Below, in pieces: positions 1-64,000 of a stretch of DNA of 64,000 bases. Position numbers and translations under genes: made by a program. This stretch comes from Nocardia spumae (GTDB lineage Bacteria; Actinomycetota; Actinomycetes; Mycobacteriales; Mycobacteriaceae). The DNA lies in the NCBI RefSeq assembly GCF_020733635.1, contig NZ_JAJFZL010000001.1, positions 6,448,001-6,512,000 of the forward strand, given 5' to 3'. The notes below the pieces were generated by a model, which had not been told where the DNA came from, made no database searches, and saw only the letters and a list, made by a program, of their open reading frames with translations. The first letter of the stretch is position 1. The number at the start of each line of letters is the position of its first letter.

Positions 1-249
1 CAATCCGAGCATGCCGACGACCGGCCCATCGGCAGCCGTGCGCACCGCCCAGACCGGACTGCGCTCCGCCCACCCGCGGTCGACGTTGCCGGCCAGGAAG
101 CCCAGGGCGTCCGAGCGCAGGTACGGCACCGGCACCACCGTCCATTCCGCGATCGACGGCTCCCGGCAGCAGGTGATGATCGTGTCGACGTCGGCCTCGA
201 TCGGCCGCGACAACCACACCGTGTGATCGGTCAGTACACAGTCCTCCAC
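1..249 (-). CDS. GNAT-type N-acetyltransferase, N-terminal part (runs off window)
   Basis: Only the first 83 codons are inside the window; the gene continues past position 1. The frame opens with GTG at 247-249, two codons after an in-frame TAG at 253-255. It reads through motifs such as HTVWLSRPIEADVDTI, WTVVPVPY, and near the edge AVRTAADGPVVGMLGL. The last is the beta4 strand plus the start of the acetyl-CoA-binding motif expected of a GNAT (RimJ/RimL-like) acetyltransferase. The substrate cannot be told. A CTG or internal GTG start is possible because no good ribosome binding site is visible. It is divergent from the sigma factor gene at 316, with about 66 bp between them. Confidence 0.6.
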   Translation of the reverse strand, partial: MEDCVLTDHTVWLSRPIEADVDTIITCCREPSIAEWTVVPVPYLRSDALGFLAGNVDRGWAERSPVWAVRTAADGPVVGMLGL

Positions 250-315
250 CGCCTAATGCTGGCACGCAACCCGGCGGTGGCCCAGCCGATTTCCGGCGAC
301 CGTAGAATCAACCCA

Positions 316-1257
316 ATGGTTGCCGCGTTACTCGCCGATCTGTTCGAATCCCATCGGGCGCATCTGCTCTCGGTGGGGTACCGGCTGACCGGCAGTGTGG
401 CCGACGCCGAGGACGCGGTACAGGAGAGCTGGTTACGCCTGGCGGGCGCTCACCAGTCCGACATCGAGGATCTGCGCGCCTGGCTGACCACCGTGGTCAG
501 CCGTATCTGCCTGGATCGGCTGCGCAGTGCCGCGGCACGCCGGGAAAATTATGTGGGGCAGTGGCTTCCGGAGCCGATCGTCACCGCCGTGGCGCCGTCG
601 AGACAGCCCGATCCGCTGGAATCGGTGGTCCGCAAACAGGATTGCCGCTTCGCCGCCCTCGTCGTACTGGACGCGCTGACCCCGCCGCAGCGGGTGGCCT
701 TCGTCCTGCACGACGCGTTCTCGGTCCCCTTCGACGAGATCGCCGAACTACTCGACGTGTCTCCGGAGGCGGCCCGACAGCTGGCCGTGCGTGCGCGAAA
801 GGCGTTGGCCCACAGTCCGGACCCGGTCTCCGACGCCGATCATGTCGCCGCGGTGCAGAGGCTGCTGGTGGCGCTGGCCGCCGGGGATGTGGACGCCGTG
901 GTCGCGGCGCTGCATCCGGATTCGGTCTTCATCGGCGACACCGGCGGCACGGCGAAGACCGCGGCGCGGGCGATTCTCGGCCCGGACAGGATCGCGCGGT
1001 TCGCGCTGGGGCTCATCCGGATGTACCGGATGGATCCGTCCGAACTGTCTCCCACCGAATCGACACAGTTCGAATTCGTCAGCGTCAACGGGCAACTCGG
1101 GCTGCTGATGCACGAGCGCGCGCCACGCGACGGTGCCCCGGGCTCTCCGGCCCGCGTGATCGGTTTCGCCGTTCGCGACGGATTGATCTGGGGCACTTAC
1201 GATATCGCGAATCCCGGGAAGCTCGGCGGTATCCGCCTGCCCCGGGGCACCACGTAA
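316..1257 (+). CDS. sigJ: ECF41-family RNA polymerase sigma factor (SigJ-like)
   Basis: A 313-aa extracytoplasmic-function sigma factor. Residues about 8-75 form region 2 (YRLTGSVADAEDAVQESWLR) and residues about 115-165 region 4 (LTPPQRVAFVLHD, then the HTH with SPEAARQLAVRARK). Residues about 170-310 are a SnoaL-like C-terminal extension, the hallmark of ECF41. These proteins have no separate anti-sigma factor and are controlled by the extension. The extension keeps the terminal NPGKLGG motif, but the usual DGGG[KR] linker motif reads DTGGTAK. ATG 316 was chosen over the upstream GTG/ATG codons because the conserved N-terminus begins there. ECF41 genes are usually linked to a carboxymuconolactone-decarboxylase/oxidoreductase gene; such a gene lies at 4356-4826 with a matching promoter. 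Confidence 0.85.
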   Translation: MVAALLADLFESHRAHLLSVGYRLTGSVADAEDAVQESWLRLAGAHQSDIEDLRAWLTTVVSRICLDRLRSAAARRENYVGQWLPEPIVTAVAPSRQPDPLESVVRKQDCRFAALVVLDALTPPQRVAFVLHDAFSVPFDEIAELLDVSPEAARQLAVRARKALAHSPDPVSDADHVAAVQRLLVALAAGDVDAVVAALHPDSVFIGDTGGTAKTAARAILGPDRIARFALGLIRMYRMDPSELSPTESTQFEFVSVNGQLGLLMHERAPRDGAPGSPARVIGFAVRDGLIWGTYDIANPGKLGGIRLPRGTT

Positions 1258-1318
1258 CCGCCGGAACGCGGCGCGTTCCGGCGGCTCGACCTTCTTCGTT
1301 CCCGCGGCACGCGGGAAC
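1258..1318. terminator. Two adjacent GC-rich hairpins between convergent genes
   Basis: 1258-1284 is a perfect 11-bp stem with a 5-nt loop that begins right after the sigma factor stop codon. 1298-1318 is a perfect 9-bp stem (GTTCCCGCG/CGCGGGAAC) with a 3-nt loop. Neither has a T-tract. They lie between the convergent ends at 1257 and 1357 and probably stop transcription from both sides. Confidence 0.6.
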
Positions 1319-1356
1319 CCACACCACGACAAGGCCATTACGCCCGGACCACCGCT

Positions 1357-1554
1357 CTAGGAGGTCGAGCCGGTCCACATATCCGGGGTACTGGAGCCGA
1401 GACCCCAGTTGCCGGTCGTGGATCCGGTACCCCAGTTCGGTGTCGAGGAACCCCAGAACCAGTCGTTGCCGAAGATGTTGTGCAGGGTGTCGTTGATGTA
1501 TCCGATAACCGTGCCCGCCGCCGGATGCAGCAGAAGGTCGAGATACGAGGCCAT
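1357..1554 (-). CDS. Small protein with Trp/Gly/Ser/Thr-rich C-terminal repeats
   Basis: 65 codons from ATG 1552-1554, preceded by GAAAGGGG as a good ribosome binding site. The N-terminal half (MASYLDLLLHPAAGTVIGYI) looks amphipathic or weakly hydrophobic. The C-terminal half is an irregular repeat of an 8-10 residue unit: WGSSTPNWGTGS, TTGNWGLGSS, TPDMWTGSTS. No function is known to me. The repeat and the clear ribosome binding site make it a likely real gene. The longer frame that begins at 1635 lacks a ribosome binding site. Possibly a surface or assembly peptide, but that is inference. Confidence 0.6.
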   Translation of the reverse strand: MASYLDLLLHPAAGTVIGYINDTLHNIFGNDWFWGSSTPNWGTGSTTGNWGLGSSTPDMWTGSTS

Positions 1555-1750
1555 ACTTCGCCCCTTTCGAGCCACCACCGAAGTGGTTGTGAGATAGAAC
1601 ACGGGGAGGCTAGCTCTCGTCGGGAAACCGCACAACCATGCAGGTCAGAATGCCGAAAGAAATGTGAAACATAGCCTTTCGCTATTGCGCTGCAACTGTA
1701 GCGAACGACCGGCAAGCGGAGCCCTCGGAGCCGGTCGCTACGTTGAGACC

Positions 1751-2926
1751 ATGTCAGCCATCCCCACCGTGTCGCGCCTGCGGCCGTTCGGCGCCACGAT
1801 CTTCGCGGAAATGACCGAGCTGGCCGTGCGCCACGACGCGGTCAACCTCGGTCAGGGGTTTCCCGACACCGACGGCCCGGCCGCGATGCTCGAGGTGGCA
1901 CGGACCGCCATCGCCGAGGGCCTGAACCAGTACCCGCCCGGTCGCGGGATGCCGGTGCTGCGACGGGCGGTCGCCGACGACCGGCGCCGGCGCTACGGCA
2001 CGGAGTACGACATCGACCGCGAGGTGCTGGTCACCGTCGGCGCCACCGAGGCACTGGCGGCGGCGGTGCTCGGCCTGGTGGAGCCCGGGTCGGAGGTCGT
2101 GCTGATCGAGCCGTACTACGACTCCTACGCCGCGGTCGTCGCCCTGGCCGGCGCCACTCGCCGCACCGCGCGCCTGGTGCCCGACGGCAGCGGGTTCGCC
2201 CTCGATCTGGACAGCTTGCGCGCCGCGATCACCCCGAAAACCCGGATGCTCCTGTTGAATACACCACACAATCCCACCGGTGCGGTGTTCTCCCGATCCG
2301 ATCTGGAGGCGATCGCCGAGCTCGCGCGCGAACACGATCTGGTGGTGGTCTCCGACGAGGTCTACGAACATCTCGTCTACGACGGCAACACCCATATCAG
2401 CATCTCGACGCTGCCGGGCATGTACGAGCGCACCGTCGTGGTGTCGAGCGCCGCGAAGACGTTCAGCGTCACCGGCTGGAAGATCGGCTGGGCCTGCGGG
2501 CCGGCGCCGCTGATCGACGGTGTGCTCGCGGCCAAGCAGTTCCTGAGTTTCGTCGGTGGCGGCCCCTTCCAGCCCGCGGTCGCCTACGCCCTCGAACATG
2601 AGCAGGAGTGGGTGCGCGAGCTACGAGACAGCCTGGCGGATAAGCGTATTCGCCTGTCCGAGGCGCTCGCCGATGCCGGATTCGCGGTGCGGCGCAGCGA
2701 TGCCACCTATTTCGTCTGCGCCGATATCAGCGGTCTCACCACCGCCGACGCGCTGACCTTCTGCCGGGAGCTCCCGCGAGGTCTGGGCGTGGCCGCGGTT
2801 CCGCTCAGCGTCTTCGCCGACGATCGCCAGGCATGGGACCGCCTGATCCGGTTCGCCTTCTGCAAACAGAACCGCACCCTGGACGAGGCGGTCCGCCGGC
2901 TGCACGCGGCGCACACCGCCGGCTAG
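1751..2926 (+). CDS. dapC: PLP-dependent aminotransferase, probable succinyldiaminopimelate transaminase
   Basis: 391-aa class I/II fold-type I aminotransferase. Visible motifs are NLGQGFPDTDGP (30s), NQYPPGRGMP, TVGATEALAAAVLGLVEPG, NTPHNPTGAVF, SDEVYEHLVYDG and the PLP lysine in SSAAKTFSVTGWK at Lys236. The sequence closely resembles what I remember of M. tuberculosis Rv0858c (DapC), which transaminates N-succinyl-2-amino-6-ketopimelate in lysine/meso-DAP synthesis; related enzymes act on methionine or kynurenine, so specificity is inferred. ATG 1751 is used because the similarity begins there (TVSRLRPFGATIFAEM). The upstream 90 bp hold an imperfect inverted repeat (GTAGCG...CGCTAC, about 1698-1742) that could be an operator. 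It stands alone, not in an operon. Confidence 0.85.
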   Translation: MSAIPTVSRLRPFGATIFAEMTELAVRHDAVNLGQGFPDTDGPAAMLEVARTAIAEGLNQYPPGRGMPVLRRAVADDRRRRYGTEYDIDREVLVTVGATEALAAAVLGLVEPGSEVVLIEPYYDSYAAVVALAGATRRTARLVPDGSGFALDLDSLRAAITPKTRMLLLNTPHNPTGAVFSRSDLEAIAELAREHDLVVVSDEVYEHLVYDGNTHISISTLPGMYERTVVVSSAAKTFSVTGWKIGWACGPAPLIDGVLAAKQFLSFVGGGPFQPAVAYALEHEQEWVRELRDSLADKRIRLSEALADAGFAVRRSDATYFVCADISGLTTADALTFCRELPRGLGVAAVPLSVFADDRQAWDRLIRFAFCKQNRTLDEAVRRLHAAHTAG

Positions 2927-2963
2927 CCGGCGGTGGACCGCCGTCGATATCGCGGCGGCGAAA

Positions 2964-4061
2964 TCAGGCAGCGCCCTCGCGGCGGCGGGCGACCGCGTCG
3001 GCGAGCCGATCCAGCTGCGCCGCGGTGGTCTCCCAGTCCAGGCAGGCGTCGGTGATCGACTGACCGTAGGTCAGGTCGGCCGCATGCCCCAGGGTGAGGT
3101 CCTGGCGGCCCGCGACGAGGAAGCTCTCCATCATCAGCCCGACCACCGCGCGGTCACCCGCGGCGATGCGCCCGGCGATATCGGTGACGACGTCGACCTG
3201 CTTGGCGTGGTCCTTGTTGCTGTTGCCGTGGCTGGCGTCGACGACCACACGCTGCGGTAATCCGGCCTTCTCCAGCCGCAGGCAGGTCTCGGCCACCGAG
3301 GCGGCGTCGTAGTTGGTGCCGGAGCTGCCGCCCCGCAGGATCACATGGCAGTCCGGATTGCCGCTGGTGCGGATCAGTGCCGAACGGCCGTCGAGGTCGG
3401 TGCCGGGGAAGACGTGGCTGGCGCCGGCCGCCCGTACTCCGTCGACGGCGACCTGGACGTCACCGTCGGTGCCGTTCTTGATGCCGACCGGCATGGACAG
3501 CGCGCTCGACAGTTGCCGATGCACCTGGCTGGCCGCCGTGCGCGCCCCGATCGCACCGTAGGAGACCAGATCGGCGATGTACTGCGGCGTGATCGGGTCG
3601 AGGAATTCGCAGGCCACCGGCAGACCGAGCCCGGTGATATCGACCAGCAGCCGCCGCCCCAGCCCGAGACCGGTGTTGACATCGAACGACCCGTCCAGAT
3701 GGGGATCGTTGATCAGGCCCTTCCAGCCCAGCGTGGTCCGGGGCTTCTCGAAGTACACCCGCATCACGACGTGCAGCTGATCCGACAGTGCGGCACTCTT
3801 GGCGGCGAGGCGGCGCGCGTAGTCGAGGGCCGCGTCGGGGTCGTGCACCGAACACGGGCCCACGACCACCATCAGGCGGTCGTCGGTGCCGTCGAGCACC
3901 TCGACGGTGGCGGCGCGTCCGGACCGGACGGTGTCGGCGAGACCGTCGTCGATGGGGTGCTCACGGCGAACTTCCGCGGGCGAGAGCAGGGGACTGATAC
4001 TCAGCGTGCGCTGATCGTCGAGATCCTTGTGAGGCGCGTCGACATCGGCTGCGGTGGTCAT
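2964..4061 (-). CDS. aroG: 3-deoxy-7-phosphoheptulonate (DAHP) synthase, class I
   Basis: 365 aa, full length for the class I-alpha (AroF/G/H) family. It condenses phosphoenolpyruvate and erythrose 4-phosphate in the first step of the shikimate pathway. The metal and substrate residues are in place: VVVGPCSVHDP (Cys70), EKPRTTLGWKG (Lys106), CEFLDPITPQ, GARTAASQVHRQLSS (172-186), GIKNGTDG (193-200), and DASHGNSNK with His278. The start ATG 4059-4061 has the ribosome binding site AAAAGGA. It is preceded by an aromatic leader peptide and mutually exclusive hairpins (4064-4210), so expression probably responds to aromatic aminoacyl-tRNA supply. Many mycobacteria carry the class II enzyme; the class I type here is normal for Nocardia-like genomes. 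Confidence 0.93.
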   Translation of the reverse strand: MTTAADVDAPHKDLDDQRTLSISPLLSPAEVRREHPIDDGLADTVRSGRAATVEVLDGTDDRLMVVVGPCSVHDPDAALDYARRLAAKSAALSDQLHVVMRVYFEKPRTTLGWKGLINDPHLDGSFDVNTGLGLGRRLLVDITGLGLPVACEFLDPITPQYIADLVSYGAIGARTAASQVHRQLSSALSMPVGIKNGTDGDVQVAVDGVRAAGASHVFPGTDLDGRSALIRTSGNPDCHVILRGGSSGTNYDAASVAETCLRLEKAGLPQRVVVDASHGNSNKDHAKQVDVVTDIAGRIAAGDRAVVGLMMESFLVAGRQDLTLGHAADLTYGQSITDACLDWETTAAQLDRLADAVARRREGAA

Positions 4062-4063
4062 GA

Positions 4064-4180
4064 TGATGGGTTCCTTTTCTCAGGCCGACCCATCGAGCGA
4101 ATCCCGTGGAGCCGGTCTGTCATCCGGCTCGGGGTGGGCGTAGGTCAGCGCGGGTCACCGACCGACCCACCCGGGGCCGG
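4064..4180 (-). promoter_or_regulatory. aroG attenuator: competing hairpins and an RBS-enclosing stem
   Basis: Three pairings are visible on the transcript (minus strand). (1) Arm 4166-4180, inside the leader ORF, pairs with 4124-4138 at 13 of 15 positions (antiterminator). (2) 4109-4115 pairs perfectly with 4124-4130 (GAGCCGG/CCGGCTC), which excludes pairing 1 (terminator-like). (3) 4089-4095 pairs with 4064-4070 (GATGGGT/ACCCATC) and holds the ribosome binding site AAAAGGA in its loop. A ribosome stalled on the Tyr-Phe-Trp-Phe codons would allow pairing 1. One that reaches the stop at 4145 would block it and allow pairing 2. There is no T-tract after hairpin 2, so control may be Rho-assisted or translational. 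Confidence 0.7.
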
Positions 4181-4210
4181 CTTGGTAAACCAGAAATACG
4201 CGCGCTGCAC
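4145..4210 (-). CDS. Aromatic amino acid leader peptide of aroG
   Basis: A 21-codon ORF starting at GTG 4208-4210 and ending TGA 4145-4147. Codons 5-8 are Tyr-Phe-Trp-Phe (TAT TTC TGG TTT, 4187-4198), a run of all three aromatic residues made by the pathway that aroG starts. A -10 hexamer TACAGT lies seven bases upstream of the GTG (about 4218-4223), so the message is probably leaderless and translated from its first base, as is usual for actinobacterial leader peptides. Ribosome stalling at codons 5-8 would leave the arm 4166-4180 free to pair. The ORF is too short for gene callers. Confidence 0.8.
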   Translation of the reverse strand: MQRAYFWFTKPAPGGSVGDPR

Positions 4211-4298
4211 GAGGCCGACTGTACCAGGGCGTCCACGCGGCGATCAGCGGCCGGGTTCGCGAACGTGACGATCCCCACAGCGCCCACTGGACGCGACG

Positions 4299-4334
4299 GG
4301 GCCCGGCCGGATCGAAAGATCCCGCGCCGGGCCC
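4299..4334 (-). terminator. Hairpin downstream of the CMD-family gene
   Basis: GGGCCCGGC (4299-4307) and GCCGGGCCC (4326-4334) form a perfect 9-bp stem 22 bases past the stop codon at 4356. It has no T-tract. It separates this gene from the aroG leader promoter. Confidence 0.5.
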
Positions 4335-4355
4335 GGATTCGCGCACCTGCGACTC

Positions 4356-4826
4356 TCAGAACATACCGGGCTGGTACTCGCCCGCCGGGGTTCCAGCGAT
4401 GACGTTGAGCCGGTTGTAGGCGTTGATCAGAGCGATCAGCGAGATCAGCGCGGCGATCTGATCGTCGTCGTAGTGCTTGCGCACCTGCTGCCAGGTCTCG
4501 TCGCTGATACCGCGGTGGATATCGGCGATGCGGGTGCCCTCCTCGGTCAGCGCGAGCGCGGCACGCTCGGCCTCGGTGAAGACGACGGCCTCCCGCCAAG
4601 CAGCGACCAGGTTCAGCCGCACCGAGGTCTCACCCGCGGCGGCCGCGTCCTTGGAGTGCATATCGGTGCAGAAGCCGCAGCCGTTGATCTGGCTGGCACG
4701 CAGTTTCACCAACTCCTGGGTGGGCTTCGGCAACGTGCTGTTGTCGACCACCTGACCGGCGTTGCCGATCCGCTTGATGAACTTCATCGAGATCTCGTTG
4801 GCGAACGAAGCGAAACGGGGTTCCAT
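4356..4826 (-). CDS. Carboxymuconolactone decarboxylase family protein (AhpD-like)
   Basis: 156 aa with the AhpD/CMD core. The redox-active pair is in NGCGFCTDMHSKDA (Cys50, Cys53, His57). It is followed by the long helices RLNLVAAWREAVVFTEAERAALALTEEGT and the family tail LISLIALINAYNRLNV. Single-domain proteins of this kind are typically peroxidase-associated or of unknown substrate. Start ATG 4824-4826 has AAGGAGG nine bases upstream. The promoter at 4866-4892 matches the ECF41 motif, so the sigma factor at 316-1257 probably transcribes this gene, as in other ECF41/CMD pairs. The aroG leader and promoter lie downstream. Confidence 0.85.
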   Translation of the reverse strand: MEPRFASFANEISMKFIKRIGNAGQVVDNSTLPKPTQELVKLRASQINGCGFCTDMHSKDAAAAGETSVRLNLVAAWREAVVFTEAERAALALTEEGTRIADIHRGISDETWQQVRKHYDDDQIAALISLIALINAYNRLNVIAGTPAGEYQPGMF

Positions 4827-4865
4827 GACCGGTGTCCTCCTTGTGTGGCGTTGCTACATAAGAGA

Positions 4866-4892
4866 GACGACGTCGCCACATCGAGTGTGACA
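4866..4892 (-). promoter_or_regulatory. Putative ECF41-type promoter
   Basis: On the minus strand TGTCACA (4886-4892) is followed after 16 bases by CGTC (4866-4869). A second CGTC starts three bases closer (4869-4872, spacing 13). TGTCACA at -35 and CGTC at -10 is the ECF41 target signature as I recall it. The predicted start of transcription falls near 4858, about 30 bases before the ATG at 4826, leaving room for the AAGGAGG ribosome binding site. Confidence 0.65.
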
Positions 4893-4953
4893 TGACCGAA
4901 TGTGACGCCGGTCACGTGTCCGGATTCGCGACCCGCGGCCGGTCGGGCCCGGT

Positions 4954-5835
4954 TCAGCGACGGGCGAACGAAAAATCGACCTCGGTGAGCTTCTCCGACA
5001 GATCCCACAGCCGGCGGGCGGTGACCTCGTCGCGCGAGGCCGCCGAGGATCCGGACCGGGTCGGATACCCGCGTAGCCCGCCCAGGGAGCCTGGACCATA
5101 GAACGCACCCGGGTCGATCTGCATCGTGGCCGCGTAAAGGCTTGGCAGCGCGCCCATTTCGGCCGACTGCGCGAGGATCCGATTACCCAGCGACATGATC
5201 GAGTCGAGAAACGACTCGGTATGCGACTGCAGTTCGGTCGAGGCGTAACCGGGGTGGGCCGCCACCGAGAGCTTCGACGATCCCGCCGCGGTGAGCCTGC
5301 GCTGCAGTTCGTAGGCGAACATCAGATTCGCCAGTTTCGACTGACCGTAGGCCCGCCACCGCTCGTAGCGGCGATGTTCGTAGTTCGGATCGGACAGATC
5401 GATCCGGCCGATGAGATGGGCGCCGCTGGAGACGGTGACGACCCGTTCGGAGATCTTGTCCAGAAGCAGTCCGGTCAGCGCGAAATGGCCGAGATGGTTG
5501 GTGCCGAACTGCATTTCGAATCCGTCGGCGGTACGCCGCAGCGGCAGTGCCATCACACCGGCGTTGTTGATCAGCACATCGGCGCCGTCGATTCCACGCG
5601 CGAACTCGCGGATCGAGGACAGGTCGGCGAGGTCGAGCCTGCGCACCTGCACCCGGTCACCGATGGTGTCGGCGACCGCACGGGCCTTCACCTCGTCGCG
5701 GCAGGCCATGACGACCTGCGCGCCGGCCTGCGCCAGGGCGCGGGTGGTGACCGCGCCGAGTCCGCTGTTGGCGCCGGTCACAATGACCGTGCGGCCGCTC
5801 TGGTCCGGAATATCGGAGATGTTCCAACCGCTCAC
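4954..5835 (-). CDS. Short-chain dehydrogenase/reductase
   Basis: 293 aa, classical-to-extended SDR of the kind often annotated protochlorophyllide-reductase-like or retinol-dehydrogenase-like in actinobacteria. It has the NAD(P) motif TGANSGLG (about 20-27), CRD after beta2 (NADPH preference), DLADLSSI, NNAGVMALP, SSGAH with the catalytic Ser, and YGQSKLANL with the catalytic Tyr and Lys. The substrate is unknown. It lies upstream of the CMD-family gene on the same strand, but that gene has its own promoter. It is divergent from the iron-regulated ligase gene at 6002. Confidence 0.85.
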   Translation of the reverse strand: MSGWNISDIPDQSGRTVIVTGANSGLGAVTTRALAQAGAQVVMACRDEVKARAVADTIGDRVQVRRLDLADLSSIREFARGIDGADVLINNAGVMALPLRRTADGFEMQFGTNHLGHFALTGLLLDKISERVVTVSSGAHLIGRIDLSDPNYEHRRYERWRAYGQSKLANLMFAYELQRRLTAAGSSKLSVAAHPGYASTELQSHTESFLDSIMSLGNRILAQSAEMGALPSLYAATMQIDPGAFYGPGSLGGLRGYPTRSGSSAASRDEVTARRLWDLSEKLTEVDFSFARR

Positions 5836-5935
5836 CCGCCCGAGTCTATTCGCGTCACCACCGCGGCGCGCTGTTGTGGTGCAGCCGGGTGGTCACGGCG
5901 GCGGGGCGGAAAGCAGACCGCGCCCTCCCACTGAT

Positions 5936-5954
5936 ATAGGGTTGCCTAACCTAT
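5936..5954. promoter_or_regulatory. IdeR/iron box upstream of nbtT
   Basis: 19 bp that match the IdeR/DtxR consensus TTAGGTTAGGCTAACCTAA at 14 of 19 positions, including the perfect right half CTAACCTA. It lies 48 bp before the ligase start, so iron repression of the siderophore starter gene is expected. Confidence 0.75.
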
Positions 5955-6001
5955 CCCAGACGGCCCGGACGCCGTGCAGCTCGACCCGTGAGGCGATATC
6001 C

Positions 6002-7642
6002 GTGACTACGACATCCCCTGCCCAGCAGGACCTTCTCGACGGTTTCGTACCCTTCCCCGCGGAATTCGCCGACCGGTACCGAGCCGCCGGCTACTGGCGC
6101 GGCGAAGCGCTGGGTGAGCTGCTGCGTACCGCGGCGCGCACCTGGCCCACACGGCCCGCACTGCACACCGGCAGCGGGCCGATCGATTACACCGAACTCG
6201 ACCGGCGCGCCGATCGCATGGCGCACGGGCTGCTCGCGGCCGGTATCGAAGCCGGTGACCGGGTGGTCGTCCAACTCCCCAACGTGAGCGAATTCGTCGA
6301 GGTGCTGTTCGGATCGCTGCGCGCGGGAATCGTCCCGGTGCTGGCTCTGCCGGCGCACCGGCAGGCCGAGATCGAACATCTCACCCGGCTGTCCGGGGCC
6401 ACCGGCTACATCGTGGCCGACCGGGTCGGCGACTTCGACTATCGCGATCTGGCGGCCGCGGTGGCGGCACGGGTGCCGTCGTTGCGGACGGTCTTCGTTC
6501 TCGGCGACCCGGGCACCTACCTCGATCTGAACTCGGTTCCGCGCGACGGTGACTCGCTGCCCGCGGTCGATGCCTCCGGTATCGCGGTGATGCTGGTCTC
6601 CGGCGGCACCACCGGACTACCCAAGCTCATCGCCCGCACCCACGACGATTACCACTACAACGCCCGCGCGAGCGCCGAACTGTGCGAACTGACATCCGGC
6701 GACGTGTACATGGCCACTCTGCCCGCCGCGCACAACTTTCCGCTGTCGTGCCCCGGCATCCTGGGCGCCGTCGCCGCGGGCGCCTCGATCGTGATGCTGA
6801 GCGATCCCAGTCCGGAGAACGCCTTCGCCACCATCGAACGCTCCGCGGTGACGGTGACCGCGGTCGTGCCGCCGCTGGCCCAATTGTGGTGTGCGGCCAC
6901 GGAATGGGAAGAGGCCGATCTGTCGAGCCTGCGGCTGTTGCAGGTCGGCGGGGCGAAATTGGCCGAGGTCAACGCCCGCGAGGTCACCGGGGCTCTGGGC
7001 GCGACACTGCAGCAGGTCTTCGGCATGGCCGAGGGACTGCTCAACTACACCGGCCTCGACGATTCCGCGGAGCTGATCTGCACCACCCAGGGCCGTCCGC
7101 TCTCGCCCGCCGACGAGGTACGCGTCGTCGACGGCGAGGGTAACGACGTGGCGCCGGGCGCGGAGGGTGAGCTGCTGACCCGCGGCCCCTACACCATCCG
7201 CGGCTACTACCGTGCGCCGGAACACAATTCCCGCGGTTTCACCCCGGACGGGTTCTATCGCAGCGGAGATCTGGTGCGGCGGTTGCCCAGCGGGCATCTG
7301 ATCGTCTCCGGCCGCATCAAGGATGTGATCAACCGCGGCGGGGAGAACATCTCCTGCGACGAACTCGAGGAGCATCTGCTCGCCCATCCGGCGATCCGGC
7401 ACGCGGCCGCGGTGGGCCTGCCGGATGCGAGCCTCGGCGAAAAGGTCTGTGCCGTACTGGTGATCGACGGCGAGCTGCCGAGTCTGCTCGACATCAAGGA
7501 ATTCCTCACCGCACGTGGACTGGCCACCTACAAACTGCCCGATATCGTGCAGCGGGCCGACGCGCTGCCGTTCACCGCCGTCGGCAAGATCGACAAGAAG
7601 GTGCTGCGCGCCACCTATGAGCCCGGCGCCGGCGCCCCGTAG
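6002..7642 (+). CDS. nbtT: Salicyl-AMP ligase for nocobactin/mycobactin-type siderophore
   Basis: 546-aa aryl acid adenylating enzyme of the EntE/DhbE/MbtA type. It activates salicylate with ATP and loads it on the aryl carrier domain of the siderophore NRPS. Visible are the P-loop-like SGGTTGLPKLIARTH, the core GMAEGLLNYTGLDD, YRSGDLVRRLPSGHL, the hinge RIKDVINRGGENIS, and the C-terminal lysine motif VGKIDKKVLR. GTG 6002 starts the family N-terminus (DLLDGFVPFPAEFADRY) and has GAGGCG upstream; the frame is open far upstream but without similarity. It converges on the salicylate synthase gene. In Nocardia these two genes (nbtT, nbtS) lie apart from the other nbt genes, and no NRPS is seen here either. 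Confidence 0.88.
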   Translation: MTTTSPAQQDLLDGFVPFPAEFADRYRAAGYWRGEALGELLRTAARTWPTRPALHTGSGPIDYTELDRRADRMAHGLLAAGIEAGDRVVVQLPNVSEFVEVLFGSLRAGIVPVLALPAHRQAEIEHLTRLSGATGYIVADRVGDFDYRDLAAAVAARVPSLRTVFVLGDPGTYLDLNSVPRDGDSLPAVDASGIAVMLVSGGTTGLPKLIARTHDDYHYNARASAELCELTSGDVYMATLPAAHNFPLSCPGILGAVAAGASIVMLSDPSPENAFATIERSAVTVTAVVPPLAQLWCAATEWEEADLSSLRLLQVGGAKLAEVNAREVTGALGATLQQVFGMAEGLLNYTGLDDSAELICTTQGRPLSPADEVRVVDGEGNDVAPGAEGELLTRGPYTIRGYYRAPEHNSRGFTPDGFYRSGDLVRRLPSGHLIVSGRIKDVINRGGENISCDELEEHLLAHPAIRHAAAVGLPDASLGEKVCAVLVIDGELPSLLDIKEFLTARGLATYKLPDIVQRADALPFTAVGKIDKKVLRATYEPGAGAP

Positions 7643-7660
7643 CGGGACAGGCCCCGGAAA

Positions 7661-7699
7661 CGACCGAGCCCGGCGGGTCGCACCCGCCGGGCTCGGTCG
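7661..7699. terminator. Bidirectional terminator between nbtT and nbtS
   Basis: A perfect 18-bp stem (7661-7678 with 7682-7699) and a 3-base loop, placed between the convergent stops at 7642 and 7704. This is the strongest hairpin in the left arm. Confidence 0.85.
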
Positions 7700-7703
7700 T
7701 CGT

Positions 7704-9047
7704 TCAGGCCTCGACGACGTACGGCGCCACGCTGCCGAGTTTTTCGCAGGTCTCGGTGAATTCCCGCTCCGGCCGCGACTGCGACACGATGCCGGCGCCG
7801 GCCCGCAGCCAGGCGCCCTCGGTGGTCTGGTAGATCGCCCGCAGCACCAGCGTCGCCTCCAGCGCGCCCCCGGCGGAAACGGTCACCACCGCACCGGAAT
7901 ACAGGCCACGGGCGTCGTGGTCGAGCCGGAAGACCGCGTCCACACCGCTCTGCTTCGGAATACCCGAGGCGGTCACCGACGGGAACAGCATTTCCAGCGC
8001 GTCCCAGGCGCTCTTGTCCGCGGCCAGGGTGCCACGCACGGTGGAGGCCAGGTGCTGCACACTGCCCCGCTCGCGCACCGCCATGAAATCGGCGACGGCG
8101 GTACTGCCGGGCTCGGCCACCGCCGCGATCTCGCCGAACGAGGTCTGCACCGAGATCGCGTGTTCGACGATCTCCTTCGGATCCCCGACCAGTTCCTCGC
8201 GTGCCGCGGCATCGGCTTCCGCCCCGCGGCCGAAGGCGCGGGTGCCGGCCAGCGGTTCGGTGGTCACGACGCGTCGATCGTCGACCGAGACCACCAGTTC
8301 CGGACTGAATCCGGCCGCTTCCAGGCCGCCCAGCCGCAGCAGGAAGGAACGGGCGGGGGTGTTGTTGGCACGACCGAGCCGATAGGTCCGCGGAATGTCC
8401 ACGGGGAACGGCAGATCCACCTTGCGGGACAGAATCACCTTCTGATACCGACCGGACCGGATCTCGTCGACGGCCTCGGCGACCCGGCCGCGGTAGTCGG
8501 TGGGGTCGATGGTGATGTCGACCGGCCGCGGCTGCGCCGACGGGGTAGCGCCCGCGCGCGCGATCAGTTCGTGGATCTCGGCGGTCTCGCGCGGTGTCGC
8601 GCCGGAAACCCGCACACCGGACGCATCGATGCGCACCTCGATCCGGGGAATCATCAGATGCGCCAGGGTGGTTCGATCCGCGACGTGGTCATGAGCGCTC
8701 AGTGCCCAGGCGCAGAATTCGAATCCGATCCAGCCGTAGGCATTGCGGCCCTCCCGCGGCAGCTTCGCCAGTGCCGCGTCGATCACCGCGGCCGGGCGGC
8801 CCCGCCACGACTCGACGGTGGCACGGCCCTCCCATTCGACACGCAGTTCGCCGGAGTCCAATTCGATACCCCCGATCGGATCGGCGGCGAATACCCAGCC
8901 GTCGGGGCCTTCGTAGCAGACGTACTCACCGAAACGGTCGGCGGCGGCCAGCGCCGCCATGGCATCGGCGGGTGCGACTACCGCCCGACCCATCGACCCC
9001 GGACCGTCTTCAAAACCGCTTCGCACCCGCTCGTCCGTGGTCGACAC
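7704..9047 (-). CDS. nbtS: Salicylate synthase (chorismate-utilising, MbtI/Irp9-like)
   Basis: 447 aa, an MST-family enzyme that turns chorismate into isochorismate and then salicylate plus pyruvate, supplying the siderophore cap. Typical segments are YQKVILSRKVDLPFPVDI, GFSPELVVSVDDRRVVTTEPLAGTR, DPKEIVEHAISVQTSF, VQHLASTVRGTL, FPSVTASGIPKQSGVDAV, and a C-terminal GAGIVSQSRPEREFTET with the Mg-binding glutamates. Start GTG 9045-9047 has GGAGG just upstream. Two IdeR-type boxes lie within 60 bp upstream. Together with the ligase at 6002-7642 it gives salicyl-AMP; the remaining nocobactin genes must lie elsewhere. Confidence 0.9.
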   Translation of the reverse strand: MSTTDERVRSGFEDGPGSMGRAVVAPADAMAALAAADRFGEYVCYEGPDGWVFAADPIGGIELDSGELRVEWEGRATVESWRGRPAAVIDAALAKLPREGRNAYGWIGFEFCAWALSAHDHVADRTTLAHLMIPRIEVRIDASGVRVSGATPRETAEIHELIARAGATPSAQPRPVDITIDPTDYRGRVAEAVDEIRSGRYQKVILSRKVDLPFPVDIPRTYRLGRANNTPARSFLLRLGGLEAAGFSPELVVSVDDRRVVTTEPLAGTRAFGRGAEADAAAREELVGDPKEIVEHAISVQTSFGEIAAVAEPGSTAVADFMAVRERGSVQHLASTVRGTLAADKSAWDALEMLFPSVTASGIPKQSGVDAVFRLDHDARGLYSGAVVTVSAGGALEATLVLRAIYQTTEGAWLRAGAGIVSQSRPEREFTETCEKLGSVAPYVVEA

Positions 9048-9055
9048 CGTTCCTC

Positions 9056-9103
9056 CAAGGTTACGCTTACCTAACTACAGGGGGTGAGGTTAGCATTACC
9101 TGA
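9056..9103. promoter_or_regulatory. Tandem IdeR/iron boxes upstream of nbtS
   Basis: Two 19-bp sites, 9056-9074 (15 of 19 matches to the IdeR consensus) and 9085-9103 (14 of 19), lie just upstream of the salicylate synthase start, 10 bases apart. Together with the box at 5936-5954 they place both genes under iron control. Confidence 0.75.
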
Positions 9104-9223
9104 CCTCACAGGTGCTGTGCCGGAGCACACATCGATGACGCTTTCCGAGCGTCGCGTCCAACTTCCTGCGGGAAGGCGGTCGCGCGAGCTTGAATGGTGG
9201 AGCGCCGTCGAGGGAGGGTCACC

Positions 9224-11602
9224 ATGATCGATCACGCCGCCGGGACTCCGGCTCCGAGCTCCGCGAACGGTCTGCCGCGCTCGGCGGTGGCCCTGGTCGA
9301 CGCGGTGTCACCGGTGGAACGTGAACTGATCGGCGGCTGGCTCGCCGAGGGCGGGGTCGCCGCCGAACTCGGAGTCGACGCCCCCGTCACGCAGATCGAT
9401 CTGGATGCCGCCGCCGTGGCCGCTCGACTGGTCGGCCGCCGCGACGATCCACTGGTGATCCCGATCCGGGTGCTGTGGCTGCCGGCGGAGCGAGACGGCG
9501 TGCGGCGCACCACCTTCGCCGATCTGGTGCTGCTGAGCAATCCCCGGCGGCCCCACCGACTCCTGCAGCGCCGCCTGGTGGACAAGGCCCCCGACCGTCA
9601 TCTGATCCTCACCGGCCGGCCCGCCCGTCTCAGCGATCTACGCGCGAACAACCCCGGGGTGGCGGGAAGTGCGGAACCGTTCGCCCGCGCCATCGTGCGC
9701 GCCGGCATCGTGGCGCTGGAACTGGCCGAACGGGCGGTGATCGGCGACCGCTACAAGGTGCCGCGGCTGGTGGTCGAGGAGATTCTGGACTCCCCCGAAT
9801 TCCTGCGCCGGCTCGACGCCATCGCGACCGAGTCCGGCTCCGAACCGCGGGATGTGTACCGGCGGGCGGAGAAGGCGCTGCGTGAACTCGTCGCCGCGCA
9901 GAGCCGGCTGGTGTCGGATCTGTTCACCCAGGCCATGCGGCCGGTACACGCCTCCACCTGGAAGGTCGACGCCGATCGGTCCGGACTGGCCGCGCTGCGC
10001 CGGCTCAATCGCAACCACCCGCTGGTGTTCCTGCCCTCGCACCGTTCCTATGTCGATGCGTTCGTGCTGGGAGACGCTCTGGCGCGCAACGATTTCCCAC
10101 CCAATCACGTCATCGGCGGCGCCAATCTGAGCTTCTGGCCGATGGGCCCCATCGCGCGCCGCACCGGCACCGTCTTCATCCGCCGCAGCTTCGGCGACGA
10201 CGAGGTCTACAAGGCCGTGGTCGAGGAGTACTTCGCCTACCTGCTGGCGAAGCGATTCAATCTGGAGTGGTATTTCGAAGGCGGGCGCACCCGCACCGGG
10301 AAGCTGCGGCCACCCCGATTCGGGCTGCTGAACTATCTCGCCTCCGCCATTCGCAGCCGGCGGATCGACGATGTGCTGCTGGTACCCGTATCCATCACCT
10401 ACGAGCGGCTCAACGAACTGGGGTCCATCGCGACCGAACAGGCCGGCGGCACCAAGAAACCCGAGGGCCTGACCTGGCTGGCCCGCTACATCCGCAGTCA
10501 ACAGCATTCGGCCGGGCGGGTGTACGTGCGCTTCGGCGCCCCGCTGTCGGCGCGCGATCGGCTCGCCGTCCACGGCGATCCGATGCGCCCGGGCCCGGAG
10601 CGCTCGGACACCGACTCGGCGGAGCTGTCGGATCGGCAGCACAAGGCGGTGCAGCGCTTGGCCTTCGAGGTGGCGGTCGGCATCAACGCGGTCACGCCGA
10701 TCACCGTCAACGCCTTGGTGACACTGACCCTGCTGGGTGTACACGAGCGCGCGCTCACCCTCGGCGAGGTCCGCCACGTCCTGGAACCGGTCCTCGGCTA
10801 CATTCGCCGCCGGGCGCTGCCGACCGGCGAACTGGAGACCCTGCGCGACGATCACGGCCTGGCGGTCGTGCTGGAACAGTTGTCGGCCGCCAAGGTGGTC
10901 ACCGTGTATCGCGGCGGACTGGAACCGGTGTACTCCATCGAGTCCGGCGCCCATCTGGAAGCCGCCTTCTATCGCAACAGCGCGGTGCACTGGTTCGTCG
11001 ACCGGGCCATCCTCGAATTGGCGATCCTGGAGGTGGCCGATCGGCAGGCCGGCGCCGCCCCCGGCATCGAGGCGATCTGGGACGCCGCCTACCGCCTGCG
11101 AGATCTGCTGAAATTCGAGTTCTTCTTCCCCGATCGCATCGAGTTCGCCGCGGCGATGAGTGCGGAAATGCTGCTGTTGGACCGGAATTGGGAACAGCGC
11201 GACAGTGCCGAGCGGCTGGTGTGCGCACTGGCCGATTCGGGATTCATCATGGCCCACCGCGTGGTGCGATCGTTCTTCGACGCCCAGTTGGTGGTGGCCG
11301 AGCGGCTGGCCGCCGCCGACCCGGCGACCCGTCCGGATCGCAAACAGTTCATCGACGAATGCCTGGCCGTCGGCCGGCAGATGCTGCTCCAGCAGCGGTT
11401 GCACAGCCCGGAATCGGTCTCGTCCGAATTGTTCGCCAGCGCACTGAAACTCGCCGAGAACTACGGCCTGCTCGATCCGGATACGCCCGATGTGGCGCGG
11501 CGCCGCCGCGAACTGGCCGACGAATTGGCGACGATCAGCGCCCGGATCTCGCGGGCGGCAACCCTCGATCCGTCCAACCGCACACCGCAGGGGACAGCGT
11601 GA
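9224..11602 (+). CDS. plsB: Glycerol-3-phosphate 1-O-acyltransferase
   Basis: 792 aa, the long PlsB type that acylates sn-1 of glycerol 3-phosphate at the membrane. The acyltransferase blocks are LPSHRSYVDAF (HX4D), GPIARRTGTVFIRRSFGDD, WYFEGGRTRTGKL, and VPVSITYERLNE. ATG 9224 is preceded by AGGGAGGG and is preferred over ATG 9194, which has no ribosome binding site. The stop overlaps the GTG of the next gene (GTGA at 11599-11602), so the two are translationally coupled. The PlsB plus HAD-PlsC pair mirrors M. tuberculosis Rv2482c/Rv2483c. Expected role: phosphatidic acid and triacylglycerol synthesis. Confidence 0.92.
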   Translation: MIDHAAGTPAPSSANGLPRSAVALVDAVSPVERELIGGWLAEGGVAAELGVDAPVTQIDLDAAAVAARLVGRRDDPLVIPIRVLWLPAERDGVRRTTFADLVLLSNPRRPHRLLQRRLVDKAPDRHLILTGRPARLSDLRANNPGVAGSAEPFARAIVRAGIVALELAERAVIGDRYKVPRLVVEEILDSPEFLRRLDAIATESGSEPRDVYRRAEKALRELVAAQSRLVSDLFTQAMRPVHASTWKVDADRSGLAALRRLNRNHPLVFLPSHRSYVDAFVLGDALARNDFPPNHVIGGANLSFWPMGPIARRTGTVFIRRSFGDDEVYKAVVEEYFAYLLAKRFNLEWYFEGGRTRTGKLRPPRFGLLNYLASAIRSRRIDDVLLVPVSITYERLNELGSIATEQAGGTKKPEGLTWLARYIRSQQHSAGRVYVRFGAPLSARDRLAVHGDPMRPGPERSDTDSAELSDRQHKAVQRLAFEVAVGINAVTPITVNALVTLTLLGVHERALTLGEVRHVLEPVLGYIRRRALPTGELETLRDDHGLAVVLEQLSAAKVVTVYRGGLEPVYSIESGAHLEAAFYRNSAVHWFVDRAILELAILEVADRQAGAAPGIEAIWDAAYRLRDLLKFEFFFPDRIEFAAAMSAEMLLLDRNWEQRDSAERLVCALADSGFIMAHRVVRSFFDAQLVVAERLAAADPATRPDRKQFIDECLAVGRQMLLQQRLHSPESVSSELFASALKLAENYGLLDPDTPDVARRRRELADELATISARISRAATLDPSNRTPQGTA

Positions 11603-13023
11603 ATCTCTCCGAGGCGATCTCCGCCATCCGGTCCGGCCCGCGAGGTCCACGAGTGGCGGCCGTCTTCGACTTCGGCGGGACGGTGGTCTCCGGGTTCACC
11701 CCTGCCGCCGTTCCGCTGCGCGTCCCGTGGCGCCACGACTCCGATCGCGCCCTGGTCCACACCCTGGTGAACAGCATTCGCGGCTCCCGCGTCGAGGGCG
11801 AGTACGAGCGTTTCCTGCAGCGGGCCAGTCACGTGTGCGCCGGGCGTACCGCCGAGGAGCTCACCGAACTCGGCGAGCGATTGTTTCGCGGCACCATCTA
11901 CGGACACCTGTATCCCGAAGCGTGGCAGCTGATCCGGGAGCACGAGGCGGCGGGGCATACCGTGGTCCTGGCCACCAGCCTCACCCGGTTCCAGGTGCTG
12001 CCGGCCGCCCGGGAACTGGGCGTCGAACATGTGCTGTACACCGCGATGGCCACCGCGGACGGTGTCCTCACCGGTTTCACCGAGGGGAAGCCGTTGTGGC
12101 GCAACGAGAAAGCGGCGGCGGTACAGCGCTTCGCCGCCGAGCACGGTATCGACCCGGCCGACAGCTACGCCTATGCCGATGCCGCGCCGGATATTCCGCT
12201 GCTGGAATCGGTCGGCCATCCGGTCGCGGTGAATCCCGGCCCGCGCATGGCCATGACCGCCGGTGAACGGGACTGGCCGATCCTGACCTTCCGGCCGCGC
12301 GAATCGGCGCGGATCAGCGATTTCGCCCGCACCGCGGTCGGTTTCACGGGTCTGCTCAGCGGCGCCGCCTTCGGGGTCGCCTCCCGCGCGGCCACCCGCG
12401 AGCGCCGGTCGATGGCCGACGCCATGATCGCCACCGCGGCCGATGCCACGCTGCGCGCCACCGGGGTGCGCGTGCGGGTGACCGGCGCCGAGTACGCCCG
12501 GCAGCCGCGGCCGGCGGTCTTCCTGTTCAATCACCAGAGTCAATTCGACATGGTGGTCCTGGCCGAGGTGCTGCGCTCCGGATTCACCGCGGTGGTGAAG
12601 AAGGAGGTCACCGCCAATCCGGTCTTCGGCCCGCTGCTGCGCTTCGCCGAGGCGACATTCATCGACCGATCCGACACGGCCAGCGCGAAGGCGGCACTGG
12701 AACCGGTGGTGGAGACGCTACGCGGCGGGCTGTCGATCGTGGTGGCACCGGAGGGCACCCGGTCGATGACTCCGCGTATCGGCCGCTTCAAGAAGGGGGC
12801 CTTCCATATCGCCATCGCGGCCGGCGTGCCGATCATCCCCCTGGTCATCCGCAATTCGGGCGAAATCGCCTGGCGGAATTCGCCGATCGTGCGCAAGGGC
12901 ACCGTCGATGTGGCGCTCCTGGCGCCGATCGACGTGAGCGGCTGGAATCCGAGCGCCATGGACGCCGAGATCGAGCGGGTACGGCAGCTGTTCGTGGATG
13001 CGCTGCGCGACTGGCCGAACTAG
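11599..13023 (+). CDS. plsC: HAD-domain/1-acyl-glycerol-3-phosphate acyltransferase fusion (PlsC)
   Basis: 474 aa in two parts. Residues about 20-225 are a HAD-IB phosphatase-like domain: motif I VFDFGGTVVSG, motif II ATSLTRF, the lysine in FTEGKPLWRNEK, and YADAAPDIPLL. Residues about 270-474 are the PlsC acyltransferase (NHQSQFD with HX4D, FIDRSDT, APEGTRSMTPR), which makes phosphatidic acid. Motif I is normally DxDGT; here it is Asp-Phe-Gly-Gly-Thr, so the acid/base aspartate is missing and phosphatase activity is doubtful. Start GTG 11599 overlaps the plsB stop. The stop TAG lies in a CTAG shared with the opposite-strand gene that ends at 13020. Confidence 0.9.
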   Translation: MNLSEAISAIRSGPRGPRVAAVFDFGGTVVSGFTPAAVPLRVPWRHDSDRALVHTLVNSIRGSRVEGEYERFLQRASHVCAGRTAEELTELGERLFRGTIYGHLYPEAWQLIREHEAAGHTVVLATSLTRFQVLPAARELGVEHVLYTAMATADGVLTGFTEGKPLWRNEKAAAVQRFAAEHGIDPADSYAYADAAPDIPLLESVGHPVAVNPGPRMAMTAGERDWPILTFRPRESARISDFARTAVGFTGLLSGAAFGVASRAATRERRSMADAMIATAADATLRATGVRVRVTGAEYARQPRPAVFLFNHQSQFDMVVLAEVLRSGFTAVVKKEVTANPVFGPLLRFAEATFIDRSDTASAKAALEPVVETLRGGLSIVVAPEGTRSMTPRIGRFKKGAFHIAIAAGVPIIPLVIRNSGEIAWRNSPIVRKGTVDVALLAPIDVSGWNPSAMDAEIERVRQLFVDALRDWPN

Positions 13024-13739
13024 ACGCTGCGGCCGAACAGCAGCTTCCACGGCATGAGCGCCGATTCCAGCTGCACCTTCAGGCTCATCTTCGAGGCGCC
13101 CTTGGTCCGCTCCTCGAAACGAATCGGCACCTCGGCGATGGAAATCCCCTGCTTGATCGTGCGGTAGTTCATCTCGACCTGGAAGGAGTAGCCGTTGCTG
13201 TGGATGGAGGCCACATCGATGGCACGCAGGGTCTCGGCCTTCCACGCCTTGAATCCGGCCGTGGCGTCCTTGACGCCGAGCCGCAGGATCGCGTTCACGT
13301 AGAAGTTCGCCCAGGCGGACAGCGCCTTGCGGTACCACTTCCACTCGGCGGCGGTAGATCCCCCCGGGACGTAGCGCGAGCCCAGGACCACGCCGGCGCC
13401 GGAGTTCTCGAGTTTGTCCAGCATGGCCGGAATCACCTCGGCCGGATGCGACAGATCGGCGTCCATCTGGATGACCACGTCGGCGCCTTCGTCGAGAGCC
13501 CTGGTGATGCCCGCGATATAAGCCCGGCCCAGGCCGTCCTTCTCGGTGCGGTGCAGCACGCTCACCGCGGACGGCAGCTCGACGGCCAGCTTGTCAGCGA
13601 CCTCACCGGTACCGTCCGGAGAGTTGTCGTCGACAACCAGAACATGCAGGTCGGCGACCGGTAATGCGGTGAGACGCTCCACCGCCACCGGCAGGTTCTC
13701 CCGCTCGTTGTACGTCGGCACCACCACGGTCACCTTCAC
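13020..13739 (-). CDS. ppm1: Polyprenol-phosphate mannosyltransferase (Ppm1/Dpm1-like)
   Basis: 239-aa GT2 enzyme: VTVVVPTYNERENL, VDDNSPDGTGEVAD, and the metal-binding QMDADLSHP, then GSRYVPGG and TAGFKAW. It transfers mannose from GDP-Man to polyprenol phosphate, giving the donor for lipoarabinomannan and protein mannosylation. GTG 13737-13739 has GGAGGG upstream and begins the conserved domain; the longer frame to 13796 is not supported. There is no fused acyltransferase domain, unlike M. tuberculosis Ppm1. The terminal TAG (13020-13022) overlaps the plsC stop on the other strand by a shared CTAG. No terminator is seen between the two. Confidence 0.88.
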   Translation of the reverse strand: MKVTVVVPTYNERENLPVAVERLTALPVADLHVLVVDDNSPDGTGEVADKLAVELPSAVSVLHRTEKDGLGRAYIAGITRALDEGADVVIQMDADLSHPAEVIPAMLDKLENSGAGVVLGSRYVPGGSTAAEWKWYRKALSAWANFYVNAILRLGVKDATAGFKAWKAETLRAIDVASIHSNGYSFQVEMNYRTIKQGISIAEVPIRFEERTKGASKMSLKVQLESALMPWKLLFGRSV

Positions 13740-13889
13740 AAGTCGCCCTCCGCTCGAATCGACCTGATTGCGCGCCCGCTCCGGATACGGGCACAACGCT
13801 GCTCAGGAGAACCGTAGCCCACCTTCCTGAGCGGGAACGAGCTGCCCGGTCGTCCCGAATTCGAATCGGTTGCCGCCCGCGCGAGCGCC

Positions 13890-14069
13890 TCAATCCCTCC
13901 CGTCACGCGCGTCGTCGGCGGCGTTGCGTTCACGCACGATGTCCAGTGCCCGTTCGGCGGTGGCCCGGTCCGGATACGGGCCCATCCGATCGGCGAACCA
14001 GCAGCGCTTGCCCTGTTCGGGGCGGTGGTGCTTGAGGCAGTAGTACCAGCGGTCATCGGAATCGCCCAT
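13890..14069 (-). CDS. Small conserved actinobacterial protein (SPOR-domain-like annotation in relatives)
   Basis: About 59 aa starting MGDSDDRWYYCLKHH and containing a conserved core rich in aromatic, Cys and charged residues: GKRCWFADRMGPYPDRATAERALDIVRERNAADD. Short proteins of this form are common in Nocardia/Rhodococcus, often labelled hypothetical or SPOR-domain. The start could also be the ATG at 14078, three codons earlier; neither has a clear ribosome binding site. It lies upstream of ppm1 on the same strand, separated by about 150 bp that include an inverted repeat (GCTCAGGA...TCCTGAGC, about 13799-13838). Confidence 0.6.
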   Translation of the reverse strand: MGDSDDRWYYCLKHHRPEQGKRCWFADRMGPYPDRATAERALDIVRERNAADDARDGRD

Positions 14070-14137
14070 GACGATCATCGTCGCATCCGCCGCCCGGCCT
14101 GTCAGCGATCCGGCGATTCCGTCCGGCGGTGTGGCCC

Positions 14138-14173
14138 TTGACACATCATGCCTGTGAATGTACGTTCATTCAC
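14138..14173 (+). promoter_or_regulatory. Promoter and TetR-type operator of the acyl-CoA operon
   Basis: TTGACA (14138-14143) and TACGTT (14161-14166) are spaced 17 bp, a near-consensus promoter. A palindrome with 7-bp arms, GTGAATG (14154-14160) and CATTCAC (14167-14173), sits across the -10. A related palindrome lies before the TetR gene at 19883-19910. Confidence 0.7.
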
Positions 14174-14239
14174 TACAAATACCAATTCACTCACCGGGAC
14201 GGTTCGCGGTCGCCGCCCGTCCGAGCAGAAGGAAGTGCG

Positions 14240-15052
14240 ATGGATTTCTCCACCTACGAGCAGCTGACGTTCAAACGCCTCGAGGACGGCGTTCTGCTGA
14301 TCACGATCGATCGGCCGGAGAAGTACAACGCCGCCGACGAGCAGATGCACGCCGAGCTGGCGCGGGTCTGGTCGGACGTCTCGGCCGATCCGGAGACCCG
14401 CGTCGCGGTCATCACCGGCGCGGGTAAGGCCTTCTCCGCGGGCGGCGACCTGGCCATGGTCGAGCGGATGGCCGGTAACCACGAGCGGGTCGCGAACATG
14501 CTCAGCGAGATGAGCGATCTGGTCTACAACATGATCAATTGCGAGAAGCCGGTCATCGCCGCGGTCAACGGGGTGGCCGTCGGTGCCGGGCTCGTCGTCG
14601 CACTGCTGTCCGACATCTCCATCTGCGCCCGGGACGCCAAACTCGGCGACGGCCACGTGAAGCTCGGCGTCGCCGCCGGCGATCACGCCGCGATCCTGTG
14701 GCCGCTGCTCTCGGGCATGGCCAAGGCCAAGTACTACCTGCTGACCGGCGAGATGGTCGACGGCGCCGAGGCCGAGCGGATCGGCATGGTCACCAGTGCG
14801 GTGCCGCGCGAACAGGTGCTCGCCGACGCCCTCGCGGTCGCGGGCACACTCGCCGGCGGATCCCAGCTGGCGATCCGCTGGACCAAGAAGGCACTCAACA
14901 ACTGGCTCAAGCAGGCCGGTCCGATCTTCGATCAGTCCGCCGCCTACGAAATGCTCTGCTTCATGGGCCCCGATATCACCGAGGGCTACACCGCGCTGCG
15001 CGAGAAGCGGGCACCGAACTTCCCCTCCGCCCGTGCACTCACCAGCAACTGA
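14240..15052 (+). CDS. Enoyl-CoA hydratase/isomerase family protein
   Basis: 270-aa crotonase. The oxyanion-hole segments are GAGKAFSAGGDLAMVE and NGVAVGAGLVVALLSDISICA. The second acidic position follows GVAAGDHAAILWPLL, where a typical hydratase would have an E/G pattern, so the exact reaction (hydratase, isomerase or hydrolase) is open. First gene of an operon with an SDR, an AMP-dependent ligase and two acyl-CoA dehydrogenases. ATG 14240 has AGAAGGAAG upstream; an in-frame extension to 14129 would run through the promoter and operator. In a cyclic-acid pathway it could be the ring hydratase or ring-opening enzyme, but that is inference. Confidence 0.85.
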   Translation: MDFSTYEQLTFKRLEDGVLLITIDRPEKYNAADEQMHAELARVWSDVSADPETRVAVITGAGKAFSAGGDLAMVERMAGNHERVANMLSEMSDLVYNMINCEKPVIAAVNGVAVGAGLVVALLSDISICARDAKLGDGHVKLGVAAGDHAAILWPLLSGMAKAKYYLLTGEMVDGAEAERIGMVTSAVPREQVLADALAVAGTLAGGSQLAIRWTKKALNNWLKQAGPIFDQSAAYEMLCFMGPDITEGYTALREKRAPNFPSARALTSN

Positions 15053-15062
15053 GGATCGAACA

Positions 15063-15803
15063 ATGATGAGCGACAGGACCATTGCCGTCGTCACCGGAGC
15101 CGGGTCGGGTATCGGCCGGGCGATCACCCTGGCCCTGGCCGCGGGTGGCGCCACGGTCGTGGCCGCCGATCTCGATCTCGACGCCGCCGAGCGCACGGCC
15201 GAGAAGCAGGCCGACCGCATCCTCGCGATGAGGGTGGACATCGCCGACCGCGCCCAGGTCGGCGCGCTACGCGATCAGGTACACGCCGCAGCCGGGGTGC
15301 CGAACGTGCTGGTCAACGCCGCCGGCTGGGATCGCACCGACAAGTTCCTCAATGCCACACCGGAATTCGCGCAGAAGGTCGTCGCGATCAACTACCTCGG
15401 CCCGGTGCACATGTGCGGCGCTTTCCTGCCGGGCATGGTGGATTCGGGGAGCGGCGGCCGGGTGATCAACCTGGCCAGTGACGCCGGCCGGGTCGGCAGC
15501 GCCGGGGAAACCATCTACGCGGGCGCCAAGGGCGGCGTCATCGCACTCACCAAATCCCTGGCGCGCGAGATGGCCCGGTACTCGATCACGGTCAACTGCG
15601 TCTGCCCGGGCCCGACCGACACACCTCTGTTCCAGGCACAGGCCGAGGGGCTGAAAGAGGCTCTGATCAAGGCTATTCCGTTCCGCCGGCTGGCCCGGCC
15701 CGAAGAAGTGGCCGCCCCGGTCACCTTCTTCGCCTCCCCCGACGCGTCGTTCATCACCGGCCAGGTGCTCAGCGTCAGCGGCGGACTCACCATGGCCGGC
15801 TGA
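15063..15803 (+). CDS. SDR oxidoreductase, 3-hydroxyacyl-CoA dehydrogenase-like (BadH-like)
   Basis: 246 aa with TGAGSGIGRA (NAD motif), ADLDLDAAER (Asp for NAD preference), NAAGWD, NLASDAG with the catalytic Ser, YAGAKGG with Tyr and Lys, and the tail FITGQVLSVSGG. The pattern is like the 2-hydroxycyclohexanecarboxyl-CoA dehydrogenase group (BadH) and FabG-type enzymes. Position 2 of the operon, 10 bp after the crotonase stop. GAGGA precedes ATG 15063; ATG 15066 is an alternative. It would oxidise the hydroxyacyl-CoA made by one of the crotonases. Confidence 0.82.
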   Translation: MMSDRTIAVVTGAGSGIGRAITLALAAGGATVVAADLDLDAAERTAEKQADRILAMRVDIADRAQVGALRDQVHAAAGVPNVLVNAAGWDRTDKFLNATPEFAQKVVAINYLGPVHMCGAFLPGMVDSGSGGRVINLASDAGRVGSAGETIYAGAKGGVIALTKSLAREMARYSITVNCVCPGPTDTPLFQAQAEGLKEALIKAIPFRRLARPEEVAAPVTFFASPDASFITGQVLSVSGGLTMAG

Positions 15804-15846
15804 CCCCGGATCAAGGTGCCGAGCAGATCCCGGAGGACGAATCCAG

Positions 15847-17490
15847 ATGTACGACGCGCATGCCTACCGGCAGTATTTCGAGCACGACTTCACCTATCTC
15901 AACGGTTTCCGGCGCAATGTCCACCGCTACGCCCATCGCCCGGCGATCGAGGACCCCGCGACCGGTGAGTCCCTCACCTACGCGGAATTCGGCGCACGGG
16001 TCGACCGGTTGGCCACCGGACTGGCCGACGCGGGCGCCGAGCCGGGTGATGTGGTGGCCTATCAGCTGTTCAACGGGGTGGAGTTCGCCACGCTGTACCT
16101 GGCCACCCAGGCCGCCGGTACGGTCGGCTCACCGATGAACTTCCGGCTCGCCGCGGGCGAGACGTCCTACATCCTGGACGCGAACCGGCCCCGGATCTTC
16201 GTCTACGACACCGATCTCACCGAGATGGTGCGGGATGCGCTGGACCGCTGCGTATTCCGGCCGCCGCTGCTGATCGCGGTCGGCGCGGGCGAACCGCTAC
16301 CGGGCGCCATCCGGTTCGACGACCTGTTCGCCGGCACCGCGCGGCCGCTGGACGCGCATCGCACCACCTGGGACGAGACCACCCGCCTCTACACCTCCGG
16401 CACCACCGGGATGCCCAAGGGTGTTCCACTCAACAGCCTGGTGGAGATCTTCAGCGCCCACGACGTCATCATGCATTTCCCGATGTCGCCCGAGGACAAG
16501 ACACTGAATATGACGCCGTGGTTCCATCGCGGCGGATTGTATTGCGCGGGACCGAATCCCACCTTCTACCTGGGCTCGTCGCTGGTTCCGATGCGCGCCT
16601 TCGACGCCGACGCCACCCTCGACCACGTCGCACGTTACGGGCTGACCTTCCTGATCGGCGCGCCGACCAATCTGGCGATGCTCGCCCACGCCCAGGAGTC
16701 CCGGCGGCGTGATCTGTCCAGCCTGCGCGGCATCGTCACCATGGGCGCACCGCTCGAGCGCGAGGCGACACTGCGCTATCAGAAGATATTGAATCCCAAC
16801 ATCTTCAACGGCTACGGCAGCACCGAGGGATTCTGGAACACCTTCCTGCGCCCCACCGATCTGCCCGCCATGGCCGGTACCGCCGGCCGCGCGTGCATCG
16901 ACGACGACGTCGCGGTGGTGCGAGTCCTCGACGACCGGCTGGCCGAACCCGACGAGACCGTGGCCAAGGACGGTACCGAGGTCGGCGAGGTCATCGTCCG
17001 CTCCCCGAAGGGCGCCAACGCCTATGTGGATTCGCCCGATCACGAGGCCAGGAAGTTCCATCGCGGCTGGTTGTACATCGGCGATCTGGCCACCTGGGAC
17101 GACCGGGAATTCGTCACCATCGTCGGCCGCAAGGACGACATGCTGATCTCCGGTGGTGAGAATGTCCACCCGGTGCAGGTCGAGGAGGCGCTCAACGAAC
17201 ATCCCGGCGTGGACGATTCGCTGGTGGTGGGCATTCCCGACGATCGCTGGGGTCAGGTGGTGGTCGCCTACGTGGTGGCCGGCGATCCGGGCCTCGGCGC
17301 GGCGGAACTGGACCGGCACTGCCGCGCACATCCGATGCTGTCGGCGTTCAAACGCCCGCGGGCCTACCGATTCGTCGATTCGCTGCCCGTCTCGGCCACC
17401 GGTAAGAAGCTGCACTACAAACTGACAGAGCAGGCCCGCGACGATGCCGCGGCCGGCCTGTTCACCTATCCGGACAAGGAAATCGTATGA
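15847..17490 (+). CDS. AMP-dependent acyl-CoA ligase
   Basis: 547 aa of the ANL superfamily. The phosphate loop is YTSGTTGMPKGVPL, the core is NGYGSTEGFWNTF, with GWLYIGDLATWD, the hinge GRKDDMLISGGENVHP, and the lysine motif SATGKKLHYKL near the C-terminus. It activates a carboxylic acid to its CoA thioester and so supplies the substrate for the neighbouring dehydrogenases and crotonases. GGAGGA precedes the ATG. The stop overlaps the next gene (ATGA at 17487-17490). The acid is not evident from the sequence; an alicyclic or aromatic acid fits the neighbours. Confidence 0.87.
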   Translation: MYDAHAYRQYFEHDFTYLNGFRRNVHRYAHRPAIEDPATGESLTYAEFGARVDRLATGLADAGAEPGDVVAYQLFNGVEFATLYLATQAAGTVGSPMNFRLAAGETSYILDANRPRIFVYDTDLTEMVRDALDRCVFRPPLLIAVGAGEPLPGAIRFDDLFAGTARPLDAHRTTWDETTRLYTSGTTGMPKGVPLNSLVEIFSAHDVIMHFPMSPEDKTLNMTPWFHRGGLYCAGPNPTFYLGSSLVPMRAFDADATLDHVARYGLTFLIGAPTNLAMLAHAQESRRRDLSSLRGIVTMGAPLEREATLRYQKILNPNIFNGYGSTEGFWNTFLRPTDLPAMAGTAGRACIDDDVAVVRVLDDRLAEPDETVAKDGTEVGEVIVRSPKGANAYVDSPDHEARKFHRGWLYIGDLATWDDREFVTIVGRKDDMLISGGENVHPVQVEEALNEHPGVDDSLVVGIPDDRWGQVVVAYVVAGDPGLGAAELDRHCRAHPMLSAFKRPRAYRFVDSLPVSATGKKLHYKLTEQARDDAAAGLFTYPDKEIV

Positions 17491-18674
17491 GCGCCAGCAC
17501 TCGCCCCGCATTCGACGCACTCGATCCGCTGAACCTCGATTCGCTGTACTCGGAGGACGAACGGGCCGTCCGTGACAGTGTCCGCGGCTTCTGCGCCGAA
17601 CACATCACCCCGCACATCGCCGACTGGTTCGAGGCGGGCGATCTCCCCGGTGCGCGCGAATTGGCGCGGGAGTTCGGCAAACTCGGCCTGCTCGGCATGC
17701 ATCTGCAGGGCTACGGGTGCGGCGGCTCCTCGGCCGTGCATTACGGTCTGGCCTGCCTCGAACTCGAGGCGTGCGATTCCGGTATCCGCTCCCTGGTCTC
17801 CGTCCAGGGCTCGCTGGCCATGTTCTCCATCTGGAACAACGGGTCCGAGGAACAGAAGCAGCGCTGGCTGCCCGGTATGGCCGCGGGCGAGATCATCGGC
17901 TGTTTCGGACTGACCGAACCGGGTGTCGGCTCCGATCCGGCCGGCATGCAGACCCGGGCCACGCGCGACGGCGGCGACTGGGTTCTCAACGGCCGCAAGA
18001 TGTGGATCACCAACGGATCGATCGCCGACGTCGCCGTGGTCTGGGCCGCTACCGACGAGGGCATCCGGGGCTTCGTCGTGCCCACCGGCACCCCGGGCTT
18101 CAGCGCGCACACCATCAAGCACAAGTTGTCACTGCGGGCCTCGATCACCAGTGAGCTGGTGCTCGACGACGTGCGACTGCCCGCGGACGCCGTGCTGCCC
18201 GGCGGCAAGGGAGTGAAGGCTCCGCTGTCGAGCCTGTCCGAGGCGCGCTACGGCATCATCTGGGGTTCGATGGGCGCGGCGCGTTCGGCGTGGCAGGCGG
18301 CCCGCGATTATTCGATGCAGCGCAACCAGTTCGGGCGGCCCATCGCCGGATTCCAGCTCACCCAGGCCAAACTCGCGGATATGGCGGTGGAACTGCACAA
18401 GGGCCAACTGCTTTCGCTGCATCTCGGGCGGCTCAAGGACTCGATCGGACTGCGTCCCGAACAGGTCAGCTTCGGCAAGCTCAACAACACGCGCGAGGCC
18501 ATCGAGATCTGCCGCACGGCCCGAACCATCCTGGGCGGCAACGGCATCTCGCTCGAATTCCCCATAATCCGGCACATGGTGAATCTGGAGTCCGTCCTCA
18601 CCTACGAGGGCACACCGGAAATGCACCAACTCGTTCTCGGCCAGGCATTCACCGGTCAGAACGCCTTCCGCTGA
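17487..18674 (+). CDS. Acyl-CoA dehydrogenase, glutaryl-CoA dehydrogenase-like
   Basis: 395 aa. Characteristic of the GCDH branch: SVQGSLAMFSIWNNGSEEQK, CFGLTEPGVGSD, KMWITNG, a RNQFGRPIAGFQLTQ segment, LGGNGISLEFPIIRHM, and the catalytic base in TYEGTPEMH. Glutaryl-CoA dehydrogenase oxidises and decarboxylates glutaryl-CoA to crotonyl-CoA. Members of this branch also act on other acyl-CoAs, so the substrate is inferred. It overlaps the ligase stop by 4 bp. Cyclic acids that are opened to pimeloyl-CoA pass through glutaryl-CoA, which would explain its presence here. Confidence 0.83.
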   Translation: MSASTRPAFDALDPLNLDSLYSEDERAVRDSVRGFCAEHITPHIADWFEAGDLPGARELAREFGKLGLLGMHLQGYGCGGSSAVHYGLACLELEACDSGIRSLVSVQGSLAMFSIWNNGSEEQKQRWLPGMAAGEIIGCFGLTEPGVGSDPAGMQTRATRDGGDWVLNGRKMWITNGSIADVAVVWAATDEGIRGFVVPTGTPGFSAHTIKHKLSLRASITSELVLDDVRLPADAVLPGGKGVKAPLSSLSEARYGIIWGSMGAARSAWQAARDYSMQRNQFGRPIAGFQLTQAKLADMAVELHKGQLLSLHLGRLKDSIGLRPEQVSFGKLNNTREAIEICRTARTILGGNGISLEFPIIRHMVNLESVLTYEGTPEMHQLVLGQAFTGQNAFR

Positions 18675-18688
18675 CAAGAGGTTCCAGC

Positions 18689-19837
18689 ATGAACGCACGA
18701 CTGGAGTACGACTCCGAACACCGGCAGTTCCGTGCGGTGGTCCATGAATTCGTCGCGCAGACCGTCGCCCCGGTCCACGAGGACTGGGAACGCGCCGGAT
18801 GCCTGGACCGCTCGCTGTTCACCGAGGCGGGCAAACTCGGGCTGCTCGGGTTCCCGGTACCCGAACGGTTCGGCGGGCCGGGCGTGGAGGATTTCCGCTA
18901 CCACGCCATCGTGATCGAGGAGATCGCCCGGGCCGGAGCCGCCGCCGCGGCCATCGCGTTCTCGCTGCAGAACGATGTCGTGCTGCCCTATCTGACGGAT
19001 CTCGCCGACGACGAGCAGCGTGCGCGCTGGCTGCCCGGCGTGGTCACCGGCGAGACCGTACTCGGCATCGCCATGACCGAGCCGGGGGCCGGCAGCGATC
19101 TCACCGGTATCCGGACCAGCGCCGTACGCGACGGCGACCACTACATCGTCGACGGCGGTAAGACCTTCATCTCCAACGGGCGCAACGGTGATCTGTTCGT
19201 CGTCGCGGTGCGCACCGGCGAGGACAAGCACAAGGGCCTGACCCTGCTGGTCGTCGCCGCCGATACCCCCGGGTTCGGCCGCGGCCGCAATCTGGAGAAG
19301 ATCGGCCTGCACGCCCAGGACACCAGCGAGCTGACCTTCACCGAGATGCGGGTGCCGGTGGCGAACCGCCTCGGCGACGAGGGTGAGGGCTTCTACCAGC
19401 TGGTGCGCAATCTGCCGCAGGAACGATTGTCGTTGGCCGTGGGCGCGGTCGCCGCGGCCGAGGGGGTGCTCGCGCAGACCCTCGACTACGTCCGTGAGCG
19501 CACCGCGTTCGGCTCGCCGATCTCGTCCTTCCAGAACACCCGGTTCGTGCTCGCCGAACTGGCCACCGAGCTGGATATCGCCCGGACCTTCCTCGACGAC
19601 TGCCTCGCCGAGCACGTCGCGGGCGGCCTCACCGCGGCCCGGGCGGCACGGCTGAAATGGTGGACCACCGAACTGCAGATGCGCGTCGCCGATCGCTGCT
19701 TGCAACTGCACGGCGGCTACGGCTACATGCGCGAATACGCGGTGTCCCGGGCCTTCGTGGATGCCCGCATCCAGAGCATCTACGGCGGGACCACCGAGAT
19801 CATGAAGACGATCGTCGCCAAGGACCTCGGTATCTGA
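18689..19837 (+). CDS. Acyl-CoA dehydrogenase
   Basis: 382 aa, standard FAD-dependent acyl-CoA dehydrogenase: LGIAMTEPGAGSDLTGI, KTFISNGRNGDL, RTAFGSPISSFQNTRF, LQLHGGYGYMREY, and YGGTTEIMKTIV with the catalytic Glu. ATG 18689 has AAGAGG upstream and follows the previous stop by 14 bp. It is the last gene before the TetR operator. In the proposed pathway it would introduce the first double bond (for example in a ring carboxyl-CoA). It ends 95 bp before the regulator gene. Confidence 0.86.
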   Translation: MNARLEYDSEHRQFRAVVHEFVAQTVAPVHEDWERAGCLDRSLFTEAGKLGLLGFPVPERFGGPGVEDFRYHAIVIEEIARAGAAAAAIAFSLQNDVVLPYLTDLADDEQRARWLPGVVTGETVLGIAMTEPGAGSDLTGIRTSAVRDGDHYIVDGGKTFISNGRNGDLFVVAVRTGEDKHKGLTLLVVAADTPGFGRGRNLEKIGLHAQDTSELTFTEMRVPVANRLGDEGEGFYQLVRNLPQERLSLAVGAVAAAEGVLAQTLDYVRERTAFGSPISSFQNTRFVLAELATELDIARTFLDDCLAEHVAGGLTAARAARLKWWTTELQMRVADRCLQLHGGYGYMREYAVSRAFVDARIQSIYGGTTEIMKTIVAKDLGI

Positions 19838-19882
19838 TGGACCGGATCACCTCGGCATCCGATCGCCGGTGAACCACTCTAC

Positions 19883-19910
19883 AGTTGAGTGAACCGTCGT
19901 TCATTCGACT
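19883..19910. promoter_or_regulatory. TetR-type operator upstream of the regulator gene
   Basis: A 28-bp palindrome: arm AGTTGAGTGAAC (19883-19894), CGTC, then GTTCATTCGACT (19899-19910); 10 of 12 arm positions match. It resembles the operator at 14154-14173, but its half sites are four bases further apart. Confidence 0.6.
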
Positions 19911-19932
19911 GCGATACGGAAGGGTATGCCCG

Positions 19933-20595
19933 ATGGCGAAGAGAACCGCACCGATGGAACTCGAGGAAGCGGTGCGTGCGGTGCGGACCAGTTCGCGACG
20001 GCGGCAGCTCCTCAACGCGGCCGTCGCGGTCATGCAGACCACGGGCTTCCATCAGATGTCGATGCAAGCGCTCGCCGACCAGGCCGATGTCAGCGTGGGG
20101 CTGATCTACAAGTACTTCGGCGGGAAGGAAGATCTGCTGCTGGCCGCCATCGTCGACATTCTCGATGCCTTCCGGGACGAGCTCGATCCCGCGATGGACG
20201 CCGTCGGCGACGATCCGGTGGAACGACTGGTGGCGGGCTTCCGGCGCTATGTCGAAATCGTCGACGAGAATCTCGACGCCGTCGTCCTCACCTATCGGGA
20301 GAGCCGAACCCTCGATCCGGCCGGGCGCGAGCGGATCAAGGATCTGGAGGTCGAGACCTCGGCGCCGCTGCGTACAGCCGTCGAGGCCGGTATCGCGGCC
20401 GGATCGATGAACGCCCTCGATCCGGATCTGGTGGTGTTCAACCTGATGATGCTGGCCCACACCTGGGCGCTCAAACACTGGCATTTCGCGTCGCGCTACA
20501 CCGTCGAGGAGTACATCCGGGCGCAGGTGCGTTTCGTCCTGCCCACCCTGCTCACCCCCCGTGGCGCGGAGACGTACCGACATCTTATGGAGTGA
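19933..20595 (+). CDS. TetR-family regulator of the acyl-CoA operon
   Basis: 220 aa. The N-terminal HTH is RRRQLLNAAVAVMQTTGFHQMSMQALADQADVSVGLIYKYFGGKEDLL (about residues 18-66). The C-terminal ligand domain resembles regulators of fatty-acid or acyl-CoA genes (YVEIVDENLDAVVLTYRESRTLD). ATG 19933 with GGAAGGG upstream is preferred; the extension to 19885 would cover the operator. It is six bases before the next crotonase gene and so in operon with it. Likely autoregulated and de-repressed by an acyl-CoA. Confidence 0.85.
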   Translation: MAKRTAPMELEEAVRAVRTSSRRRQLLNAAVAVMQTTGFHQMSMQALADQADVSVGLIYKYFGGKEDLLLAAIVDILDAFRDELDPAMDAVGDDPVERLVAGFRRYVEIVDENLDAVVLTYRESRTLDPAGRERIKDLEVETSAPLRTAVEAGIAAGSMNALDPDLVVFNLMMLAHTWALKHWHFASRYTVEEYIRAQVRFVLPTLLTPRGAETYRHLME

Positions 20596-20601
20596 AATAC
20601 G

Positions 20602-21345
20602 GTGACAGTCACTATCTCTCGTTCCGGCGCCATCGGCACGATCACCCTCGACCGCCCGCCGGTCAACGCCTTCGACGAGGCCCAGGCCGACGAATTCGCC
20701 ACGGCCGTAGCAGAACTCGGCTCCGATACCGGGGTGCGCGCGATCATCGTCGGTAGTGCCGCGACGGTCTTCTGCGCGGGCGCCGATATCGCGATGCTGG
20801 ATTCCTGGCGCGCACGACCCGATCGCGGGCAGCGCCTGGAGAAATTCTGCCGACGGCTGCAGGACGCCTTCGCGGCTCTGGAAGCGCTGCCGAAACCCAC
20901 GATCGCGGCAATCGGCGGCGCGGCCACCGGCGGTGGTTTCGAACTCGCGCTGGCCTGCGATTTCCGCATCGCGCTCGGCACCGCGAAGATCGGACTGCCC
21001 GAGGTGGGCATCGGACTGCTTCCCGGCGCGGGCGGCACCCAGCGCCTGACCCGTCTCGTCGGACCGGGAACCGCCTATCGGCTGATTCTGGGCGCGGAAC
21101 TGGTCGACGGAACCACGGCCGAACGACTCGGCCTGGTGCAGTGGGCGGTCGACGACGTCGCGGACGCCGCATCGGCACTGGCCGAGCGACTGGCCGACCT
21201 GCCCCCGGCCGCCTTCGCCGCCGCCAAGCGCTGTATCGACGCCGCCCACACCGACGGCGGTTACGGCATGGAACGCACCGAAATCGGCACCCTCATCCAG
21301 ACCAAGGAAACCGCACGGCGGCTCGATCGGTTCATTTCCGGATAG
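20602..21345 (+). CDS. Enoyl-CoA hydratase
   Basis: 247-aa crotonase with both catalytic glutamates in their usual contexts: AATVFCAGADIAML for the oxyanion hole, GGGFELALACDFRIA (first Glu), and LPEVGIGLLPGAGGTQRL (second Glu). It therefore is a likely true hydratase, unlike the crotonase at 14240. GTG 20602 has GGAG upstream. It is co-transcribed with the TetR gene. In a cyclic-acid pathway it matches BadK in position and type. Confidence 0.86.
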   Translation: MTVTISRSGAIGTITLDRPPVNAFDEAQADEFATAVAELGSDTGVRAIIVGSAATVFCAGADIAMLDSWRARPDRGQRLEKFCRRLQDAFAALEALPKPTIAAIGGAATGGGFELALACDFRIALGTAKIGLPEVGIGLLPGAGGTQRLTRLVGPGTAYRLILGAELVDGTTAERLGLVQWAVDDVADAASALAERLADLPPAAFAAAKRCIDAAHTDGGYGMERTEIGTLIQTKETARRLDRFISG

Positions 21346-21390
21346 CGAATTCGGCACTCCGATCGGCCGAATGGTGCATAAGGTACGGAA

Positions 21391-22269
21391 ATGAGTAGAG
21401 CGGCCTCACTGGTTCGAGTAGCGGTCGCCTATGTGATCGCCGGCATCGCCGGATTCGCGTGGCTGATGTGGGGGCCCGGCAGCGGCCAGGCGTGGCTGGA
21501 CGGCCTGATCGCCGACCTGATCGCGACCGTCGTCATCTTCGTGGCGAGCCGGGTATATCGGAATTCCAGTTTCTACGACGCGTATTGGAGCGTCGCGCCG
21601 CCGCTGCTCGCCTGCTACTGGTGGATCGATGCCGGGGAGGTCGCCGACACCGCCCGCTGGTGGCTGATGATGGCGGTCATGCTGGTCTGGGCGGTGCGGC
21701 TCACCGGCAACTGGATCTCCACGTTTCCCGGTCTGCACCATGAGGATTGGCGTTATCCGCAGCTGCGCGAGCGAGCGGGCCGATTCGAGATGGCCGCCGA
21801 TCTGTTCGGTATCCACCTCTTTCCCACCGTGCAGGTCTTCCTCGGCCTGATCCCGGTCTACGTGGTCGCCACCCGGGCCGGTGACGCGTTCGGGGTGCTC
21901 GATATCGTCGCGTTCCTGATCGGTGCGGGTGCGGTCACGCTCGAGACCGTCGCCGATCGGCAGATGCACCGCTTCGCCGCCACCACATCACCGGGCCAGG
22001 TCATGGACCGGGGTGTGTGGTCGTGGTCGCGGCATCCGAACTATTTCGGCGAGTTCGGCGTGTGGCTGTCGTTCGGACTGTTCGGGCTCGCCGCCGCGCC
22101 GGGGAGCTGGTGGGTGCTCATCGGTGCCGTCGGCATGCTGGCGATGTTCCTCGGCGTCAGCATCCCGATGATGGAACAGCGCAGTCTGCAACGACGGCCC
22201 GAATACCAGGACGTGGTGCGACGGATCTCCGCGTTCGTTCCGCTACCGCCCCGGAAGCGCCCAGCATGA
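21391..22269 (+). CDS. DUF1295 membrane protein (steroid 5-alpha-reductase-like fold)
   Basis: 292 aa with about seven hydrophobic segments (for example 6-27, 39-52, 89-107, 142-160, 172-188, 222-247). The family signature GVWSWSRHPNYFGEFGVW lies near residues 209-226. The fold is that of isoprenylcysteine methyltransferases and steroid 5-alpha reductases, but no activity is known for this branch. The final ATGA (22266-22269) overlaps the next gene, so the two are coupled. It follows the crotonase by 45 bp and may or may not belong to that operon. Confidence 0.8.
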   Translation: MSRAASLVRVAVAYVIAGIAGFAWLMWGPGSGQAWLDGLIADLIATVVIFVASRVYRNSSFYDAYWSVAPPLLACYWWIDAGEVADTARWWLMMAVMLVWAVRLTGNWISTFPGLHHEDWRYPQLRERAGRFEMAADLFGIHLFPTVQVFLGLIPVYVVATRAGDAFGVLDIVAFLIGAGAVTLETVADRQMHRFAATTSPGQVMDRGVWSWSRHPNYFGEFGVWLSFGLFGLAAAPGSWWVLIGAVGMLAMFLGVSIPMMEQRSLQRRPEYQDVVRRISAFVPLPPRKRPA

Positions 22270-23408
22270 CCAAGCCCCGGGTGGTGATCGTCGGACTGGG
22301 CGATACCGGCATCCTCACCGGGATTCGGCTCGGACGATATGCCGACATCGTGGGCATCACCGCGAAACCGGGCCTGGTCAGCGGTCAGGAACTCGGCATG
22401 CGGCTGGCCCGGCCGCAGGAGTGGATGCGCGACTACCGCATCGCCTACGACAGATTTCGTGGCCTCGACCGGATGCGCATCGTGCACGGCAGCGCCACCG
22501 CGATCGACACCGCCGCCCGCATCGTGCGGGTCCGTCATCCCGATGGATCGGCCGGCGAGGAACCGTACGAACTCCTGGTGATCGCCACCGGGGTGACCAA
22601 CGGCTTCTGGCGGCAGCCCACCCTGCAGAACGATGCCGAGGTGGACGCGGATCTCGCTGCGGCACACCGGCGTATCGCGGACGCGGAGTCGGTGGCGGTC
22701 ATCGGCGGCGGTGCGGCCGCGATGAGCTGCGCGGCACAGGTGGCCGAACGCTGGCCCGGCAAGGCCATCCATCTCTACTTCCCCGGCGAGCGCGGACTGC
22801 CCGAACACCACCGTCGCGTGTGGACGCGGGTCCACGCCCGGCTCACCGGACTCGGAGTCACACCGCACCCCGGACATCGCGCGATACCGCCTCCCGGCGA
22901 CGCCGCCCGGGAACTCACCTCCGGCCCCATCGACTGGTCGACCGGACAGCCGCCCGCGAGCGCCGATGTCGTCATCTGGGCGATCGGGCAGGTACGGCCC
23001 AATACCGCGTGGCTGCCGGCGGACATCCTCGACGAGCGCGGTTTCGTGCGCGTGCACCCGACCCTGCGGGTCGAGGGCCACGACGACATCTTCGCGGTGG
23101 GAGATGTCGCGGCCACCGACCGGTTGCGCACCTCGGCCCGCAATCAGGGGCACAAGCTGCTGGTCCGCAATATCCGTTCGGTTTCGACCGGCGCCCCGCT
23201 GCGCGCGTACCGGCCTCCGCGACGGCGGTGGGGTTCGGTGCTCGGCGTCCAGCGGGACGGCCTGCTGGTGTTCGCCCCGAACGGGCGCGGCTTCCGCTTT
23301 CCCACCTGGACCATCGGCTCGCTGCAGCGCTTCGTCGTCCGGCGCGGTATCTACGGCGGGGTGCGGGCCGCCCGGCCGGAGCGCGGATCGGGCGAACGCA
23401 CGTCGTGA
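22266..23408 (+). CDS. FAD-dependent oxidoreductase (NDH-2/AIF-like)
   Basis: 380 aa of the pyridine nucleotide-disulphide reductase fold: FAD motif VVIVGLGDTGILTGIRLG at the N-terminus, NAD motif VAVIGGGAAAMSCAAQ (about 140-155), IATGVTNGF, and HDDIFAVGDVAAT for flavin binding. No CxxxxC redox motif is seen, which favours NADH dehydrogenase-2-like or ferredoxin-reductase-like enzymes over disulphide reductases. Its start overlaps the DUF1295 stop, which suggests an electron-transfer partner role for that membrane protein (inference). Confidence 0.8.
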   Translation: MTKPRVVIVGLGDTGILTGIRLGRYADIVGITAKPGLVSGQELGMRLARPQEWMRDYRIAYDRFRGLDRMRIVHGSATAIDTAARIVRVRHPDGSAGEEPYELLVIATGVTNGFWRQPTLQNDAEVDADLAAAHRRIADAESVAVIGGGAAAMSCAAQVAERWPGKAIHLYFPGERGLPEHHRRVWTRVHARLTGLGVTPHPGHRAIPPPGDAARELTSGPIDWSTGQPPASADVVIWAIGQVRPNTAWLPADILDERGFVRVHPTLRVEGHDDIFAVGDVAATDRLRTSARNQGHKLLVRNIRSVSTGAPLRAYRPPRRRWGSVLGVQRDGLLVFAPNGRGFRFPTWTIGSLQRFVVRRGIYGGVRAARPERGSGERTS

Positions 23409-23460
23409 TCGGCACGCGTGCCACAGCGCCGGCGGGCTCGCACCGGGCGATACTGCACGG

Positions 23461-24147
23461 GTGAGCGGTTCCGAGAACGACACCGACGAGGTTCCGGCGT
23501 GGGCGCGCCGCACCGCCGGGGAATCACGGTGGGCGGCAACGGCCGCGATGGTCGGCATCATCATCCTGCAACTGCTGCTCCCCGATCACTTCCAGCTGCG
23601 GCCGGTGTGGCTGCTGCCGATGCTGGAGGTGCTGCTGCTGGGCGTGCTGGTGGTGAGCAGTCCGGTACGCCTGGACCGGGAGGAGGTCTGGCTGCGCTGG
23701 TGCGGTCTGGGCATGGCCGCGCTGCTGGGCATCGCCACCGCCTGGTCGGTGTTCCGGTTGGTGGCCGGGCTGATCGACGGCACCCTCAGCAACGACCCAC
23801 CGGTGCTGCTGGGTTCGGGTGCGGCCATCTGGCTCACCAATGTCACCGTATTCGCGCTCTGGTACTGGGAATTCGATCGCGGCGGCCCCGCGGCTCGAGC
23901 CCATGCCCGAAAACCGCTGCCGGACTTCCTGTTCGTCCAGATGCAGAGCCCCGACCTCTCCCCCGCCGACTGGGAACCGGAATTCCTCGACTACCTCTAC
24001 CTGTCGTTCACCAACGCCACCGCCTTCAGCCCCACCGATGTGATGCCGATGTCGCGCTGGGCGAAGACCCTGATGATGGCCGAATCGGCACTGTCGCTGG
24101 TCACCGCGGCCCTGGTGATCGCCAGGGCGGTGAATGTACTGACGTGA
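23461..24147 (+). CDS. Multi-pass membrane protein with a DUF1345-like C-terminal part
   Basis: 228 aa from GTG 23461. Hydrophobic helices lie at about 27-42, 48-62, 77-102, 115-132 and 205-225. The segment DYLYLSFTNATAFSPTDVMPMSRWAKTLMM is similar to the pore-like C-terminus of DUF1345/ion-channel-like proteins, in which a loop with Ser/Thr-Asn precedes the last helix. No substrate can be given. It is 52 bp after the flavoprotein gene and converges on the gene that ends at 24167. Confidence 0.7.
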   Translation: MSGSENDTDEVPAWARRTAGESRWAATAAMVGIIILQLLLPDHFQLRPVWLLPMLEVLLLGVLVVSSPVRLDREEVWLRWCGLGMAALLGIATAWSVFRLVAGLIDGTLSNDPPVLLGSGAAIWLTNVTVFALWYWEFDRGGPAARAHARKPLPDFLFVQMQSPDLSPADWEPEFLDYLYLSFTNATAFSPTDVMPMSRWAKTLMMAESALSLVTAALVIARAVNVLT

Positions 24148-24166
24148 GACGAGGATCGGTGTGTGA

Positions 24167-25582
24167 TCAGTCGGCGAGGTGTGCCAGTGCGAGCCGCGCG
24201 GCATTGGCCCCGCACATGCCGTGCGCGCCCGGCCCGGGTGGTGTCGCGGCCGAGCAGATGTAGTGGCCTCGCACCCCGAGGCTGTACGGCGACAACGTCG
24301 TTCGCGGTCCGAATACCAGCTGACGGATATCCTTGGCGCCGGTCATGATATCGCCGCCGACATAGTTGGGGTTGTACGCCGCCATCTCGGTGGTCGAGCG
24401 AACCACCTGTCCCACAATGCGTTCCCGGAAGCCAGGCGCGAACCGTTCGATCTGCGCGATGATCGCCGCGGTCGCATCGCCCGAATATCCGTTGGGGACA
24501 TGGGCATAACTCCACACCGGATGGACGTCGCCTGCCGAGCGCTGCGGATCGGCGAGATACTGCTGTCCGACCAGGACGAACGGGCGCTCGGGCATTCGTC
24601 CCGCATGGATCTCACGTTCGGTTGCGGCGAGCTCCCCGTAGGCACCGGCCAGATGGACCGTACCGGCACGCCGCGCGTGCGGATTCGTCCACGGCACACC
24701 ACCGGACACCGCGAAGTCGACCTTGAACGCTCCCGGTCCGCGACGGAACCTGCTGAACGCGTGCCGAACCCGGCGCGGTAGCCGATCACCGAGAATGCGC
24801 GCCACCACCTCGGGGGCCAGATCGAACATGGTGATATCGGCCGCGGGCAACTGCGCCGCCGACTCGACTCGCACCCCGGTTTCGATCGTGCCGCCCAGCT
24901 CCGTGAGCAGTGCCACCAGCGCGTCGGTGATCGCCTGCGAACCGCCCTTCGCCACCGCCCAGCCGTACCGGTGCCCGGCGGTGAGAATCCCGAGGCCGAC
25001 GGCCGAGGTGAGCGGGCGGTCCAGCGGCCGGAAGGCGTGGGCCGCAACACCTCCGAACAGCGCCCGCGCCCGCTCGGTGCGCAACAGCCGAGCGAAGGCG
25101 GATCCGGGCAGCAGGGTGGGCGCGCCGAAGCGCGCCAGCGTCAGGGGATGGCGCGGCAAGCGCAGCAGCGGACGCATGATGTCCTCGCTCAGCGCGTCGT
25201 AGCGCCGGACCGGGCGGTCGAAGGCCAGTCGCCAGCGCGACCCGTCCCGACCGAGTCCGGCCGCGGTCTGCTCGACCGAGCGGTACAGCACGCCGGCGCT
25301 GCCGTCGTCGAGCGGATGTACACAGTCGATCTCGGGCAGGCACCAGGTGAGCCCGTAGCGATCCAGACCCAGCCGTGCCAGGAACGGCGAACCGACGGCC
25401 ATGGGGTGGATGGCCGAGCAGTGGTCGTGCAGGAGGCCGGGCACGAGGGCCTCGCCGCTGCGCGCACCCCCGCCGACCTGGCCGGCCGCCTCGAGCACGG
25501 TGACCTCGACCCCTGCGGAGGCGAGGGCGACGGCGGCGGCGAGCCCGTTGGGCCCGCCACCCACCACCAAAGCGGTCGTCAC
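24167..25582 (-). CDS. NAD(P)/FAD-dependent oxidoreductase, phytoene-desaturase-like
   Basis: 471 aa. The FAD motif is at the N-terminus: ALVVGGGPNGLAAAVALASAGVEVTVLEAA. The C-terminus has GHYICSAATPPGPGAHGMCGANAARLAL, the usual CrtI/amine-oxidase family end. Many actinobacterial members of this group are uncharacterised; a carotenoid or lipid substrate is possible. GTG 25580-25582 overlaps the stop of the DUF3556 gene (GTGA), so it is the third gene of the 28858-24167 operon. Confidence 0.82.
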   Translation of the reverse strand: MTTALVVGGGPNGLAAAVALASAGVEVTVLEAAGQVGGGARSGEALVPGLLHDHCSAIHPMAVGSPFLARLGLDRYGLTWCLPEIDCVHPLDDGSAGVLYRSVEQTAAGLGRDGSRWRLAFDRPVRRYDALSEDIMRPLLRLPRHPLTLARFGAPTLLPGSAFARLLRTERARALFGGVAAHAFRPLDRPLTSAVGLGILTAGHRYGWAVAKGGSQAITDALVALLTELGGTIETGVRVESAAQLPAADITMFDLAPEVVARILGDRLPRRVRHAFSRFRRGPGAFKVDFAVSGGVPWTNPHARRAGTVHLAGAYGELAATEREIHAGRMPERPFVLVGQQYLADPQRSAGDVHPVWSYAHVPNGYSGDATAAIIAQIERFAPGFRERIVGQVVRSTTEMAAYNPNYVGGDIMTGAKDIRQLVFGPRTTLSPYSLGVRGHYICSAATPPGPGAHGMCGANAARLALAHLAD

Positions 25583-27381
25583 GCCACTACTCCGAAATCG
25601 TCCCGCGTCGGCTCGGCAGGCACCGCGGCCGAGCGAGTCCAGCTGGGCCGCAGGGGAATCGGACCGTTCGGCAGCCACGGCTGCTCGGCCACGGCATCGG
25701 CGACCTTCCAGGTGCCCCGCTCGATCACGCCCAGCGCCGCGTCGATCAGCTTGTAGTGCTGGACGCCGCTTCCGAACGCCTCCGACTCGACCCAGGCGAC
25801 GACACATTCGCCGGGTTCGAAGCGAGCCTCGTCCTGCACCGCGCGGATCATCTCCTCATCGTGGAAGTGGCCGTCTCCGAAATTGAACCCCACGATGGAG
25901 TTGCACAGGAATTCCGCCTCTCGAACCGTACGCGAATCGATATCGGGCAGTCGCGAGATCAGCAGCGAGAACAGCCCCCGGGCCTGGCTGTGCATGGCGC
26001 GCCAGGCGACCGTCTTCTGCAGGGTGATCTCCGCCCACCGCGGTTCGTAGCCGAATTCGACGAACTGGTCGATCTGGTTGCCGGCCGAGCGCGTCACCCG
26101 GTTCAGCGTCTCCTCGGCGCCCGGGGCGAAGGCCCATATCGCCGAGGCCCAATTGCCCGCGTACTGCCGCATCGACGGCAGGAACGACACCTTGTCCGGC
26201 CGCAGATTGCCGAGCACCGGGAAGAACAGCAGGGCCGCGACCACCGGCACGACCAGCCACACCGGCGACATATCCCACACGGCGTATCCGTTCCAGGCCG
26301 GGAAGCCGACGAACAGGAAGACCGTGGCGTAGGCGAACAACACATTCCATTCCAGCGGCACCGCCAGCGGGAAGGTGGACACGATGAACAGGTGGAAGAT
26401 CACCATGATCGCCACGGCGACGAGGGTCACCCACTTGTCGGTGGAGAACAGCAGCACCAGGGGAACGAGCATCTCGACACAGGTGCCGTTGACATGAGCC
26501 ATGAAATGGGCGACGCCGGACGGCCGCATATCCCGCGGGAAATCCTTGTAGTGCGCGCGTTTGACCGACTTGAACGGCATCGACGGACTGTTGGACACCA
26601 TCGGCGGCACCACGTTGGAGAAGTGCTTACCGAGTTTGGAGAATCCGGCGCCCATCCAGACGACCACGATCAGCAGCTTCAACGCGATGATCATGTTCAC
26701 GAACGGGAACACCGTGAAGGCGACGAGTGCGGGCAGGTATTGCTCACCCCGGGCCGCGAGGAAGATGACCTTATCGCGCAGGCCGTTGAGAATCAGCAGC
26801 GCGATCGGCGCCACCAGCGCGGTGGGATCGATCAGTCCGGAGGTGTTGTCCGGCAGTACCCCGGCGAGTGCGGCACTGTGCACGCCGGGCAGAACCAGCG
26901 CGACCACCAGGCTCGCCAGGAGGGCGAGGTAGAGGGTGATGTCGAACCAGGTGCGCCGATTCCCCTCGGTGCCGGGAACCCATGTCCACGGGCGCAGCCG
27001 GATGGTGCCGGGACGGGCCCAGAAGAGGATGCCACCGGTCATCGGTTTCACCTTGCCCGCCAGCGGCCCCCACGAACCCGCGATCCCGATGACTTCCAGC
27101 AGGACCGTCCAGACGACGGCCTTCTGATACACGATCGGCTGATTCCACCATGCCGCGACATGCCAGAACGCCGGCAGGCCGGAGGTCAGCGTGGCCACCG
27201 TGATTCCCCCGATCGCATAGAGGACGACCAACTTGAGGATGTACACGCAGTGCACCATTTTCGGTGAGCCGAAACCGTTTTCGGCCCAGTCTGCGCCGAG
27301 TAGGCGCATCCGTTCCATGAGCGGTTTCCGCAGGAACGTGTCCGGGTCGACGGCCGGAAGATCCGGCTTGGTGAATCCCAT
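25579..27381 (-). CDS. DUF3556 transmembrane protein
   Basis: 600 aa with about nine hydrophobic segments in the first 400 residues, then a soluble C-terminal part (PRWAEITLQKTVAWRAMHSQ, FNFGDGHFHDEEMIRAVQDE). It matches the mycobacterial/nocardial DUF3556 family by its opening (MGFTKPDLPAVDPDTFLRKP) and length; no activity is known to me. The paired histidines in GDGHFHDEE may bind a metal. GAGGAGAT precedes the ATG. It lies between a fatty-acyl-CoA ligase and a desaturase-like flavoprotein, which suggests work on a lipid at the membrane. Confidence 0.78.
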   Translation of the reverse strand: MGFTKPDLPAVDPDTFLRKPLMERMRLLGADWAENGFGSPKMVHCVYILKLVVLYAIGGITVATLTSGLPAFWHVAAWWNQPIVYQKAVVWTVLLEVIGIAGSWGPLAGKVKPMTGGILFWARPGTIRLRPWTWVPGTEGNRRTWFDITLYLALLASLVVALVLPGVHSAALAGVLPDNTSGLIDPTALVAPIALLILNGLRDKVIFLAARGEQYLPALVAFTVFPFVNMIIALKLLIVVVWMGAGFSKLGKHFSNVVPPMVSNSPSMPFKSVKRAHYKDFPRDMRPSGVAHFMAHVNGTCVEMLVPLVLLFSTDKWVTLVAVAIMVIFHLFIVSTFPLAVPLEWNVLFAYATVFLFVGFPAWNGYAVWDMSPVWLVVPVVAALLFFPVLGNLRPDKVSFLPSMRQYAGNWASAIWAFAPGAEETLNRVTRSAGNQIDQFVEFGYEPRWAEITLQKTVAWRAMHSQARGLFSLLISRLPDIDSRTVREAEFLCNSIVGFNFGDGHFHDEEMIRAVQDEARFEPGECVVAWVESEAFGSGVQHYKLIDAALGVIERGTWKVADAVAEQPWLPNGPIPLRPSWTRSAAVPAEPTRDDFGVVA

Positions 27382-27412
27382 CGGAATATCTCCTCTGTCG
27401 TGGGCGGGTGGA

Positions 27413-28858
27413 TCAGGCGGTCAGGGCGCGGCGCAGCGACGGTTTGTCGAGTTTGCCGACGGCGTTCTTGGGCAGGTCGTCGAGGAAGGTGATCGCCACG
27501 GGCAGTTTGTATTTCGACAGATTCCGGCGGGTGTGGTCGAGGATCTGCGCCGCGGTGAGGGTGGCGCCGGAAGTCAGCGCGAGAAACAGCACCGGTTCCT
27601 CGCCGTAGACCTCGCTCGCCCGGCCGACGACCGCGGCCTCGGCAACCTCGGGCAGCTGGTAGACGACGCTCTCGATCTCCTTGGGGTAGATGTTCTCGCC
27701 GCCGCGGATGATCATGTCCTTGGCGCGATCAACCAGGACCAGATAGCCGTCCTCGTCGAAACGCCCGATATCGCCGGTGCGCAGCCAGCCGTCGACGACG
27801 GTCCGCGCGGTCTCCTCGGGCCGATTCAGATAGCCGCGCATGATATTCGGGCCTTGGATCAGCACCTCACCCGCGGCGCCGTCGGCGACCGGATTGCCGT
27901 CGGCGTCGGCGATCCGGATCGTCTGCCCCGGCAGCGGCAGGCCGACCGTCCCCGGCTTGCGGCGTCCGCGCAGTGGATTGAGGGTGCTCGCGCAGGTTCC
28001 CTCGGACAGTCCGTAGCCCTCCACGATCGGTATGCCGTAGCGGCTTTCGAACTTCTCCAGCAGTTCGACACTGGCCGGGGCGGCTCCGCAGACCGCGAAC
28101 CGCACCGCCGAGGACTCGGGGACGACCTCGGCCGGCAGATCCGCCAGCATCGCGTAGATCGTCGGCACCGCGGAGAAGTAGGTCGCCCCACTGCGCTCGA
28201 TCCGGTCGAAGAACGTGTCGGCACGGAACCGGCCCGCGATCGTCGTGCGTCCGCCCGCGAGCAGTGGCGACAGGGTGCCGGCCACGATGCCGTTGACATG
28301 GAAGAGCGGCAGAATCAACAGGCTGTGGTCGGCGGCGGTGAGATCCACCGCCCCGATCACCATGTCGCACATGGCGTTCAGATTCGCGTGGTCGAGCATC
28401 ACACCCTTGGGTCGCCCGGTCGTCCCGCTGGTGTAGACCAGCAGGGCCAGCGCGTCGTCGCGGACCCGCGCCGCGGTGGCGGCGGGTGAGCACGCGGTGA
28501 GCTCGGCCGGTGTGAGCACCGTGACTCCGATATCCACCGGCTGATCGGTGATGAGCACCTTCGCCCCGGCATCGGCGCTCTGAAAGCCGATCTCGGCCGG
28601 TACCAGCGCCGGATTGATCGGCGTGACCGCGGCGCCCAGCCGCCAGGCGGCGAACAGGGACACCACGAACGACACGGTGTTCGGCAGCATCACCGCGACC
28701 ACGTCGCCGGACGTGACACCGTGTGCGGCCAGTGCGGCGGCGGCCCGCCGCACGGCCGCGGCGAACTCGGCGTTATCGAGTTCGACGGCGTCGTCGGCCA
28801 CACAGGGCGCGCCGGGATCGTGTCGGCTGCGGAAGTCGGGTAACTCGCGAAGATGCAT
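27413..28858 (-). CDS. Acyl-CoA ligase / fatty-acyl-AMP ligase (FadD family)
   Basis: 481 aa: YTSGTTGRPKGVML, LPLFHVNGIVAGTL, VEGYGLSEGTCAST, WLRTGDIGRFDEDGYL, the hinge DRAKDMIIRGGENIYP, and NAVGKLDKPSLRR with the catalytic lysine. ATG 28856-28858 with AGGA upstream starts the family N-terminus (LRELPDFRSRHDPGAP); the longer frame adds 13 unrelated residues. First gene of the operon that continues with DUF3556 and the flavoprotein. An inverted repeat TTGTCTC-GCC-GAGACAA (28957-28973) lies in its promoter region. Confidence 0.86.
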   Translation of the reverse strand: MHLRELPDFRSRHDPGAPCVADDAVELDNAEFAAAVRRAAAALAAHGVTSGDVVAVMLPNTVSFVVSLFAAWRLGAAVTPINPALVPAEIGFQSADAGAKVLITDQPVDIGVTVLTPAELTACSPAATAARVRDDALALLVYTSGTTGRPKGVMLDHANLNAMCDMVIGAVDLTAADHSLLILPLFHVNGIVAGTLSPLLAGGRTTIAGRFRADTFFDRIERSGATYFSAVPTIYAMLADLPAEVVPESSAVRFAVCGAAPASVELLEKFESRYGIPIVEGYGLSEGTCASTLNPLRGRRKPGTVGLPLPGQTIRIADADGNPVADGAAGEVLIQGPNIMRGYLNRPEETARTVVDGWLRTGDIGRFDEDGYLVLVDRAKDMIIRGGENIYPKEIESVVYQLPEVAEAAVVGRASEVYGEEPVLFLALTSGATLTAAQILDHTRRNLSKYKLPVAITFLDDLPKNAVGKLDKPSLRRALTA

Positions 28859-28956
28859 GGTCGGTCCTGAATCGTCGGTGTCGAACGGACACGACAACGG
28901 TAGGAATTAGTGAGCTGGACCACACCGTCGCGAATGGACGAATTGGTGCCGAAGTC

Positions 28957-28973
28957 TTGTCTCGCCGAGACAA
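28957..28973. promoter_or_regulatory. Putative PucR operator upstream of the FadD operon
   Basis: Perfect 7-bp inverted repeat TTGTCTC/GAGACAA with a 3-base spacer, about 100 bp upstream of the ligase start. The half site GAGACAAA recurs before the PucR gene at 30434-30441. Confidence 0.55.
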
Positions 28974-29096
28974 AGATCACGTGCCGATGCCCCGAGAGGA
29001 CACCTTCGGACGCGATGGCCGGGGCTGAACCGCCCGAGGTTCGTCCTGGCGGAACCAAACCCGCGATGCCGAAGGCGGGGTGGCGCGGCACGGCAG

Positions 29097-30371
29097 TCAG
29101 CGCGTCAGCACCGTCTTGCCGTACCAGTGGCACACCAGAAGCGCGAGCTCCACGTCGAGCCGGTCGTCGGCGATCGACCGGCCGCGGCGTGCCACGGCTC
29201 GGCCCACCCGGTATTTCACCGAGTTGTAGTGCAGATCCAGTTCCTGCGCGGACGCCTTGTAGCTGGACCCGGTGCGTAGGAATACCCGCAGGGTGTCGCG
29301 CAGGCGGGCATCGCTCGCGGTGTCGGTGGCCAGCGGACCGAGGACATCGGCCACCCAGTCCCGGACCGCCACCGGGTTCCCGCCGAGCAGTGCGGCCGCC
29401 GTCAATCCCGGATCGGTGGACGCCACGACCTTGTCTCCGGGTCCGCGCCGGGTCGCCACGGCACGAGCCTGCTGCGCCTGGCGGTGGGACCGCCGAAATC
29501 CGTCGACACCCGCGCCTACCGCACCGATGGCGATATGTGGTGCATCCGGCCGGGCGGCGGCGAACCGGCGAATCCGCTCGGCCGGATCGACGGGCTCGGA
29601 TTTGTACGGCAGCCAGACCCACCCGCTGGTCCGGTCGGCCGCGGCGAACAGCGGACCGGCCGCGGCCTCGACGGCGCCGGCCAGTTCGCGGACGAACCGC
29701 TGCAACCGAGCCAGGTCGTCACTGTCGGAATCGGTGTCCGGATACCAGAGCACCATCGCCACGTGCTGCCAGCGCAGCGGATACCGGATCGCCGCCGTGG
29801 CATCGTCGACGTCGACCGCGGTGTCCTCGGCGAGCACCTCCCGAACTCGCATGGCGCGCACACTGTTCCGGTTCTCCAGCCACCGTTCGCGCTCCTCCTC
29901 GTAGACCGCGACCACCTGCTGCGAAATCCAGTCGATGTAGGCGAACAGCACATCGGTGATCTCCTCGATCACCGCGATTCTGGTGGTCGGCTCCATATCG
30001 ATGGCATGCAGTTCGGCGAAGACCAGTTCGGTCAGCCGCCGCTGCCCGAGCCGATAGGCCCGCACGAGCGCATTGACCGGAACCCCGTGCTGGGCGAGCC
30101 GCCGCGCGTATTCGAGCGCGGCCGTCGGCGCGGTGATCCGCTCCACCGCGATCCCGTGCCGCAGCGCGTGCAGAATCGTGTCGACATTGCCCTCGACGCT
30201 GGCCCCCAGCAATTCCACCGTGCGGGCATCTCCCCGCAGTTCCGGGATCAACTGTTCGAGTGCCGCCCGGATGGTGGAGCTGACCGCCGACACCTCGTCG
30301 TTCATCCGCGCGGCGATCCGGGCGACATATTCGTCCGCACCGAGTTCGCCGCCCCGACGCTCCTTCGTCAC
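29097..30371 (-). CDS. PucR-family transcriptional regulator
   Basis: 424 aa. The N-terminal two thirds contain helical sensor regions (ARTVELLGASVEGNVDTILHALRHG, RAYRLGQRRLTELVFAELHAID) and a GGDEF-like central domain. The C-terminal HTH_30 is typical of PucR/CdaR: LRDTLRVFLRTGSSYKASAQELDLHYNSVKYRVGRA (about 355-390). GTG 30371 is preceded by a -10-like TACCGT seven bases earlier, so the message may be leaderless. It lies just upstream of the FadD operon and shares an operator-like half site with it. Confidence 0.82.
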   Translation of the reverse strand: MTKERRGGELGADEYVARIAARMNDEVSAVSSTIRAALEQLIPELRGDARTVELLGASVEGNVDTILHALRHGIAVERITAPTAALEYARRLAQHGVPVNALVRAYRLGQRRLTELVFAELHAIDMEPTTRIAVIEEITDVLFAYIDWISQQVVAVYEEERERWLENRNSVRAMRVREVLAEDTAVDVDDATAAIRYPLRWQHVAMVLWYPDTDSDSDDLARLQRFVRELAGAVEAAAGPLFAAADRTSGWVWLPYKSEPVDPAERIRRFAAARPDAPHIAIGAVGAGVDGFRRSHRQAQQARAVATRRGPGDKVVASTDPGLTAAALLGGNPVAVRDWVADVLGPLATDTASDARLRDTLRVFLRTGSSYKASAQELDLHYNSVKYRVGRAVARRGRSIADDRLDVELALLVCHWYGKTVLTR

Positions 30372-30421
30372 CTCTCGAACGGTAGATCCCGGCCGCCAAC
30401 CCCACGGGCCTTCCTGTCAGA

Positions 30422-30441
30422 TTTCGTCCCGAGGAGACAAA
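30422..30441. promoter_or_regulatory. Operator-like repeat upstream of the PucR gene
   Basis: TTTCGTCCCGA followed by GGAGACAAA, an imperfect palindrome 51-70 bp before the PucR start. It shares GAGACAA with the perfect inverted repeat at 28957-28973; autoregulation is inferred. Confidence 0.45.
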
Positions 30442-30545
30442 ACCGGGACGAGAATACGGCTCGCCACGCCGAAGACAGGCCGTCGTCCCGGTCTTCGGTG
30501 GTCGGCCGCAGACAAAAGGCCGCGCGGCCCGACGGGGATACCGAT

Positions 30546-30580
30546 GAAAAATCCCCCCGACCGGCCGATCGAGGGGATTT
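30546..30580 (-). terminator. Intrinsic terminator of the tRNA cluster
   Basis: On the minus strand a stem AAATCCCC (30580-30573) with GGGGATTT (30556-30549), further paired inside, is followed by a short T-run. It lies right after tRNA-Phe, the last gene of the Glu-Asp-Phe transcript. Confidence 0.7.
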
Positions 30581-30585
30581 CAGAG

Positions 30586-30659
30586 TGGCCAAGGCCGGGA
30601 TCGAACCGGCGACCTTCCGCTTTTCAGGCGGACGCTCGTACCAACTGAGCTACCTGGCC
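30586..30659 (-). tRNA. tRNA-Phe (anticodon GAA)
   Basis: A 74-nt cloverleaf on the minus strand. The acceptor GGCCAGG pairs with CTTGGCC, discriminator A. The D arm begins with the usual TAGCTCAGTTGGTA. The anticodon loop CTGAAAA reads Phe, and the T loop is TTCGATC. CCA is not encoded. Last of three tRNA genes in the order Glu, Asp, Phe. Confidence 0.95.
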
Positions 30660-30692
30660 GGAGGCACCCGAACCGAATGCCAGACAACAAAG

Positions 30693-30766
30693 CGACCCTG
30701 ACGGGACTCGAACCCGCGACCTCCGCCGTGACAGGGCGGCGCGCTAACCAACTGCGCCACAGGGCC
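30693..30766 (-). tRNA. tRNA-Asp (anticodon GTC)
   Basis: A 74-nt cloverleaf on the minus strand. The acceptor GGCCCTG pairs with CAGGGTC and the discriminator is G, as expected for Asp. The anticodon loop is CTGTCAC. It lies between tRNA-Glu and tRNA-Phe. Confidence 0.95.
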
Positions 30767-30793
30767 TTGCATGCTCCAACGGTGTTGCCACCG

Positions 30794-30866
30794 TACCCCC
30801 TACGGGATTCGAACCCGCGCTACCGCCTTGAAAGGGCGGCGTCCTAGGCCGCTAGACGAAGGGGGC
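30794..30866 (-). tRNA. tRNA-Glu (anticodon TTC)
   Basis: A 73-nt cloverleaf on the minus strand. The acceptor GCCCCCT pairs with AGGGGGT, discriminator A. The anticodon loop is CTTTCAA. First gene of the Glu-Asp-Phe cluster, which is conserved in mycolic-acid actinobacteria. Confidence 0.95.
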
Positions 30867-30957
30867 CCGCCGGATCTCTCCGGTCCGTTTCTCAACGGCT
30901 TCCGTTGGGAGCTCGCATAGCTTATGACAGGCTTCGCGCTATTCCCAAATCGGCTGG

Positions 30958-31623
30958 TCAGAGGCCCAGATTCAGGTCATCCAACCGTGCCGACGCGCGC
31001 CAGCCGTGCTGCCGGAATTCGTCGAGCCAATCCTGGGTGGCCATCGCCTCGATGATCACCTCCAGCGCCTCGGTGAACCGGGTGCGCAGATCGATGCCGC
31101 CGCCGAGGAGATCGATGATGTATCGCTGTCCCGCCAAGGACGCCGCCAGGGTGCGGGTGAACCGGTCCGGGTCGGCGTCGACGCGCAGCTGCTTGCGATC
31201 GATGGCCCGGACCGCGAGGCCGTGCGCGGCCCGTCCGACGATCCGGCTGCCGCCCGCACGCGCGTCCTGATAGAACTCCGGCTCGATGACCAGCCGGAAT
31301 TCCGCCTGGGTGATGATGTCGTGCTCCAGCCGCAGCGCGACCTCGTCGATCATGCCGTGCATGATGTCCAGCGGCTCGAGATCCATTCTCGCCAGCCACC
31401 TTTCGGTGGTGGATCGATAGCGTTCGACGGCAGCGTCCAGCACCGCCCGGGCCAGATCCTCCTTGGAGTCGAAATGGAAGTACATCGCGCCCTTGGTCGC
31501 GCGGGAACCCTCCAATATGCGATTCAGCGATGCCGCGGCATAGCCGCTCTTGCCGAATTCGACGGCGGCGGACCTGATGATCGCCGCCCGGGTCCGGCGG
31601 GCCCGCTCTTGCTGCCGTGCCAT
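30958..31623 (-). CDS. TetR-family regulator, gamma-butyrolactone receptor (ScbR/ArpA)-like
   Basis: 221 aa. The opening MARQQERARRTRAAIIRSAA, followed by EFGKSGYAAASLNRILEGSRATKGAMYFHFDSKEDLA, is the DNA-binding domain of the ScbR/ArpA type. The C-terminus (RFTRTLAASLAGQRYIIDLLGG, DLRTRFTEALEVIIEAM) also fits that group. Members bind gamma-butyrolactone signals and repress antibiotic or signalling genes; no butyrolactone synthase lies next to it here, so its signal is unknown. ATG 31621-31623 starts the conserved region. Its promoter region holds an ARE-like palindrome at 31710-31733. Confidence 0.8.
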   Translation of the reverse strand: MARQQERARRTRAAIIRSAAVEFGKSGYAAASLNRILEGSRATKGAMYFHFDSKEDLARAVLDAAVERYRSTTERWLARMDLEPLDIMHGMIDEVALRLEHDIITQAEFRLVIEPEFYQDARAGGSRIVGRAAHGLAVRAIDRKQLRVDADPDRFTRTLAASLAGQRYIIDLLGGGIDLRTRFTEALEVIIEAMATQDWLDEFRQHGWRASARLDDLNLGL

Positions 31624-31709
31624 GCTCGAAACGCCTCCGAAGCTGCTTACCACCGGCGGAACCGATAGAGCCGGTCCTCGCCGCGAAGTTATGAGATTTT
31701 CAATTACTT

Positions 31710-31733
31710 AAATCCGGGCTACCGCCCGGTTTT
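31710..31733. promoter_or_regulatory. ARE-like palindrome upstream of the butyrolactone-receptor-like gene
   Basis: AAATCCGGGC, TACC, GCCCGGTTTT: a 24-bp near-perfect palindrome (9 of 10 arm positions) 87 bp before the start at 31623. Receptors of this family bind similar AAACCGG-type palindromes in their own promoters. Confidence 0.5.
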
Positions 31734-31794
31734 CAGACTTTGGGTACGAAAATTCGCAGGGATACCTGAAACACACCAGCTGGTATAGTTTCGA

Positions 31795-31837
31795 CGCCCG
31801 GGTGCGCCGCAGGGGGTGCGCACCCGGGCGTTTCGTT
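31795..31837 (+). terminator. Strong hairpin with T-rich tail, right behind a TATAGT box
   Basis: A perfect 13-bp stem (31795-31807 with 31818-31830), a 10-base loop and TTTCGTT. No gene on the plus strand lies upstream. The TATAGT at 31784-31789 would start a transcript at about the first base of the stem, so this could be a very short RNA or an insulator. Confidence 0.6.
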
Positions 31838-32566
31838 CGTCTCGGATCCGCCTCCCGCGACGTCTTCTCCAGGACGCCGTGACCGACCCGGCCGGTCGCG
31901 GCATGTTCGGGCATAACAACCTTCGGCCGATTCCCAACCGCCGGAAGATCTCCCGGTTCCGCCGGAATTCACCAAGCGGTCACCGTACCTCGAATCCCGA
32001 TGCAGCGCCCCACCTACCGATAAGTCACTTCACCGGCGACCGGGGCCGGACGCCGCAAATACCCGGTTAGCGAACAGGCGCCGGTCGGGCGCCTCAATTC
32101 CGGCCCGCCCCAGCAATGTTCACCCGTCACCGACCGTCACCCACGGATACCGCTACTCCACCCGGCCGCCGCTGCGGCCATCGGGCGAATCCATCGATAC
32201 GATCACCTCCGTACCAAATATGTTGCCACGCACTACGTTTGGACAATGTTTCCACACATTCGCCCTGAAACAAATTGCTGAGCAAGGAGATTGCCGGGCG
32301 CGCAGCCCCATTTCCGGAAAGTTCCCATCCGGGCGCACCCCGCCGGCGGGCGGCCGGGCGCCGCGGGGCGGTCAGCGGCGAAAGCCGGCCCGGCCCGGCG
32401 GCGACACCGACCGCGATCACTCGCCACGCCCGGTCCACCGCGGCCCCGACCTCCGCCCACCGGCACTGCGGCCAGGCCTCCGACCAGCGCGAATGCCCTC
32501 CGGCACACCGCCGCCGGGATATCGGTTACCACTTCCGCGCGCGGAACATTTAGACTTGCGCACCGC

Positions 32567-32617
32567 GCCCCTATAGCTCAGTTGGTAGAGCTACGGACTT
32601 TTAATCCGCAGGTCCCA
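32567..32617 (+). pseudogene. 5' part of the host tRNA-Lys (anticodon TTT), cut by the element
   Basis: From the acceptor 5' strand GCCCCTA through the D arm (TAGCTCAGTTGGTA), the anticodon loop CTTTTAA and the variable loop, up to the end of the 25-bp repeat at 32617. After that the sequence no longer gives a T arm or an acceptor 3' strand. The missing 3' part lies at 53612-53633, 21 kb away. The two parts joined give a perfect tRNA-Lys, so this is the attB gene broken by integration. Confidence 0.9.
32593..32617 (+). repeat. attL core (25-bp direct repeat)
   Basis: Identical over 25 bp to 53587-53611; the flanks differ at once (CT before and CCC after here; AA before and GGT after there). 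It covers the anticodon arm, variable loop and start of the T stem of tRNA-Lys. Confidence 0.92.
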
Positions 32618-32645
32618 CCCGGTTGACCTGCACAGATGCTAATCT

Positions 32646-32665
32646 CGTGGGGCAACCGTGGGGCA
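32646..32665 (+). promoter_or_regulatory. Two CGTGGGGCA repeats, likely integrase arm-type sites (left end)
   Basis: CGTGGGGCA occurs at 32646-32654 and 32657-32665, 11 bases apart and in the same direction. Three copies of the same motif lie near the right end (53414-53455). Such repeats inside both ends fit the arm-binding sites of a tyrosine integrase. Confidence 0.65.
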
Positions 32666-32670
32666 GAGAA

Positions 32671-32697
32671 CACAAAAATGGGCACCCGTAGGTGCCC
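32671..32697 (-). terminator. Intrinsic terminator of the element tRNA-Lys
   Basis: On the minus strand GGGCACC and GGTGCCC form a 7-bp stem with a 4-base loop, followed by ATTTTTGT. It lies 10 bases after the tRNA, a textbook Rho-independent terminator. Confidence 0.85.
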
Positions 32698-32706
32698 GAT
32701 GACTTG

Positions 32707-32779
32707 TGCCCCCTGTAGGACTCGAACCTACGACCTAGTGATTAAAAGTCACCAGCTCTACCAACTGAGCTAAAGGGGC
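32707..32779 (-). tRNA. Complete tRNA-Lys (anticodon TTT) carried by the element
   Basis: A 73-nt cloverleaf on the minus strand: acceptor GCCCCTT with AGGGGGC, discriminator A, D arm TAGCTCAGTTGGTAGAGC, anticodon loop CTTTTAA, T arm GTAGG-TTCGAGT-CCTAC. It has the same anticodon as the host tRNA that the element splits. Its anticodon stem differs (GGTGA/TCACT instead of the host sequence), so it is not itself an integration target. It is divergent from the integrase gene and has its own terminator. It most likely covers for the broken host gene. Confidence 0.95.
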
Positions 32780-32844
32780 TCGGCCCGGACAGCCTACAAC
32801 AAGGCAGCCGGTTGCCCCGAATCCGATGGAGGGGAGACATCCAG

Positions 32845-33957
32845 ATGGCTTGGGCCGAAAAGCTGCCCAGCGGCCGCTACCGGGGCGTCTACAGAGACTC
32901 CCTGGGTGCCAAGTGCACTCTTGCGGGCACGTTCGCCCGGAAGGAAGAAGCGAAGCGGCAGGCGGCCAAGAAGGAAGCCGAGGAACGCGACGCACCGTCG
33001 CCCCGCGGATCCAACTCCATAACGTGGGGCGAGTGGGAGACTCGGTGGCAGACCAGTCGGATTGTGGCGAAAAGCACTCTCCGCTCGGATGAAGGCCGCC
33101 TCCGAGACCACGTCCGTCCGCGTTGGCAGAAGACCGCTCTGAGAGAAATCTCGACAGACTCAGTCCAGCGATGGGTGACTGAACTCACAAACAGTGGCAT
33201 GGCTGCATCAACCGTCGCGAAGTGCTATTACCTCCTCAGCGCATCGTTGAAGGCCGCAGCGAACGCCCGGCTCATTCCGGCAAACCCATGCAAAGGTGTT
33301 TCGCTGCCCAAGCCGGGACCGATGCCAGAACGCTTCCTCGACGACAAGGAGGCCGCCGCGATCCGGCAGACCTTGTCCAAGTTCGACAAACTGGTCTTCG
33401 ACGTTCTGCTCGGCACAGGCATGCGACTCGGCGAGGCCATGGCCCTGCATTGGGAGGATGTGAACCTCGAACGGCAGGAAATCTCCGTCGAGTGGGCCTA
33501 CGACCCGGTCGCCCAGGAGATGAAGGCGCCGAAGGATCATCAGCGGCGAACGATCCCGGTCGGCGCCAGCCTTGCCAAGGTGCTATCGGGGCAGCTGGCG
33601 GCGGCCGGCTTCGGCCAGAAGGCCCCGAACCCGGTGCAGTACCCACGAAACGCCGGAGTTCATACCGGGCTAGTACTCGCCCACACGAACGGCCGACCAT
33701 TTGACCCAGACAACCTGCGCAAGGGTTTCGATGCATCAGTACGGATCGCCTACGTCGGCAGGGGAAAGCAACGACGCTGGATCGGCCCCACTCGCCTACA
33801 TGATCTGCGGCACACCTATGCGAGTCGGCTGCTCGAAAAGGGCATACCGATCGAGGAAGTCTCTCGACTCCTTGGACATGCCAGCTTGGCCACCACGCAG
33901 CGATACGCCCATCGCGGCAGGACGCAATGGGACAAGGTACGCGCCGCTCTGGGATAG
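32845..33957 (+). CDS. int: Tyrosine recombinase (phage-type integrase)
   Basis: 370 aa. An N-terminal arm-binding domain (WAEKLPSGRYRGVYRDSLG, residues 1-55), a SAM-like core-binding domain (60-145), and a catalytic domain with Arg194 (GTGMRLGEAMAL), Lys in MKAPKDHQRR, His319/Arg322 (LHDLRHTYAS), His345 and Tyr354 (GHASLATTQRYAH). All catalytic residues are present. ATG 32845 has GGAGGGGAG upstream. It lies next to attL, as usual, and 65 bp from the divergent tRNA-Lys. It cuts and joins the tRNA-Lys anticodon arm. Confidence 0.95.
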   Translation: MAWAEKLPSGRYRGVYRDSLGAKCTLAGTFARKEEAKRQAAKKEAEERDAPSPRGSNSITWGEWETRWQTSRIVAKSTLRSDEGRLRDHVRPRWQKTALREISTDSVQRWVTELTNSGMAASTVAKCYYLLSASLKAAANARLIPANPCKGVSLPKPGPMPERFLDDKEAAAIRQTLSKFDKLVFDVLLGTGMRLGEAMALHWEDVNLERQEISVEWAYDPVAQEMKAPKDHQRRTIPVGASLAKVLSGQLAAAGFGQKAPNPVQYPRNAGVHTGLVLAHTNGRPFDPDNLRKGFDASVRIAYVGRGKQRRWIGPTRLHDLRHTYASRLLEKGIPIEEVSRLLGHASLATTQRYAHRGRTQWDKVRAALG

Positions 33958-34215
33958 ACGATCTTGTCGATGTAATGCTGCGCTGCGGGAGCGCTCAGAC
34001 CAAACTCAGCGCAGCCTCGCGCGCCTAGGCTCTCAACGTCGGCGCCTTAACAGGGCAGCTCAACCTTGGGGCCAGATTGACACGCCGCGATTCCTCCACC
34101 TCAAGCCTGAGGCTGGCGTGTCACGACCCGCCAACCTCAAGCTCTCACCTCAAATTTGAGGCTGGATCGACACGTCGTGACACGCCAGAAACATATGTGA
34201 AGTACGGTGTGAAGT
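33958..34215. promoter_or_regulatory. Repeat-rich control region between integrase and cargo
   Basis: 258 bp without a gene. It holds a perfect 14-bp palindrome (34148-34161), a related one with a 4-base mismatched centre (34099-34112), a third CCTCAAGC, and a 13-bp inverted repeat (34115-34127 with 34174-34186, GGCGTGTCACGAC). The layout suggests several dimer sites of a regulator that controls the cargo gene at 34216, perhaps the HTH protein of the same cassette. Confidence 0.6.
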
Positions 34216-35046
34216 ATGGCGGTTGATGTGGTAGAGAGCCCATTCGGTTCGGAACCAGTGCAAGAGGTTTCCCTGGACAACCCGCCGTTGGCTCAAGTCC
34301 TCGTTCAAGTGCGCTTCTCGCAAGCTGCCCAACTTTGGGATGCCCACGACGAGACGGTTCGAGCCATCGTGACCGCCTTGCGAAGCGACTACCCGATCTT
34401 CAACAAGCAAAATGAAACCTCCCTCAAGATCGGGCCTGCAGGCGTTGCGCCAGTTCAGGAAGAGACGACTCTTTGGCAACTGCACTCACCTAACAAAGAC
34501 ACGATGGTCAGCTTCAGCACCACCTTCTTTGCCCTGGCGACGTCTAACTACGTGAGCCGAACCAAGTTCCTTGAGCGCCTAACTTCGGCATGGCAGGACT
34601 TCAGCACGATCGTCAACCCGATATATCCCGAGCGCATCGGAGTCCGGTACATCAACCGGATAGCAGATCCTGAGAAGATCGACCGGATCGCCAAACTCGT
34701 GCGGTCAGAGATGGTCGGAGAGATCACGACAGAGATCGGCGACGTGACTCGACAGCACTCGATTGCTCAAGCCTCGTACGAGCTTGGGGAAGGCGAGAGT
34801 TTTCAAGCGCGATGGGGACTTCTCCCACCGGGCGCAGCGTTCGAAGCGTCAGTTCCGCCGGCGAGTACTCAAAGTTGGATACTTGATCTGGACGCCGCCG
34901 TACAAACCAACTCTGGCCCGTTGACTACGGAGGACCTTGAGCAGCAGGTTCGCCATCTGACACAAAGGACCTACCGCTATTTTCGCTGGACTGTTAAGGA
35001 CGACTTCCTTGCAGAGTATGGAGGTGATCTCAATGGTCACAGCTGA
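34216..35046 (+). CDS. TIGR04255-family protein
   Basis: 276 aa. The family pattern is an N-terminal PPLAQVLVQVRF, a middle TTFFALATSNYVSRTKFLERL, and RIGVRYINRIADP. The function of the family is not known; members are spread irregularly and often lie on mobile DNA. No catalytic motif is visible. It overlaps the next gene by 14 bp, so the two are coupled. Base composition is lower in GC than the chromosome and codon use is less biased, in line with transfer. Possible part of a defence-like cassette with the next two genes (inference). Confidence 0.7.
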   Translation: MAVDVVESPFGSEPVQEVSLDNPPLAQVLVQVRFSQAAQLWDAHDETVRAIVTALRSDYPIFNKQNETSLKIGPAGVAPVQEETTLWQLHSPNKDTMVSFSTTFFALATSNYVSRTKFLERLTSAWQDFSTIVNPIYPERIGVRYINRIADPEKIDRIAKLVRSEMVGEITTEIGDVTRQHSIAQASYELGEGESFQARWGLLPPGAAFEASVPPASTQSWILDLDAAVQTNSGPLTTEDLEQQVRHLTQRTYRYFRWTVKDDFLAEYGGDLNGHS

Positions 35047-35668
35047 GAAGCCTTCCTGGGTAGAGGACCTCGCAGAGGACTGCTGGACACGCAACAGCGC
35101 GCTGTGGCGCAGCCCAGTCCAAAACGTGGCTGCAAAACTCACGACCACGGTCATGGTGTTTGCCCCCTTGCTCATGTGCGCACCAAGCACCCAGGCCACG
35201 CCTGTGCAGAGTGCCCAGATTGCAGACCAGACTGAATCTGGTCTGCCCGCCGTCAACACACAAGCTCGTGCAGCGGTGAATGAACGTGCTTCTGGCACTA
35301 ACACTTCCGACTCGCCAAGCACTGGCGAGATCGTCCGCTGGCTGCATACGAGCTCGGGCCTCACGTGGGATCAGTTGGGAAGACTATTCGGGGTGTCGCG
35401 ACGTTCCGTCCACATGTGGGCAAACGGGGCGCGGATGAACGCCACCAACGTCGAAACCCTCCACGAGATCGCCGCTTTCATCAGGGAACACGGCGACAGC
35501 AGTCCCGAGGATGTTCGAAACGCCGTCCTGAGCCCGGGCATCGATGGGATTAGTTTCGCCGACCAACTCCGGTCGCGTCGTAATGGTGGATCCAGAGACG
35601 TTTCGGGTCCCCGGCACTCTCCCGACTTCTACCTGGGGGCTCGTCACGGCGACGTTGCGGAGCCGTAG
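35033..35668 (+). CDS. HTH protein with an internal hydrophobic segment
   Basis: 211 aa. A perfect ribosome binding site GGAGGTGA sets the start at ATG 35033, inside the end of the previous gene. Residues about 28-50 (AAKLTTTVMVFAPLLMCAPS) form one possible membrane segment. Residues about 98-170 hold an HTH of the form LTWDQLGRLFGVSRRSVHMWANG followed by NVETLHEIAAFIRE, close to XRE/helix-turn-helix domains. The C-terminus continues with FADQLRSRR and a Gly/Ser/Arg-rich tail. It may regulate the cassette from a membrane site; the control region at 33958-34215 is a likely target. Confidence 0.68.
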   Translation: MVTAEKPSWVEDLAEDCWTRNSALWRSPVQNVAAKLTTTVMVFAPLLMCAPSTQATPVQSAQIADQTESGLPAVNTQARAAVNERASGTNTSDSPSTGEIVRWLHTSSGLTWDQLGRLFGVSRRSVHMWANGARMNATNVETLHEIAAFIREHGDSSPEDVRNAVLSPGIDGISFADQLRSRRNGGSRDVSGPRHSPDFYLGARHGDVAEP

Positions 35669-35734
35669 AATGCGGTGAGGGCACCTGCCCGAACCGAGAG
35701 GGGCGCGCGAGCTTTGACCGAGGTAGGAGCGGGA

Positions 35735-36649
35735 GTGGACGACACCGTCCCTCGTCTTGATTACTTCCGCCAAGGTGATGTGCTCGGCGACCTTCCGGAG
35801 TTATCGGTGTTGACCGCCAGGGGTTGGGAGTCGATCGCAACGCCCGACGGAGTCGCTCTGATCAGTCAGACGTGTGACATCGTCCAGACCACGAGAACCT
35901 ACGTTCAGGTCGCCAAGGTCGTCAGGATCGACGGCAACAACGCCCGCCTGGCCCGCAAAGGCAAAATGCCGCGTTTCGCGCACCTTCCGGCCATCGGTGA
36001 TGACATGTTCGCGGACCTGGAAATTGTTGCCACAGTTGCGAAATCAGCGATTGCGGGCCGTAGCGGGAAGCGCGGTGTCGGCCCCGACGAGGAAGTACGA
36101 GACTTCAGCGAGGCAGTGGCACGGAAGTTCGGCCGCTTCGCGTTTCCAGACGAGGTGGGCCCCTGGATCAGCAAATTGGAGAATGTCGCGTACAAGAGTG
36201 CTGGTAATGAGAACTCAGCCATGGGCCGCATTCTCGATGACATCCGCGAACTGCGGATCGAGGCTGGGAACGGGTGGGGCGAAGCGCCCTACGAGCTGAC
36301 TCTTTTGCTTGTCGTGAATCCCGGCGTGATCCCGGTATACGAGGACCACGAGCTCCCAACCGTACCGACAGCTCTGCAAGCATGGTTGGACACCAACGCG
36401 AACCGACATTCACCTCAGAAGGTCGCCGAAAAGCTCGACGCTGCAACTGATCCCGTCGAAAAGTACTTTCTCTGGACCTGTCTCGCCGAGGCATTGGCGG
36501 GCTTCTGCACACCGTCGGAACACCCGAATCCAAACGTTAGAAACGCCGTGGCCGACGGCGCCATAATTGGAGAAGCTCTGTCGGCCGACGAGCTGTCCGC
36601 CGCCCGCTACATGCGTACGGTCCGAGTCGACGTAGATCACCTTTGCTAG
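35735..36649 (+). CDS. Unknown cargo protein with conserved-looking SQTCDIVQ motif
   Basis: 304 aa from GTG 35735, which has TAGGAGCGGGA upstream; upstream in-frame starts at 35675 and 35714 have none. The N-terminus reads DYFRQGDVLGDLPELSVL, then GVALISQTCDIVQTTRTYVQVAKVV. Further on are PYELTLLLVVNPGVIPVY and LWTCLAEAL. I do not recognise the family with certainty. The buried Thr-Cys-Asp after a beta strand could be catalytic or metal binding. It follows the HTH gene by 66 bp and probably belongs with it and the TIGR04255 gene. Confidence 0.6.
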   Translation: MDDTVPRLDYFRQGDVLGDLPELSVLTARGWESIATPDGVALISQTCDIVQTTRTYVQVAKVVRIDGNNARLARKGKMPRFAHLPAIGDDMFADLEIVATVAKSAIAGRSGKRGVGPDEEVRDFSEAVARKFGRFAFPDEVGPWISKLENVAYKSAGNENSAMGRILDDIRELRIEAGNGWGEAPYELTLLLVVNPGVIPVYEDHELPTVPTALQAWLDTNANRHSPQKVAEKLDAATDPVEKYFLWTCLAEALAGFCTPSEHPNPNVRNAVADGAIIGEALSADELSAARYMRTVRVDVDHLC

Positions 36650-36728
36650 CTGGCGATAGCCATCACAGAGGAGAGCACTGTCGACGGCGCCCCCTTCGCC
36701 GGCCGCAAGTCTGAACTACCCTCATAGT

Positions 36729-37523
36729 GTGATCGATGAGGTGACGCAGCTCATGGTCGGCGCGGCCAAAGTAGCGATCTTGCCTCGGTTCCGTCGGTTA
36801 GCCATGAGAGACGTAGCAGAGAAGGCGCCCGGCGATCTAGTTACTGTGGCGGATAACGAAGCTGAACAACTGATTTCACGCGGGCTGCGGAAGATCATCG
36901 ATATCCCGGTGGTCGGCGAGGAAGCCGTTGCTGAGAACGTCTCCCTCCTTTCGGCTCTGGGCGAGAAAGCCTGCTGGCTGGTGGATCCCATCGACGGCAC
37001 CTCAAACTTCGTAGCTGGCCGCCGCGAATACGCGGTAATGGCAGCTCTGCTCGAGAATGCCGAGCCCGTCGCTGGGTGGATCGTCGTCCCCGAGACAAAG
37101 CAGGTCTATGTCGCTAAGCGCGGATCGGGGGCATACCGAAACGGCATACGGATCCGGCGACCGGCCTCACCCGCTGACATCAAACAACTGCGAGGCGCTG
37201 CCCCCACGAAGCGCCTGGATGCGCGCGAGCGAGCGGAGCTGCGTACAACCGGCGAAAGGTTCGCGAGCCTGACTCAAGGCACCCAGAGCGCCGGAGTCAA
37301 CTACACACGATTGGTTGAGGGCGATATCGACTTTGTGCTGTACCAACGCTCGCAACCCTGGGATCACGCGGCCGGCACTCTGCTCCTGACCGAAGCTGGA
37401 GGCATGTCCATCCGCCCAGATGGGACCCGGTACCGAATCACTGAAAGCCCGAGCAACCTACTGCTGAATGCGGCGGACCCAGCTTGCTGTCGAGCCGTGC
37501 AGGCCGCACTCTGGGACAACTAG
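36729..37523 (+). CDS. Inositol-monophosphatase-family phosphatase
   Basis: 264 aa. The metal-site motifs of the family are all present: VVGEEA (Glu), WLVDPIDGTSNFVAGRREYAV (DPxDGT), and PWDHAAGTLLLTEAGG (WDxAAG). Such enzymes act on inositol phosphate, histidinol phosphate, fructose 1,6-bisphosphate or 3'-phosphoadenosine 5'-phosphate; the substrate cannot be told here. Start GTG 36729 comes seven bases after a TACCCT box (36716-36721), so it may be leaderless and separately expressed. On a mobile element such a gene is unusual; a role in nucleotide signalling or sulphur metabolism is possible. Confidence 0.85.
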   Translation: MIDEVTQLMVGAAKVAILPRFRRLAMRDVAEKAPGDLVTVADNEAEQLISRGLRKIIDIPVVGEEAVAENVSLLSALGEKACWLVDPIDGTSNFVAGRREYAVMAALLENAEPVAGWIVVPETKQVYVAKRGSGAYRNGIRIRRPASPADIKQLRGAAPTKRLDARERAELRTTGERFASLTQGTQSAGVNYTRLVEGDIDFVLYQRSQPWDHAAGTLLLTEAGGMSIRPDGTRYRITESPSNLLLNAADPACCRAVQAALWDN

Positions 37524-37541
37524 TCCACCGTGAGTGGCGTA

Positions 37542-37868
37542 TTACCCGTCGGCAGCTGGCGTCAGGGCTTCCTGCTGGCACCATTGCGTCACAGGTAGCC
37601 GACCCAATTGGTTTCCGGTCACGAGTACGAATTCGACCAGCCCCAGCCACATTCCGTCGGAGGTGCGGGCCCACGCGTGGAGTCGGCCTGGGATTTGACC
37701 GGTGAGCGTCAGTCCACCGGCCTTCACGCGCATTGGGATCTTGTCGCGACCGAAGGTCCCACGGCGGTTAATGGGTATGGCTTTAGCGAGGTCGACGAGG
37801 ACGTGCCGGGGCGGGTGGACTTCGCGGCGCAGCGGAGGAGTGAATCGATCCGGCCAATCCTCGAACAT
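37542..37868 (-). CDS. Hypothetical protein typical of actinobacterial mobile DNA
   Basis: 108 aa: PDRFTPPLRREVHPPRHVLVDLAKAIPINRRG, then MRVKAGGLTLTGQIPGRLHAWARTSDGMWLGLVEFVL. The regular alternation of strands, ending with a Trp-rich LHAWARTSDGMWLG, and the codon use support a real gene. I believe similar short proteins occur on other nocardial elements, but I cannot name the family. It converges on the phosphatase gene, 18 bp apart. Confidence 0.6.
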   Translation of the reverse strand: MFEDWPDRFTPPLRREVHPPRHVLVDLAKAIPINRRGTFGRDKIPMRVKAGGLTLTGQIPGRLHAWARTSDGMWLGLVEFVLVTGNQLGRLPVTQWCQQEALTPAADG

Positions 37869-38247
37869 ACGTGCGACCCTATCGGATCAGGCCGCACATC
37901 GGCATTACCGCGCAGTCGCAGTCGATCTCACTGACCATGGAATACACCATGTGACCAGCGAGATCCTGCCAAGATCTTGAATCAAGACACTCTGGGGAAC
38001 ACCATCGCGGCCTATTGGCGGTCAAGTGCAAGCAACCGCCCTACCCGCCACCGGCCGCGCGATCTGTCACCGCATGCTTCCGAGTTGCGGACGCGAGCCG
38101 AACGAATCGCTGCCGAAAAGACGAGTCGAACCCCAACCAAGCAAGATATGCACCCGCGGTTCCGGGGGTATGATCGCACCGCGGCCACGCCCGGGTGGAC
38201 CGGGGGTTTTGGCAGATAGCCGGTGAGTTGCACCCTATGGGGGACGG
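37869..38247. other. 379-bp intergenic region with promoter-like sites
   Basis: No gene supported. It holds the palindrome CAAGATCTTG (37970-37979), a CATGG-N6-CCATG repeat near 37936, and a -10-like TATGAT at 38169-38174, about 75 bp before the next gene. Open frames on both strands here lack ribosome binding sites. Confidence 0.4.
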
Positions 38248-39171
38248 ATGGGTAACCCGCAGAACGAAGACGAGCGCAGCGAGATAGAACTCCATGTCCA
38301 GGAGCTAATGGCCCTTAAACACGTTAACTCTATCAGTCAGCTTGCTCAAGTTTTGAAGGCGCGACAACTTCGCTTTCATATTTACTACGGAGAGATCGCA
38401 AGGCAGTGCGGTATGCCGCTTGCCTGGGTGGACGGCATCTTTCAAGGCGATTTCATTCCTGAGAAGCCACGTTTCGAATCGCTACTCAAGGCGATTGCGG
38501 TGGAGGACTTCAAACCTTGGCATGAAGCGCGTAAGCGGGCGTATCTGCTCCCTTACGTTAGTTCCCGTCAGCCCAAGTCGTCGCCTACGGCTAAACAGCC
38601 CGCAGCTCCGTCCGTATCAGTAGCTGGCGATTACGCCCAGGTGCACATCCATGCTGAGCCCGCGAAGCCACCGGACGAGCGGGAAGACGCGGCGGCGCAA
38701 AAGGTACGTTATGCATTTCGCTTCTTGAATCATGCCCTATGGCAATCGACGATCACTTTCGCGTTGAGCATGGCCGTTACGACAGCCGGTTCACTAATCC
38801 TCCTAGTCGGTGCCTGGCTAGCCGTGCAGCATGCCGGCGATCAGCAGTCAAATTACCCGAGTGTTATCACCGCCCTGTCTGGCGTGGTCATCACAGCTTG
38901 CGGAGGAGCTTTTACTGTTCAATCAAACAAGGCCCGCAAGCATGCCACTGAGCAGACTGACCGAGTTCGCGAGGAACTAAAGGGTGATCTCGCGCACGAG
39001 AGGGCATCAAAGCAAATTGCGAATATACAGGATCCAGATTTGCGCGATCGGCTTCTAGCGATCAGCGCCTTGAAGGAGCTTGACCTAAGCCCCGCTCCTG
39101 TCGACCTAGATCGGCACCTTCCAATAAAGAAGGTTGAGTCTGTCAGGCTCCCAAGCGGCGAGAATGAATAA
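38248..39171 (+). CDS. HTH protein with two TM helices (TRADD-N-associated membrane domain-like)
   Basis: 307 aa. Residues about 12-98 are an HTH-like helical domain (ARQCGMPLAWVDGIFQGDFIPEKPRFESLLKAI) of a kind common at the N-terminus of actinobacterial conflict proteins. A linker follows with SVSVAGDYAQVHIHAEP. Two TM helices lie at about 168-193 (ITFALSMAVTTAGSLILLVG) and 205-225 (VITALSGVVITACGGAFTV), then QSNKARKHATEQTDRVREEL and a helical tail LRDRLLAISALKEL. This layout resembles the TRADD-N-associated TM domain of bacterial immunity and death proteins. The role would be a membrane effector or sensor (inference). ATG 38248 has GGGGGACGG upstream. Low GC suggests transfer. Confidence 0.65.
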   Translation: MGNPQNEDERSEIELHVQELMALKHVNSISQLAQVLKARQLRFHIYYGEIARQCGMPLAWVDGIFQGDFIPEKPRFESLLKAIAVEDFKPWHEARKRAYLLPYVSSRQPKSSPTAKQPAAPSVSVAGDYAQVHIHAEPAKPPDEREDAAAQKVRYAFRFLNHALWQSTITFALSMAVTTAGSLILLVGAWLAVQHAGDQQSNYPSVITALSGVVITACGGAFTVQSNKARKHATEQTDRVREELKGDLAHERASKQIANIQDPDLRDRLLAISALKELDLSPAPVDLDRHLPIKKVESVRLPSGENE

Positions 39172-39490
39172 CTGTCGCACTGCCTGACGAATAGGTCGCC
39201 GATCCGGCAGCGCAACTGGTACGGCCCGATTCGGGCGCCTACCAGCATGTTCAGCGACTCTGAGTCGCGGGAATTTTGCCGCAAATTGGCGACCATTCGT
39301 CCGATGAAGCATGCCTAAGCCCGCATCCCGCTGGAGGATTGCCGTCCCCGAGCTGTCAATGCCGCGGTAGACCATATGGCCGCAGCCTTCGCGCCAGGTC
39401 CCTCTGGGCGGCCTGGCCCGCCGCCGAGGCGATTTCTCTTCCGCGCCCTCAGGCGCGATGCTGTTCGGTCGGAAGCGCGAAACCTTGTTG

Positions 39491-39647
39491 GTGCTGTGTC
39501 CCTCCGGTATGGCCTGGGGCGTCTCCGATCACAGCCGCGGTTCTGGCCCGCGCCCTGCCAGCGGCTCGTGAGATTCGATGCCAAGCGCGCGGGACAGGTT
39601 CCGGCTGTGATAGCCCCAGATCAGGCCATACCGGAGGGACACAGCAC
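39491..39647. repeat. Long hairpin with perfect 26-bp outer arms
   Basis: 39491-39516 pairs perfectly with 39622-39647 over 26 bp. Inside it GGGGC (39516-39520) pairs with GCCCC (39613-39617), and ATCACAGCCG (39528-39537) with CGGCTGTGAT (39602-39611). The remaining loop is 64 bases. Confidence 0.85.
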
Positions 39648-39898
39648 ACGCGCGCCGACCGCGCGAGCGCCAGCTCGCGGAACCCCGCATCAACCGCGCC
39701 GCGCCCGGCATTTCCGCGTTCCGGGCCAACCAGCGCCCCACGCGCACAACGAAACCCGCCCTCTGCCACCAGACCACGAATGCACAGCGGCGTGTAGTAG
39801 ACCGCAGCCGATGCAGACGACAGCACCACCGTCACCGTCTCCCAAAGCAACCCGCTCGCAAACTTTCCGATGCCCACCCAACGCAACCACTTCTTTTT

Positions 39899-40092
39899 CT
39901 CTCGACCACCACACCAACCCTCCCCTACATGATCTTTTTGATTTCTGATTGCTCCCCACCCCCGCCCAGTTCGACATCTTATTGGTCACGAAGTGGGCGA
40001 TAAGATGTCGAACTGGGCGGGGGTGGGGAGTGAGCAGAAATCATGCCCTTCCGCGCTGCTCAGGGGATGGTTGGTGTGGTGGTGGAGAGCGC
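39899..40092. repeat. Very long inverted repeat around a perfect 31-bp core
   Basis: Core arms 39952-39982 and 40000-40030 are perfect over 31 bp with a 17-base spacer. Outside them GATTTCTG/CAGAAATC and a block of about 28 bp (near 39900-39927 with 40064-40091, about 26 of 28 pairs) continue the symmetry, giving arms of about 90 bp. Confidence 0.85.
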
Positions 40093-40240
40093 GAAAACCC
40101 CGCACTCTCTTGTATGCCTGATTCGCGCGGAAGTTGCGGGCTTTTCGCGCCTGCGATAGCCACCAAGATCGACAGCTGATCGGCTGAGCCACGGCGCGAT
40201 CCTGGCCCTTCCTCGGCCGGAAAGTGTGTGCCCGGCCGCC

Positions 40241-40310
40241 GGGTTGTTCAAGGGCGCTCCTGCGTCGCGTCGCCTGCGGCGATGGCCTGTCGGCCACCCT
40301 TGAGCAACCC
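40241..40310. repeat. Inverted repeat with 14-bp arms
   Basis: GGGTTGTTCAAGGG (40241-40254) and CCCTTGAGCAACCC (40297-40310) pair at 13 of 14 positions around a 42-base spacer with further GC-rich pairing. It lies 116 bp from the DNA ligase stop codon. Confidence 0.7.
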
Positions 40311-40425
40311 GCCGTCCGTGCACGAGAAGCCTTCGGAGGAAGGGCCGGGGAACAGTCGGGAATGAATGGTTGCCGAGTCACGGGCTGCCCGGCCACGAGT
40401 GCAAGGGTCCCGGGCTGGGCCGAGG

Positions 40426-41382
40426 TCAGTCCGGGAGGCCGACGTCGTGGGGATCTTGGTCGGCGCGAAGCCCTGCCCAGCTTGGGTGGCGCAGTATGGT
40501 GGTGAATTCCCGGTAGTACACCGTCGCCACCAGGCCAGGTTCCACCCAGTACGCCGGCACCGACCCGAACCGCGGCGGCGCCGCGAACGGGCTTACCTGG
40601 CGGGCGATCTCGTCCAGGCGCGCCTGCAAGACCCGCCGCTGTGCCACCGAGAACCCGGTGCCGACGTTGCCGACGTAGACGAGGTCCCCCGCCGGGGTGT
40701 AGGCGCCGAGGATCAGCGACCCGAACACGCCGCTGCGGGGACGGCTGCCCGGGATCCAGCCCGCGACAACGACGTCCGCCGACCGGCGCAGCGGAGTCTT
40801 GATCCACGATCGCGACCGCTGGCCGGGCCGGTAGATCGAGTCCAGGCGTTTGGACACGATGCCTTCGAGGCCGTGAGAGGCCGCGGTGTCGAGCATCTGC
40901 GCCGGCGCGATGTCAGTCCAGTACGGCGGGATCCGCACCAGGGTGCTGGCCAGATCGAGTTCGGCGAGCAAGTCCCGACGCTGGACGTACGGCAAGGCCA
41001 CGGTGTCGGTGTCGTCGATGGCGAGGACGTCGAAGACGAACAACTGCACCGGAATCGAGGCAACCAATCCCGCCGGCGGTCGCGCGATGTGTATGCGGTG
41101 CTGCAACCGGCGAAACGACGGAATCCCGGTCGGCAACTCCGGGGCGACCACCTCCCCGTCGATCACGAACCGCCGACCCGCAGCGGTATCGGCCAGCGCG
41201 GCGGTCAGCTCGGGAAACGACGCGGTGGCCTCCCGGCCGTTGCGCGAATAGAGCCTGGTCTCACCATTGTCGAGGATGGTTATGGCGCGCATGCCGTCCC
41301 ATTTCATCTCGACCGCCCACAGATCCGAGTTCTCGGGCGGCCGCCCCGCGGTCGCCAGCATCGGCGCCGGCACGCGTCCCAC
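40426..41382 (-). CDS. ATP-dependent DNA ligase (LigC/LigD ligase-domain type)
   Basis: 318 aa, the size of a minimal ATP-dependent ligase. The nucleotidyl transferase motifs are EMKWDGMRA with the AMP-accepting lysine, SRNGRE, FVIDGEVV, GLEGIVSKRLDS and SWIKTPLR. The OB-fold part follows (VVVAGWIPGSRPRSGVFGSLILG, GFSVAQRRVLQARL). It seals nicks or acts in end joining. As element cargo it may help circle closing or repair after transfer. GTG 41382 has a -10-like TACGCT seven bases upstream and may be leaderless. No Ku or polymerase domain gene is next to it. Confidence 0.88.
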   Translation of the reverse strand: MGRVPAPMLATAGRPPENSDLWAVEMKWDGMRAITILDNGETRLYSRNGREATASFPELTAALADTAAGRRFVIDGEVVAPELPTGIPSFRRLQHRIHIARPPAGLVASIPVQLFVFDVLAIDDTDTVALPYVQRRDLLAELDLASTLVRIPPYWTDIAPAQMLDTAASHGLEGIVSKRLDSIYRPGQRSRSWIKTPLRRSADVVVAGWIPGSRPRSGVFGSLILGAYTPAGDLVYVGNVGTGFSVAQRRVLQARLDEIARQVSPFAAPPRFGSVPAYWVEPGLVATVYYREFTTILRHPSWAGLRADQDPHDVGLPD

Positions 41383-41663
41383 ACTTCATAGCGTACTTAC
41401 GGCAATCATCGAGCGACGGGATGGCGGGCCTACCCGTCACAGGCGGTTGACCAGCACTGTTGCCCAGAACGGGGTGCGTTTGCCGCCTCAGGCAACCAGT
41501 TCCGCCTACGCGGCGTCGTACCGGACATGACCACTCCGCAACCACACCCCGACGTCGCCGAACGCTGGACTCAAGCCAGGATGCGCAATCTGCTGGCCCG
41601 TACCTTCGGCCAACCGCAGGTCGCGCGCCGAAACCGGCTGCGCGCACTTCGATGCCAGGGGCT

Positions 41664-41855
41664 TCACTGCCCCGATGCGGTTCCCCCGACGGGGGTGAGT
41701 AGCCGCAACGGCCACCAGTACGGGTACGAACCCGGTACGTCTGCGGTTTCCCCGGTCGGCGCGATGAGCGCCCGCTCGTCGTCTTCGATCTCGACGATCT
41801 CGAAGACGTGATCGCTGTCCGCCGACTTCTTGACCCGAGAACCCACTTCCAGCAC
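41664..41855 (-). CDS. Small hypothetical protein with an SH3-like beta pattern
   Basis: 63 aa from GTG 41855: VGSRVKKSADSDHVFEIVEIEDDERALIAPTG, then a Trp-rich YPYWWPLRLLTP. The alternation of short beta strands and an acidic turn resembles small SH3-like barrels. A -10-like TATTGT lies just upstream (leaderless type). It has typical codon bias. No function can be assigned. It lies between the ligase and the transfer operon. Confidence 0.55.
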   Translation of the reverse strand: MLEVGSRVKKSADSDHVFEIVEIEDDERALIAPTGETADVPGSYPYWWPLRLLTPVGGTASGQ

Positions 41856-41991
41856 ACGTCAACAATACGAGACCAGACCGGGTGGTTTGGCGACAGTGGG
41901 TCGGGGCGGCGCGTCTACGAGGTCGCCGCCGTGGGCCGATGAGATCTGAGCGCACGGTCGCGGTGCGCGTACCGGCGGCTGTGAACACGAA

Positions 41992-42025
41992 GAAGCCCCC
42001 GGCCCGATCACGGGCCGAGGGCTTC
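41992..42025 (-). terminator. Terminator of the leftward transfer operon
   Basis: A 14-bp stem with one mismatch (41992-42005 with 42012-42025) and a 6-base loop, followed on the minus strand by TTCGTGTTC. It lies 18 bases after the last stop codon of the operon at 42043. Confidence 0.75.
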
Positions 42026-42042
42026 GGTGTGGCTGGATTCGG

Positions 42043-42492
42043 TTATGCGGCAGGCGGGATGTAGGCGCCGAGGTCGTAGATGCGGCCGTAGCCGCCGCCC
42101 TCGACCGGACCGACGTACAGCAGGCCCTCCAGTCGGCCGCCGATGGCCAGCCCGCCGGCGCGGGCGCGGCGCACACCGGCGCTGATCGCACGCATCACGT
42201 CGCGGTCCAGGGTGATCACGCGCAACCCGTCGTCCTGGTCGTCGTCGCGGGCGCCGGTCTCGATGATCAACTGCGAATCGATCACGGGGTCGCCGCCGCT
42301 GGAGACGGTGGGTTTGCGGTTGATCCAGTACAGGGGCTGTCCCTCGCTGTTGTGGCGGTGGCGGCGGACGACCGAGACGATCTCGCCGGTCACTCCCTCG
42401 CCGGGCTGCACGTCCTTGCCAAACGGGTTGCGGGCGCCGGCGCCCATCAGCTCGGCATTGATCTGGTCCAGGTCGGTCAGTGCGTTGGTCAT
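42043..42492 (-). CDS. Hypothetical protein, last gene of the transfer operon
   Basis: 149 aa; start ATG 42490-42492 with GGAGGACATC upstream. The sequence GEGVTGEIVSVVRRHRHNSEG, QLIIETGARDDDQDDGLRVITLDRDVMRAISAGVRRA and GGRLEGLLYVGPVEGGGYGRIYDLGAYI suggests an OB-like beta barrel with a basic surface, perhaps a nucleic acid binding protein. I do not recognise a family. It is separated from the DUF2637 gene by 196 bp that include a strong hairpin, so it may be expressed at another level than the rest. Confidence 0.65.
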   Translation of the reverse strand: MTNALTDLDQINAELMGAGARNPFGKDVQPGEGVTGEIVSVVRRHRHNSEGQPLYWINRKPTVSSGGDPVIDSQLIIETGARDDDQDDGLRVITLDRDVMRAISAGVRRARAGGLAIGGRLEGLLYVGPVEGGGYGRIYDLGAYIPPAA

Positions 42493-42643
42493 GATGTCCT
42501 CCAAAGTTGTTCGAGGTGGTGAAGGGAATTGGGGGGCAGGCTGCCTGCCTGCCCGATATGGGCTGTGCCCGTGTGGCGGTAGAGGCTCACGGGTCAAGGG
42601 TGGCCGTCAGGCCATCGCCCTCGGCGACGCTTGCGCCCTGGAC

Positions 42644-42672
42644 GCGGGAGGGACCGCCGCACACCCTCCCGC
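42644..42672 (-). terminator. Hairpin after the DUF2637 gene
   Basis: A perfect 9-bp stem, GCGGGAGGG with CCCTCCCGC, and an 11-base loop, 17 bases past the stop at 42689. It may weaken read-through into the last gene. Confidence 0.6.
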
Positions 42673-42688
42673 ATCACCGGGCGATCGG

Positions 42689-43462
42689 TCAGCGAACCAA
42701 GCTCAGCACCTCCCCGTCATCGTCGGGGGCGTCGGCGGCGGCGATGATCTGCGCGACCCGCGAATGCGACAGCCCCACCGCGGCGCCGATCATTCGGGTC
42801 GATTCCCCCGCAGCGCGGCGGCGCAGGATCTCCGCATCACGTTCGGCGAGCGGGTCGGCGTCCACCGTCTCGGCGAGGGTTGTCTGCCCGCTGTCCAGCG
42901 CTGTCCGGTCGGTGTCCAGTCCTGTCGAATCGCTGTCCAGCCGTGTCGAATCGGCGTAGATCGGTGTCAACTCCGGCTCCGGCTCCGGTTCGGGAGCGCG
43001 GGGAACCTCGATCAGCGCGGTGAGGCCGTGCGTGGCGGCCAAACCGAACAGCGGCGCGGCGCCAGCGACGCAAGCCGCGATCGTCGCGGGCAGCAACCGA
43101 TGCCCGGATTCCGCAGCGTGCAAGCCATTTCCGACCACGCTTATGCCCTCGGCGCAGAACAGTTCGGCCCAGAAGAACCAGCGAGTAGCTTTCGGGATCT
43201 CGATGCTCTGGCGAGTGCGGCGCTGAAGCGAAACCAGCGCCACAGCGGACTGGACAATCGCGCCGTCCACGAAAATCGGCCCGGCCCACGCTAGACGCGG
43301 TGTAATCCCGGCCATCATCGACAACTCCGTCAGCGCGGCGAACGACCAGGCGAACGCACCAGCACCGATCACGATCGTCATCACCAGCGCGGTCAGCTCC
43401 GCGGCATCCAGACGCCCGTTGGACGGACGCTCGACACGGTGGACAGTGGTGGACGAGTTCAT
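42689..43462 (-). CDS. DUF2637 membrane protein (SpdB-like)
   Basis: 257 aa. Four hydrophobic segments in the first 150 residues (TALVMTIVIGAGAFAWSFAAL, AWAGPIFVDGAIVQSAVALVSL, FFWAELFCAEGISVVG, LLPATIAACVAGAAPLFGLAA) are the DUF2637 pattern seen next to transfer genes of Streptomyces and Nocardia elements, where related Spd proteins help intramycelial spread. An acidic repeat follows (four copies of a D[ST]..[TR].L heptad), then a C-terminal HTH-like AERDAEILRRRAAGESTRMIGAAVGLSHSRVAQIIAAA. ATG 43460-43462 overlaps the previous stop (ATGA). Confidence 0.8.
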   Translation of the reverse strand: MNSSTTVHRVERPSNGRLDAAELTALVMTIVIGAGAFAWSFAALTELSMMAGITPRLAWAGPIFVDGAIVQSAVALVSLQRRTRQSIEIPKATRWFFWAELFCAEGISVVGNGLHAAESGHRLLPATIAACVAGAAPLFGLAATHGLTALIEVPRAPEPEPEPELTPIYADSTRLDSDSTGLDTDRTALDSGQTTLAETVDADPLAERDAEILRRRAAGESTRMIGAAVGLSHSRVAQIIAAADAPDDDGEVLSLVR

Positions 43463-43890
43463 CGCTGCATCCCTTCTCGGTCGGCCGACGCGGCCCACGG
43501 GCTCCACGCCGGAGTACGGATCAGGCGCTCCTGCTCGGAGTGCAGGGCGTGTCCGGCCAGCTGATCCAGGGCATCGTCCAGATCGCTGGCCAACTCCCGG
43601 TTACGGTCTTCCAACTGCGCCGCCTGATGCTCAGCGGCATCACGCTCGGCAATCGCGGCGGCCAGCTGCTCCTCCAACTCCGCGGCCCGCTGATTCGCCG
43701 CGATCAGCCGCTCCTCGATCTGGCTGCGACCCGCCCCCTCCGGCGAGGGCTGGACAGCCGCTGCGGCTGCGGGTGTCGCCGGGCATGCCGTCCGGACCAT
43801 CGGCCGCGGGGCCGCTGCCCGGATGGTCGCCTCTCCGAGGTCGTGTGTGGGCTGGGCGGGCATCGTCGCCTCGACGGCGGGGGCGCTCAT
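43459..43890 (-). CDS. Small coiled-coil protein of the transfer operon
   Basis: 143 aa. Residues about 55-125 form a coiled coil (IEERLIAANQRAAELEEQLAAAIAERDAAEHQAAQLEDRNRELASDLDDALDQL). The tail ends ASADREGMQR, a short form of the tail shared by three other proteins of this operon. Start ATG 43888-43890 overlaps the upstream stop and its own stop overlaps the DUF2637 start, so it is embedded in a coupled series. Function unknown; a structural partner of the transfer machinery is possible. Confidence 0.65.
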   Translation of the reverse strand: MSAPAVEATMPAQPTHDLGEATIRAAAPRPMVRTACPATPAAAAAVQPSPEGAGRSQIEERLIAANQRAAELEEQLAAAIAERDAAEHQAAQLEDRNRELASDLDDALDQLAGHALHSEQERLIRTPAWSPWAASADREGMQR

Positions 43891-44537
43891 CGCTCGATTC
43901 CGTCGCGCTCGGAGTTCGCCTGGTGTGCGGCCAGGGCGTTGCCCGGCCGGTGGTTCGCCAGCGGCGACGGGATGGCCGTCTCCGAGTCGGCGCGATCCTG
44001 GACCCGGGTGACGTAGGGGGAGGTCAACAGGCCGTGCTCGTCGCACTCGATGCCGTGGTTGGCGATGTCGCGGGCCTGCTGCTCGCTGCGCAGCTCGATC
44101 GGGGTCAGCCAACCGACGTCCTGATAGAAGGTCAGACGGCGTTGGGCGGCTGCGTAGTCGGAGGACCACCGATCCGTCGCATCCGACAGGTACTCCCACT
44201 CGTCGGCCCACTGCTCCTCGCCATCGAACCACGGTGACGAGTACTCGCGGTAGGCCAGCTCGTCGGCCGAGTCGTAGTCGTCGTTGCCGCGGCACCGCAG
44301 GTTGTAGTACTCGGCGTGCATGAAGTCCGAGCGCATCTGCTGCTCGGTCCAGGTCTCGGTCTCGTGGGCCTGGTCGCTGGTATCGGCGCGGGTAATCTCG
44401 GTCATTGGTTCGGCTCCCTCTCGATCAGTGGTGGTTGTTGTGGTGTCGGGCCGTCGGTGCATGCCGGGCGTAGCCGCGCCCGGCATGTCCACATCCGCGG
44501 CTTCGCGGATGCCGGCGGCGCGTTCGGGGGTGCTCAT
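43887..44537 (-). CDS. Acidic transfer-operon protein with the shared C-terminal tail
   Basis: 216 aa from ATG 44535-44537, which overlaps the upstream stop; an internal ATG at 44405 with GAGGGAGCC upstream is a possible second start. It is rich in Asp, Glu, Tyr and Trp (MHAEYYNLRCRGNDDYDSADEL, EEQWADEWEYLSDATDRWSSDY). The C-terminus reads LANHRPGNALAAHQ, then ANSERDGIER, and matches the tails of the proteins encoded at 44534-46135 and 49645-50058. Function unknown. Confidence 0.62.
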   Translation of the reverse strand: MSTPERAAGIREAADVDMPGAATPGMHRRPDTTTTTTDREGAEPMTEITRADTSDQAHETETWTEQQMRSDFMHAEYYNLRCRGNDDYDSADELAYREYSSPWFDGEEQWADEWEYLSDATDRWSSDYAAAQRRLTFYQDVGWLTPIELRSEQQARDIANHGIECDEHGLLTSPYVTRVQDRADSETAIPSPLANHRPGNALAAHQANSERDGIER

Positions 44538-46135
44538 CGCTCGAATCCGTCTCGCTCGGCTCCGTTGCGCGCCACGGCATCAGCGAGCACGCGGCCGGGT
44601 TGATGGTCGGCCAGCGGGGACCGTGCCGACTCCCGCGTCTCGACCTTGACCTGCGCGGCCTGGCGTTCCGGGCTGCCGTACCGCTCGTGTGCAGGGGTGC
44701 GTTCGGCGAGTTTCTGCACGGCCTCGTCCCGCTCGCCACGCAGCTGGTCACGCTCGGCAGTCAGCTGGGTCAGTTGCCGGGTCAACTCGGAGTTCTGCTC
44801 GTCCAGTCGGCCGTTGTGGCTAATCGACAGATTCAGTCGGGCCTTGAGCGAATCCACGTCCTCGCGCAGCCGATCCCGCTGCGCCCGAACCCGTTCGAAC
44901 TGCTCACCGGCGTGTCCGGCCGTCTGCTCCCGGCGGGCACCGGAATACATGGCGGAGATGGCCGCGTCCCGCGCCGGATCCGAATGGGGACGCGGCTGTG
45001 CCCCCTCCTCGGCCCACATCCGCGCCCATACCGCATCGTCGGCGCGGTCCCGCTCATACTCCCGACGCAGCTGCTCGGCCGTCAGCGGCCGGGAGGACGA
45101 GAATCCGTCCCGGGTTTCGCTATGCCACAACTCGGCGTCGCGGGCGACCTCGACCTGATTGCCCTCGATGGCGTAAAACGGCTTCTCGCGGCCAATCTCG
45201 CGGGCCTTGACCGTCAGCGTCGTGCCCGGCCGCCAATCGGTCTCGGTCACCGCGTCGTGTGTCCACCGCGCGGCCTCGGCTTCGGTCGGGTGATAGGTGT
45301 TCCAGGTCCAGTCCCTCTCCCCCGGCCTGCCGGCCGTGATGGTCACCTGCGCGCGGGAATTCGCTTCAGCGTTGTCGAGTTCCCACCGCACCTGCTCGGG
45401 CGTCAGGCCCGCCGCACGGGCCCGTGCGGTCGCGATCCGCCGCCCTGCCCGCACGTCGCGGCTCTCGCCGTACTCGCGAGCCACCGCCTGGACGTGCCGC
45501 AAGTCCTGCACGGCGACCCCCTGCCGGACCGCTCGCTCCGGATCGACCGTCCGGACAGCGGCTTCCCGCGCTGCCCGCTCGCGGTGGTCGGGTAGCGCCT
45601 GCTCGATCGCCGCTCGGCGCTCGCTCACCCAGCGCTCGGACCGGACCGCGGCCTCCCGCGCCTGCTGCGCGGCGCGGCCGACCGGCGTACGGAACAGCTC
45701 CGGCCCGTAGAACGGCCGGTCCACCTGAGCGAAATCGAACCGGTCCATCGCCTGCACGATCTGACCGCGCTGCTCCAACGACAATCCGGTGCTCGGCAGG
45801 CTCGACTCGATGCTGTACCGCATCGAGTCCAGCCGGGCGTTCTCGTCATCCATAGCCACCCCCGCGGTGCGGCGCATCCGCTGCCGCAACGCGATCGACT
45901 CGCGGCGGTAGTCCTCCACCCGCTTGGCGAACCACGCCTCGGTGACACGCCGCTCCCCGACCCGCGCGCGGATCTGCTCGGCCAGCTCCCGCCGCTCTTC
46001 GCGGGACAACCGCGGCACCCCGGCGTTGCGGCCCTGTTCGCGGCGGCGGTGGATGTAGGTGCGGGCGACGTCGATCACCTGACGGAATATCCGTCCGGTG
46101 TCACGGCCGATCTGGTCAATTTCGTTGTCGGACAT
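44534..46135 (-). CDS. Large coiled-coil protein of the transfer operon with the shared tail
   Basis: 533 aa. The N-terminal 250 residues are helical and very rich in Arg (RREQGRNAGVPRLSREERRELAEQIRARVGERR). A middle part has beta-rich segments (AQVTITAGRPGERDWTWNTYHPTEAEA, FYAIEGNQVEVARDAELWHSE). A coiled coil follows (about 410-490) with LTRQLTQLTAERDQLRGERDEAVQKL. It ends LADHQPGRVLADAVARN and AERDGFER. I find no relaxase HUH or Tyr motif. It may be a DNA-binding accessory or a translocated substrate. ATG 46133-46135 has AAGGGAAG upstream. Confidence 0.6.
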   Translation of the reverse strand: MSDNEIDQIGRDTGRIFRQVIDVARTYIHRRREQGRNAGVPRLSREERRELAEQIRARVGERRVTEAWFAKRVEDYRRESIALRQRMRRTAGVAMDDENARLDSMRYSIESSLPSTGLSLEQRGQIVQAMDRFDFAQVDRPFYGPELFRTPVGRAAQQAREAAVRSERWVSERRAAIEQALPDHRERAAREAAVRTVDPERAVRQGVAVQDLRHVQAVAREYGESRDVRAGRRIATARARAAGLTPEQVRWELDNAEANSRAQVTITAGRPGERDWTWNTYHPTEAEAARWTHDAVTETDWRPGTTLTVKAREIGREKPFYAIEGNQVEVARDAELWHSETRDGFSSSRPLTAEQLRREYERDRADDAVWARMWAEEGAQPRPHSDPARDAAISAMYSGARREQTAGHAGEQFERVRAQRDRLREDVDSLKARLNLSISHNGRLDEQNSELTRQLTQLTAERDQLRGERDEAVQKLAERTPAHERYGSPERQAAQVKVETRESARSPLADHQPGRVLADAVARNGAERDGFER

Positions 46136-46213
46136 GCGCTTCCCTTTCGATTCAGTGGTTATTTCCATGACCGGCCCATGTGGGCCGGACGAGTGGCGGC
46201 GTCATCGTGGCGG

Positions 46214-46726
46214 TCACTGCTCGCCCCCGCCGCTCGCCGTGCGGCGGGCTTCGTAGGCGCCGCGCCGCTCGGACAGCTGCGTCACCCGCTCACGCAGCCG
46301 CCCCCAGTTCTCGGCCGCGGCGCCAGCGAGCATCCGTACCGAGTCGACAGGCCCCGGACGCCCGGCGCAGTGCCACCAGGCGAATGCCGCCAGCGCCAGC
46401 ACGTACAGCGCCAGCGGGCCCGGCAGCGGCAACACCGCGACCGCGGTAGCCGCCGCAGCCGTCGTTGCGACGGCGGGACCCCAGATCCGCAGGTTGTCAC
46501 GGGTTTTCGAGATGCGGGAGACGTGCGGGACGACTGCGCGGCCGACGTTGCCGCCGTCCGGGACGACCGGCACGAGCTGGCTGGCCAGCTGCGCGGCGGC
46601 GCTGCCGGCCATGTCGGCGCTCAGCGCGTCCAGTACCTGCCGTTCACGTTCCTGCTCCGCGGCGCTGCGGGCGCCGCCCAACTCTTCGCCGTGGTCTTCG
46701 GGATCGAACGCATTCGGGGATGACAT
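46214..46726 (-). CDS. Small membrane protein of the transfer operon
   Basis: 170 aa. An acidic N-terminal part (FDPEDHGEELGGARSAAEQERERQVLDALSADMAG) is followed by two hydrophobic segments (AVATTAAAATAVAVLPLPG and ALYVLALAAFAWWHCAG, about residues 84-120), and a basic C-terminus. AAGGAG lies at a good distance before ATG 46726. It sits between the coupling ATPase and the coiled-coil protein; a membrane partner of the transfer channel is a fair guess. No family recognised. Confidence 0.65.
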   Translation of the reverse strand: MSSPNAFDPEDHGEELGGARSAAEQERERQVLDALSADMAGSAAAQLASQLVPVVPDGGNVGRAVVPHVSRISKTRDNLRIWGPAVATTAAAATAVAVLPLPGPLALYVLALAAFAWWHCAGRPGPVDSVRMLAGAAAENWGRLRERVTQLSERRGAYEARRTASGGGEQ

Positions 46727-46754
46727 GTTGTAACTCCTTGCTGTTCAGTGGATT

Positions 46755-48875
46755 TCAGGCCGGACGGCGCTTGGACAGATCGATCACCGAAGCCAGATCG
46801 CCGCTGTCATCGGTGTCAGCCGGGCCGGTGAAGTCGCCCAGTCCCGGCAGCGGGCGGACGCGGGCGAGTTCGGCGTCATCGAGCGGGGACACGCGGCCCC
46901 AGCGGGCGCGCCCGCCGGCCACCTGCACCACGTCGCCCTTTTGCATGGCGCGCAGCCGGTTCGGCGAGATCAGGAACTGGTCACCGGTCTGGACGTTGCC
47001 CTCGTCGCCGCTGGCTGTGCCGCTGATCAACTTGCGGCTCAGCTCGAACTTGGGACGGGTGCCATATACCTTGGCCAGCGTTTCCGGATCGGTGGATCGG
47101 CCCAGAAGGCTGCCGCCCGAAGCAGCCGACACCAGCGCGGTCCGGTTGTCGTCGTCGTGGCCGAGGCCCTGCCAGGACTGCGCGATCCACCACGACCCGA
47201 TCCCGGCCTTCCGCAGCCGTTCGACCCACTTCACCGCGCGGGTCTTGCCATCAGACACCGCCGAGAACTCGTCCACGACCATGAGGGAGGTGCGGCCGTG
47301 CTGCTTGTCGGCCAGCTGCTCGAACATCGTCCCCAGAGCACCGAACTGGGCGCGGGCCCGGTCGGGGGTCTTCACACCCTCCAGCACGATGTAGATCAGA
47401 TCGAAGTCGGTCAGCTCCTTGTCGCCGTCGAACGCCGACCCCAGCGACCGGTACAAGTTGGCGAATTCTGCTCGCGCGCTGTTCATCACCGGCTGCTTGC
47501 CGTCGATCGTGGACGCGATCTCCATGTCCACGCCCATCACGCCCGACCACGGCGTAACCCCGGCCTGACCACCCCAAAGCTTCGACAACTTGTCCACGTC
47601 GAAGCGGGACAGGAATTCCAGCCACGACCGCGGCGGGTTGTGCCCGATCGGCGTGGGTACGCCGTCGATCAGCTCGACCCGGGCCGGGGCGTCCACGATC
47701 AGGTGGATCAGGGTCTCGCGGATCTCGTGGAAATACCGTTCGGTGTCGGTAGTCGGCGTGGTGCCGCCGGAGATCATCGCCGACAGGATCGACCGCAGAT
47801 CATCCACGATGGCCTGCTGCTCTTCCGGTGTCTTCGTCGCGAAGTCGTGGCGCGGCCACATGCTCAGCGACACATCGTCAGGGAAAGTGCCGATCCGTTC
47901 GGGACGAACACCCAAGGCCAGGAACCATTTCCGCATCCGGGCGGCGACCTTGCGCGACTCCGGGCCTCCGTTGCAGTCCACGACGATGGCCAGCGGCCGG
48001 CCGGGCCGGTCGAGCCGCCACCACTGCCGATGCCGCGTCCACGTCGTGATGAACCACGACCACAGCACCCGCAGCATCAGCGTGGTCTTGCCCGAACCGC
48101 TGGACGCGACCGTGGTCATGTGCTCGGCCACGTTGATCCACGGCAGGATCAGCCGCGTCTCAGTACGGCCGGCCAGCGCCCGGATCATGCTCTTGGGCGG
48201 TGCCTGGTCGAACTCCTGCGACAGCCGCCCGATCACCAGCTCCGGGTTCAGTCCCCCGGTCGTGTACGGAAGACGCCGACGCGAAAGCCGAGCCGCCGCA
48301 CGCTGCTCGCGCTGGGCCTGGGCCCACAGTGCCCGCTCGGTGCGTGCCGGATTCTGCAACCCGACAGTGGACAGGCGCACCCGGTAGCTGGTGTGCACCA
48401 CGGTCGCGATCAGCCACGCGGCCGGGATCAGCAGCGGCGCCATACCGGCCATGCCGCCGACGAACTGGCCTGCCAGGAATTGGTGCGCGGCCTGGGTGAA
48501 GTCGCGGGCCGGGGCGAAGATATCCCACGCCCACAGCGCCGCGGCGCCCGGCATTACCAGCACGGATGCGAACATCCAGTTCCGCAACCGGGTGGGTTTC
48601 CAGCCCAGCAGGGTCGCCGGAGCCAGGATCGCGACCATGCCGATCAGGACCGCGACCAGGCACGCCGCACCCAGCAGGGCGCTGTGACCGATGCTGTCCC
48701 AATGCCACGCCGAGAAGTCCGGCAACCAGCCCAGCGGGTCATGTTTGACGCCGATCGGCGGCATTTCCCGCTTGATGTGAATGCCGGGTTGCTCCACCGT
48801 CGTCGATGGCGCTGTCGTGGTGGTAGGCGTGGACGATCGGCAGTCGTCGGGGGTGATGAGCGGTGTGCAGGTCAT
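46755..48875 (-). CDS. Conjugation coupling ATPase (VirD4/FtsK-like)
   Basis: 706 aa. Three membrane segments at about 62-88, 98-118 and 136-160, then a cytosolic P-loop ATPase. Walker A is VASSGSGKTTLML (about 257-266) and Walker B is RTSLMVVDEFSAV. Between them is a long all-alpha part (AIVDDLRSILSAMISGGT, TERYFHEIRETLIHLIVD) as in VirD4/TcpA coupling proteins. It moves DNA or DNA-protein complexes across the membrane. ATG 48873-48875 overlaps the stop of the replication-relaxation gene. In Streptomyces-type elements TraB (FtsK-like) alone transfers double-stranded DNA; which mode applies here is not clear. Confidence 0.83.
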   Translation of the reverse strand: MTCTPLITPDDCRSSTPTTTTAPSTTVEQPGIHIKREMPPIGVKHDPLGWLPDFSAWHWDSIGHSALLGAACLVAVLIGMVAILAPATLLGWKPTRLRNWMFASVLVMPGAAALWAWDIFAPARDFTQAAHQFLAGQFVGGMAGMAPLLIPAAWLIATVVHTSYRVRLSTVGLQNPARTERALWAQAQREQRAAARLSRRRLPYTTGGLNPELVIGRLSQEFDQAPPKSMIRALAGRTETRLILPWINVAEHMTTVASSGSGKTTLMLRVLWSWFITTWTRHRQWWRLDRPGRPLAIVVDCNGGPESRKVAARMRKWFLALGVRPERIGTFPDDVSLSMWPRHDFATKTPEEQQAIVDDLRSILSAMISGGTTPTTDTERYFHEIRETLIHLIVDAPARVELIDGVPTPIGHNPPRSWLEFLSRFDVDKLSKLWGGQAGVTPWSGVMGVDMEIASTIDGKQPVMNSARAEFANLYRSLGSAFDGDKELTDFDLIYIVLEGVKTPDRARAQFGALGTMFEQLADKQHGRTSLMVVDEFSAVSDGKTRAVKWVERLRKAGIGSWWIAQSWQGLGHDDDNRTALVSAASGGSLLGRSTDPETLAKVYGTRPKFELSRKLISGTASGDEGNVQTGDQFLISPNRLRAMQKGDVVQVAGGRARWGRVSPLDDAELARVRPLPGLGDFTGPADTDDSGDLASVIDLSKRRPA

Positions 48876-49648
48876 GATCCGACCGCCTTTCCGTCGTCCG
48901 GGTTCGAGACCTGGGAGATTTCGTGATCAGCGGCTCCGCCCGCGATCACCCGGAGCCCGGGTCGCGAAGCAGGAGAGAACGATTCGGCCTGGTCTTTTGC
49001 CAGAAACTCGTCCAAATCGGCGAGGCGCGGCTTCCAGCCGTCCGACATATCCAGACTCGCCGCCGCAGTCCGGATTACGTTCTTCACAGCCTCACCGCGG
49101 CAGTAGTAGGTGAGGCCAGCACATTCGGCACGCTGGGCAACCTGCCGGGCTTGCAGCACCGATCGCCTCGCTGCCGCAAGGCTTTTCGGGGTCAGTTCGA
49201 CCTCGACGGCCCACAACTCGCCCGCGCTAGTGATGTAACGCCCATCGTGGATATGCGGGCGTGACTGCCCCGCTGGTGTCACACCAACCTCGGCGTGCAA
49301 CAGGCGCTCCGAGGTCCAGCGCTCCAGGTCCATCCCGGTCAACGCCAGACGGAGCTGAAATACGGCCTTGACGTGCGCGGCCATCTTCGGCGTCGGCACC
49401 CAATAACGCACCGGCCGACCTAGCAGAGCTTCCGCCGCGGACTTCGTGGGAAAGATCCACGACGGCCCCGGTACCGGCCGCGCCCGGTTGGCGCTGATCA
49501 AGTGGGCCGCTTCCCATTTCGCCGTGATCCGGTACGCACGGTTGAGGCTCACGCCCAGCATTTGTGCGACTACATCCATTGGTGCCCCGTACATTTCGGC
49601 CAGAATCGTTGTGCCGGCCATGTCACGCGGCGAGAGTCGATAAGTCAT
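48872..49648 (-). CDS. Replication-relaxation-family protein (winged HTH plus nuclease-like domain)
   Basis: 258 aa. The N-terminal wHTH is MAGTTILAEMYGAPMDVVAQMLGVSLNRAYRITAKWEAAHLI (residues about 10-51). The C-terminal part has HIHDGRYITSAGELWAVEVELTPKS, which fits the D-x(n)-ExE-x-K pattern of PD-(D/E)XK-like folds in the Replic_Relax family. Members are found next to coupling ATPases on actinobacterial plasmids and may act as relaxase-like or auxiliary DNA processing factors. The start overlaps the upstream stop (ATGA at 49645-49648). Of the genes here it is the best candidate for DNA processing at the transfer origin. Confidence 0.72.
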   Translation of the reverse strand: MTYRLSPRDMAGTTILAEMYGAPMDVVAQMLGVSLNRAYRITAKWEAAHLISANRARPVPGPSWIFPTKSAAEALLGRPVRYWVPTPKMAAHVKAVFQLRLALTGMDLERWTSERLLHAEVGVTPAGQSRPHIHDGRYITSAGELWAVEVELTPKSLAAARRSVLQARQVAQRAECAGLTYYCRGEAVKNVIRTAAASLDMSDGWKPRLADLDEFLAKDQAESFSPASRPGLRVIAGGAADHEISQVSNPDDGKAVGS

Positions 49649-50058
49649 CGGTCTATCCCTTCGCGTTCGGCGTTGCGGGTCACCGCGTCGGCCAGGGCAT
49701 TGCCCGTGGGCACGTAGCCCGCCAGTGCGCTGGTGGGTGTGTCCCACTCCGATTCCTGCTCATCAGCGGTCTGTTCGAACTCACTGCGGTCGATACCGTG
49801 GCGCTCGGCAGCGCGGAGCTGGTGCTCACGAGTCGCTTTCGCGAGCGCCGCCAACTGAGCCGGGGTCGCGGGCCGCTTCGGCGCGCTCTTGCTCACGTCG
49901 AACAAGTGCGCCTCGTACTCGCGGCCGTGCCGCCGAAACGGCACCTTGCCCGCGATGTCCTGCCCATTCGGACGCAAACCCTGCGCAGCCAACTGGCGAC
50001 GAGTCCGCAGATGAGGCGGTGCCATGCGCCACCTGTAGACCGGGATGCCTTCGCTCAC
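49645..50058 (-). CDS. RRQL/GLRPNGQ-motif protein with the shared C-terminal tail
   Basis: 137 aa from GTG 50056-50058 (GTGA overlap with the upstream stop). The segment RTRRQLAAQGLRPNGQDIAG is a motif common in small proteins of actinobacterial plasmids and integrative elements. It is followed by YEAHLFDVSKSAPKRPATPAQLAALAKATREHQLRAAE, a helical stretch, and ends ALADAVTRNAEREGIDR, the same tail as two other operon proteins. Function unknown; the position between membrane proteins and the relaxation protein suggests a role in transfer. Confidence 0.65.
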   Translation of the reverse strand: MSEGIPVYRWRMAPPHLRTRRQLAAQGLRPNGQDIAGKVPFRRHGREYEAHLFDVSKSAPKRPATPAQLAALAKATREHQLRAAERHGIDRSEFEQTADEQESEWDTPTSALAGYVPTGNALADAVTRNAEREGIDR

Positions 50059-50459
50059 CGCGACTCACCCCCGGCGGGCGGTCCGCACTCGGCAGGCAGC
50101 GCAGCCACCTGCACACCAGGCGCCGGGCACACGATCACCGTGGTCGCACCATCCGACTCGCGTGGCCCGAACAACCAGCACCCCGCGGCCAACCCGGCCG
50201 CGAAGACCGCCAGAATGCCGTACACGTACAGCCGCGACCGGGTGCCGACCGGAAGCCCCAGCCGTGCAGTCGGATACGAGTAGACCGGCATCTGCGTCGG
50301 GATCGGCCGATAGACCGGCCCCTGGACCGGATACGGGCCGTGCTGCGGCGCTAGGTCCTGCACCGATCGAGCGCCCGGCTGCCACATGTCCGTAACTCCG
50401 ACCGGTTGCTGCGTCGACGGGTTGTATACCAACTCGTAGCGCTCAAGTTCGCCGCTCAT
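50055..50459 (-). CDS. Small membrane-anchored protein with a Tyr/Pro-rich N-terminus
   Basis: 134 aa. The N-terminal 75 residues are rich in Pro, Gln and Tyr (GPYPVQGPVYRPIPTQMPVYSYP), then a single TM helix (LYVYGILAVFAAGLAAGCWLFG, about 83-104) and a short tail with two Cys (VCPAPGVQVAALPAECGPP). ATG 50457-50459 overlaps the upstream stop. The longer open frame to 50618 is the shadow of the next two genes. Function unknown. Confidence 0.6.
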   Translation of the reverse strand: MSGELERYELVYNPSTQQPVGVTDMWQPGARSVQDLAPQHGPYPVQGPVYRPIPTQMPVYSYPTARLGLPVGTRSRLYVYGILAVFAAGLAAGCWLFGPRESDGATTVIVCPAPGVQVAALPAECGPPAGGESR

Positions 50460-50608
50460 CGCCGCACCCCTGTCCGGCGCGGTCGACGTCGCCACGCGGC
50501 CCACAGCACCATCAGGAACACCACCGCCAGCGCGGTACTCGGCGACCAGATGAACAGCAGAATCGCCAGGATCAGCGGGATAGCGAGGATTTCCGTGGCA
50601 AGCCTCAT
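50456..50608 (-). CDS. Very small membrane protein (50 aa)
   Basis: MRLATEILAIPLILAILLFI starts a protein with two close hydrophobic segments and a strongly basic end (WAAWRRRPRRTGVRR). ATG 50606-50608 overlaps the upstream TGA by one base, and its stop overlaps the next ATG (ATGA). The length is below most gene-calling limits, but the position in a gapless coupled series and the clean membrane topology support it. Confidence 0.6.
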   Translation of the reverse strand: MRLATEILAIPLILAILLFIWSPSTALAVVFLMVLWAAWRRRPRRTGVRR

Positions 50609-50907
50609 CAGCGACCACCCACCTCGATCGCCAACGGCGAAACCACGTGCGCCGCCAGATAATCCGACATCGCGGCGTCGAGCATGTCTCGCAAACCGGC
50701 GGCCTGCTCCAACGTCAACTGCATCGACAACTGGGCAAATGCCGACGACTTGTTGGGCGCCACCTCCACGCAAACGCGGTCGATGTGTTCCGCGTACGTC
50801 ACCCGGAACGACCCGTGCACGGCGATGCTGGTCCTGATGCCGGTATCCGCGGCATCGCCCCGCTCATCGAGCTCGGTGACGTAGTCACCCATCCAGCTCT
50901 TCTTCAT
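50608..50907 (-). CDS. Hypothetical protein of the transfer operon
   Basis: 99 aa from ATG 50905-50907 (AAGGGG six bases upstream; GTG 50910 is one codon earlier). Sequence features: RTSIAVHGSFRVTYAEHIDRVCVEVAPNK, then a helix AQLSMQLTLEQAAGLRDMLDAAMSDYL. The alpha-plus-beta pattern is like small regulatory or tail-type proteins, but I recognise no family. It follows the Xis-like gene by 10 bp. Confidence 0.6.
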   Translation of the reverse strand: MKKSWMGDYVTELDERGDAADTGIRTSIAVHGSFRVTYAEHIDRVCVEVAPNKSSAFAQLSMQLTLEQAAGLRDMLDAAMSDYLAAHVVSPLAIEVGGR

Positions 50908-50917
50908 CACGCGCCCC

Positions 50918-51124
50918 TTAGACCTGGCTCAGGGGGCGGACCAGCGCGAGCACCTGGTCCCGGTCGACCTTGATCAGTCGCGGACCGACCTGGAATCCCT
51001 CCAGGAGGCCGCCCTCGACCCAGCGCCGGACAGTGCGGGGATGCACCCCGCCCGCCAGGTCCGCCGCATCCCGAAGGCTGATCAGCGTCTTACCTGCATT
51101 GCTCGAACCGTTGCGCCTGCTCAT
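50918..51124 (-). CDS. xis: Excisionase-like small HTH protein
   Basis: 68 aa with a MerR/Xis-type winged helix: LISLRDAADLAGGVHPRTVRRWVEGGLLEGFQVGPRLIKVDRDQVLALV. Proteins of this size bind the ends of integrative elements and steer the integrase to excision, or act as activators. GGAGGAGAC precedes ATG 51124. First gene of the leftward operon, under the operator array at 51150-51212. The integrase is 17 kb away in the linear map but would lie near in the excised circle. Confidence 0.78.
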   Translation of the reverse strand: MSRRNGSSNAGKTLISLRDAADLAGGVHPRTVRRWVEGGLLEGFQVGPRLIKVDRDQVLALVRPLSQV

Positions 51125-51149
51125 GAATGTCTCCTCCGACGATCAGTGC

Positions 51150-51212
51150 GACATCAGATGCTCTATCTGATGTCTTTAAAGATAGATCTGATGTCTTCTG
51201 ATGTCTAGACAT
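51150..51212. promoter_or_regulatory. Operator array (GACATCAGAT/ATCTGATGTC repeats) between divergent transcripts
   Basis: GACATCAGAT (51150-51159) and ATCTGATGTC (51165-51174) form a perfect inverted repeat with a 5-base spacer. ATCTGATGTC recurs at 51186-51195 and TTCTGATGTC directly after it at 51196-51205. A perfect palindrome ATGTCTAGACAT covers 51201-51212. The array lies between the Xis-headed operon and the GntR-kinase gene; the GntR domain encoded at 51327 is the likely binder. Confidence 0.75.
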
Positions 51213-51326
51213 TCGTGCGTTTTTCATCACAGATATGCAGCCCTGGGAAGAATCTGCAGGCCAGAGAGGGTTACGTGGGTATCAACTGATAGCTTTGATG
51301 CACCACGACGGACGTAGGAGGGCTAC

Positions 51327-52151
51327 GTGGACACCTCAGGAGATGCGCGGCATCGGCAGATCGCCCGCGAGATCCGCAACGAGATCGAGTCGGGGAAGCT
51401 CCGGCCCGGCCAGAAGTTGCCGAGTACGCGAGCCCTGGCTGAGCAGTTCGGCGTGAGCGTCGCGCCCGTCAACGATGCGATGGCCATTCTTGAGGAAGAG
51501 GGTCTCGTCGTCAGTCGTCCGCGCTCCGGACGGATTGTCAGCGAGACCGCCACCCCCGGCGCTCCGCGACCTCGGCGCGGGCGACCGCAGGTCATCTTCG
51601 TAGGCGGCTATGCCGGCAGCGGAAAGACGGAACTTGGGGCAGTGCTGGCGAGGCTGACCGGCTGGGCGATGCTCGACAAGGACACGATCACCAGGGCGGT
51701 TGTCGACACGGCACTGGTGCAGCTGGGAAGTACTGTCGCGGACCGCGAATCCCCCACCTACATGAACCTCGTTCGTCCCGCTGAATACGAATGCCTTGCT
51801 GCGGCCGTTCGGGAGAATGTCAGCTGCGGAGTGAGCGTCATCGCGACCGCGCCGTACATCAAAGAGTTCAGCACCGAAGCTTGGTTCCGCCGGACCGCCG
51901 CCGAACTGGACACCCTCGGCGCCGACATGGAGGTGGTCTGGATCCGGTGCCAGCCGGACTCCATGCACTCGTACATCTCCCGGCGGGGCGCCGCTCGGGA
52001 TTCCTGGAAGCTCGCCAACTGGGACGATTACGTGAGCGGTCTCGACACCACTTTCGAACCGCCGTGGCAGCACACGATCATCACGAACGATCCCGACTCC
52101 CCGCCGTTGCGCGAGCAAGCCCAGGCGCTGATCAAGTCTCTACAGGACTGA
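51327..52151 (+). CDS. GntR-type HTH fused to a P-loop kinase-like ATPase domain
   Basis: 274 aa. Residues 1-72 are a GntR winged helix (IAREIRNEIESGKLRPGQKLPSTRALAEQFGVSVAPVNDAMAILEEEGLV). Residues about 88-274 are an AAA_33/zeta-toxin-like kinase: VIFVGGYAGSGKTELG (P-loop 94-101), MLDKDTITRAV, VIATAPYIKEF and MEVVWIRCQPDSMHSYISRRGAARD. Regulators of actinomycete integrative elements (KorSA type) also have GntR domains, but the fused kinase would let nucleotide or substrate binding set repression (inference). GTG 51327 has TAGGAGGG upstream. The next gene begins two bases after the stop. Confidence 0.82.
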   Translation: MDTSGDARHRQIAREIRNEIESGKLRPGQKLPSTRALAEQFGVSVAPVNDAMAILEEEGLVVSRPRSGRIVSETATPGAPRPRRGRPQVIFVGGYAGSGKTELGAVLARLTGWAMLDKDTITRAVVDTALVQLGSTVADRESPTYMNLVRPAEYECLAAAVRENVSCGVSVIATAPYIKEFSTEAWFRRTAAELDTLGADMEVVWIRCQPDSMHSYISRRGAARDSWKLANWDDYVSGLDTTFEPPWQHTIITNDPDSPPLREQAQALIKSLQD

Positions 52152-52152
52152 G

Positions 52153-53394
52153 ATGGACACCGCGATCGTCATGTACGGCCCACCGGCCGCGGGCAAGGAC
52201 ACCGTGACGGCCGCATTGACCAGTCTCGACGGGAAGTTTCACCACTACCGACGGATGAAGGTCGGCACCGGTCGCACCGCGGGATACCGGATGGCCTCAG
52301 CACCCGAATATGAGCGCCTGGCCGCCGCTGGTGAGGTCATCTACTCGAACTCGCGGTACGGCTCGACCTACATCATCGATCGCCCCGAACTGGCGAAAAT
52401 CCTTGCAAATAGCGAGGTTCCGGTTCTGCATGTCGGTCAGCCGGAGGCGGTAAACGCGCTACTTGCTGCCGCTCCGGCCGTCCGATGGATCGTGGTCGAA
52501 CTGTGGTGTCCCCGCGAGATCGCAGCGGAGCGAGTCACCGCTCGAGGAACTGGCGACACCGCGGCGCGGCTCGAGGCATGGGACGCGACACCGCGGCTGA
52601 CCAACCCCGACGTCCGGATCGACACGGCAACGGTCGATCCCACTGGCGCGGCCGGCCGAATCGTCGAGGCCGTCACTGCCGCTCAGTGCACGGTCATAGT
52701 GCCGACGATGCATCTCGTACATCCAGACGGCACCCTGGATCTGGCCGCTACACAGCGCCACGCAACTGCGGCTGCCGACAGCTGGATCGATCACTTTCTG
52801 ATCAACGGTTCGACCTCCGCCGGTCACGAGCTGACTCGCGCCGAACGGACGGGCGTCCTCGATACCTGGCTCGAAGCGGTCGGCCCTGGTCGGCTGCTCT
52901 CCTGCGCTTGGTCGGGTGACGACGTCGCGGCTGCGGTCGATCGCGAGGTGGCCCCTATGGCAGTACTGCGAGCCGCTTCTGTACCCGATGCTCAACGGAT
53001 TCTCCGAACACTGCCGGCCGGATCGACGATCTACAGCCATCCCGCCATGTTCGGCCATCCGTTCGATGCCGAGTTGGCGGCCTGGGCGAAAGAATCCGGC
53101 TGCCTCCCGCTCGGCGGCAAGCTCGCCAAGATTCCATTGGCAGAGATAACCGAAATCCAACGTGCTGCACCAGAATTCGCCATCTGGGACGGTTCGTCCC
53201 GGCGAATTCGAGAGTCAATGGGCGCCGGTGCGGCCGGGGTCGTCGCAACGCCGTTGGCCGCGCTACTGACCGAGCTTCCCCCGCGCAGCCTGGCCCTGCT
53301 CCAACCCGTGATCGACGCCATACAGAACGAACTCGACCGCCTCCCGGACCGAGCGGCCAAACGCCGATGGCTGCTCGACCAAATTCAGGACTGA
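52153..53394 (+). CDS. Guanylate-kinase-like domain fused to a DapA/NAL-type aldolase domain
   Basis: 413 aa. Residues 1-172 resemble nucleotide kinases: MYGPPAAGKDTVTAAL (P-loop 9-17), YRRMKVGTGRTAGYRM, VIYSNSRYGSTY and WIVVELWCPREIAAERV. Residues about 178-413 are a TIM barrel of the dihydrodipicolinate synthase/N-acetylneuraminate lyase family: TMHLVHPDGTLDLAATQRH, LINGSTSAGHELTRAER, TIYSHPAMFGHPF with Tyr294, and GGKLAKIPLAEI with the likely Schiff-base Lys323. I know no characterised protein with this fusion. It is coupled to the GntR-kinase gene. Two kinase-like domains side by side suggest one small-molecule or nucleotide pathway of unknown purpose. Confidence 0.72.
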   Translation: MDTAIVMYGPPAAGKDTVTAALTSLDGKFHHYRRMKVGTGRTAGYRMASAPEYERLAAAGEVIYSNSRYGSTYIIDRPELAKILANSEVPVLHVGQPEAVNALLAAAPAVRWIVVELWCPREIAAERVTARGTGDTAARLEAWDATPRLTNPDVRIDTATVDPTGAAGRIVEAVTAAQCTVIVPTMHLVHPDGTLDLAATQRHATAAADSWIDHFLINGSTSAGHELTRAERTGVLDTWLEAVGPGRLLSCAWSGDDVAAAVDREVAPMAVLRAASVPDAQRILRTLPAGSTIYSHPAMFGHPFDAELAAWAKESGCLPLGGKLAKIPLAEITEIQRAAPEFAIWDGSSRRIRESMGAGAAGVVATPLAALLTELPPRSLALLQPVIDAIQNELDRLPDRAAKRRWLLDQIQD

Positions 53395-53413
53395 CCGTCC
53401 ACCCATCACCGAC

Positions 53414-53455
53414 CGTGGGGCACGCACGATCCCACTATGGGGCACCCGTGGGGCA
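53414..53455 (+). promoter_or_regulatory. Three GTGGGGCA-type repeats, likely integrase arm-type sites (right end)
   Basis: CGTGGGGCA at 53414-53422, TATGGGGCA at 53436-53444 and CGTGGGGCA at 53447-53455, all in the same direction as the two copies near the left end. A looser inverted repeat AGGTCA/TGACCT (53520-53525 and 53550-53555) lies between them and the core. Confidence 0.65.
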
Positions 53456-53586
53456 TACAGATGGATCGACGTGTACTCTCTTGTCACGTAAGTGCAATCG
53501 ATATTCGACCAATAAACACAGGTCAGATGACATTTAGAGTCACAAAAGTTGACCTATGTCCTGCGGTTTGATATCCGGAGCTGAAA

Positions 53587-53611
53587 ACGGACTTTTAATC
53601 CGCAGGTCCCA
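53587..53611 (+). repeat. attR core (25-bp direct repeat)
   Basis: Identical to 32593-32617. It continues directly into the 3' part of tRNA-Lys on the chromosome side. Confidence 0.92.
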
Positions 53612-53633
53612 GGTTCGAGCCCTGGTGGGGGCA
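53587..53633 (+). pseudogene. 3' part of the host tRNA-Lys (anticodon TTT)
   Basis: The anticodon arm, variable loop, T arm (CAGG-TTCGAGC-CCTG) and acceptor strand TGGGGGC with discriminator A, but no 5' acceptor strand or D arm before 53587. Joined to 32567-32617 across one copy of the 25-bp repeat it gives a complete tRNA-Lys. It has no tRNA promoter here and cannot make a functional tRNA. Confidence 0.9.
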
Positions 53634-53637
53634 CACC

Positions 53638-53668
53638 GAGAGGCCGGAGCCCTACGCTCCGGCCTCTC
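53638..53668 (+). terminator. Original terminator of the host tRNA-Lys gene
   Basis: A perfect 12-bp stem (53638-53649 with 53657-53668), a 7-base loop, then GCTCTTTCC. It starts five bases after the 3' end of the tRNA part and is now cut off from the tRNA promoter at the left end. Confidence 0.8.
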
Positions 53669-53826
53669 GCTCTTTCCCCTCACCCTCGGCGCGCATACAG
53701 CTCTGACCTGGGACTTTCGTCAGCACCCCGACACCGCGCTAACGTACGGAATTCTCCTGCGATACATCGTGACGCACAGGTTCCGGGCCTACACTCGCAA
53801 CGGTCGGGGCATGTGCCGACACCCCA

Positions 53827-53859
53827 TATGAGTTCGGTCACCGACGCTGTGAACTCATA
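53827..53859. promoter_or_regulatory. Palindromic operator upstream of desA
   Basis: TATGAGTTC (53827-53835) and GAACTCATA (53851-53859) are perfect 9-bp arms around 15 bases, about 110 bp before the desaturase start. In mycobacteria desA1/desA2 are controlled by the acyl-CoA-sensing TetR protein MadR; whether this is its site cannot be told from the sequence alone. Confidence 0.6.
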
Positions 53860-53968
53860 CAGGTGCGCTTCGCATCACACCTACGGTGCCGTAAGGTATG
53901 GGCGGCGGCGGCACGGCCACAGGGGGGACGACCAGCAATACCGCAGGACAACACCGAAGGGCGTATGT

Positions 53969-54940
53969 ATGGCAAGGGATCTGACTCAACTCGAGCTGCT
54001 GACGGAGTTGGAGCCGGTTGCCGAGGAAAACGTCAACCGACACCTTTCGATGGCCAAGGAATGGCATCCGCACGACTACGTGCCGTGGGATGAAGGCCGC
54101 AACTTCGCCGCACTGGGTGGTGTGGACTGGGATCCGGAGCAGTCCAAGCTCAGCGAAGTGGCCAAGGCCGCGATGATCACCAACCTGCTCACCGAGGACA
54201 ATCTGCCGTCCTACCACCGTGAGATCGCCGAGAACTTCTCCCAGGACGGCCCGTGGGGCACCTGGGTCGGGCGCTGGACCGCCGAGGAGAACCGGCACGG
54301 CATCGTCATGCGCGACTACCTGGTGGTCACCCGCGGCGTCGACCCGGTGGCCCTCGAACAGGCCCGCATGATCCACATGACCAACGGTTTCGCATCCCCC
54401 GCCGAGGCCGACGCCGGATTCCTGCACTCGGTCGCCTATGTGACCTTCCAGGAACTGGCCACCCGGGTCAGCCACCGCAACACCGGCAAGGTGTGCGACG
54501 ACCCGATCGCCGACCGCATGCTGCAGCGCGTCGCCGCCGACGAGAACCTGCACATGATCTTCTATCGCAACATGTGCGGCGCGGCGCTGGATCTCGCCCC
54601 CGACCAGGCCCTCGACGCGATCACCCTGATCCTGGAGAACTTCCAGATGCCCGGCGCCGGAATGCCCAACTTCCGCCGCAACGGCGTGCTGATGGCCAAG
54701 CACGGCATCTACGACCTGCGCCAGCACCTGGAAGAAGTGGTCCAGCCGGTGCTGAAGAAGTGGCGTGTCTTCGAGCGCGACGACTTCACCGCCCACGGCG
54801 AGGAGACCCGCGAGCGGCTGGGGCTCTTCCTGGAGAAGCTCAGCAAGGACGTCGTGAAGTTCGAGGAACAGCGCGACCGCATGCTCGCTCGTGAGGCCGC
54901 CAAACGCGAACGCAATTTGACTGCCGCCTCGGTCGGCTGA
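53969..54940 (+). CDS. desA1: Acyl-[ACP] desaturase (DesA1-like)
   Basis: 323 aa, soluble di-iron desaturase. The two iron-binding motifs are WTAEENRHGIVMRDY (ExxH) and RVAADENLHMIFYRN (DExxH). Other parts are RHLSMAKEWHPHDYVPW, TEDNLPSYHREI, and GMPNFRRNGVLMAKHGIYD. It introduces a double bond in acyl-ACP chains that feed mycolic acid and membrane lipid synthesis. ATG 53969 has GAAGGG upstream and begins the family N-terminus (LTQLELLTELEPV). The order desA1, dus, LCP, phoU and pst in this region equals that of M. tuberculosis Rv0824c-Rv0820 as I recall it, with a TetR and an MFS gene inserted. Confidence 0.92.
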   Translation: MARDLTQLELLTELEPVAEENVNRHLSMAKEWHPHDYVPWDEGRNFAALGGVDWDPEQSKLSEVAKAAMITNLLTEDNLPSYHREIAENFSQDGPWGTWVGRWTAEENRHGIVMRDYLVVTRGVDPVALEQARMIHMTNGFASPAEADAGFLHSVAYVTFQELATRVSHRNTGKVCDDPIADRMLQRVAADENLHMIFYRNMCGAALDLAPDQALDAITLILENFQMPGAGMPNFRRNGVLMAKHGIYDLRQHLEEVVQPVLKKWRVFERDDFTAHGEETRERLGLFLEKLSKDVVKFEEQRDRMLAREAAKRERNLTAASVG

Positions 54941-54974
54941 ATCAACTCCGCTCGGAATCGGGCGGCGTAACCCG

Positions 54975-55012
54975 CGATCGGCGGGCCGACAATATTGTCG
55001 GCCCGCCGATCG
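54975..55012. terminator. Perfect 38-bp palindrome after desA
   Basis: The whole 38 bp is its own reverse complement with an AATATT centre; it would form a 16- to 19-bp stem 35 bases after the desaturase stop. No T-tract follows. Confidence 0.7.
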
Positions 55013-55266
55013 TGTGCGGTCTCCACCTTCTCTCGGCACGGCGGCTCTCGGCACGGCGGCCGCACACTCGGCCCTCCACGCCAAGGGGCCGACGACGAGC
55101 CACACGGTATCCATGAACCGGCCCCGAACACCGCCTGACGATCGGCCGGATTCGATCGGCCGCGATGATCCGAGCGAACGCCTGAATATCCGTGTCGGCC
55201 AACAACGTTGCGCCCCGACCCCGCCGCACCGGCGCATATGAGCGGGAGCGTTGCCCCGATCAACTA

Positions 55267-55282
55267 CTCTATAGAAATAGAG
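55267..55282. promoter_or_regulatory. Operator-like palindrome upstream of the TetR gene
   Basis: CTCTAT-AGAA-ATAGAG, 6-bp arms, 61 bp before the TetR start. It covers a TATAGA box that may be the -10 element; autoregulation is likely. Confidence 0.55.
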
Positions 55283-55342
55283 GATGCATAGCGGTGGCAG
55301 TTCCCCGGATTCCGGCGGACCGGCAGGGAGTGAGATGCGACA

Positions 55343-55975
55343 TTGACCGGCAAGGCCCCGGACGCGCCGGCGACGTCGGACAGCCGTTCCTTGCGGCGGG
55401 ATGCGATTCGGGAAGCCGCGCTCGACCTCGCGGCCAGCGGTGGTAACCGCGCGATCACCCATCACGCGATCGACGACCGGCTCGGGATCGCGCGCGGTTC
55501 GACCTCCTACTACTACCGCACCCGCCAGCATCTGCTGGAGGCGGCGATCGAGCATTTGGCCGCCACCTCCCGCGCGGCCTTCGACACCGCGCGGGCGGTT
55601 CCGGACACCCGCGACGATCCCCTCGACGGCGCCGCCGAACTCATCACCGGCCAACTGGATCTCCTGCTCGGCGACCGTCGCCGCGACTCGCTCGCTCGCT
55701 ACGCACTGGCCGCCGACACCGCCGGGAACGAGGAACTGCGGCGGGCGCTCGCGGTATGCCTGTTCTCGTTGCCCGCGGCGGAAGCACTGCTGACCTCCCT
55801 CGGGGCTCCCGATCCAGAGCAGGCCGCACGTGATCTGATCAGCTTGCTGGAGGGACTGCTCTTCGACCGGCTCCACGGCCTTCGTTCGCTCCTCGAGATC
55901 ACGCCGGACACGGCGGCCAGCCGAGACGATCTCCGCCCGACGATTCGCCGGTGGCTGCGCGCGCTCTCGAGGTGA
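55343..55975 (+). CDS. TetR-family regulator
   Basis: 210 aa from TTG 55343; GGGAG lies 13 bases upstream. The HTH is RRDAIREAALDLAASGGNRAITHHAIDDRLGIARGSTSYYYRTRQHLLEAAI (about 18-70). The C-terminal part (DGAAELITGQLDLLLGDRRRDSLARYAL, ARDLISLLEGLLFDRL) fits small TetR regulators. A TTG start is rare; no in-frame ATG or GTG with a ribosome binding site lies near. It lies between desA1 and dus where M. tuberculosis has no such gene. Its target is probably its own promoter or the MFS exporter, but no shared site was seen. Confidence 0.78.
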   Translation: MTGKAPDAPATSDSRSLRRDAIREAALDLAASGGNRAITHHAIDDRLGIARGSTSYYYRTRQHLLEAAIEHLAATSRAAFDTARAVPDTRDDPLDGAAELITGQLDLLLGDRRRDSLARYALAADTAGNEELRRALAVCLFSLPAAEALLTSLGAPDPEQAARDLISLLEGLLFDRLHGLRSLLEITPDTAASRDDLRPTIRRWLRALSR

Positions 55976-56121
55976 GGCCGTCAGCGCTGCCCGGCGATGA
56001 GCCGTTGTGCGTCGCGGAGAACGTCTTTCGCTTCCGGAAGCAACGCATCGGCAACCGGGATGGACCGGCTCGGACGGACCGGTGACCTGGGCTGCGGTCG
56101 ACATTTGAGACACTGGAGATC

Positions 56122-57273
56122 ATGACTGCGGTACTCGAGGCCAAGCCCCAGCTGCGGATCGGCCCCTACCCCGTCGATCCGCCGGTGGTGCTCGCCCCGA
56201 TGGCCGGTATCACGAATGTCGCGTTCCGGAAGCTGTGCCGCGAGTTCGGCAGCCGGACCTCGATCTATGTCTGCGAGATGATCACCGCCCGGGCCGTCGT
56301 CGAACGGCACGAGAAGACGCTGCACATGATGGCCTTCGACGAGGACGAGCATCCACGCTCGATGCAGCTCTACGGTGTGGATCCGAAGACGCTCGGCGAG
56401 GCCGTGCGCATCATCGTGGGCGAGGGCTGGGCCGACCATATCGATGTCAATCTGGGCTGCCCGGTGAAAAAGGTCACTCGGCTGGGCGGCGGCGCCGCGC
56501 TGCCCTACAAGCGCCGGTTGTTCCGCGACATCGTGCGCGAAATGGTCGCCGCCGCGGATCCCGCCGGAGTTCCGGTGACGTTCAAGTTCCGGATCGGGAT
56601 CGACGACGACCACCTCACCTACCTGGACACCGGGCGGATCGCCGAGGGCGAGGGCGCGGCCGCGGTCGCCCTGCATGCTCGTACCGCCGCCCAGCTGTAT
56701 TCGGGCACCGCGGACTGGTCGGCCATCGCCCGGTTGAAGGAGGCCGTCACCACCATCCCGGTCCTCGGTAACGGCGATATCTTCAGCGCTGACGACGCAC
56801 TGGCAATGATCGCGCAAACCGGATGCGACGGGGTGGTGGTCGGTCGTGGATGTCTCGGACGCCCGTGGCTGTTCGCCGAGCTCAGTGCGGCGCTGCGCGG
56901 TGAGCCGATCCCGGCCGGCCCGAACCTCGGACGCGTAGGTGAAATCCTGCGCCGGCACGCGAACCTGCTCGTCGAACATGACGGCGAGGACAAGGCCATG
57001 CGCGATATCCGCAAGCATATGGCCTGGTACTTCATGGGGTTCCCGCTCGGCTCCCAACTGCGGCGCAGCTTCGCGACCGTGAGCAGTCTCGCTCAGCTGG
57101 ACGATCTGATCGAACAGCTGCCGCCGGACGTGCCCTTCCCCGCCGATGCGCAGGGTCCACGCGGCAGACAGGGCTCACCCGCCGCGAAGGTGGTCCTCCC
57201 CGACGGCTGGCTCGACGACCCCGAGGACCCGACCGTCCCGGCCGCCGCCGATGTCATGCACAGCGGCGGCTGA
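56122..57273 (+). CDS. dus: tRNA-dihydrouridine synthase
   Basis: 383 aa, FMN-dependent reductase that turns uridine to dihydrouridine in tRNA D loops. Typical parts: VVLAPMAGITNVAFRKLCREFG, MQLYGVDPKTLGEA, HIDVNLGCPVKKVTRLGGGAALPYKR with the catalytic Cys, VTFKFRIGIDDDHLTY, ALHARTAAQLYSGTADW, VLGNGDIFSADDA, and GCDGVVVGRGCLGRPWLF. DusB-like by the C-terminal extension. ATG 56122 begins the family start. It corresponds to M. tuberculosis Rv0823c by position. Confidence 0.92.
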   Translation: MTAVLEAKPQLRIGPYPVDPPVVLAPMAGITNVAFRKLCREFGSRTSIYVCEMITARAVVERHEKTLHMMAFDEDEHPRSMQLYGVDPKTLGEAVRIIVGEGWADHIDVNLGCPVKKVTRLGGGAALPYKRRLFRDIVREMVAAADPAGVPVTFKFRIGIDDDHLTYLDTGRIAEGEGAAAVALHARTAAQLYSGTADWSAIARLKEAVTTIPVLGNGDIFSADDALAMIAQTGCDGVVVGRGCLGRPWLFAELSAALRGEPIPAGPNLGRVGEILRRHANLLVEHDGEDKAMRDIRKHMAWYFMGFPLGSQLRRSFATVSSLAQLDDLIEQLPPDVPFPADAQGPRGRQGSPAAKVVLPDGWLDDPEDPTVPAAADVMHSGG

Positions 57274-57453
57274 TCGACCTCTACGCTTCTGACCTGCCGG
57301 TTCAGTGATGGCTGGTTTAGAAGTGGCCAACTGTGGCGTAATCGTTATCATGGCGGGGGCCGCTGCGACCGGACAAGCGAGTGCGCGTGCCCTATAGCCA
57401 GGTGTGGAATCGACGATCCCGGTCGCGACGAAAGAGTGAAGTGAGGTTCGTAG

Positions 57454-59871
57454 GTGGGTGACGACGATCGGCGCGGGCGTCCGTCCCGGCCCGGAGGTCG
57501 CGCCCCGTGGGAGCGCTACCCAGGCCCGGATTCGGGTGAGAACGCCGCCGCCTCTCGCAGTCGGCACACGGACGAACCGCAATCCTCGGCCCCCATCACC
57601 GTCCATGATCTGGTGCAGCGGGTAGACAGCGAACGCATCGCACGCCGGCGTCAGGACGACGCCGCGGACGCGGGCCGCAAGGCGCCCGGCGGCGCCACCG
57701 GCCGAGGCCGGACGCCGCAGCCCGACCGTGGCGCGCGCCCGGGCGGAAACCGCAGTCGCACAAGCGATGACGGCGCCCCCGCGACGCCGCCCGGCGCGAA
57801 CCGCCCCGGCCGCGGCGCCCCGCAGCCCGCCGCCAACCCACCCGGCCGTCCCGCAGCACCGCGTGCCGAAACCGGCGCCGGCCCGGCGAACCGCACCCGC
57901 GGCGCGGCTCCCGCGGCGGGACGCGGCAATCCGCGCAATCCCGCTCCCGGCGCACCGGCGGGCGGACCGGGAAGTGGCGATGCCCGCGCCGCCGCCGCAG
58001 GTGGCGCCGCAGGTCGCGGCCGGAAGACCTCCGACGCCCGGACCACTCAGGGCAACAACCGCGCCGCCGCGCCCGATCAGCGCACGCGCCGCACTCGATC
58101 CGGACGCCCGGCTGCCGCCGCGGCGGGATCGGCGTCGGTCGCCGGAAGTGCCGGCGCCACACCTGTTTCCGATGCCGCCCAGCCCACCGCGGTCTATCGC
58201 GCTCCCGCCACCGACGCGCGGGCCGATCAACAGCCTCCCGCGGCGCCTCCGCCCGCGGTCGAACAGGTCACCGATCAGCTGCCGGTCCCCGACGACGAAT
58301 CGGCCTCGGAGGCAGCGTCTTCCGCGGCCGAGCAGCCCGACACACCCGCGCTGTCGCGACTGGCGGCGAGCCGTCAGCGGCGCCAGCGGCGGGTGCGGCT
58401 CGCGGCCCGCGCCACCACCTCGGCGTGCGCCGTACTGGCACTCGTGATGACCGGGGTCGGCTGGAATTACCTGCGCGCCACCGACAACGGCTTCACCCAG
58501 GTTTCGGCATTGGACCAGAACTCCGCCGATGTCGTCGATCCCGGCGGACAGACCGGTGACGAGAACTTCCTGATCGTCGGCACCGACACCCGTGCCGGGG
58601 TCGACAGCCAGCTCGGCGCCGGCACCACCGACGACGCCGAAGGCGCCCGCTCGGACACCGTCATGCTGGTGCACGTGCCGGCCAACCGGTCCCGCGTCGT
58701 CGCCGTCTCGTTCCCCCGCGACCTCGATGTGAGCCGGCCCGAATGCGAGGGCTGGGACAACGACCACGCCAAGTACACCGACGCGAAATTCCCCGCCGCG
58801 GCCGGCGACAAGCTCAATGCCACCTACGCTCTCGGCGGGCCGAAGTGCCTGACGAAGGTGATTCAGAAGATGTCGGGGTTGAATCTCAACCACTTCGTCG
58901 GGATCGACTTCAGCGGCTTCCAGTCGATGGTCGACACCATCGGCGGCGTCGAGGTGTGCACCACCCGGCCGCTGGTCGACGACGAACTCGGCACCGTCCT
59001 GCCGAATACCGGAAAACAGCTCCTCAACGGCCCGGTCGCTCTGGACTACGTGCGCGCACGCCATGTGCACGGCGAGGAGCGCAGCGATTACGACCGCATC
59101 CATCGTCAGCAGCTGTTCCTGTCCTCGCTGCTGCGCGGTGCGCTGTCGTCGAAGGTCCTGTTCGATATCGGCAAACTCAACGGCTTCATCAACGCCTTCA
59201 GCAGTCACGCCTTCATGGACCATGTGAGTACGAAGGATCTGCTGATGCTGGGCCGGTCCATGCAGAAGATGGATGCGGGCGCGATCACCTTCCTGACCGT
59301 GCCGACGGCCGGCACCACCTCCTACGGCAACGAGATTCCCCGCGAATCCGATATCAAGGCGATCTTCCAGGCGGTCATCGACGACCAGCCGCTGCCGGGC
59401 GAGAAGAAGGCGCCGGAGGCGCCCAAACCCTCCCAGGCCCCCGCCGCACCGCCGCAGCTGACCGCCGTCGATCCGAGCACGGTGTCGGTGCAGGTCTCCA
59501 ACGGGTCGGGGGTCACCGGTGTGGCCGGTACCGCCGCGACGCGGATCGGCGCCGAGGGATTCCAGATCTACAACGTCGGCAACTACTCCGGCGGCACCAT
59601 CGACACCACCACCGTCCGGTATTCGGCCGGTCACGAGGCGGAGGCGGCCACGGTGGCCTCGGCGCTGCCCGGCGCCAAGCTCGCGGTCGCCTCGGGGCTC
59701 GGCAGTATCGTCGAAGTGGCGCTCGGTTCGGATTTCACCGGCACCGTCGGTACCCCGACCGCGTTCGGTTCGCCGGTCCCCGCCCCCTCCGGGGCCGCCG
59801 ATTCCACCGATCCGGTCGCACTCCCCTCCGATCTCGAACACGTCAACGCGGCCGACGATCTGTGCAAGTGA
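57454..59871 (+). CDS. LCP (LytR-CpsA-Psr) family cell-wall ligase with a long disordered N-terminus
   Basis: 805 aa from GTG 57454 (GAGG upstream). Residues 1-315 are a low-complexity, cytosolic, Arg/Pro/Ala/Gly-rich stretch. A single TM helix lies at about 322-342 (TTSACAVLALVMTGVGWNYL). The LCP domain begins near 368 (FLIVGTDTRAG) with the arginine/aspartate sites in VSFPRDLDVSRPECEGW, DFSGFQSMVDTIGGV, and YVRARHVHGEERSDYDRIHRQQ. A LytR_C domain (VSVQVSNGSGVTGVAGTAATRI) covers about 670-765. Such proteins join arabinogalactan to peptidoglycan in the envelope. Equivalent by position to Rv0822c. The long N-terminus is the odd part. Confidence 0.88.
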   Translation: MGDDDRRGRPSRPGGRAPWERYPGPDSGENAAASRSRHTDEPQSSAPITVHDLVQRVDSERIARRRQDDAADAGRKAPGGATGRGRTPQPDRGARPGGNRSRTSDDGAPATPPGANRPGRGAPQPAANPPGRPAAPRAETGAGPANRTRGAAPAAGRGNPRNPAPGAPAGGPGSGDARAAAAGGAAGRGRKTSDARTTQGNNRAAAPDQRTRRTRSGRPAAAAAGSASVAGSAGATPVSDAAQPTAVYRAPATDARADQQPPAAPPPAVEQVTDQLPVPDDESASEAASSAAEQPDTPALSRLAASRQRRQRRVRLAARATTSACAVLALVMTGVGWNYLRATDNGFTQVSALDQNSADVVDPGGQTGDENFLIVGTDTRAGVDSQLGAGTTDDAEGARSDTVMLVHVPANRSRVVAVSFPRDLDVSRPECEGWDNDHAKYTDAKFPAAAGDKLNATYALGGPKCLTKVIQKMSGLNLNHFVGIDFSGFQSMVDTIGGVEVCTTRPLVDDELGTVLPNTGKQLLNGPVALDYVRARHVHGEERSDYDRIHRQQLFLSSLLRGALSSKVLFDIGKLNGFINAFSSHAFMDHVSTKDLLMLGRSMQKMDAGAITFLTVPTAGTTSYGNEIPRESDIKAIFQAVIDDQPLPGEKKAPEAPKPSQAPAAPPQLTAVDPSTVSVQVSNGSGVTGVAGTAATRIGAEGFQIYNVGNYSGGTIDTTTVRYSAGHEAEAATVASALPGAKLAVASGLGSIVEVALGSDFTGTVGTPTAFGSPVPAPSGAADSTDPVALPSDLEHVNAADDLCK

Positions 59872-59968
59872 GCCGCGCCCACCTGCGCCGACGACGCGGC
59901 GGGACCGGCACCGACGATTCACTCGCCGTTCGTGACTTGGTCAGCAGGCCTGACTAGTCTGTGGATTC

Positions 59969-60640
59969 ATGCGTGTCATCTACAACGAACAAATGGCTGA
60001 GCTCGCCGACTTGCTGGGCGAGATGGCCGGGCTGGCGGGCTCCGCCATGGAGCAGGCGACCCAGTCGCTGCTCCAGGCCGATATCTCATTGGCCGAACAG
60101 GTGATCACCGAATACGACCGGATCGCCGAGATGATCGCGCAGGCCGAGGAGAAGGCGTTCGCTCTGCTCGCGCTGCAGGCGCCTGTCGCGGGTGACCTGC
60201 GCCAGGTGGTCAGCGCGATTCAGATCGTCTCCGATGTGAATCGGATGGGTGTGCTGGCGCTGCACGTCGCCAAGGTCGCCCGGCGCCGCCACCCCAACCA
60301 CGCCCTGCCGGAGTCGGTCAACGGCTACTTCGCCGAGATGGGCCGGATCGCGGTGAATATGGGCGCCGCCGCCCAGGAGGTCCTGGAGTCGCGCGACCCG
60401 GAGCGGGCCGCGCAGCTCAACGAGGACGACGAGGCGATGGACGATCTGCACCGCCACCTGTTCTCCCTGCTCATGGATCGGGAATGGAAGTACGGCGTCG
60501 CGGCCGCCGTCGATGTCACGCTGCTGGGCCGCTACTACGAGCGCTTTGCCGATCACGCGGTGGAGATCGGCCGCCGGGTGGTCTTCCTGGTGACCGGCGT
60601 GCTGCCACCGGATCCGGACGCCGAGGTCGAACGCATCTGA
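59969..60640 (+). CDS. phoU: Phosphate transport regulator PhoU (PhoY2-like)
   Basis: 223 aa, two three-helix repeats with the metal-binding motifs [17 protein letters not shown] (first repeat) and [16 protein letters not shown] (second repeat), the PhoU E/DxxxD pattern. It links the Pst transporter to the SenX3-RegX3-type two-component system in mycobacteria. A TAGTCT box (59955-59960) lies eight bases before ATG 59969 with a GTGACT -35 at 17 bp, so the message is probably leaderless. The pst genes lie 2 kb away on the other strand, past an MFS gene. Confidence 0.92.
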
Positions 60641-60647
60641 ACTCCCC

Positions 60648-60676
60648 GCCTCCCGGGCCGCCGCGCACCGGGAGGC
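60648..60676. terminator. Terminator hairpin between phoU and the MFS gene
   Basis: A perfect 9-bp stem (GCCTCCCGG with CCGGGAGGC) and an 11-base loop, eight bases after the phoU stop, between two convergent genes. Confidence 0.7.
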
Positions 60677-60754
60677 GCCACCGAGGTCGGGTTACGGGGC
60701 GGCGGGCGAGAGTCCGGCTGGTTCGCGCGCGGACCGGATGAGTTGCCCAGCGGC

Positions 60755-62410
60755 TCAGGAAATCTCCGTCCGCATGCGTGTGAATTCGCTTCCAGTGGAC
60801 GAGTTCTGCTCGCCGTCCGTGCGGCCCAGCAGCGAAGCGCCGCGTTCGGGTTTCCAGGGCAGCAGGGCCGCGACGAGTACCGCGCAGGTCAGCAGTGCGC
60901 CGACCGCGGCCCAGGACGCTGCGGTCGAACCGGCCAGCGCGGCCACCTTCATACCGTGCACCAGATCGGCCTTCGCGCCGGCGAAGAACGGGCTGATCGG
61001 GGCTTTCACGATCTCGAGCACGCTGATCGGGGTATCGCGCGCGAGGCTTTTCTGGGTCGGATTCATGATCGCGTCCGGAATCGCGTCGATGCGGGCGCCG
61101 ACTCGCTCGGTGTACACGGAGGTCATGATCGAGCCGAGGACGGCGACACCGAGCGTCCCGCCCACTTCACGAGTGGTGTCGTTGACCGCCGACCCGGCGC
61201 CGGCCTCCTCCATCGGGACCGACCCCATGATGGATTCGGTCGCGGGTCCCTGCACCACGCCGAAGCCCACTCCCATCAGCACCATGGAGACGAGAACGGT
61301 ACCCAGATAAGGCGTTTCGATGGTCACCCGGCCGGCGAAGAACATCCCTGCGGCCAGCAGCACCAGGCCGCACACCACGGTCGCGGTGGTGCCGATTCGC
61401 TGGGCCACCAGTGTCGCCACCGGAGCGCCGAAACCGACCGCTGCCGCGAAAGGCAGTGAGTGGATGCCGAATTCGAGTGCGCTGAACTCCTTCACACCCT
61501 GGAAGTACTGGGTGATCAGGAACAGGAATCCGAACGCGCAGAAATAGGAGACCGTGATGGCCAGCGCGGGTATCGAGAACCGCCGGATCCGGAACAGCCG
61601 CATGTTCAGCACGGGCGACTCCACCCGCAGCTCCCAGATCACGTACACCGCGAGCAGAATCAGCGAGACCGCGTAGCCGGTGATGCTGCGACCGGACAGC
61701 CAGCCGTGCTTGGGCGCTTCGATGATCGTCCATACCAGCGTCGTGACCGCCACCAGCGACAATGCGATTCCGAGCAGATCCAGCCGTCCGGAGTGCTCGG
61801 CCCGGGATTCCGGCACCACGACCAGGACCGCCGCGATGGTGATCACCGCGATCGGCACATTGATCCAGAACACGGCGTGCCAGCTGAAGTATTCGAGCAG
61901 CCAGCCGCCGGTCACCGGTCCGATCGCCACCGCGACACCCGCCATCGCGGTCCACAGCGCGATGGCCGCGGCCCGGGCGCGGGCCTCGGGAAACAGATTG
62001 ATGATCAGCGCCAGCGTCGCCGGGAAGACCGCCGCGGCGAAGACACCCATCCCGGCCCGGGCGACGATCACCTGACCGAGCCCGGACGACATCGCCCCCG
62101 CGGCCGACATCACCGCGACGCCCGCGAGACCGATGATCATCATCCGGCGGCGGCCGTAGCGGTCACCGAGATGTCCCAGCGCCAGCAGCAGCCCCGCGAA
62201 GGCGAGGGTGAACGCGTCGACGATCCACTGCAGTCCGCTCATCCGAGCCTGCAACTGCACCGCCATCGACGGCAGTGCCACGTTGACCAGTGTGTTGTCC
62301 AGCACCACCAAGAGCTCTGCCGCGCAGATCGCGATGAGCGCGAGTATCCGCATACGCGTCGCGGTCGGAATTCCGCGCTCGGATACTGGTCTCGCCGTTG
62401 ACACCGACAT
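60755..62410 (-). CDS. MFS drug exporter, DHA2 (14-TM, EmrB/QacA) type
   Basis: 551 aa with about 14 TM helices. The DHA2 motifs are VLDNTLVNVALPSM (motif D1, TM1), LGDRYGRRRMM (motif A after TM2), and GPVTGGWLLEYFSWHAVFWINVP (motif C, TM5). It exports drugs or toxic organics by proton antiport. CAGGAGG precedes the ATG. A 35-bp imperfect palindrome just upstream (62416-62450) covers the ribosome binding site and is a likely TetR operator; the regulator gene is not next to it. It interrupts the phoU/pst neighbourhood found in mycobacteria. Confidence 0.9.
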   Translation of the reverse strand: MSVSTARPVSERGIPTATRMRILALIAICAAELLVVLDNTLVNVALPSMAVQLQARMSGLQWIVDAFTLAFAGLLLALGHLGDRYGRRRMMIIGLAGVAVMSAAGAMSSGLGQVIVARAGMGVFAAAVFPATLALIINLFPEARARAAAIALWTAMAGVAVAIGPVTGGWLLEYFSWHAVFWINVPIAVITIAAVLVVVPESRAEHSGRLDLLGIALSLVAVTTLVWTIIEAPKHGWLSGRSITGYAVSLILLAVYVIWELRVESPVLNMRLFRIRRFSIPALAITVSYFCAFGFLFLITQYFQGVKEFSALEFGIHSLPFAAAVGFGAPVATLVAQRIGTTATVVCGLVLLAAGMFFAGRVTIETPYLGTVLVSMVLMGVGFGVVQGPATESIMGSVPMEEAGAGSAVNDTTREVGGTLGVAVLGSIMTSVYTERVGARIDAIPDAIMNPTQKSLARDTPISVLEIVKAPISPFFAGAKADLVHGMKVAALAGSTAASWAAVGALLTCAVLVAALLPWKPERGASLLGRTDGEQNSSTGSEFTRMRTEIS

Positions 62411-62415
62411 CCCGG

Positions 62416-62450
62416 CCTCCTGACTATAACGATCGGTTTAGTTCAGGAGG
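62416..62450. promoter_or_regulatory. Long palindromic operator before the MFS gene
   Basis: CCTCCTGA (62416-62423) and TCAGGAGG (62443-62450) frame an inner TetR-like site CTATAAC-GATC-GGTTTAG. The left arm includes the gene's ribosome binding site, so bound repressor or an RNA hairpin could also block translation. Confidence 0.65.
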
Positions 62451-62560
62451 AAGTTAGCTGTTACCGGCAGTTTCATACAACCGACCACGGTATGAGATGG
62501 GCGAGGACACATCCCGCCGGCTCTGTGATGCCCGCCACAGCGATACCGGCCGGGCACAAG

Positions 62561-62590
62561 GAAACCCCGTCGCACCGGCGACGGGGTTTC
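62561..62590 (-). terminator. Terminator of the pst operon
   Basis: A perfect 13-bp stem (62561-62573 with 62578-62590), a 4-base loop, and a T-rich tail on the minus strand (TTTCCTTGT), 28 bases after the pstB stop. Confidence 0.85.
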
Positions 62591-62618
62591 GGCATTCGGA
62601 TCGAAGCTCGACCTGCGA

Positions 62619-63395
62619 TCAGCCGAAGCGGCCGGAGATGTAGTCCTCGGTCGCCTTCTGCGTCGGGTTGGAGAAGATGCGCTCGGTCTCGTCGATCTCG
62701 ATCAGCTTGCCGGGTTTGCCCTGCGACTCCAGGTTGAAGAACGCCGTCTGGTCACTCACCCGAGCAGCCTGCTGCATGTTGTGGGTGACGATGACGATCG
62801 TGTACTCCTTCTTCAGCTCGGAGATCAGATCCTCGATCGCGAGCGTGGAGATGGGATCCAGCGCCGAACAGGGCTCGTCCATCAGCAGCACATCCGGCGA
62901 GACCGCGATGGCGCGGGCGATGCACAGACGCTGCTGCTGACCACCGGACAGTCCGCCGCCGGGCTTGTCCAGGCGATCCTTCACCTCGTTCCAGAGGTTG
63001 GCGCCGCGCAGCGAGCGCTCCGCGACCTCGTCGAGGTCCTTGCGGTTGCGCACGCCCTGCAGCTTCAGCCCGGCCACGACGTTGTCGCGAATCGACATGG
63101 TGGGGAACGGATTCGGGCGCTGGAACACCATGCCGATGGTGCGGCGCACACCGACCGGGTCCACCGTGGAGCCGTAGATGTCCTCACCGTCGAGCAGCAC
63201 CGCGCCCTCGACGCGGGCGTTCGGGGTCACCTCGTGCATGCGGTTCAGCGACCGCAGCACCGTGGACTTACCGCAGCCCGATGGGCCGATGAACGCGGTG
63301 ACGCTGCGCGGCAATACGGTCAGCGACACCTCGGATACGGCATGGAATTTGCCGTAGAAGATGTTGAGATCTTTGACGTCGATCCGCTTGGCCAT
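62619..63395 (-). CDS. pstB: Phosphate ABC transporter ATP-binding protein PstB
   Basis: 258 aa. Walker [19 protein letters not shown]-loop [12 protein letters not shown], signature [16 protein letters not shown], Walker [14 protein letters not shown], and the switch histidine in [14 protein letters not shown]. The sequence is the PstB/PhoT type by [14 protein letters not shown] and [24 protein letters not shown] 63393-63395 starts the family N-terminus ([10 protein letters not shown]). It lies 19 bp after pstA, so in operon. Energises high-affinity phosphate uptake. Confidence 0.95.
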
Positions 63396-63414
63396 TGTCG
63401 TATTCCGTTCGCTT

Positions 63415-64000
63415 CTATCGGTTCCGCGTGAGCAGTTTGTTGACCACGGCCGCACCGACGTACAGCAGGGCGATGATCAGGATCAGCGTCAGCGACGCGC
63501 CCCACACTCGCATCCGGCCGGCCGGTTCCGGGTTGGCCAGCTCCTGGTAGATCATCAGCGGCAGCGAGGCCATATTTCCGTTGAAGATGTCGAAGTTGAT
63601 CGACTTCGAGTATCCGACCAGCACCAGCACCGGCGCGGTCTCACCCATGACGCGGGCGACCGCGAGGAGCATGCCGCTGATCATGCCGGGCAGCGCGGTG
63701 GGGACGACGATCCGCAGGATCGTCTTCCACTTCGGAATGCCCAGCGCGTACGACGCCTCACGCAATTCGTCCGGCACCAGTTTGAGCATTTCCTCGGTAC
63801 TGCGCACCACCACCGGCAGCATCAGCAGGACCAGCGCCAGCGAGACCGCGAACGCGGACTGCGGGAAGCCGAAGGTGGCGATCCACAGGGCGAAGACGAA
63901 CAGCGCCGCCACGATCGAGGGCACACCCGCGAGGATGTCGACCATGAAGGTCGTCGTCTTGGCCAACCAGCCGCGGCCGTATTCGACCAGGTAGATCGCG
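63415..64000 (-). CDS. pstA: Phosphate ABC transporter permease PstA, C-terminal part (runs off window)
   Basis: 195 codons inside the window; the frame is open to the last base and reads [11 protein letters not shown] at the edge, a PstA motif. Further parts are [51 protein letters not shown] (the EAA loop that meets PstB), [21 protein letters not shown], and a last TM helix ([15 protein letters not shown]). The N-terminal part lies beyond 64000. Confidence 0.93.

Follow-up and report, generated by a model that had tools for sequence, protein, structure and literature searches.

A Nocardia island that splits the host tRNA-Lys(UUU) gene and carries a replacement tRNA that seems to outlive it

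tRNA-dependent lysogeny has been published for temperate phages, with tRNA-Lys-TTT as the main example, and genetic work on phages of the same design showed that integration is viable only with the carried tRNA (PMC10865867). The actinobacteriophages Fionnbharth, LeBron, Gabriela and BrutonGaster described there resemble the locus reported here in their tyrosine integrase, an attB inside the host tRNA-Lys-TTT gene, a carried cognate tRNA, a short core that leaves the gene unrestored and putative arm-type repeats flanking that core. The integration mechanism itself is already in print (PMC10865867). That work covers phages, with Nocardia absent from its main text, whereas the carriers considered here are islands of 16.8-22.5 kb (five carriers); tRNA survival after loss of the element is not described in the available part of the paper. 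Related cases are phage-related sequences of Sinorhizobium meliloti, in which a host tRNA is inactivated and an element-borne isoacceptor replaces it (PMC11476347), and the Lactobacillus johnsonii prophage Lj965, cited in PMC10865867 for a tRNA that is not rebuilt and a cognate tRNA within the prophage. The Sinorhizobium case differs in phylum and tRNAs, and the available part of that report does not describe tRNA retention after element loss. A literature search mostly of titles and abstracts, with few subscription journals and including parts of PMC10865867, PMC11476347, PMC12429752, PMC13313380, PMC3218068 and PMC10872708, returned no report of host tRNA genes outlasting lost elements.

The window, a 64,000-nt stretch of Nocardia spumae DNA, contains an island of about 21 kb (32593-53611) flanked by a 25-bp direct repeat (Table 1). 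Set against the phages of tRNA-dependent lysogeny, it has a tyrosine integrase, an attB in a host tRNA gene, a short non-rebuilding core, a carried tRNA of the same isotype and no second copy of it in the genome. Very probably it is a site-specific island that uses tRNA-dependent integration, of a kind whose carried tRNA may later survive alone as a host gene. Beyond the phage work stand Nocardia islands as carriers, of which the window's is not recognisably a phage, a tRNA that is identical in Gordonia phages, and nine genomes in which the island-type gene is left alone.

Table 1 Features of the island and its junctions in the window
Feature	Position	Strand	Remark
Host tRNA-Lys(UUU) (A-type), 5' part	32567..32617	+	Host promoter on left
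attL copy of 25-bp common core ACGGACTTTTAATCCGCAGGTCCCA	32593..32617	+	Anticodon arm to variable loop
Putative arm-type integrase sites	32647..32665	+	Two GTGGGGCA repeats (starts 32647, 32658)
Terminator-like hairpin and T-run, downstream of island tRNA	32680..32697	-	Read from sequence
Intact island tRNA-Lys(UUU), B-type	32706..32779	-	GGTGA/TCACT anticodon stem; only one found in genome
Island tRNA upstream (promoter) region	32780..32829	-	
Tyrosine integrase, 370 aa	32845..33957	+	PF00589 E 2.5e-26 (longer frame from 32812); phrog_1 E 5.9e-63
TIGR04255 family protein, 276 aa	34216..35046	+	
ATP-dependent DNA ligase-like protein, 318 aa	40426..41382	-	phrog_114 E 2.6e-37
383-aa protein	42143..43294	+	Recurrent in related islands
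216-aa protein	43887..44537	-	Recurrent in related islands
Variable backbone protein, 544 aa	44534..46168	-	
Backbone protein, 170 aa	46214..46726	-	
Backbone ATPase, 706 aa	46755..48875	-	N-terminal helices, TrwB/VirB4/HerA-like fold
Backbone protein, 291 aa	48872..49747	-	
GntR helix-turn-helix fused to AAA_33/zeta-toxin-like kinase, 274 aa	51327..52151	+	Cargo
413-aa neighbour of GntR-kinase	52153..53394	+	Cargo
Putative arm-type sites, other attP arm	53415..53455	+	Two GTGGGGCA repeats (starts 53415, 53448)
attR copy of 25-bp common core ACGGACTTTTAATCCGCAGGTCCCA	53587..53611	+	
Host tRNA-Lys(UUU), 3' part	53587..53633	+	Terminator-like hairpin follows

The two copies of the core at attL and attR are the only ones in the whole window. 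As originally predicted, the repeat is confined to the anticodon-arm region; it stops before the T arm, and therefore the host gene is rebuilt at neither junction and is truly broken into its 5' and 3' parts. The same 40-nt 5' pattern as in the broken A-type gene is present in 121 of 150 Nocardia-genus genomes. The integrase presumably acts at this core, and four of the six copies of GTGGGGCA in the 64-kb window lie within the island, beside both att sites. An intact tRNA-Lys(UUU) with its own downstream hairpin and T-run was indeed found inside the left end, 88 bp in from the left core, and its anticodon stem is mismatched to the core. Whole-genome searches of the assembly (five contigs, 99.95% complete) gave 53 Rfam tRNA matches, on which ARAGORN called 52 tRNAs including one Lys(TTT), that of the island, and one Lys(CTT); the 53rd match is the chimera at attL. 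A pattern search allowing up to 2 mismatches detected no second intact tRNA-Lys(UUU) in the genome. A second tRNA-Lys(UUU) or a functional attL tRNA would have spoken against the original prediction, and neither is present as far as Rfam, ARAGORN and the pattern search show. The island tRNA is presumably charged and essential. A single tRNA-Lys(UUU) copy is usual in the genus but not universal: three A-type genomes (G009, G072 and G166) also encode another Lys(UUU)-like tRNA that differs from the first.

Searches of 19 different island frames, including some that compete with each other, against PHROGs (10 frames at E 0.001 and 10 at E 0.1, one repeated) recognised no phage structural gene. 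The families matched were integrase, DNA ligase and regulator/kinase; head-and-packaging matches appeared only at E 0.077 and 0.083. By its gene content the island is not recognisably a temperate phage, although it may be a phage diverged beyond the PHROGs profiles. Pfam, NCBIfam and PHROGs searches of frames in the island recognised no relaxase or other transfer initiation gene. With PADLOC, the 706-aa protein matched mads_8 (E 4e-8) and LmuB was matched at E 0.0015, one weak match each in two of ten proteins. Sequence searches against solved structures gave only WD-repeat-type chains (E 0.05-0.09) with a single-sequence query and none with an alignment query.

Seven Nocardia carriers of the same kind of island were found, six with attL assembled and one (G141) with attR only; they have the integrase and the TrwB/HerA-fold ATPase in common, and all six with attL carry the B-type tRNA-Lys(UUU). 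Reading of the junctions gave a common core of 13-25 bp, compared with 8-17 bp in the table of PMC10865867, and in all six carriers with both junctions read it falls short of the T arm. The integrases of the five other carriers are 69-74% identical to that of the window, each with a Lys(ttt) gene 65-70 bp away. Outside Nocardia, the Gordonia phages TinaLin and TZGordon encode integrases 58% and 56% identical to the window's and a tRNA-Lys(ttt) identical to the island tRNA at 73/73 positions, with a putative att core GGACTTTTAATCCG 113-114 nt from the tRNA. In these phages the tRNA lies on the strand of the core, about 2 kb from the integrase, whereas in the Nocardia islands it lies on the opposite strand at 65-70 bp.

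Among the 150 genomes sampled from the genus, 147 gave a full tRNA-Lys(UUU) match; the remainder are G024 (contig end inside the 5' half), G141 (88% complete; attR seen) and G015 (78% complete). The native A-type gene stands intact at the unoccupied site in 115 of the 147, all of them other species than that of the window. Six genomes have the island. A clade of 17 (class i) has the B-type tRNA in native orientation. In nine (class ii) no island is left, and the island-type gene stands by itself in reversed orientation at the locus. Relative to the desaturase gene, orientation is the same in 80/80 A-type and 17/17 class i genomes and opposite in 9/9 class ii genomes. Of the 32 B-type genomes, 31 share one B-type tRNA sequence across 73 nt, with G163 as the exception.

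For class i, the direction of transfer may have been the reverse, the B allele having been born in that Nocardia clade and then taken up by islands and phages. This alternative, which we consider somewhat improbable yet a serious contender, draws on the near identity of the B copies, from which no direction can be read, and on the class i upstream regions, of which position-weight scoring places 15 of 17 closer to the native type than to that of the island, if weakly (means -14.9 to +2.7 bits, ambiguous). Against it, a tRNA-Lys(UUU) was matched in 16 of 17 same-family genomes sampled outside the genus, with an A-type stem in every match, and the same 27-nt anticodon-arm string of the B-type tRNA recurs on seven viral contigs whose acceptor stems differ; class ii is in any case unaffected.

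For class ii, the orientation would also be accounted for if a B-type gene native to the locus had been inverted in place, without any mobile element, and class i does show a B gene at the locus in native orientation without an island, while att and integrase remains are absent from eight of the nine class ii loci. We nevertheless regard such an inversion as very unlikely. In a tree of three genes beside the locus (short search, 82 of the 115 A-type genomes included), class ii lineages are nested among A-type lineages and not within the clade of class i; a single clade was rejected both for class ii (p 2.4e-5) and for class i plus class ii (p 5.9e-5). Parsimony gives 5 label changes for the class ii replacements, at least three of them forced by strong branches, although the same picture could result if the locus had been exchanged by homologous recombination. 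The 45 nt upstream of the class ii genes score as island type over native in 9/9 (mean +17 to +34 bits, position-weight scoring), unlike most of those of class i. One class ii locus (L257) is an intermediate, with a decayed A-type 5' half and no attR half, an integrase stub of 73 aa that is 71% identical to the integrase of G070, and an attL side 79% identical to that of G070 over 346 nt.

This is the only one of the nine in which remains of the A-type gene are recognisable beside the tRNA; eight lack either half, and seven of those eight scored no higher than the best of 60 shuffles (L258 tied it). In the other, L279, a match scored one point above the shuffle maximum but lies beyond the desaturase gene next door; it was left out of the count, as were the weak matches to island genes outside L257 (E 0.004 to 0.05; L254, L275 and L278). 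GTGGGGCA repeats occur at one of 17 class i loci (L281) and at two of nine class ii loci (L257 and L254); the repeat in L257 is expected, and those in L281 and L254 were not accepted as signal. Since eight of the nine lack the old tRNA halves, it is orientation, allele and promoter region that speak for the history of most. On these grounds the island tRNA seems to have outlived a decayed island and become the host gene in several Nocardia lineages.

Ordinary tRNA-site integration, in which one junction restores the host gene and the island happens to bring a further tRNA-Lys as cargo, is hardly credible: the attL chimera (32567-32654) is an Rfam tRNA match at 31.5 bits against 73.3, above the gathering score of 29, and a GTGGGGCA repeat occupies the expected position of the 3' acceptor strand, but the Rfam alignment is without a T arm, on which ground reconstruction of a tRNA there was rejected, ARAGORN makes no call, the core is short of the T arm in all six carriers read at both junctions, and the B tRNA accompanies 6/6 carriers with attL and 9/9 class ii genomes.

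Under tRNA-dependent integration, the tyrosine integrase would recombine attP with the host's single tRNA-Lys(UUU) gene in its anticodon arm, and the short core would split the gene permanently. Without a tRNA that reads AAA the cell would die, but the complete tRNA just inside the integrase end would make good the loss. This copy has an upstream region and a terminator of its own, its anticodon stem has ceased to match the core, and the host would depend on it once the island has integrated. As comparison of present genomes suggests, the island may then decay while the tRNA alone persists at that locus in reversed orientation and serves as the host gene. The original prediction regarded the tRNA as an addiction module securing the element. 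Part of this holds, in that the gene is broken and no tRNA-Lys(UUU) other than the replacement was found; the element as a whole is not secured, as nine genomes contain its type of tRNA and no element. Because the tRNA alone remains in these genomes, the host is tied to it and not to the island; selection would keep the 74-bp gene and tolerate any deletion that spares it, so that addiction would protect that gene rather than the island.

A broader reading, to which we give an even chance, is a one-way ratchet swapping essential host genes, by which one mobile tRNA-Lys(UUU) replaced the native gene many times (six split genes, nine inverted relics and possibly once in the class i ancestor). A phage with the layout of TinaLin would leave its tRNA in native orientation, as in class i, and a replaced locus would resist further insertion because the B anticodon stem mismatches the core. 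If this ratchet is true, a mobile tRNA-Lys(UUU) that is letter for letter that of Gordonia phages replaces an essential host gene repeatedly. The island would extend tRNA-dependent integration to an element not recognisably a phage, and the class ii genomes point to a long-term outcome beyond the lysogeny experiments, in which a mobile tRNA outlives its carrier and is left as the only host gene that decodes AAA. It becomes a testable question how many essential genes of translation have a mobile origin and were made indispensable by a past insertion.

The expectation that related elements always carry the tRNA-Lys is borne out for close relatives, namely the six Nocardia carriers and the Gordonia phages, and fails further out, where several integrase relatives of about 54% identity or less (L068, L071-L075 and L152-L154) have no tRNA-Lys nearby. 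Islands with a sister integrase, about 50-53% identical, which may restore tRNA-Val, were also observed.

A 21-kb stretch of the window is bounded by the two halves of one tRNA-Lys(UUU) gene, which share the core ACGGACTTTTAATCCGCAGGTCCCA. This core extends from the anticodon stem to a region short of the T arm and occurs only twice within the window, with no copy beyond the halves; only the right copy runs on into the T arm and acceptor strand. Downstream of the complete tRNA gene borne by the island lies a hairpin with a T-run. This anatomy agrees with the original prediction of an element that breaks the host gene and brings its own copy; the prediction went on to propose that the tRNA acts as an addiction module.

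Features of the split tRNA-Lys(UUU) locus and its island (window coordinates)
Feature	Coordinates	Strand	Remarks
attL (left-junction) chimera	32567-32654		begins with the 5' tRNA half
Common core, left copy	32593-32617		25 bp, in the 5' tRNA half
Complete tRNA-Lys(TTT)	32706-32779	minus	island-borne
Tyrosine integrase	32845-33957		divergent from the island tRNA, start 65 bp from it
Protein with Pfam CyanoTRADDas_TM	38248-39171		E 8.7e-17; cargo region
GntR-kinase and 413-aa neighbour	51327-53394		kinase AAA_33, weak zeta-toxin match; adjoins attR (right junction)
Common core, right copy	53587-53611		25 bp, in the 3' tRNA half
3' tRNA half	53587-53633		

The whole genome contains 53 tRNA matches (Rfam). 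On the matched stretches ARAGORN called 52 tRNAs, among them one Lys(TTT), that of the island, and one Lys(CTT). By standard decoding rules AAA is not read by a CUU anticodon, so the island tRNA gene should, judged from this gene count, be indispensable to the host. The central idea of a broken host gene replaced by the island copy is upheld. The 53rd match is the attL chimera (31.5 bits versus 73.3 for the intact gene). It is unlikely to be a working tRNA, as the whole T arm is absent from its alignment to the tRNA model; it exceeds the Rfam cut-off because an arm-type repeat, GTGGGGCA, occupies the position of the 3' acceptor strand. Annotation pipelines may report the chimera as a tRNA.

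The underlying principle is already known from phages. Tyrosine-integrase phages with tRNA-dependent lysogeny were described as having a short core, leaving the target tRNA unrestored and carrying a cognate tRNA that is required for viable lysogens; the commonest target in the table of that study is tRNA-Lys-TTT, and its main text does not mention Nocardia (Guerrero-Bustamante and Hatfull, PMC10865867). A second group described phage-related sequences in Sinorhizobium that replace inactivated tRNAs (PMC11476347). The N. spumae island is of the same kind. The Gordonia phages TinaLin and TZGordon encode integrases 58% and 56% identical to that of the window, and their annotated tRNA-Lys(ttt) agrees with that of the island at all of 73 nt; the core GGACTTTTAATCCG is located 113-114 nt upstream of this tRNA on the same strand. 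A viral collection searched for exact matches to a 27-nt string yielded 10 contigs, three with the identical tRNA (taken as TinaLin, TZGordon, and either Vendetta or Splinter) and seven with other acceptor stems. A contig taken as phage Catfish combines a 54% identical integrase with a similar, not identical tRNA-Lys. Most of the more distant integrase relatives, with identities up to about 54%, lack a neighbouring tRNA-Lys.

Within a sample of 150 Nocardia genomes, five besides that of the window contain the 5' half of the native gene (A-type) with the island tRNA (B-type, anticodon stem GGTGA/TCACT) divergent beside it. Their integrases are 69-74% identical to the window's and lie 65-70 bp from the tRNA. 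An incomplete genome, G141, is a sixth further carrier with an attR like the others'. Carrier size ranges from 16.8 to 22.5 kb between the outer ends of the tRNA halves (n=5 including the window; in G163 attL and attR are on separate contigs, and it is not one of the five). Cores read from the junctions are 13-25 bp long and flanked on both sides by GTGGGGCA-like repeats, putative arm-type sites. The window island and four others compared, a set without G163, have a common backbone, with 706-aa and 291-aa proteins 74-82% identical to the window's.

The family of the 706-aa protein comprised 94 matches among 7995 candidates scored; all those bearing an organism name were from Nocardia, some labelled TraD/TraG, and 18 of 54 members matched Pfam TraG-D_C. 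The predicted fold (pLDDT 82.5) had TrwB as top Foldseek match, and VIA-align matched it about equally to DndH, HerA, VirB4 and TrwB. No convincing structural or packaging family was found among 19 distinct frames of the window island searched against PHROGs, and no relaxase was recognised in the frames compared with Pfam, NCBIfam and PHROGs. In our interpretation the element is an integrative island, probably spread by conjugation or mobilisation, and not a complete phage. The 706-aa family is present in 65 of the 150 genomes. None of 20 other stretches around its genes, several of them ended by contig ends, contained the Lys-type integrase; five encoded an integrase about 50-53% identical to the window's, two of these beside tRNA-Val(tac). 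In L427 and L437, islands with the same backbone, tRNA-Val(tac) and an integrase of about 52% identity to the window's are 77-78 bp apart.

A full tRNA-Lys(UUU) match was obtained in 147 of the 150 genomes, the exceptions being G024, where a contig end cuts the gene, G141 and G015 (78% complete). The gene is A-type in 115, codirectional with the neighbouring desaturase gene at all 80 loci measured, and B-type in 32. The latter comprise six island carriers (class E), 17 genomes with the B gene in native orientation (class i) and nine with it inverted at the same locus without an adjoining island (class ii; L250, L254, L257, L258, L275, L277, L278, L279 and L285). The upstream regions of all nine class ii genes score as island-type rather than native (mean +17 to +34 bits), and those of L254, L275 and L279, besides L257, aligned to island upstream regions by blastn (E 1e-7 to 0.003, small database). 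At L257 a decayed A-type 5' half with indels in and near the core is accompanied by a 73-aa integrase stub (71% identity to the integrase of carrier G070), and the locus is 79% identical to the attL side of G070 over 346 nt; an attR half was not found there. By its sequence, L257 appears to be an intermediate between island carrier and relic. A related 706-aa gene is present elsewhere in the genome in six of the nine (G021, G034, G083, G136, G146 and G156), so that disappearance from the tRNA-Lys locus does not mean that the family as a whole has been lost.

A tree of three proteins encoded beside the locus (114 rows, including 82 of the 115 A-type genomes, with class E rows partly filled) was calculated in a quick IQ-TREE run with SH-aLRT as the only branch support. 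Class i formed one group (support 99). Class ii required five changes, at least three on strong branches, and class E six. Single clades of class ii (p 2.4e-5) and of classes i and ii together (p 5.9e-5) were rejected. The inverted B gene could also have spread between species by homologous exchange of the locus, and the class ii origins are thus separate in the sense of this three-protein tree. Among 17 genomes of other genera of the same family, drawn from a sample of the order, all 16 with a tRNA-Lys(UUU) match have the A-type stem, which is therefore taken as ancestral; the 17th (G182) matched only with a CUU-reading tRNA.

As to the proposed addiction module, the tRNA would select for its own retention, but it does not secure the whole island, since nine genomes hold the inverted B gene without it. 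The addiction would thus serve the tRNA itself, and the island is protected only until some deletion happens to spare the tRNA. What is new is this outcome, in which the tRNA brought by an island appears to persist after the island has gone and to end up as the only tRNA-Lys(UUU) gene of the host.

The upstream regions of class i are intermediate between the native and the island type, and no clear traces of att sites were found at these loci. Decay of a phage with the TinaLin layout, with the tRNA on the core strand, would leave the B gene in native orientation, and such a possible origin fits class i. The reverse, a class i clade as the source from which phages captured the B gene, fits too.

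The GntR-kinase pair, possibly toxin-antitoxin or defence cargo, also occurs in G143 (83% and 70% identity) and in five related islands (L422, L433, L434, L436 and L438; kinase 77-90%, neighbour 56-73%), where the Lys-type integrase is absent from the stretch around each. Three genomes (G072, G009 and G166; L261, L262 and L263) contain a second, different tRNA-Lys(UUU)-like gene (GCGCCTGTAG...) in addition to an intact A-type gene. On a Rhodococcus rhodnii contig of 5416 bases (L074), a 46% identical integrase adjoins a Glu-Asp-Phe tRNA cluster, a tRNA-Lys-like 3' half lies about 200 bp beyond the integrase end and no complete tRNA-Lys was called; this is perhaps a further insertion at the tRNA-Lys site, in another genus. 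Contig C62 of G024 (L455), a genome that also holds clusters of extra tRNAs, ends within the tRNA-Lys 5' half next to a Phe-Asp-Glu tRNA cluster, possibly marking another insertion at this site.
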